Assembly: GCA_916720015.1 (NCBI GenBank)
Contig: CAKAPZ010000013.1
Location: 1-13,856, forward strand
Direction: 5' to 3'
DNA length: 13,856 bases
Source of the DNA: an uncultured Atopobium sp.
GTDB taxonomy: Bacteria > Actinomycetota > Coriobacteriia > Coriobacteriales > Atopobiaceae
Position 1 is the stretch's first letter. Each line of letters begins with the position of its first letter. The notes under the pieces were generated by a model. It made no database searches. It saw nothing but the letters and a program-made list of their open reading frames with translations, and was not told the origin of the DNA. A program made the translations under genes and the position numbers. Below are positions 1 through 13,856 of the stretch, piece by piece.

Positions 1-5
1 AATTT

Positions 6-94
6 ACTCAGACATGGCGAGAAAAACCGGCAAAACCACTCAGACATGGCGTGCTTTTCCGGCAAATAGTTCAGACATGGCGAGAAAATCAGGC
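6..94. repeat. Intergenic tandem array, core word CAGACATGG (copy A1)
   Basis: Three direct units of 25-26 nt lie at 6-31, 38-63 and 69-94, giving a period of 31-32 nt with 5-6 nt A-rich spacers. Each unit begins with CAGACATGGCG, continues with an A4-5 or T4 run and ends in CCGGC or CAGGC. The first and third units read GAGAAAA after the core word and the middle one reads GTGCTTTT. The same unit order occurs in the copy at 6230-6317, so the array was copied as a block. The window starts only 5 nt before the first unit, so it cannot be seen whether an inverted unit precedes it as in the other copy. The array lies beyond the 3' end of prs. Its function is unknown. Confidence 0.8.
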
Positions 95-253
95 ACACTC
101 CTGTCCGCATTAGGCTCACTCCGGGCTCACACCGCTACCTGGCGAGAAACCCGATCCACTCCCAGCATTTCCGCACAAGAAACCCGGTATCCACACGAAA
201 TGGATACCGGGTAGAAATTACTCGCGACCTGCACGCGCCGTTGACCTGCGGGA
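95..253. repeat. Distal part of composite 3' element behind prs
   Basis: From about 127 to the prs stop codon this stretch is closely similar to 6361-6475 behind purL. Shared blocks include CTGGCGAGAAACCCG (139-153 and 6374-6388), CCACTCCCAGC, TTTCCGCACAAGAAACCCGG, the hairpin at 182-212 and ACCTGC just before the stop codon. The homology runs up to the gene end in both places, so the element abuts the stop codon. The part at 95-126 is much less conserved between the copies. No ORF of note is seen here. Confidence 0.7.
182..212 (-). terminator. Hairpin downstream of prs, likely transcription end
   Basis: A perfect 12-bp inverted repeat, ACCCGGTATCCA and TGGATACCGGGT, flanks a 7-nt loop 42 nt beyond the prs stop codon. 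On the minus strand the stem is followed by TTCTTGTG, a poor T-tract, so it could be a weak intrinsic terminator or a 3'-end stabilising hairpin. The equivalent hairpin behind purL (6416-6446) carries one change that keeps pairing in the minus-strand RNA as U-G but gives C-A in the plus-strand orientation. This supports a role in the minus-strand transcript. Confidence 0.6.
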
Positions 254-1249
254 TTACAGGTTGAAGTCGCCACCGAAGATGTCGGAGACAGGACGGTCGG
301 TGTAGACGGCGTAGATTGCCTCGGCAATCTCGTTTGCAATGGTAATCGTCTTGATCTTGGAGCCTTCCTGGTTTGCTGCTGCACAAGGAATTGCGTCGGT
401 AACTACGCATTCCTCGATAGGAGCGTTGTTGAGGCGCTCGATTGCAGGACCAGAGAAGACGCCGTGGGTAGCGCAGACGTAGATGTCGCCCGCACCCATT
501 TCCTTCAGTTTAACAACGGATGCGCAGAGGGTACCTGCGGTATCAATCATGTCGTCGTTAACGATGCAGGTCTTACCCTTAATGTCGCCGATGATGCCCA
601 TAACAGCACTCTCGTTGTGGCGAGGACGGCTCTTATGTGCAATAGCAAGGCCGCAGTCCAGGTAGTCGGAAAGCTTCTTTGCAGCCTTTGCGCGCCCCAT
701 ATCAGGGGAGACAACAACGGTATTCTCCCAGTCAAATGGCTTGCTCTTAAAGTAATCGCCCAGAAGGTAGAGAGCAGTCAGGTGAGAAACAGGAATGTCA
801 AAGAAGCCCTGGATCTGACCCTGGTGCAGGTCAAGGGTGATAACGCGGTCAACGCCAGCGTTCTCAAGCAAGTTTGCCATCAGACGAGCGGTAATAGGCT
901 CGCGAGCAGCAGCTTTGCGGTCCTGACGAGCATATGCGTAGTGAGGGATAACTACGGTAAAGCTGTTCGCAGATGCGCGCTTTGCAGCGTCAGCAACAAT
1001 CAGCGTTTCCATAACCAGGTCGTTGACGTTGACACCTGCCAAAGACTGAATGAAGAAGACCTCGTCGCCGCGGACAGACTCGTCAAAGCGAGCGTAGATT
1101 TCTCCGTTAGCAAACTTCTCGAGGAGAAGACCTTGTAGCTCTAGGTGAAGAATGTCTGCAACCTTACGAGCCAGTTCAGGGTTACCTGTACCGGTGTAGA
1201 GCTTGATATTTCTAGCAACTAACAGTGGTTCACTCAGGTTCTCGAACAT
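254..1249 (-). CDS. prs: Ribose-phosphate pyrophosphokinase (PRPP synthase)
   Basis: This cytosolic enzyme transfers pyrophosphate from ATP to ribose 5-phosphate, making PRPP for purine, pyrimidine, histidine and NAD synthesis. The protein has 331 residues, slightly longer than the usual 310-320, with an extra N-terminal stretch. Visible motifs are the flexible ATP-binding loop YARQDRK (106-112), the family signature DLHQGQIQGFFDIPV (139-153) and the PRPP-binding loop DDMIDTAGT (232-240). The ATG directly follows the glmU stop codon (TAG then ATG, no gap), and an AGAGGA ribosome-binding site lies inside the glmU end, so the two are probably translationally coupled. A glmU-prs pair is common in Gram-positive genomes. 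A repeat element and hairpin follow the stop codon. Confidence 0.97.
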   Translation of the reverse strand: MFENLSEPLLVARNIKLYTGTGNPELARKVADILHLELQGLLLEKFANGEIYARFDESVRGDEVFFIQSLAGVNVNDLVMETLIVADAAKRASANSFTVVIPHYAYARQDRKAAAREPITARLMANLLENAGVDRVITLDLHQGQIQGFFDIPVSHLTALYLLGDYFKSKPFDWENTVVVSPDMGRAKAAKKLSDYLDCGLAIAHKSRPRHNESAVMGIIGDIKGKTCIVNDDMIDTAGTLCASVVKLKEMGAGDIYVCATHGVFSGPAIERLNNAPIEECVVTDAIPCAAANQEGSKIKTITIANEIAEAIYAVYTDRPVSDIFGGDFNL

Positions 1250-2638
1250 CTAGTCCTCTTTCTCAAGCTTGTGACGCCTCTGGGCGGCGTATCCCTCAAC
1301 AATTTTCTGCTCAGAGCGCTCGAGTGCAAGCGCATCTGCTGGTACATCCTTTGTGATGCACGAACTTGCCCCCACAAGTGCGCCATCACCAATTGAGACA
1401 GGTGCCACCATCATGGTATCGGATCCAACAAAGACGTTGTTGCCAATGTTTGTCTTGAACTTGTGGTAACCGTCGTAATTGCACGTAATTGAACCTGCGC
1501 CAATGTTGACGCCGGAGCCCATGGTTGTGTCACCAATGTAGGAGAGGTGAGGAACCTTGGAGCCCTCGCCGATAGTTGAATTTTTGATTTCAACGTGGGT
1601 GCCTGCCTTGGCGTGAGGCATGAGGTGTGTGCCTGGGCGCAGGTAAGCGCGAGGACCGCAGGTAGCAAAGTCGTCTACCTGTGCGTTGATAGCAACAGTC
1701 TCATCAACAACAGCGTCGTTACCAACAATTGTATCGGTCAGACGAGTGTTAGGGCCTACCACGCAATTCTCGCCAATTGAGGTTTTGCCGTAGAGCATAG
1801 TCTGCGGGAGAACCTCGGTGTCCATACCAAGCGTGACCTCGGGGCCAATCCAGACGGAGGTTGGGTCCAGCATGGTGACGCCCTGGCTCATCCAGTGCTC
1901 GTTGATGCGCTCCTGCATGATGCGGGTGGCAACGGCAAGCTCGGAGCGGGAATTGACGCCCAGCGCCTCTTTGTAGTCGTCAACGTGGACGGCAGCAACA
2001 GGCTCGCCCTGGCTGACGTAAAGGCCCATCATGTCGGTGAGGTAGTACTCGCCCTGCACGTTGTCATTGCCGAGAAGATCAATGTTTGCGGTCAACCTTC
2101 CGCCACAGAAGCAGTACACGCCAACGTTGCATTCACGCTCTTGCTCGCGCTGCTCCGGCGTAGCATCCTTGTGCTCAACAATGGCAGTTACCTGGCCGTT
2201 AGAAGAAATGACGCGACCATATCCGGTTGGATCTGGGGGCGTCATCGTAAGTACGGTACATGCGTTGTGGTGAGCTTTAGTTTCTGCGACAAGGTTGAGA
2301 ATAGACTGTGCGCGCAACAGAGATGCGTCACCGTTGATAACAACAACGGGTCCCTTGAAGCCACCAAGAGCATCCTTTACAACCTTGACGGCATGGCCGG
2401 TGCCAAGACGTTCAGTCTGGGCAACATATTCAAGGTTAGGGAAGCAAGAAAGTGCAGATTTAACCTCGTCAGCGTGGTTACCTACAACCACAATGACGCG
2501 GTCAGCGCCAGCAGTAATTGCGGCGTTGACACTCCACCAAACAATGGGTTTATCTAGTAATTTGTGCACAATCTTAGGATGGTGGGACTTCATGCGCGTT
2601 CCCTCGCCTGCAGCGAGGACAATCGCAGTAAGTGGCAT
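1250..2638 (-). CDS. glmU: Bifunctional UDP-GlcNAc pyrophosphorylase / GlcN-1-P acetyltransferase
   Basis: The enzyme makes UDP-GlcNAc in two steps: its C-terminal domain acetylates glucosamine 1-phosphate and its N-terminal domain couples the product to UTP, feeding peptidoglycan synthesis. The protein has 462 residues, close to the 456 of E. coli. The N-terminal uridylyltransferase part shows LAAGEGTRMKS (8-18), RLGTGHA (77-83) and the metal-binding Asp in INGDASLL (D104). From about residue 250 a left-handed beta-helix of hexapeptide repeats follows, with the acetyltransferase His in VPHLSYIG (H364) and NIGAGSITCNYDG (378-390). The ATG at 2638 is chosen because GGAGG lies 7 nt upstream. 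The reading frame is open further upstream, but that extension runs into the tRNA gene. It is followed without a gap by prs. Confidence 0.97.
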   Translation of the reverse strand: MPLTAIVLAAGEGTRMKSHHPKIVHKLLDKPIVWWSVNAAITAGADRVIVVVGNHADEVKSALSCFPNLEYVAQTERLGTGHAVKVVKDALGGFKGPVVVINGDASLLRAQSILNLVAETKAHHNACTVLTMTPPDPTGYGRVISSNGQVTAIVEHKDATPEQREQERECNVGVYCFCGGRLTANIDLLGNDNVQGEYYLTDMMGLYVSQGEPVAAVHVDDYKEALGVNSRSELAVATRIMQERINEHWMSQGVTMLDPTSVWIGPEVTLGMDTEVLPQTMLYGKTSIGENCVVGPNTRLTDTIVGNDAVVDETVAINAQVDDFATCGPRAYLRPGTHLMPHAKAGTHVEIKNSTIGEGSKVPHLSYIGDTTMGSGVNIGAGSITCNYDGYHKFKTNIGNNVFVGSDTMMVAPVSIGDGALVGASSCITKDVPADALALERSEQKIVEGYAAQRRHKLEKED

Positions 2639-2645
2639 ACGTAAG

Positions 2646-2650
2646 CCTCC
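2646..2650 (-). promoter_or_regulatory. Ribosome binding site fixing the glmU start
   Basis: GGAGG on the minus strand lies 7 nt before the ATG at 2638. It decides against the open extension to 2749, which would overlap tRNA-Gln and lacks similarity to GlmU N-termini. Confidence 0.85.
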
Positions 2651-2707
2651 AAAGTACTTCGTATTACTCGATACGAGTGCGTCCCTACACAAAAGTTGCG
2701 TAAAAAA

Positions 2708-2782
2708 TGGCTGGGGTAGTAGGATTCGAACCCACATTCCAGGCACCAAAAACCCGTGTCCTAACCGTTGGACGATACCCCA
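2708..2782 (-). tRNA. tRNA-Gln (anticodon UUG)
   Basis: The cloverleaf folds fully. The acceptor stem is TGGGGTA (5' side, 2776-2782) paired with TACCCCA (2712-2718), with discriminator G and an encoded CCA at 2708-2710. The anticodon loop is TTTTGGT, giving anticodon TTG and reading CAA. The T-loop is TTCGAAT with stem GTGGG/CCTAC. The U1-A72 closing pair and the overall sequence are typical of bacterial tRNA-Gln. It sits 44 nt after the peptidoglycan-binding gene and 69 nt before glmU, on the same strand. Six T residues follow the CCA directly. I see no convincing promoter in the 44 nt upstream, so it may be processed from a longer transcript. Confidence 0.95.
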
Positions 2783-2826
2783 ATGTAATCACTACGTTGG
2801 TTTTGTCCGCAACCCTATTAAGTGTA

Positions 2827-3756
2827 TCAGCTTAGCGAGGCAAATGCTCCACAAATTGCATCAAGAACAAGAACTGCTAAAGTCTGCGCGTCTGCGGTAG
2901 TAAATGAGCCGTCTACGTTTGTTCCTTCTGGCAGCACAATCTTGATAGGGGAGCCCGTTGCATCAGCAGACTCAATGGCAGTGCGCAGTCTTGCTGGCAG
3001 CGTCTCGTTTTCCTCCATAGAAACAGAGCCAATACCAACCTGTCCGCGGGCGGGCATGCTTGGGGCATAAGCTGTGGTCAGAACCAAAATAGTGGCTGCA
3101 TCAGTAGGGGAGTCAGCGCGATCAATCATGGTCATGCCGCTTGCCTCAGTAGTTGCCTTAGAAAGGTTATAGACGCGTGCGGCTACGTTTCTAGAGATAG
3201 GGTCTTCTCCTGTGATAGCAATGCAGGTAGTCTCAAGCACATTGGCAGCGCGAGCAAAGCCCATAGGACCCTGTGGGTGAGGGCCTTTTGCCTGCTTACC
3301 AGACCAAACGTGACGCAGACGCTCAATGGCGTCGAGGGTATCCTGGAATGCCATACCATCAGCAAGCTCGCCGACGCTTTCCTGGAAGAGCTTAACGGCA
3401 GCCTCGGTGTGAACACCGTAATGGCCATCAACTTTTCCGCACGAGAAACCCAAGATGTTGAGACGCTCTTGCAGCTGACGTACGTCATTGCCGTGGAAGT
3501 TAGGAAGACGAAGGTAGAGGGTTCTGTCTCCTAGCTCATAACCCTCATCGACCATGATTGCCCAGGTAGAGGCATCTACTTCTTCTCCAAGAGAAAGGTC
3601 ATGGTCAAGCCTAAAGCGCGCAACCGCGCGAGCAGTTGACTTGCCAAACGTGTGGCTCTGACGCTCATCGTCTTCGATGGCGTAACCAAGCTTAACGAGG
3701 CGTTCCTGAATGTCTTCAACGGCAGCACCGGTGCTACCAGGAGTAATAGGATCCAT
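2827..3756 (-). CDS. Peptidoglycan-binding protein with two PG_binding_1 domains, cytoplasmic-looking
   Basis: The protein has 309 residues, no signal peptide and no membrane segment. Two peptidoglycan_binding_1-type modules are visible: about 6-70 (PGSTGAAVEDIQERLVKLGY, then a TARAVARF helix) and about 84-148 (GNDVRQLQERLNILGF, then HTEAAVKLFQ). They are followed by a region of about 140 residues (170-309) that I do not recognise with certainty. Two modules plus a C-terminal alpha/beta-looking domain recall mycobacterial CwlM, which has an amidase-type fold and acts in the cytoplasm on MurA. Here the C-terminal region contains no histidine at all, so a zinc amidase activity can be excluded. 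The gene starts 2 nt after the prenyl synthase stop codon, with AAAGG as ribosome-binding site, so the two are co-transcribed. A role in sensing or regulating wall synthesis is an inference. Confidence 0.75.
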   Translation of the reverse strand: MDPITPGSTGAAVEDIQERLVKLGYAIEDDERQSHTFGKSTARAVARFRLDHDLSLGEEVDASTWAIMVDEGYELGDRTLYLRLPNFHGNDVRQLQERLNILGFSCGKVDGHYGVHTEAAVKLFQESVGELADGMAFQDTLDAIERLRHVWSGKQAKGPHPQGPMGFARAANVLETTCIAITGEDPISRNVAARVYNLSKATTEASGMTMIDRADSPTDAATILVLTTAYAPSMPARGQVGIGSVSMEENETLPARLRTAIESADATGSPIKIVLPEGTNVDGSFTTADAQTLAVLVLDAICGAFASLS

Positions 3757-3758
3757 AA

Positions 3759-4826
3759 TTACCTTTCTCGGTTCACAAAGAAGTCTGCCATAGACAAAAG
3801 TGTGTCGCGAGCGTCTTCAGTAAGTATCACGTTTTCAAGCACGTGCTTTGCCTCATCAACTAAGGCAAGAGCGTGCGTGCGGACAAATTTTATCGCATTA
3901 GCGCTTTCCATAAGCTCCACAGCGCGCTGAAGCTTCAAAGTATCGCTCGTATGCGCAGAAAGTATGGAGACAAGCTCTGCTTTTTCTGCCAATCCAAGAT
4001 GTTCGAGCGCGTAGACTACCGCAAGCGTGCGCTTACCCTCAGTGATGTCCGACCTAAAATCTTTACCCTGTACCTGGGCGTTTCCTACCAGGTTGAGAAG
4101 ATCGTCTTGCAGTTGGAAGGCAAGTCCTACCTTGAGGCCAAACTCTTTGAGTGCATCAAGCGTTTTCTGGTCAGCGCCACCAATGAGCGCACCTAGTACC
4201 AGGGGATATGCAGCAGAGTAATAGGCGGTTTTGGAGAGCGCCATAAAAAGGTACTGGTCAGAGGTAATATCCCAGCGCTTATTTTGAGCCCAGCCAAGGT
4301 CAAGCGCCTGACCCTCAAGGGTGTGCTCCTGCATGGCGAGAAGGGCGTCGATAACGCGAATTTTTAGCTGGTCAGAGAGGTGGTCGGCTACGGTAACGCG
4401 TCTGACAACATTGACCAGCGCAGAATCACCAACGTTGATGGCAAGTCCAGTGCCAAGTGTCTTGTAGAGGCACTTCTCGCCACGGCGCAGCTCTGATTTG
4501 TCTGCGATGTCGTCGTGGATAAGGGCTGCCGACTGGAAGTCCTCGATGGCGCAGGCCACAGGCAGAGCGGCTTCTGCTGAGCTGCCGACTGCTTCGGAGC
4601 CCAGGCAGCAGAGGACCGGTCGGACGCGCTTGCCGCCGCCCGCACTGAAGTGAGCGAGTGGCTGGTAGAGGTAGGTGTTCAGGTCCGCGCGGGTGCGGTC
4701 TGAAAGCGCCGCTGCGGGCGCTGCGGGCGTTGCCGCGGGTGCTGCAGGCGTTGACGTGGGAAGTCCGCGCATGATCTCCGCCTCGACGGCAGGGAGCTTT
4801 TGTGTGAGGTAGTCGGCGAAGTTCAC
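3759..4826 (-). CDS. Trans-polyprenyl diphosphate synthase (FPP/GGPP/longer)
   Basis: This class I isoprenyl chain-elongation enzyme condenses IPP with allylic diphosphates, giving precursors of undecaprenyl lipid carriers or quinone side chains. The protein has 355 residues, longer than most. Motifs in order are GKRVRP (65-70), first Asp-rich motif DDIAD (105-109), GQALDL (172-177), KT (199-200), second Asp-rich motif DDLLN (241-245) and GKRTL (264-268). The second motif has Asn where the last Asp is usual. An Ala/Pro-rich segment (about 24-40, TPAAPAATPAAPAAA) inserted near the N-terminus is encoded by a GC-rich internal repeat. It starts with GTG, with AGGA about 7 nt upstream overlapping the galE stop codon. 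The galE gap is 7 nt, so the genes form one operon. Product chain length cannot be told from the sequence. Confidence 0.92.
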   Translation of the reverse strand: MNFADYLTQKLPAVEAEIMRGLPTSTPAAPAATPAAPAAALSDRTRADLNTYLYQPLAHFSAGGGKRVRPVLCCLGSEAVGSSAEAALPVACAIEDFQSAALIHDDIADKSELRRGEKCLYKTLGTGLAINVGDSALVNVVRRVTVADHLSDQLKIRVIDALLAMQEHTLEGQALDLGWAQNKRWDITSDQYLFMALSKTAYYSAAYPLVLGALIGGADQKTLDALKEFGLKVGLAFQLQDDLLNLVGNAQVQGKDFRSDITEGKRTLAVVYALEHLGLAEKAELVSILSAHTSDTLKLQRAVELMESANAIKFVRTHALALVDEAKHVLENVILTEDARDTLLSMADFFVNRER

Positions 4827-4833
4827 GGAAGTC

Positions 4834-5889
4834 CTAGCCGCGATAACCGTCTGGATTCATCGACTGCCACTTCCAGGAGTCGCGGCACATGTCGGCAAGG
4901 TCGTACTGAGCCTTCCAGCCAAGCATGTCAGCAGCTTTCTGGCAGTCAGCGTAGTTGGTGGCAACGTCACCTGCGCGACGAGGCTCAATAACGTAAGGAA
5001 TCTCTTTGCCACAAGCCTTTGAGAAAGCCTTGATAACGTCAAGTACCGAGCTACCGGTGCCAGTGCCCAGGTTGAAGATTTCAACGCCCGTGCGACCGGC
5101 CATCCATTTAAGTGCAGCTACGTGGCCGGAGCCAAGGTCGCAGACGTGGATGTAGTCGCGAACGCCCGTGCCATCTGGGGTGTTGTAGTCGTCGCCAAAG
5201 ACGTGAACAGCCTCGCGCTTGCCCACGGCAACCTGAGCCACGTAAGGGACCAGGTTGTTTGGAATACCTGCAGGATCTTCTCCGATGAGGCCCGACTGGT
5301 GAGCGCCAATAGGATTGAAGTATCTGAGCAGGACAACGTTCCACTCTGGATCTGCGGTGTGAACATCGGTGAGGATCTGCTCAATCATCCATTTAGTCCA
5401 GCCATAAGGATTGGTTGCGTTCTTCTTGGGGCTTTGCTCGGTTAGAGGAAGACTATCTGGGTCTCCATAAACCGTTGCTGAGCTCGAGAAAATAATTGAC
5501 TTACAACCGTGGTTTCTCATGACATCAAGAAGGGTGAGGGTATTGCCCAGGTTGTTTGTGTAGTACTCAATGGGCTTGGTAACGGACTCGCCAACGGCCT
5601 TGAAGCCGGCAAAGTGAATGACAAAGTTAATGGCGTGCTCATCAAAGATGCGGTTCAGTGCATCTGCGTCGTTGACGTCTGCCTCGTAGAACGAAAGGCG
5701 CTTAGCGTTTTCTTCTCCCACAATGGTTTTGATGCGATCGATAACCTTTGCCGAAGCATTGGAAAGGTCATCAACAATTACGGCCTCGTAGCCGGAATTG
5801 AGCAGTTCAACAACGGTATGGCTGCCAATAAAGCCCGCGCCACCGGTGACAAGTACGCAGGAATTTTGTGGAATCAGAGTGTCAGACAT
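4834..5889 (-). CDS. galE: UDP-glucose 4-epimerase
   Basis: The enzyme interconverts UDP-glucose and UDP-galactose (or the GlcNAc/GalNAc forms) with bound NAD+. It is cytosolic and supplies surface polysaccharides and galactose catabolism. The protein has 351 residues, near the usual 330-350. An extended SDR fold shows the NAD-binding GGAGFIG (16-22), the Ser/Thr of FSSSATVYG (134-142) and the catalytic pair Y162/K166 in PYGWTK. LLRYFNPIGAH (187-197) and YIHV complete the epimerase pattern. No neighbouring galK or galT is seen, so it probably serves polysaccharide synthesis rather than galactose breakdown (inference). The ATG has AAAGGA 5 nt upstream. It is the first gene of the cluster galE, prenyl synthase, peptidoglycan-binding protein. 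Confidence 0.95.
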   Translation of the reverse strand: MSDTLIPQNSCVLVTGGAGFIGSHTVVELLNSGYEAVIVDDLSNASAKVIDRIKTIVGEENAKRLSFYEADVNDADALNRIFDEHAINFVIHFAGFKAVGESVTKPIEYYTNNLGNTLTLLDVMRNHGCKSIIFSSSATVYGDPDSLPLTEQSPKKNATNPYGWTKWMIEQILTDVHTADPEWNVVLLRYFNPIGAHQSGLIGEDPAGIPNNLVPYVAQVAVGKREAVHVFGDDYNTPDGTGVRDYIHVCDLGSGHVAALKWMAGRTGVEIFNLGTGTGSSVLDVIKAFSKACGKEIPYVIEPRRAGDVATNYADCQKAADMLGWKAQYDLADMCRDSWKWQSMNPDGYRG

Positions 5890-5920
5890 ATCAATCCTTT
5901 CGTGGACTTATATCGTCATA

Positions 5921-5926
5921 AGTATA
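5921..5926 (-). promoter_or_regulatory. Candidate -10 box of the galE operon
   Basis: TATACT on the minus strand lies 31 nt before the galE ATG, which would give a leader of about 25 nt. I find no good -35 hexamer at 16-18 nt spacing. A second AT-rich candidate, GATATAAG, lies slightly downstream. This is a weak call. Confidence 0.35.
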
Positions 5927-5931
5927 CGGCT

Positions 5932-5980
5932 TTTCCGCGAAACGTTGGGCGTTGCGAGTGCACGGGTTTCTCGCCAGATG
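5932..5980. repeat. Diverged inverted partial copy of the 3' repeat element
   Basis: CGGGTTTCTCGCCAG at 5963-5977 is the exact reverse complement of CTGGCGAGAAACCCG in the elements behind prs and purL. The flank resembles the same element: GAAACGTTGGGCG here corresponds to GAAACGCTGGGAG in the reverse complement of the purL copy. It lies just upstream of galE, in the opposite orientation to the other two copies. Confidence 0.6.
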
Positions 5981-6044
5981 CTGCTGCGGGCGCGCGGGGA
6001 GCGCGCGGGTTTCTCGGCAGGCGGGCCCGCCTTTTGCTGGGTGC
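5981..6044. repeat. GC-rich palindrome cluster upstream of galE
   Basis: GCGCGC, GGGGA and GCGCGC (5990-6006) form an inverted repeat with a 5-nt centre. The perfect 14-nt palindrome AGGCGGGCCCGCCT (6019-6032) follows and is trailed by TTTTGC on the plus strand. Between them TTTCTCGGCAG (6010-6020) is one base away from the TTTCTCGCCAG of the neighbouring repeats. GC content is far above that of the surrounding genes. No coding sequence is seen. The role is unknown. Confidence 0.5.
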
Positions 6045-6162
6045 GCCTGAAAAGTGCAAAGAATCTGTATTTACGGCACAGATTCTTTAACAAAATCAGG
6101 CAAATCCACAGATTCTTTTATGTATTTAGGCAGAAGTTACAGATTCTTTGAAGGAATCAGGC
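6045..6162. repeat. Intergenic tandem array, core word ACAGATTCTTT (array B)
   Basis: One inverted unit (6045-6069) and three direct units (6077-6101, 6107-6131, 6138-6162), each 25 nt, lie at a period of 30-31 nt. The direct units start with ACAGATTCTTT and end in CAGGC or TAGGC. The inverted and first direct copies make a hairpin: AAAGAATCTGT (6058-6068) pairs with ACAGATTCTTT (6078-6088) around a 9-nt loop. The plan is the same as in the array at 6198-6317: a leading inverted unit starting GCCTGAAAA, three direct units, CAGGC ends and AAATC-type spacers. Only the core word differs. No function is known to me. Confidence 0.8.
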
Positions 6163-6197
6163 GCATTCTAACGGGGTAGCTGTCCCAATTTTTGCGA
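6163..6197. other. Spacer between arrays B and A2
   Basis: These 35 nt separate the two arrays. They hold GGGG, TAGCTGT and CCC followed by AATTTTTG on the plus strand, a weak hairpin with T-run. No plus-strand gene lies upstream to be terminated, so I assign no function. Confidence 0.3.
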
Positions 6198-6317
6198 GCC
6201 TGAAAACTGCACCATGTCTGAGTAAAACAACTCAGACATGGTGAGAAAAACCGGCAAATAGCTCAGATATGGTGTGCTTTTCAGGCAAATCGTTCAGACT
6301 TGGCGAGAAAATCAGGC
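6198..6317. repeat. Intergenic tandem array, core word CAGACATGG (copy A2) with inverted first unit
   Basis: One inverted 26-nt unit (6198-6223) is followed by three direct 26-nt units (6230-6255, 6261-6286, 6292-6317) at a period of exactly 31 nt. The inverted and first direct units form a strong hairpin: ACCATGTCTGAGT at 6211-6223 pairs with ACTCAGACATGGT at 6230-6242 around AAAACA. Unit order (GAGAAAAA, GTGCTTTT, GAGAAAAT) matches copy A1 at 6-94. Period and architecture match array B next to it. Spacers are only 5-6 nt. Confidence 0.8.
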
Positions 6318-6475
6318 TCGTTCCAGACGCATTCCAAGTTCGTCCCGAGCTCATCCCAGCTCGCGCCGCTCACCTGGCGAGAAACCCGTCCACTCCCAGC
6401 GTTTCCGCACAAGAAACCCGGCATCCACACGAAATGGATACCGGGTAGAAATCGCTTGCAACCTGCGAACGCGCC
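6318..6475. repeat. Distal part of composite 3' element behind purL
   Basis: The region from about 6361 to the purL stop codon matches 127-253 behind prs, including CTGGCGAGAAACCCG, CCACTCCCAGC, the hairpin and ACCTGC near the stop codon. The part at 6318-6360 is poorly conserved between the two copies and holds nothing I recognise. Array A2 plus this segment form a mobile-looking intergenic element of about 245 bp without coding capacity. Confidence 0.7.
6416..6446 (-). terminator. Hairpin downstream of purL, likely transcription end
   Basis: ACCCGGCATCCA and TGGATACCGGGT form a 12-bp stem with a 7-nt loop, 30 nt after the purL stop codon. The one difference from the prs copy gives a U-G pair in the minus-strand RNA and a C-A mismatch in the plus reading. 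The T-tract is poor (TTCTTGTG). It is the only terminator-like structure between purL and galE on this strand. Confidence 0.6.
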
Positions 6476-9400
6476 TTACTTGAAGTACTCTACGCCACCC
6501 TCAATCAGAGGCTGGAACTGGTCGCCAACAGTGAGCTCGGGGATGTTCTTGTAGAGGCCCGCGCCGGAGCGCTCCGTGTGACCCATCTTGCCCAGGACGC
6601 GGCCATCGGGGCTGGTAATGCCCTCGATAGCCAGGACGGAGCCGTTAGGGTTAACGGAGAAGTCCATGCTCGGAACACCTGTTGCGTCAACGTACTGTGT
6701 TGCAATCTGGCCGTTGGCCTTGAGCGTTTCAAGCAGCTCGTCGGAGGCAACAAAGCGACCTTCTCCGTGGCTGATTGCGATGGTGTGGATGTCGCCAAGT
6801 GCGCACTTGGAGAGCCATGGCGACATTGTGGATGCAACACTGGTGCGAACAAGCTGGCTTTGGTGACGGCCGATGGTGTTAAACGTCAGCGTTGGGCAGG
6901 TGTCGTCCATGGGTCGGATATCGCCGTAAGGAACAAGACCCAGCTTGATGAGTGCCTGGAAGCCATTGCAGATGCCCAGCATAAGGCCATCGCGCTGCTG
7001 CAGAAGCTCGCGAACAGCCTCGGTTACCTGAGGTGCGCGGAAGAGTGCGCAGATAAACTTAGCTGATCCGTCTGGCTCGTCTCCGCCGGAGAAGCCACCT
7101 GGAATCATGACAATCTGACTCTTCTTGATGGACTCTGCCAGCGTATTTGCAGACTCAACAATGTCCTGAGGTGTCAGGTTGTTAATGACCAGTGTAGTTG
7201 GGTCAGCGCCTGCACGCTCAAAGGCACGCGTAACGTCGTACTCGCAGTTGTTACCTGGGAATACGGGGATGATGACGCGTGGGCGAGCAGGTGCGATAAG
7301 GGCTGGACCAGCATAGGAGTGTCGTGTGGATGCACCGTCGAAGCTGATTTTCTCCACAGCCTCGTCGGAGCCTCCGCGGTAGGGGAAGACCTCCTCAAGT
7401 GGACGCTCCCATGCTTCCTGAAGCTCGGAGAGGTCGATCTTCTCGCCACACGCGCTGAAAGCGTACTCGGACGTGGTGACGCCCAGAGGAGCCACGCATA
7501 CGCCGTCGACGTCGTCAACGGATACGCCGTCTGCCAGCTCAACGATGAAGGCACCGTAGGTTGGCGAGAAGAGCGCGTCGGCAGAAATCTCTGGGACCAG
7601 CTCAACGCCCAGCTTGTTGCCCAGACAGCTCTTGAAAAGAGCCTCGGCCACGCCGCCGTAACCTGGTGTGGTAATGGCAAGCGCGCTCTTGGACTGGACA
7701 AGGGTACTGATCAGCTTGTATGCGGTGAGCAGGGACTCGTTGTCGGGGAGAAGGCCGCTCTCGTCGTAGGATGGAACAATGGAGATGAGCCTATGACCTG
7801 CGCCCTTGAACTCGTTAGAGACAATCTTGTCCACCTTGGTAAGGCCGGTGGCAAACGAAACCAGTGTTGGCGGAACGTCCAGGTCCTCAAAGGTGCCGGA
7901 CATGGAGTCCTTACCGCCGACAGCTGCAAGACCAAGGTTGACCTGGGCCATCAGTGCGCCGAGAAGTGCTGAGGCTGGCTTGCCCCAACGGTTAGGATTC
8001 TGACCAAGCTTCTCGAAGTACTCCTGGAAGGTGAGGTAGAGGTCCTGGTACTTAAAGCCGGTAGCAACCAGCTTGGAGACGGACTCAACAACAGAGAGGT
8101 ATGCGCCGCGGAACTGGTCGGCCTCCATGAGGTAGGGGTTAAAGCCCCAGGCCATGCCCGAGACGGTGTTGGTCTGACCCATAACAGGAAGCTTTGCCAC
8201 CATAGAGAGGGTTGGGGTCAGCTGGCGAGCGCCACCGAATGGCATAAGGACAGTACCTGCGCCAATGGTAGAGTCAAAGCGCTCGGAGAGACCCTTGTTA
8301 GATGCAACGTTTAGATCGCGTACCAGCGAGTGGAGTTTCTCGCCAAGAGTTGTGCCTGCCCAGGTGCGCTGGTAAGCAAGAGGCTTGGCCAGGCGCACGG
8401 TAATTGATTTAGGAGCGCCGTTTGAGGCGAGAAATGCGCGGCTGATGTTGACAATCTTCTGTCCGCGCCAGCGCATGACCAGGCGAGGATCCTCGGTGAC
8501 GGTAGCCACGATGGTTGCCTCGAGGTTTTCTTCGCGGGCGTATGCACAGAACTGCTCGACGTCTTTTGCCTCAAGTGCTACAGCCATGCGCTCCTGAGAC
8601 TCGGAGATTGCCAGCTCAGTGCCGTCAAGGCCGTCGTACTTTTTAGGAACAGCGTCCAGGTTGACGTCAAGGCCGTCGGCAAGCTCGCCAATAGCAACAG
8701 AAACGCCGCCCGCGCCAAAGTCATTGCAGCGTTTAATGAGCTTGCAGGCGTCTTCACGGCGGAAGAGGCGCTGAAGCTTGCGCTCAACAGGAGCATTGCC
8801 CTTCTGAACCTCGGCACCGTCGCGCTCAATGGAGCCAGCATCGTGTGCCTTGGAAGAGCCGGTTGCGCCGCCAATGCCGTCGCGACCAGTGCGGCCGCCG
8901 AGAAGAACGATGATGTCGCCATCTTCTGGGCGCTCACGGCGAACGTGGCTTTGAGGAGTTGCGCCTACAACGGCACCAATCTCCATGCGTTTTGCAACGT
9001 AACCTGGGTGGTAGAGCTCAGAAACCTGGCCCGTAGCAAGGCCAATCTGGTTGCCGTAGCTGGAATAACCTGCTGCTGCCGTACGCACGATGGTGCGCTG
9101 GGGAAGCTTTCCAGGAAGTGTCTGGGAAACAGGAACGGTTGGGTCTGCAGCGCCCGTGACGCGCATTGCCTGGTAGACATAGCTGCGGCCAGAAAGAGGG
9201 TCGCGGATAGCGCCACCGATGCAGGTAGCTGCGCCACCAAATGGCTCAATCTCGGTTGGATGGTTGTGAGTCTCGTTCTTGAAGAGGAAGAGCCAGTCTT
9301 CATCTGTACCGTCAACGTCTACCTTGACTTTTACGGTACAGGCGTTGATTTCTTCTGACTCATCAAGATTGGTGAGGACGCCCTTCTCGCGAAGGTACTT

Positions 9401-10231
9401 TGCACCAATAGTTGCCATGTCCCAAAGAGAGACGGCACGATCTTCTCGCCCAAGTTCTTTGCGCATGGAGAGGTACTTCTCAAACGCAGCCTTTACCAGG
9501 TCATCATCAATCTGCACGCCGGTAATTCCGGTATTAAAGGTGGTGTGGCGGCAGTGGTCTGACCAGTAGGTATCAATGACGCGAATCTCGGTGATGGTAG
9601 GATCGCGCTGCTCTGTGGTGAAGTACTGCTGGCAGAAGGTGAGGTCGGCCAGGTCCATAGCAAGGCCGTGAGAAGCAATGAACTCCTTGAGGCCGTCCTG
9701 GTCAAGGGCGTTAAAGCCCTCAAGAACCTCTACGTCCGCAGGCTCTGGAATGGAAATCTTGAGGGTCTCGGGCAGCTCAAGGGAAGCCTCGCGAGCCTCA
9801 ACGGGGTTAATCAGGTAATTCTTGATGGCAGCAACGTCTGCCTCTGTAAGGTTTCCGGTTAGCACGTAAAGGCGAGCAGAGCGAACAAGAGGTCGCTCGC
9901 CTTGGCTGATGAGCTGCACACACTCTGCAGCCGAGTCTGCACGCTGGTCAAACTGGCCAGGTAAAAACTCAACAGCAAACGTATGAACAGCCGCACCTTC
10001 AGAAGAAAACTCTGGCATGGTACGGCTGGCAAGATCGGACTGTGGCTCTGAAAAAACGGTGGGTATGCAGGACTCAAAGAGTTCCTCTGAAATTCCCTCA
10101 ACATCGTAGCGGTTAAGCAGGTCAATGCGTTGTAACTCGGTAATACCAAGAAGGTCTTTCACTTCTTTGAGCAGGGCTTTTGCCTCGCCCTCGAAACCAG
10201 ATTTTCTTTGGACGTAGACGCGCAGGACCAT
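6476..10231 (-). CDS. purL: Phosphoribosylformylglycinamidine synthase, single chain with fused glutaminase
   Basis: This cytosolic enzyme converts FGAR, ATP and glutamine to FGAM in step 4 of purine synthesis. The protein has 1251 residues, near the 1295 of the E. coli single-chain form, but its N-terminus (MVLRVYVQRKSGF) is of the type found in clostridia and streptococci. An N-terminal PurS-like part is followed by the signature TYWSDHCRHTTF (221-232), two AIR-synthase-type halves and a class I glutaminase domain from about residue 990, with PGNNCEYD, IPGGFSGGDE, the nucleophile C1088 in GICNGFQ and the His/Glu pair H1218/E1220 in GHTER. No separate purQ or purS is needed. The start is the ATG at 10231 with AAAGGTGG just upstream. 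An in-frame TTG at 10246 would place that site inside the gene. It is transcribed alone, with a candidate promoter upstream and a hairpin behind. Confidence 0.96.
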   Translation of the reverse strand: MVLRVYVQRKSGFEGEAKALLKEVKDLLGITELQRIDLLNRYDVEGISEELFESCIPTVFSEPQSDLASRTMPEFSSEGAAVHTFAVEFLPGQFDQRADSAAECVQLISQGERPLVRSARLYVLTGNLTEADVAAIKNYLINPVEAREASLELPETLKISIPEPADVEVLEGFNALDQDGLKEFIASHGLAMDLADLTFCQQYFTTEQRDPTITEIRVIDTYWSDHCRHTTFNTGITGVQIDDDLVKAAFEKYLSMRKELGREDRAVSLWDMATIGAKYLREKGVLTNLDESEEINACTVKVKVDVDGTDEDWLFLFKNETHNHPTEIEPFGGAATCIGGAIRDPLSGRSYVYQAMRVTGAADPTVPVSQTLPGKLPQRTIVRTAAAGYSSYGNQIGLATGQVSELYHPGYVAKRMEIGAVVGATPQSHVRRERPEDGDIIVLLGGRTGRDGIGGATGSSKAHDAGSIERDGAEVQKGNAPVERKLQRLFRREDACKLIKRCNDFGAGGVSVAIGELADGLDVNLDAVPKKYDGLDGTELAISESQERMAVALEAKDVEQFCAYAREENLEATIVATVTEDPRLVMRWRGQKIVNISRAFLASNGAPKSITVRLAKPLAYQRTWAGTTLGEKLHSLVRDLNVASNKGLSERFDSTIGAGTVLMPFGGARQLTPTLSMVAKLPVMGQTNTVSGMAWGFNPYLMEADQFRGAYLSVVESVSKLVATGFKYQDLYLTFQEYFEKLGQNPNRWGKPASALLGALMAQVNLGLAAVGGKDSMSGTFEDLDVPPTLVSFATGLTKVDKIVSNEFKGAGHRLISIVPSYDESGLLPDNESLLTAYKLISTLVQSKSALAITTPGYGGVAEALFKSCLGNKLGVELVPEISADALFSPTYGAFIVELADGVSVDDVDGVCVAPLGVTTSEYAFSACGEKIDLSELQEAWERPLEEVFPYRGGSDEAVEKISFDGASTRHSYAGPALIAPARPRVIIPVFPGNNCEYDVTRAFERAGADPTTLVINNLTPQDIVESANTLAESIKKSQIVMIPGGFSGGDEPDGSAKFICALFRAPQVTEAVRELLQQRDGLMLGICNGFQALIKLGLVPYGDIRPMDDTCPTLTFNTIGRHQSQLVRTSVASTMSPWLSKCALGDIHTIAISHGEGRFVASDELLETLKANGQIATQYVDATGVPSMDFSVNPNGSVLAIEGITSPDGRVLGKMGHTERSGAGLYKNIPELTVGDQFQPLIEGGVEYFK

Positions 10232-10275
10232 AGGGCCACCTTTCAATGCAAGCCTTGAACGCTTTTACTGGCTTT

Positions 10276-10281
10276 ATTGTA
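10276..10281 (-). promoter_or_regulatory. Candidate -10 box of purL
   Basis: TACAAT on the minus strand, one mismatch from TATAAT, would give a leader of roughly 38 nt. No clear TTGACA-like -35 is visible at 16-18 nt. The inverted repeat GCCAA, A, TTGGC at 10295-10305 sits where RNA polymerase would bind and might be an operator. No guanine-riboswitch pattern is seen in the leader. Confidence 0.4.
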
Positions 10282-10369
10282 CGTTACTTAGGTGGCCAAA
10301 TTGGCGGTTGTCGAGAAAAGAAAAACGGGTTGTAACAGAGCGTTAAAAATACAAATTTTTTAGTTAAAA

Positions 10370-10456
10370 GTTTTTACGCCAGCATGATTTGCGCCGGCAA
10401 GTGTGCCCGCAAGTTCATGCCGGCAAGTTTTACGTCAGCACGTTTTACGCCAGCAC
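10370..10456. repeat. Six imperfect tandem repeats of 12-16 nt across the ecfT stop codon
   Basis: On the plus strand the units begin at 10370, 10386, 10401, 10413, 10427 and 10442. The last two, GTTTTACGTCAGCAC and GTTTTACGCCAGCAC, differ by one base, and the others vary around G-TTT-ACGCC(A/G)GCA. The right-most unit contains the last three codons (Val-Leu-Ala) and the stop codon of ecfT, so the array grew out of, or into, the gene end. The array is followed leftwards by an AT-rich stretch (10338-10369) that lacks a convincing terminator. Confidence 0.75.
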
Positions 10457-11239
10457 AAAGACAAGGGCGATAAAACAAACCGTGATGCCCAAGGCAATTA
10501 CCTCGCGAGCACCAAAGGTTGGTTGATGCCAACGTGTGCGAGAAGCCCCTGCTACATAGTGGCGAGCATCAAGTGCCTTGGAAAGGTTGTTAGCGTGCCT
10601 GAGTGAGCTTGCTAAAAGCGCCACCACAATGGAGAAGGTTGCGCGAAGTCTTTTAGGAAGCGAGCCTGAAGCAACGTCTCCTGCGCGAGCGGTTTGGGCC
10701 TCGGAAATAGATACGGCGTCGCCTGCAAGTGTTGGAATAAAGCGCAGCATAAGCGAGAAAATCATGGCAATTTCTTTACCGGGAAGGCCAATTTTTGAGA
10801 GCGGTGCGCAAGCTGCTTCAAAGGCATTGCCCAGATCAGTCTGAGTGGTGGTAAGCAGAAGCAGTGCACCCATCAAAATCGCAGCTAAAATGCGCACAGG
10901 GTAGAGAAAAGCACTCCATGCTCCCACATCAGTGATGGTAAAGATAGACCAGGAAACAAGCACAGTTCCTTCTCGCGTAAGCAACAGGTTAAAGAGAGAA
11001 AGGAAGATGAGCAGCCAGGCAAGTGGGATGATTGATACAAGCACTTGTTTGACGGGAATTTTTGCCAGAGCTAGCAGGCAAAGTGCGCCGACTACCAGCA
11101 GCGCAAGCTGTGGTGCCGTGCGGATAAAAAACGTTGTGAGCATCAAAAGAAGCGCCGCCAGGCATTTAACGTTGGGATTAAGCCTGTGAATGGGCGAGTC
11201 TGCGCGGTAATACTGGCCGACGGAAATCTTAAGCGCCAT
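10445..11239 (-). CDS. ecfT: ECF transporter transmembrane (T) component
   Basis: This integral membrane coupling protein of an energy-coupling-factor importer links ATP hydrolysis in the EcfA domains to the S component. The protein has 264 residues. Hydrophobic helices lie at about 25-40, 44-60, 66-88, 107-132 and 242-264, with a long cytoplasmic coupling region between. The two conserved Arg motifs are recognisable as AQTARAG (181-187) and ALDARHY (222-228). The family usually has ARG, so the second motif's Gly is replaced by His here. The ATG at 11239 is chosen for the excellent AAGGAGGT about 5 nt upstream. The gene overlaps the end of ecfA by 11 nt, which implies coupled translation. It is the last gene of the riboflavin uptake operon. 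Confidence 0.9.
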   Translation of the reverse strand: MALKISVGQYYRADSPIHRLNPNVKCLAALLLMLTTFFIRTAPQLALLVVGALCLLALAKIPVKQVLVSIIPLAWLLIFLSLFNLLLTREGTVLVSWSIFTITDVGAWSAFLYPVRILAAILMGALLLLTTTQTDLGNAFEAACAPLSKIGLPGKEIAMIFSLMLRFIPTLAGDAVSISEAQTARAGDVASGSLPKRLRATFSIVVALLASSLRHANNLSKALDARHYVAGASRTRWHQPTFGAREVIALGITVCFIALVFVLA

Positions 11240-13100
11240 AACGACCTCCTTGTGTGAGGTCGCTGGTTTGCGCGTCGCCAGAGTTGGTCGGCAACGCAGC
11301 AACTACCGCGTCTACCAGCTCAGACAGGGTCAAAGGTTCTCCTAGGTTGATTCCCGTAGTGCGGGACAGACGCTGCGCCCACGCTAGTGCATGAGGAATA
11401 CCCAGGCCAAGGTCCTGGAATTCTGTCTCTGAGAAATGAGTAAATGTTTGATAAGGCGTGCCAGAAAACACCAGGTCACCCTCATGGAGCACGATAATCT
11501 GGTCAGTTTCTGCCGCATCCTCCATCGAGTGTGTGAGCTCAATAACGGTGCAGCCATCTTCAAGAACGGCGTTGATAATTTTTCTGAGCTCAGAGCAATA
11601 ATGAGGATCAAGTCCGCTGGTAGGCTCATCGAGGACAAGCACCTTTGGCTGCATGGCAATAACGCCTGCAAGTGCGCACAGTCTCTGCTGACCACCGGAA
11701 AGCTCAAAAGGGGATGCATCTGCCTTGTGGGAAAGTCCGACAAGTTTCAGAGCAGTATCTACAGCGCTTGCTACATCGCAGGCAGAAAGACCAAGGTTAG
11801 TGGGGCCAAACGCCACGTCTTCGGCAACTGTTTGTGCAAAAAGCTGGCGCTCTGGTCGCTGCATGACGTAACCAACAATACCGTGAAGTTTTCTGCGGTT
11901 TTGCTTCTGTCGAGTATCCAGTCCAGCCACGCAGAGGATTCCGGAATCAGGCGTATCAAGTGCGCAAATCAAGCGCGCTAGGGTGGACTTGCCGGAACCA
12001 GTGGAGCCGATAACGGCAACATGCGAGCCTTTTTGCACGTCAACCGAGATGTTTTTGAGCACAGGCTTCTGGTACGAGAACGTCACGTCGCGCACGGAAA
12101 CCGCTGCTGACTCGGACGTGCCGCCGGCCGCGCTGCGACCTGCAGCCGCGTCGTCGCAACCTGCAGTCGCCGCGTCGTTCGCACTTCTCGCCGCTGTGGC
12201 GAGAAGCCCCGTCAGCTCGCTGAGCACGCGCTCAGCCGAAGGGGATTTGCACACGACAACTCCTCGGTTGTTGAACGCGTGGGCCACCTGATAGGCAAAT
12301 GGCTCCTCAAGATGCAGACATTCAACCAGTTCATGCTGCTCAAAGAGCGCTTCAGGCGTTCCCTCAAATGCAACGCGACCGTTGTCCAAGGCAATCACGT
12401 GATCAGCAGAAACCACTTCGTCCATGAAATGCGTTACGTGAACAATAGTCTTTCCAGCTGCACGGAGTTTCTCGACAAGGCCCATAACGTTATTTCTATG
12501 TACAACGTCAAGAGCTGCGGAAGGTTCGTCAAGAATCAGAATTTGCGGCTTCATGACCAGCGCGCCCGAGATTGCCACGCGCTGCTGTTGGCCGCCCGAG
12601 AGCATCTGCGGATTTTCTGACGCAAACTCGGTGAGAGTGCCAAGTTTAATCTGCTGTTCTACCAGTGGTGTTATCTGGTCACTGGGCACCTGAAGGTTCT
12701 CCAGACCAAAGGCAATATCGTCTGCGACCACGCTACAGATAATCTGATCTTCAGGATTCTGAAAGACCAAGCCTAGCTGCGGACGAATGGTTTTGTACGC
12801 CTCAAAGTCAACCTGGCCATCGTTGACAACGGTGGTTCCCAAAAAGGTAACGGTGCCCTCGTCAGGCGCGGTAAGGCCAGAGAGAATCGATGCCACGGTG
12901 GACTTACCCGATCCGTTTGCACCCACAATACAGGTACGTTTACTTGCAGGAACAGAGAACGAGACATGATCGAGGGCAACTACGCCCTTTGCGTGCACAA
13001 AGGTCACGTCCGAAAGCGTTGCAGCTACAGGGAGGTCCTGAGTTTGTGCGGCGCTTTCAGACGTGTGTGTATCTAGGGAGTTGTCCAGCAGACTACTCAC
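11229..13100 (-). CDS. ECF transporter ATPase, two EcfA domains fused in one chain
   Basis: The protein hydrolyses ATP to drive the ECF importer and does the job of the separate EcfA and EcfA' proteins in one chain of 623 residues. Domain 1 has Walker A GANGSGKST (60-68), Q-loop Q114, LSGGQQ (167-172), Walker B ILILDEP (187-193) and H224. Domain 2 has GSTGSGKST (365-373), Q414, LSGGQQ (467-472), VLVLDEP (487-493) and H524. All catalytic residues are present in both, so both sites could be active. An Ala/Gly-rich linker (about 294-334) joins them and its DNA is GC-rich. The start is uncertain. GTG at 13100 overlaps the ribU stop codon by 8 nt, which suits coupling, while TTG at 13118 would give 629 residues; neither has a clear ribosome-binding site. 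It lies between ribU and ecfT. Confidence 0.93.
   Translation of the reverse strand: MSSLLDNSLDTHTSESAAQTQDLPVAATLSDVTFVHAKGVVALDHVSFSVPASKRTCIVGANGSGKSTVASILSGLTAPDEGTVTFLGTTVVNDGQVDFEAYKTIRPQLGLVFQNPEDQIICSVVADDIAFGLENLQVPSDQITPLVEQQIKLGTLTEFASENPQMLSGGQQQRVAISGALVMKPQILILDEPSAALDVVHRNNVMGLVEKLRAAGKTIVHVTHFMDEVVSADHVIALDNGRVAFEGTPEALFEQHELVECLHLEEPFAYQVAHAFNNRGVVVCKSPSAERVLSELTGLLATAARSANDAATAGCDDAAAGRSAAGGTSESAAVSVRDVTFSYQKPVLKNISVDVQKGSHVAVIGSTGSGKSTLARLICALDTPDSGILCVAGLDTRQKQNRRKLHGIVGYVMQRPERQLFAQTVAEDVAFGPTNLGLSACDVASAVDTALKLVGLSHKADASPFELSGGQQRLCALAGVIAMQPKVLVLDEPTSGLDPHYCSELRKIINAVLEDGCTVIELTHSMEDAAETDQIIVLHEGDLVFSGTPYQTFTHFSETEFQDLGLGIPHALAWAQRLSRTTGINLGEPLTLSELVDAVVAALPTNSGDAQTSDLTQGGRYGA
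11244..11251 (-). promoter_or_regulatory. Strong ribosome binding site of ecfT inside the ecfA end
   Basis: AAGGAGGT lies within the last codons before the ecfA stop region and ends 4 nt before the ecfT ATG. It is the strongest Shine-Dalgarno match in the operon and fixes the start against the open extension to 11302. Confidence 0.85.
12184..12206. repeat. Inverted TGGCGAGAA-type pair in the EcfA linker
   Basis: CTTCTCGCC (12184-12192), a 5-nt loop GCTGT and GGCGAGAAG (12198-12206) form a perfect 9-bp inverted repeat inside the coding sequence of the inter-domain linker (residues around Leu-Leu-Ala-Thr-Ala-Ala-Arg). It is built from two opposed copies of the octamer GGCGAGAA that recurs throughout the window. 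Confidence 0.7.
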
Positions 13101-13680
13101 CGTTTTTGATGCTCTCAAAAAGTGAGGTAGCCGAGCGCATAATCACAACAAAGATAATGCTGTTGATAGCAACCTTTACCACGTTGAAGGGGAGAAGAGC
13201 AGGGACAATCAGTCCGCTTACTGCCTCCACGCTCATGCCGGTGTAGATTGGGGTAACTACAAGGTTGCCCAGAATGCATGCGACAACGCTGACAACACTG
13301 CCCACAATGAGGGCAAGTACCAGCTGCTTGATCTTCTCGGAACGGTTATACACAATCAGCGAGACAGGCAAAACGTAGGTAAGCGTTGCCAGGATTGCCA
13401 TGATGGTGCCGTAAATTCCAGACTCCGTGGTGAGGTGCAGAAGGTAGGGAAGCACCGAGACGATCGCTCCTGCAGCAGGGCCAAAAGCTACGCCTGCAAG
13501 CAGGGCAAAGACGCCCGATGGATCGTACTTCAAAAACGTCACACCTGGAATCAGGGGGAACTGAAGCACCATGGTGCTGATTGCAGCAGCTGCACAAAGC
13601 ATGGCGAGAATAGCAATTCTCTTGGTAGACCAGCCGTTAGAAGATGCGGTTGTTGCGTGGGTTGAGTGGGATGAAGCCAT
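13093..13680 (-). CDS. ribU: Riboflavin ECF transporter, substrate-binding S component
   Basis: This membrane protein captures riboflavin (possibly FMN or roseoflavin) and delivers it through the EcfA-EcfT module. The protein has 195 residues, typical of S components, with about six hydrophobic helices between 21 and 185. A Ser/Thr/His-rich N-terminal tail of about 18 residues precedes them. The RibU hallmark FPLIPGVTFLKYDPSG (41-56) is followed by FALLAGVAFGPAAGAIV (58-74). The ATG at 13680 is chosen because GGAG lies 6 nt upstream at 13687-13690. In-frame ATGs further upstream lie within the riboswitch. Identity as a riboflavin carrier is supported twice: by the motif and by the FMN riboswitch in the leader. 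It is the first gene of the operon ribU, ecfA-ecfA' fusion, ecfT. Confidence 0.94.
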   Translation of the reverse strand: MASSHSTHATTASSNGWSTKRIAILAMLCAAAAISTMVLQFPLIPGVTFLKYDPSGVFALLAGVAFGPAAGAIVSVLPYLLHLTTESGIYGTIMAILATLTYVLPVSLIVYNRSEKIKQLVLALIVGSVVSVVACILGNLVVTPIYTGMSVEAVSGLIVPALLPFNVVKVAINSIIFVVIMRSATSLFESIKNGE

Positions 13681-13686
13681 AAAAGT

Positions 13687-13810
13687 CTCCGTTTCTGACA
13701 TCCGGACTGTACCGTTGGTCCTGGACTTTAACCAGGTTAACCGCATTTTGCGGGTCGCGGACTTGATGGCTTATAGAGCTGGGTTGTTACAAACCCTGAA
13801 GCTCGGCCAC
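13687..13810 (-). ncRNA. FMN riboswitch (RFN element) in the ribU leader
   Basis: The 3' half is close to the RFN consensus: ACGGTACAGTCCGGATG at 13699-13715, preceded by the hairpins CCTGG/CCAGG (13720-13736) and CCGC/GCGG (13741-13754), and AGTCCGCGA further upstream. The 5' half keeps CTTCAGGG and the stem GGGTT/AACCC but is shorter and more diverged than usual, lacking an obvious ACCGGCGGT block. The ribU Shine-Dalgarno GGAG lies at the very 3' edge, and CGG of it could pair with CCG at 13804-13806 beside the closing helix. FMN binding would then hide the ribosome site (inference). No terminator hairpin stands between it and the ATG, which also favours translational control. Confidence 0.88.
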
Positions 13811-13856
13811 CTTACCACCAGTAGGTAATTGCAACCATTTCTGAAACATATCGATA
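13811..13856 (-). promoter_or_regulatory. Region upstream of the riboswitch
   Basis: The remaining 46 nt should hold or border the operon promoter. TTGCAA is present at about 13829-13834, but no matching -10 box is seen at 17 nt. A small inverted repeat, TTACC and GGTAA around 7 nt (13813-13829), is visible. No firm call is possible because the window ends here. Confidence 0.2.

Follow-up and report, generated by a model that had tools for sequence, protein, structure and literature searches.

The 9-mer TGGCGAGAA is not a true unit in itself; it belongs to a motif found throughout the genome, (TGG)CGAGAA-R-N-N-C, which Lancefieldella and a number of its relatives carry at about 1 copy per 1,000 bases. 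We consider it quite probable, from the combined analyses, that the Atopobiaceae have a self tag resembling uptake sequences, with this word as its core. The original prediction had suggested a resemblance to DNA uptake sequences (DUS), and this became the best-supported reading after density, strand symmetry, conservation, scarcity in acquired regions, hairpins and dialects had been tested.

The word and its motif in the window

A recount in the window, the whole stretch of 13,856 nt that was analysed, returned the 14 predicted copies of TGGCGAGAA, all with the predicted coordinates and strands. No other 9-mer in the window is as frequent; 200 dinucleotide shuffles yielded 0.16 copies of it on average and never more than 2. 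GGCGAGAA occurs 17 times. Eight copies are coding, as had also been predicted (glmU 1, polyprenyl synthase 2, purL 3, fused EcfA 1, ECF S component 1), and an FMN riboswitch upstream of the ECF S component gene supports the name ribU. When the nine genes called in the window were shuffled synonymously, 0.9 copies were expected in coding sequence, and none of the 500 shuffles held more than 4. TGGCGAGAARNNC fits 12 of the 14 copies, the remaining two (1767 and 13602) having T at the R position, and CGAGAARNNC occurs 25 times in the window, in 12 cases directly after TGG. The sites are distributed as follows.

15..27, plus strand, TGGCGAGAARNNC site, intergenic, within array 1
78..90, plus strand, TGGCGAGAARNNC site, intergenic, within array 1
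140..152, plus strand, TGGCGAGAARNNC site, intergenic, downstream of prs
4334..4346, plus strand, TGGCGAGAARNNC site, polyprenyl synthase gene, opposite to the gene
4470..4482, minus strand, TGGCGAGAARNNC site, polyprenyl synthase gene
5964..5976, minus strand, TGGCGAGAARNNC site, intergenic, upstream of galE
6301..6313, plus strand, TGGCGAGAARNNC site, intergenic, within array 2
6375..6387, plus strand, TGGCGAGAARNNC site, intergenic, downstream of purL
7436..7448, minus strand, TGGCGAGAARNNC site, purL
7562..7574, plus strand, TGGCGAGAARNNC site, purL, opposite to the gene
8333..8345, minus strand, TGGCGAGAARNNC site, purL
12197..12209, plus strand, TGGCGAGAARNNC site, fused EcfA gene, opposite to the gene
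1767..1775, minus strand, TGGCGAGAA, glmU, matches the full motif in part (T for R after AA)
13602..13610, plus strand, TGGCGAGAA, ECF S component gene, matches the full motif in part (T for R after AA)
2071..2080, plus strand, CGAGAARNNC with flank TGC, glmU
3442..3451, plus strand, CGAGAARNNC with flank GCA, peptidoglycan-binding protein gene
6007..6016, minus strand, CGAGAARNNC with flank TGC, intergenic
7960..7969, plus strand, CGAGAARNNC with flank CGC, purL
8428..8437, plus strand, CGAGAARNNC with flank AGG, purL
8899..8908, plus strand, CGAGAARNNC with flank CGC, purL
9380..9389, minus strand, CGAGAARNNC with flank TCG, purL
9439..9448, minus strand, CGAGAARNNC with flank GGG, purL
10539..10548, plus strand, CGAGAARNNC with flank GTG, CbiQ-type ECF T gene
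10754..10763, plus strand, CGAGAARNNC with flank AAG, CbiQ-type ECF T gene
12181..12190, minus strand, CGAGAARNNC with flank CGG, fused EcfA gene, immediately left of the site at 12197, which has the other orientation
12465..12474, minus strand, CGAGAARNNC with flank TGT, fused EcfA gene
13330..13339, minus strand, CGAGAARNNC with flank TTC, ECF S component gene

Density, conservation and pairing across genomes

Lancefieldella (Atopobium) parvula DSM 20469 carries 1,482 copies of CGAGAARNNC in 1.54 Mb (0.96 per kb), compared to 229 expected under a Markov model of order 4 and to at most 291 for any of the 59 words made by permuting the core otherwise and keeping the tail. In the nearest genome compared (G001, 1.6 Mb), TGGCGAGAA has 249 + 250 copies against 16 + 25 for the reversed word; this control is weak alone, CGAGAARNNC often being two to four times as frequent as its reversal even outside the family, and the permuted-core and codon-shuffle nulls were therefore used. 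Codon usage as the cause was ruled out by synonymous shuffles, which do not preserve codon pairs. With genes in the compared genomes called by a purpose-written simple caller and no standard program, L. parvula showed 1,204 coding copies against 181.4 expected (maximum 207 in 20 shuffles), all six frame and orientation classes lay above the shuffle expectation, and TGGCGAGAA had the highest z of the 9-mers with at least 25 coding copies (8 shuffles). An excess in total was also seen in the window, in 20 kb of G030, and in G001, G003 and G085. The prediction that codon preference alone would not explain the word was borne out by the excess left in L. parvula and the window, and neither a codon-aware background nor shared amino-acid motifs, both of which it had named as possible refutations, overturned the observation in the nearby genomes where they were run in place of the window's own.

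Words with single changes at TGG were still 2.3 to 16 times over the second-order Markov expectation, those with single changes within CGAGAA stood at 0.2 to 3.3 times that expectation, and AT preference outside the core was weak. Strong enrichment was found in 16 of the 35 genera sampled in the family, some genera being at the control level. The core was strongly enriched also in genera lacking enrichment of TGGCGAGAA, and the 5' flanks differ between genera (samples of G001, G003, G085, G030 and G021). One genus outside the family, g93 of f7, carries the motif. Further outside-family loci were drawn from 80 named loci, none of them Atopobiaceae by title and with near records excluded; L097, titled uncultured Collinsella and one of ten Coriobacteriia or Bifidobacterium loci counted, had 1.75 copies per kb.

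The synonymous positions of the motif are almost frozen. Between species, from G024 to G001, 280 of 311 motif sites (90%) were intact compared to 804 of 1,540 sites of permuted words (52%). Synonymous third positions within the motif were unchanged in 378 of 387 cases on the same strand (75.7% expected) and in 254 of 266 on the opposite strand (71.3% expected), while flanking synonymous positions were unchanged at 75.4% (73.9% expected). Site density and gene conservation showed no significant relation across 210 genes (Spearman -0.13, P = 0.065).

Sites were scarce in acquired DNA, with 9 in a prophage region (34.1 expected) and 0 in a type I restriction island (17.2 expected), although this is an after-the-fact test on only two regions that were chosen since they were site gaps. 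The six largest gaps comprised one at the restriction island, two at the prophage region, one masked run of N (gap 6 of G024, 5 kb, left out) and two low-GC gaps at 475-486 kb and 1,411-1,421 kb; the gaps outside these two regions have no explanation of this kind. The Tad region was also site-poor (5 sites, 12.5 expected). Phage contigs from IMG/VR (5 loci, including one that is this prophage) had low densities of 0.14 to 0.54 sites per kb, which are not counted as evidence here.

Close pairs of sites occurred more often in the '+-' than in the '-+' order (43 versus 17). Among the 25 intergenic '+-' pairs, hairpin energy was below -10 kcal/mol in 24, a T-rich tail was present in 11, and 11 lay between convergent genes. 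The convergent intergenic pairs form hairpins, which are candidate terminators.

Alternative readings of the motif

The copies of CGAGAARNNC in L. parvula are balanced between strands (742/740), and 758 are leading and 724 lagging even though 957 of the 1,222 called genes are leading, indicating that the motif has no replication polarity in this genome. In the G003 sample the wider motif tilts to the leading strand (87 leading, 53 lagging), a tilt shared by most genes there. An apparent all-plus run of the 9-mer in G003 proved to be 18 plus and 9 minus copies in 13 stretches, the milder tilt of the wider motif remaining. Even spacing of sites was not found in L. parvula, where the gaps are exponential (CV 1.10).

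It is possible, but unlikely, that the motif acts inside the cell as an architecture or repair word, with a nucleoid-associated protein, an SMC loader or a repair system binding CGAGAARNNC and selection keeping the sites. The conserved synonymous positions and the density of about 1 per kb would fit such a role too, and so would the behavior of the competence genes. The genome of L. parvula has comEA, comEC, dprA and a Tad-type locus, and ComEC (42 of 43), the T2SSE ATPase (43 of 43) and DprA (21 of 21) were equally frequent in non-enriched genomes; this machinery therefore does not predict the word and failed to discriminate the enriched genomes. Several points speak against an intracellular role: polarity is absent in L. 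parvula, a strict non-palindromic coding site at 1 per kb would seem costly, and both the scarcity in prophage and restriction island and the pairing into hairpins are traits that passages of PMC7811141 and PMC1852404 describe for uptake words.

We regard as very improbable a highly iterated word linked to a methyltransferase, such as HIP1 of cyanobacteria, which parts of PMC4390886 describe as similarly dense and over-represented around a strict centre. HIP1 is a palindrome linked with orphan methyltransferases, whereas CGAGAARNNC is non-palindromic and none of the three Pfam families searched is universal in enriched genomes: PF01555 is absent in 5 of 5 Lancefieldella, PF02384 in G001, the Lancefieldella genome richest in copies, and PF00145 in G024 to G027.

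Leading-strand polarity is a mark of Chi sites and KOPS. A Chi site or a polar word of the KOPS/FtsK type, as raised by the original prediction under Chi-like and architecture words, is hardly plausible, since the main test failed in L. parvula, where this reading is rejected on polarity; Chi sites do form another class of over-represented short words (PMC4390886, in part), and the G003 tilt would agree with one, although most genes there share it. Scarcely credible, finally, is an origin in the intergenic arrays or in a preference for codon pairs or amino acids (Glu-Lys in frame). GAG AAR accounts for the most frequent frame class (555 of the 1,204 copies in coding sequence of L. parvula) and the shuffle null does not keep codon pairs, but the opposite-strand classes exceed expectation too (211, 122 and 189 against 62, 29 and 7) and sites are no less dense between genes than within them (1.05 per kb noncoding, 0.94 per kb coding), while the arrays, proposed earlier as a possible source of the sites, hold 3 of the 25 window sites in their units, 1,204 of the 1,482 L. 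parvula copies lie in called genes, and ACAGATTCTTT, a repeat related to the arrays, has 26 hits in L. parvula with CGAGAA in 0 of the 14 contexts listed.

A proposed self tag and its relation to known uptake sequences

Under the uptake-tag reading, a cell-surface DNA receptor would prefer DNA bearing the motif; its likeliest candidates are ComEA and a component of the Tad/Flp-type pilus. Such DNA would cross ComEC as a single strand and recombine through DprA and RecA. The comEA, comEC, dprA and Tad-type genes of L. parvula count for this reading, and the equal occurrence of ComEC, the T2SSE ATPase and DprA in non-enriched genomes counts against it. Other points against it are spacing that is no more even than random, the lack of a significant relation between density and gene conservation, a coding density barely lower than the noncoding one, the tilt in the G003 sample, the paucity of sites in the Tad region and the length of the strict core. 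Copies would accumulate through molecular drive as far as protein function permits, on either strand and in genes as well as between them, because tagged alleles would be taken up and recombined back more often; some copies meeting as convergent pairs may have been reused as terminator-like hairpins. We lean, with somewhat better than even confidence, to the view that the Atopobiaceae independently evolved a third system of uptake sequences, which would be the first among Gram-positive Actinomycetota. Its reader would be ComEA or a component of the Tad/Flp-type pilus and not a minor type IV pilin, and it would have genus dialects around CGAGAARNNC, being absent in some genera of the family but present in g93 of f7.

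If this is true, a third and unrelated case in a Gram-positive family would mean that tags of this type evolve more than once, and also where an outer membrane is lacking, and uptake tests that bear it out would add a new branch of the bacterial tree to those with self-DNA tags. It would also predict natural competence for the Atopobiaceae, offer a handle for genetic tools in the form of the motif placed on donor DNA, and make molecular drive versus selection testable by comparing many related species. Among the matches listed in our literature searches there was no paper on an Atopobiaceae uptake word and no transformation study for the group. The main text of PMC5217627, in which 569 genomes were scanned for spaced pentamer pairs, contains neither Atopobium nor CGAGAA.

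Pasteurellaceae and Neisseriaceae are both Gram-negative. These are the two bacterial families for which sections of PMC5031613 describe uptake tags for self DNA. The Atopobiaceae motif shares with the DUS of Neisseria and the uptake signal sequence (USS) of Haemophilus the copy number of a short non-palindromic word, an excess beyond codon usage, strand balance (in L. parvula), inverted pairs in predicted terminators, rarity in acquired DNA (two regions) and dialects on a shared core. With 6 bp and a spaced C, its strict core exceeds the 3-4 nucleotides that PMC5031613 names as essential for DUS and USS. The Neisseriaceae DUS is unrelated in sequence and belongs to Gram-negative hosts in which the receptor is the minor type IV pilin ComP, whereas here an actinobacterial family has a Tad/Flp-type locus. 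The Pasteurellaceae USS (AAGTGCGGT or ACAAGCGGT, compared to CGAGAARNNC), as described in PMC5031613, PMC12616744 and PMC7811141, likewise has an inner core beside a flank that tolerates more change, occurs in hundreds to thousands of copies of which some lie in terminators, has two sequence types in the family and is underrepresented in newly acquired segments. Unlike USS, the Atopobiaceae motif has a weak AT preference outside the core, and its sites are not relatively evenly spread as passages of the cited work report for USS, a described trait and not a definition. A parallel in machinery is Micrococcus luteus, an actinobacterium that, according to parts of PMC6370729 which mention no uptake sequence, has comEA and comEC, lacks a comG cluster and requires Flp pili for transformation; L. 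parvula resembles it in having comEA, comEC and a Tad-type locus.

The word in the window and in Lancefieldella

Consistent with the original prediction, the window holds 14 exact copies of TGGCGAGAA, its commonest 9-mer, compared to 0.16 expected by shuffling. Eight copies lie in genes, for which family libraries support the names glmU, polyprenyl synthase, purL, ECF S component and fused EcfA; synonymous shuffling within genes predicts 0.9 copies there and never gave more than 4 in 500 shuffles. Twelve of the 14 belong to the 25 sites of the wider motif CGAGAARNNC, 18 of which are in called genes. Window features are as follows.

15, 78, 140, 4334, 6301, 6375, 7562, 12197 and 13602, plus strand: TGGCGAGAA
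1767, 4474, 5968, 7440 and 8337 (left ends), minus strand: TGGCGAGAA
13686-13852, minus strand: FMN riboswitch upstream of the ECF S component gene, supporting its assignment as ribU, a riboflavin transporter
2711-2782, minus strand: tRNA gene overlapping a TTG-start open reading frame (1250-2749), with the glmU start called at 2638
1-100 and 6050-6320: intergenic arrays of imperfect ~31-bp units
6058 and 6212: inverted unit ahead of an array, also seen at two other loci (L034 and L035)

The arrays had been proposed as a possible source of the word; they are probably not, because only 3 of the 25 window sites lie inside them and they form a separate ~31-bp repeat family. The unit begins TCAGACATGG or ACAGATTCTTT and ends near TCAGGCAAAT, and the inverted unit together with the array would form a long predicted hairpin. 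Similar arrays occur in Lancefieldella parvula DSM 20469 (G024) around 58254, 200061, 396776 and 1350194, and ACAGATTCTTT has 26 matches there.

G024, presumably the renamed Atopobium parvulum DSM 20469, is a single contig of 1,543,805 bp that aligns with 13.2 kb of the window at 90.3% identity, so that the window probably comes from a different species of Lancefieldella. It shares its genus with G001, the genome nearest to the window, in which TGGCGAGAA has 249 + 250 copies and the reversed word 16 + 25. In G024, unchanged TGGCGAGAA reaches ~25 times the second-order Markov expectation; all 9 single changes at TGG remain enriched (2.3-16 times), compared to only 0.2-3.3 times for the 18 single changes in CGAGAA, and the preferred tail R-N-N-C follows 61% of CGAGAA. 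CGAGAARNNC has 1,482 copies (0.96 per kb; strands 742/740), compared to 229 expected by a Markov model of order 4; the best of the 59 other core permutations with the same tail has 291, and the median of all 60 is 100. TGGCGAGAA (277 versus 37.9) had the highest z against 8 synonymous shuffles of all 9-mers that have ≥25 coding copies.

Codon usage and conservation of the sites

Codon usage was rejected as an explanation, as G024 genes contain 1,204 CGAGAARNNC sites versus 181.4 by synonymous shuffling (maximum of 20 shuffles, 207), which preserves the protein and codon counts without codon pairs. The excess is found in every frame and orientation (same strand, 109/18/555 versus 8/3/75 expected; opposite strand, 211/122/189 versus 62/29/7), bearing out the earlier argument that codon preference is insufficient. 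The same shuffle gave an excess in total counts, absent from some single frame classes, in G001 (327 versus 53), G003 (132 versus 20), G085 (224 versus 76), 20 kb of G030 (31 versus 8) and the window (18 versus 3).

We compared G024 with 332 kb of aligned G001 sample (89.2% identity). CGAGAARNNC was intact at 280 of 311 sites and permuted-core words at 804 of 1,540, these words sharing the bias by which required presence in G024 inflates conservation; TGGCGAGAARNNC was intact at 68 of 69. Comparing G024 with the window gave 14/14 for CGAGAARNNC and 38/61 for the permuted words. Among codons keeping the amino acid and first two bases, synonymous third positions inside the motif were unchanged in 378 of 387 cases on the same strand (75.7% expected, judging by positions elsewhere with the same base and degeneracy) and in 254 of 266 on the opposite strand (71.3% expected), while flanking third positions were close to background (75.4% versus 73.9%). 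The CGAGAARNNC sites are maintained.

Distribution across genera

Within family f1, which we take to be Atopobiaceae, TGGCGAGAA is enriched in 5/5 Lancefieldella genomes (g1; 295-499 copies), 31/31 of genus g33 (104-346) and 8/8 of g34 (262-299), also in g27 and g19, and less so in g2. Outside the family, counts are mostly below 60, with a few genomes at 61-87; four genomes of genus g93, family f7 (G237, G292, G310 and G332), have 44-139, which may reflect shared ancestry, transfer or convergence.

For CGAGAARNNC the reversed word alone misleads, giving ratios of 2-4, a few slightly higher, also outside the family, where such genomes have densities of at most 0.57 per kb by eye. Strong enrichment was set at ≥0.7 per kb and ≥3.5 times the reversed word. 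By hand count, 16 of the 35 family genera sampled have at least one genome over this threshold (g1, g2, g5, g8, g13, g16, g19, g23, g24, g26, g27, g28, g31, g33, g34 and g35), and G237 is the sole one among the outside genomes counted. Copies number 4,221 in the 2.2 Mb of G106 and 1,603 in the 1.0 Mb of G030. No enrichment over control was seen in G018 (g10), G031-G033 (g17) and G051-G052 (g25); G005 (g3) is nearly at control level, and two other g17 genomes show 2-2.7 times.

A strong core with few TGGCGAGAA characterizes g16, g13, g24, g26 and g28. Among the plus-strand matches listed, TGG precedes the core by eye in 2/100 in G021 and 0/50 in G030, and G085 sites prefer CGG-like flanks. These genus-specific 5′ flanks look like the dialects of Neisseria uptake words (DUS), with base composition also differing between genomes. 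A contig titled uncultured Collinsella (L097) carries 23 motif copies in 13.1 kb and is possibly a mislabelled relative of the family.

Candidate readers and likeness to uptake words

As judged from genomic patterns, the maintained word is a probable rather than a proven member of the DUS/USS type. Less probably, a nucleoid or repair protein may be its reader instead. A Chi-like or architecture word, also proposed originally, is disfavoured as a polar word by strand use in G024: the leading strand (origin and terminus placed by GC skew) carries 758 of the 1,482 sites, compared to 957 of 1,222 called genes, and this lack of leading-strand excess speaks against Chi and KOPS. In 13 stretches of G003, by contrast, a hand sum gave 87 leading and 53 lagging sites, with genes tilted likewise. 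A methylase-linked word has no support, none of three methyltransferase families examined being supportive.

The motif is scarce in two acquired regions of G024, in which its two largest inter-site gaps lie. The type I restriction island (223.7-241.6 kb) has 0 sites where 17.2 would be expected, and the prophage region (630-665.5 kb), with genes for endolysin, integrase, terminase, portal, capsid and tail tape measure proteins, has 9 versus 34.1. Within called genes, codon shuffling gave means of 0.8 and 1.8, compared to 0 and 5 sites; the regions were chosen as gaps and the prophage limits were self-set, which makes the P values post hoc. Further large gaps lie at 475054-485971 (GC 0.35) and 1411517-1421188 (GC 0.39), where the proteins look secreted or surface-bound by eye.

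G024 encodes comEA (HHH_3 and SLBB domains), dprA and comEC, the last as an open frame 813 codons long. Its single Tad-type locus codes for TadE, T2SSF, T2SSE, MinD/ParA-like and SAF-domain proteins, plus a 63-residue protein that resembles a Flp pilin by eye, with no Pfam match. The region of this locus (1156000-1169000) has few sites, 5 versus 12.5 expected. In the genomes searched, enriched or not, ComEC was found in 42/43, T2SSE in 43/43 and DprA in 21/21. These genes are compatible with an uptake word without proving one. Micrococcus luteus, another actinobacterium, is reported to need no comG cluster for transformation and to use Flp pili together with comEA and comEC (PMC6370729).

Three papers credit Pasteurellaceae and Neisseriaceae with uptake tags (PMC5031613, PMC7811141, PMC12616744). 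Among the papers listed by our literature search, with preprints and most subscription papers outside its scope, none concerned an uptake word in Atopobiaceae. The originally suggested likeness to DUS/USS stood for most genomic hallmarks tested; the sites are not evenly spaced, and the competence genes occur alike in enriched and other genomes. As in G024, uptake words of Neisseria and Haemophilus lack orientation bias, according to Bakkali (PMC1939737). Neighbouring sites in G024 at most 45 bp apart are 43 '+-', 17 '-+', 9 '++' and 4 '--', and all 11 TGGCGAGAA pairs under 60 bp are '+-'; one convergent inverted pair (780484-780530) is near the dprA match (780732), ~200 bp away. Of 25 intergenic '+-' pairs, 24 have a predicted folding energy under -10 kcal/mol, 11 carry a T-rich tail and 11 lie between convergent genes, versus 105/830 of all gaps >30 bp. 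The same paired configuration and bias are reported for Neisseria uptake words, and more weakly for Pasteurellaceae, by Kingsford et al. (PMC1852404).
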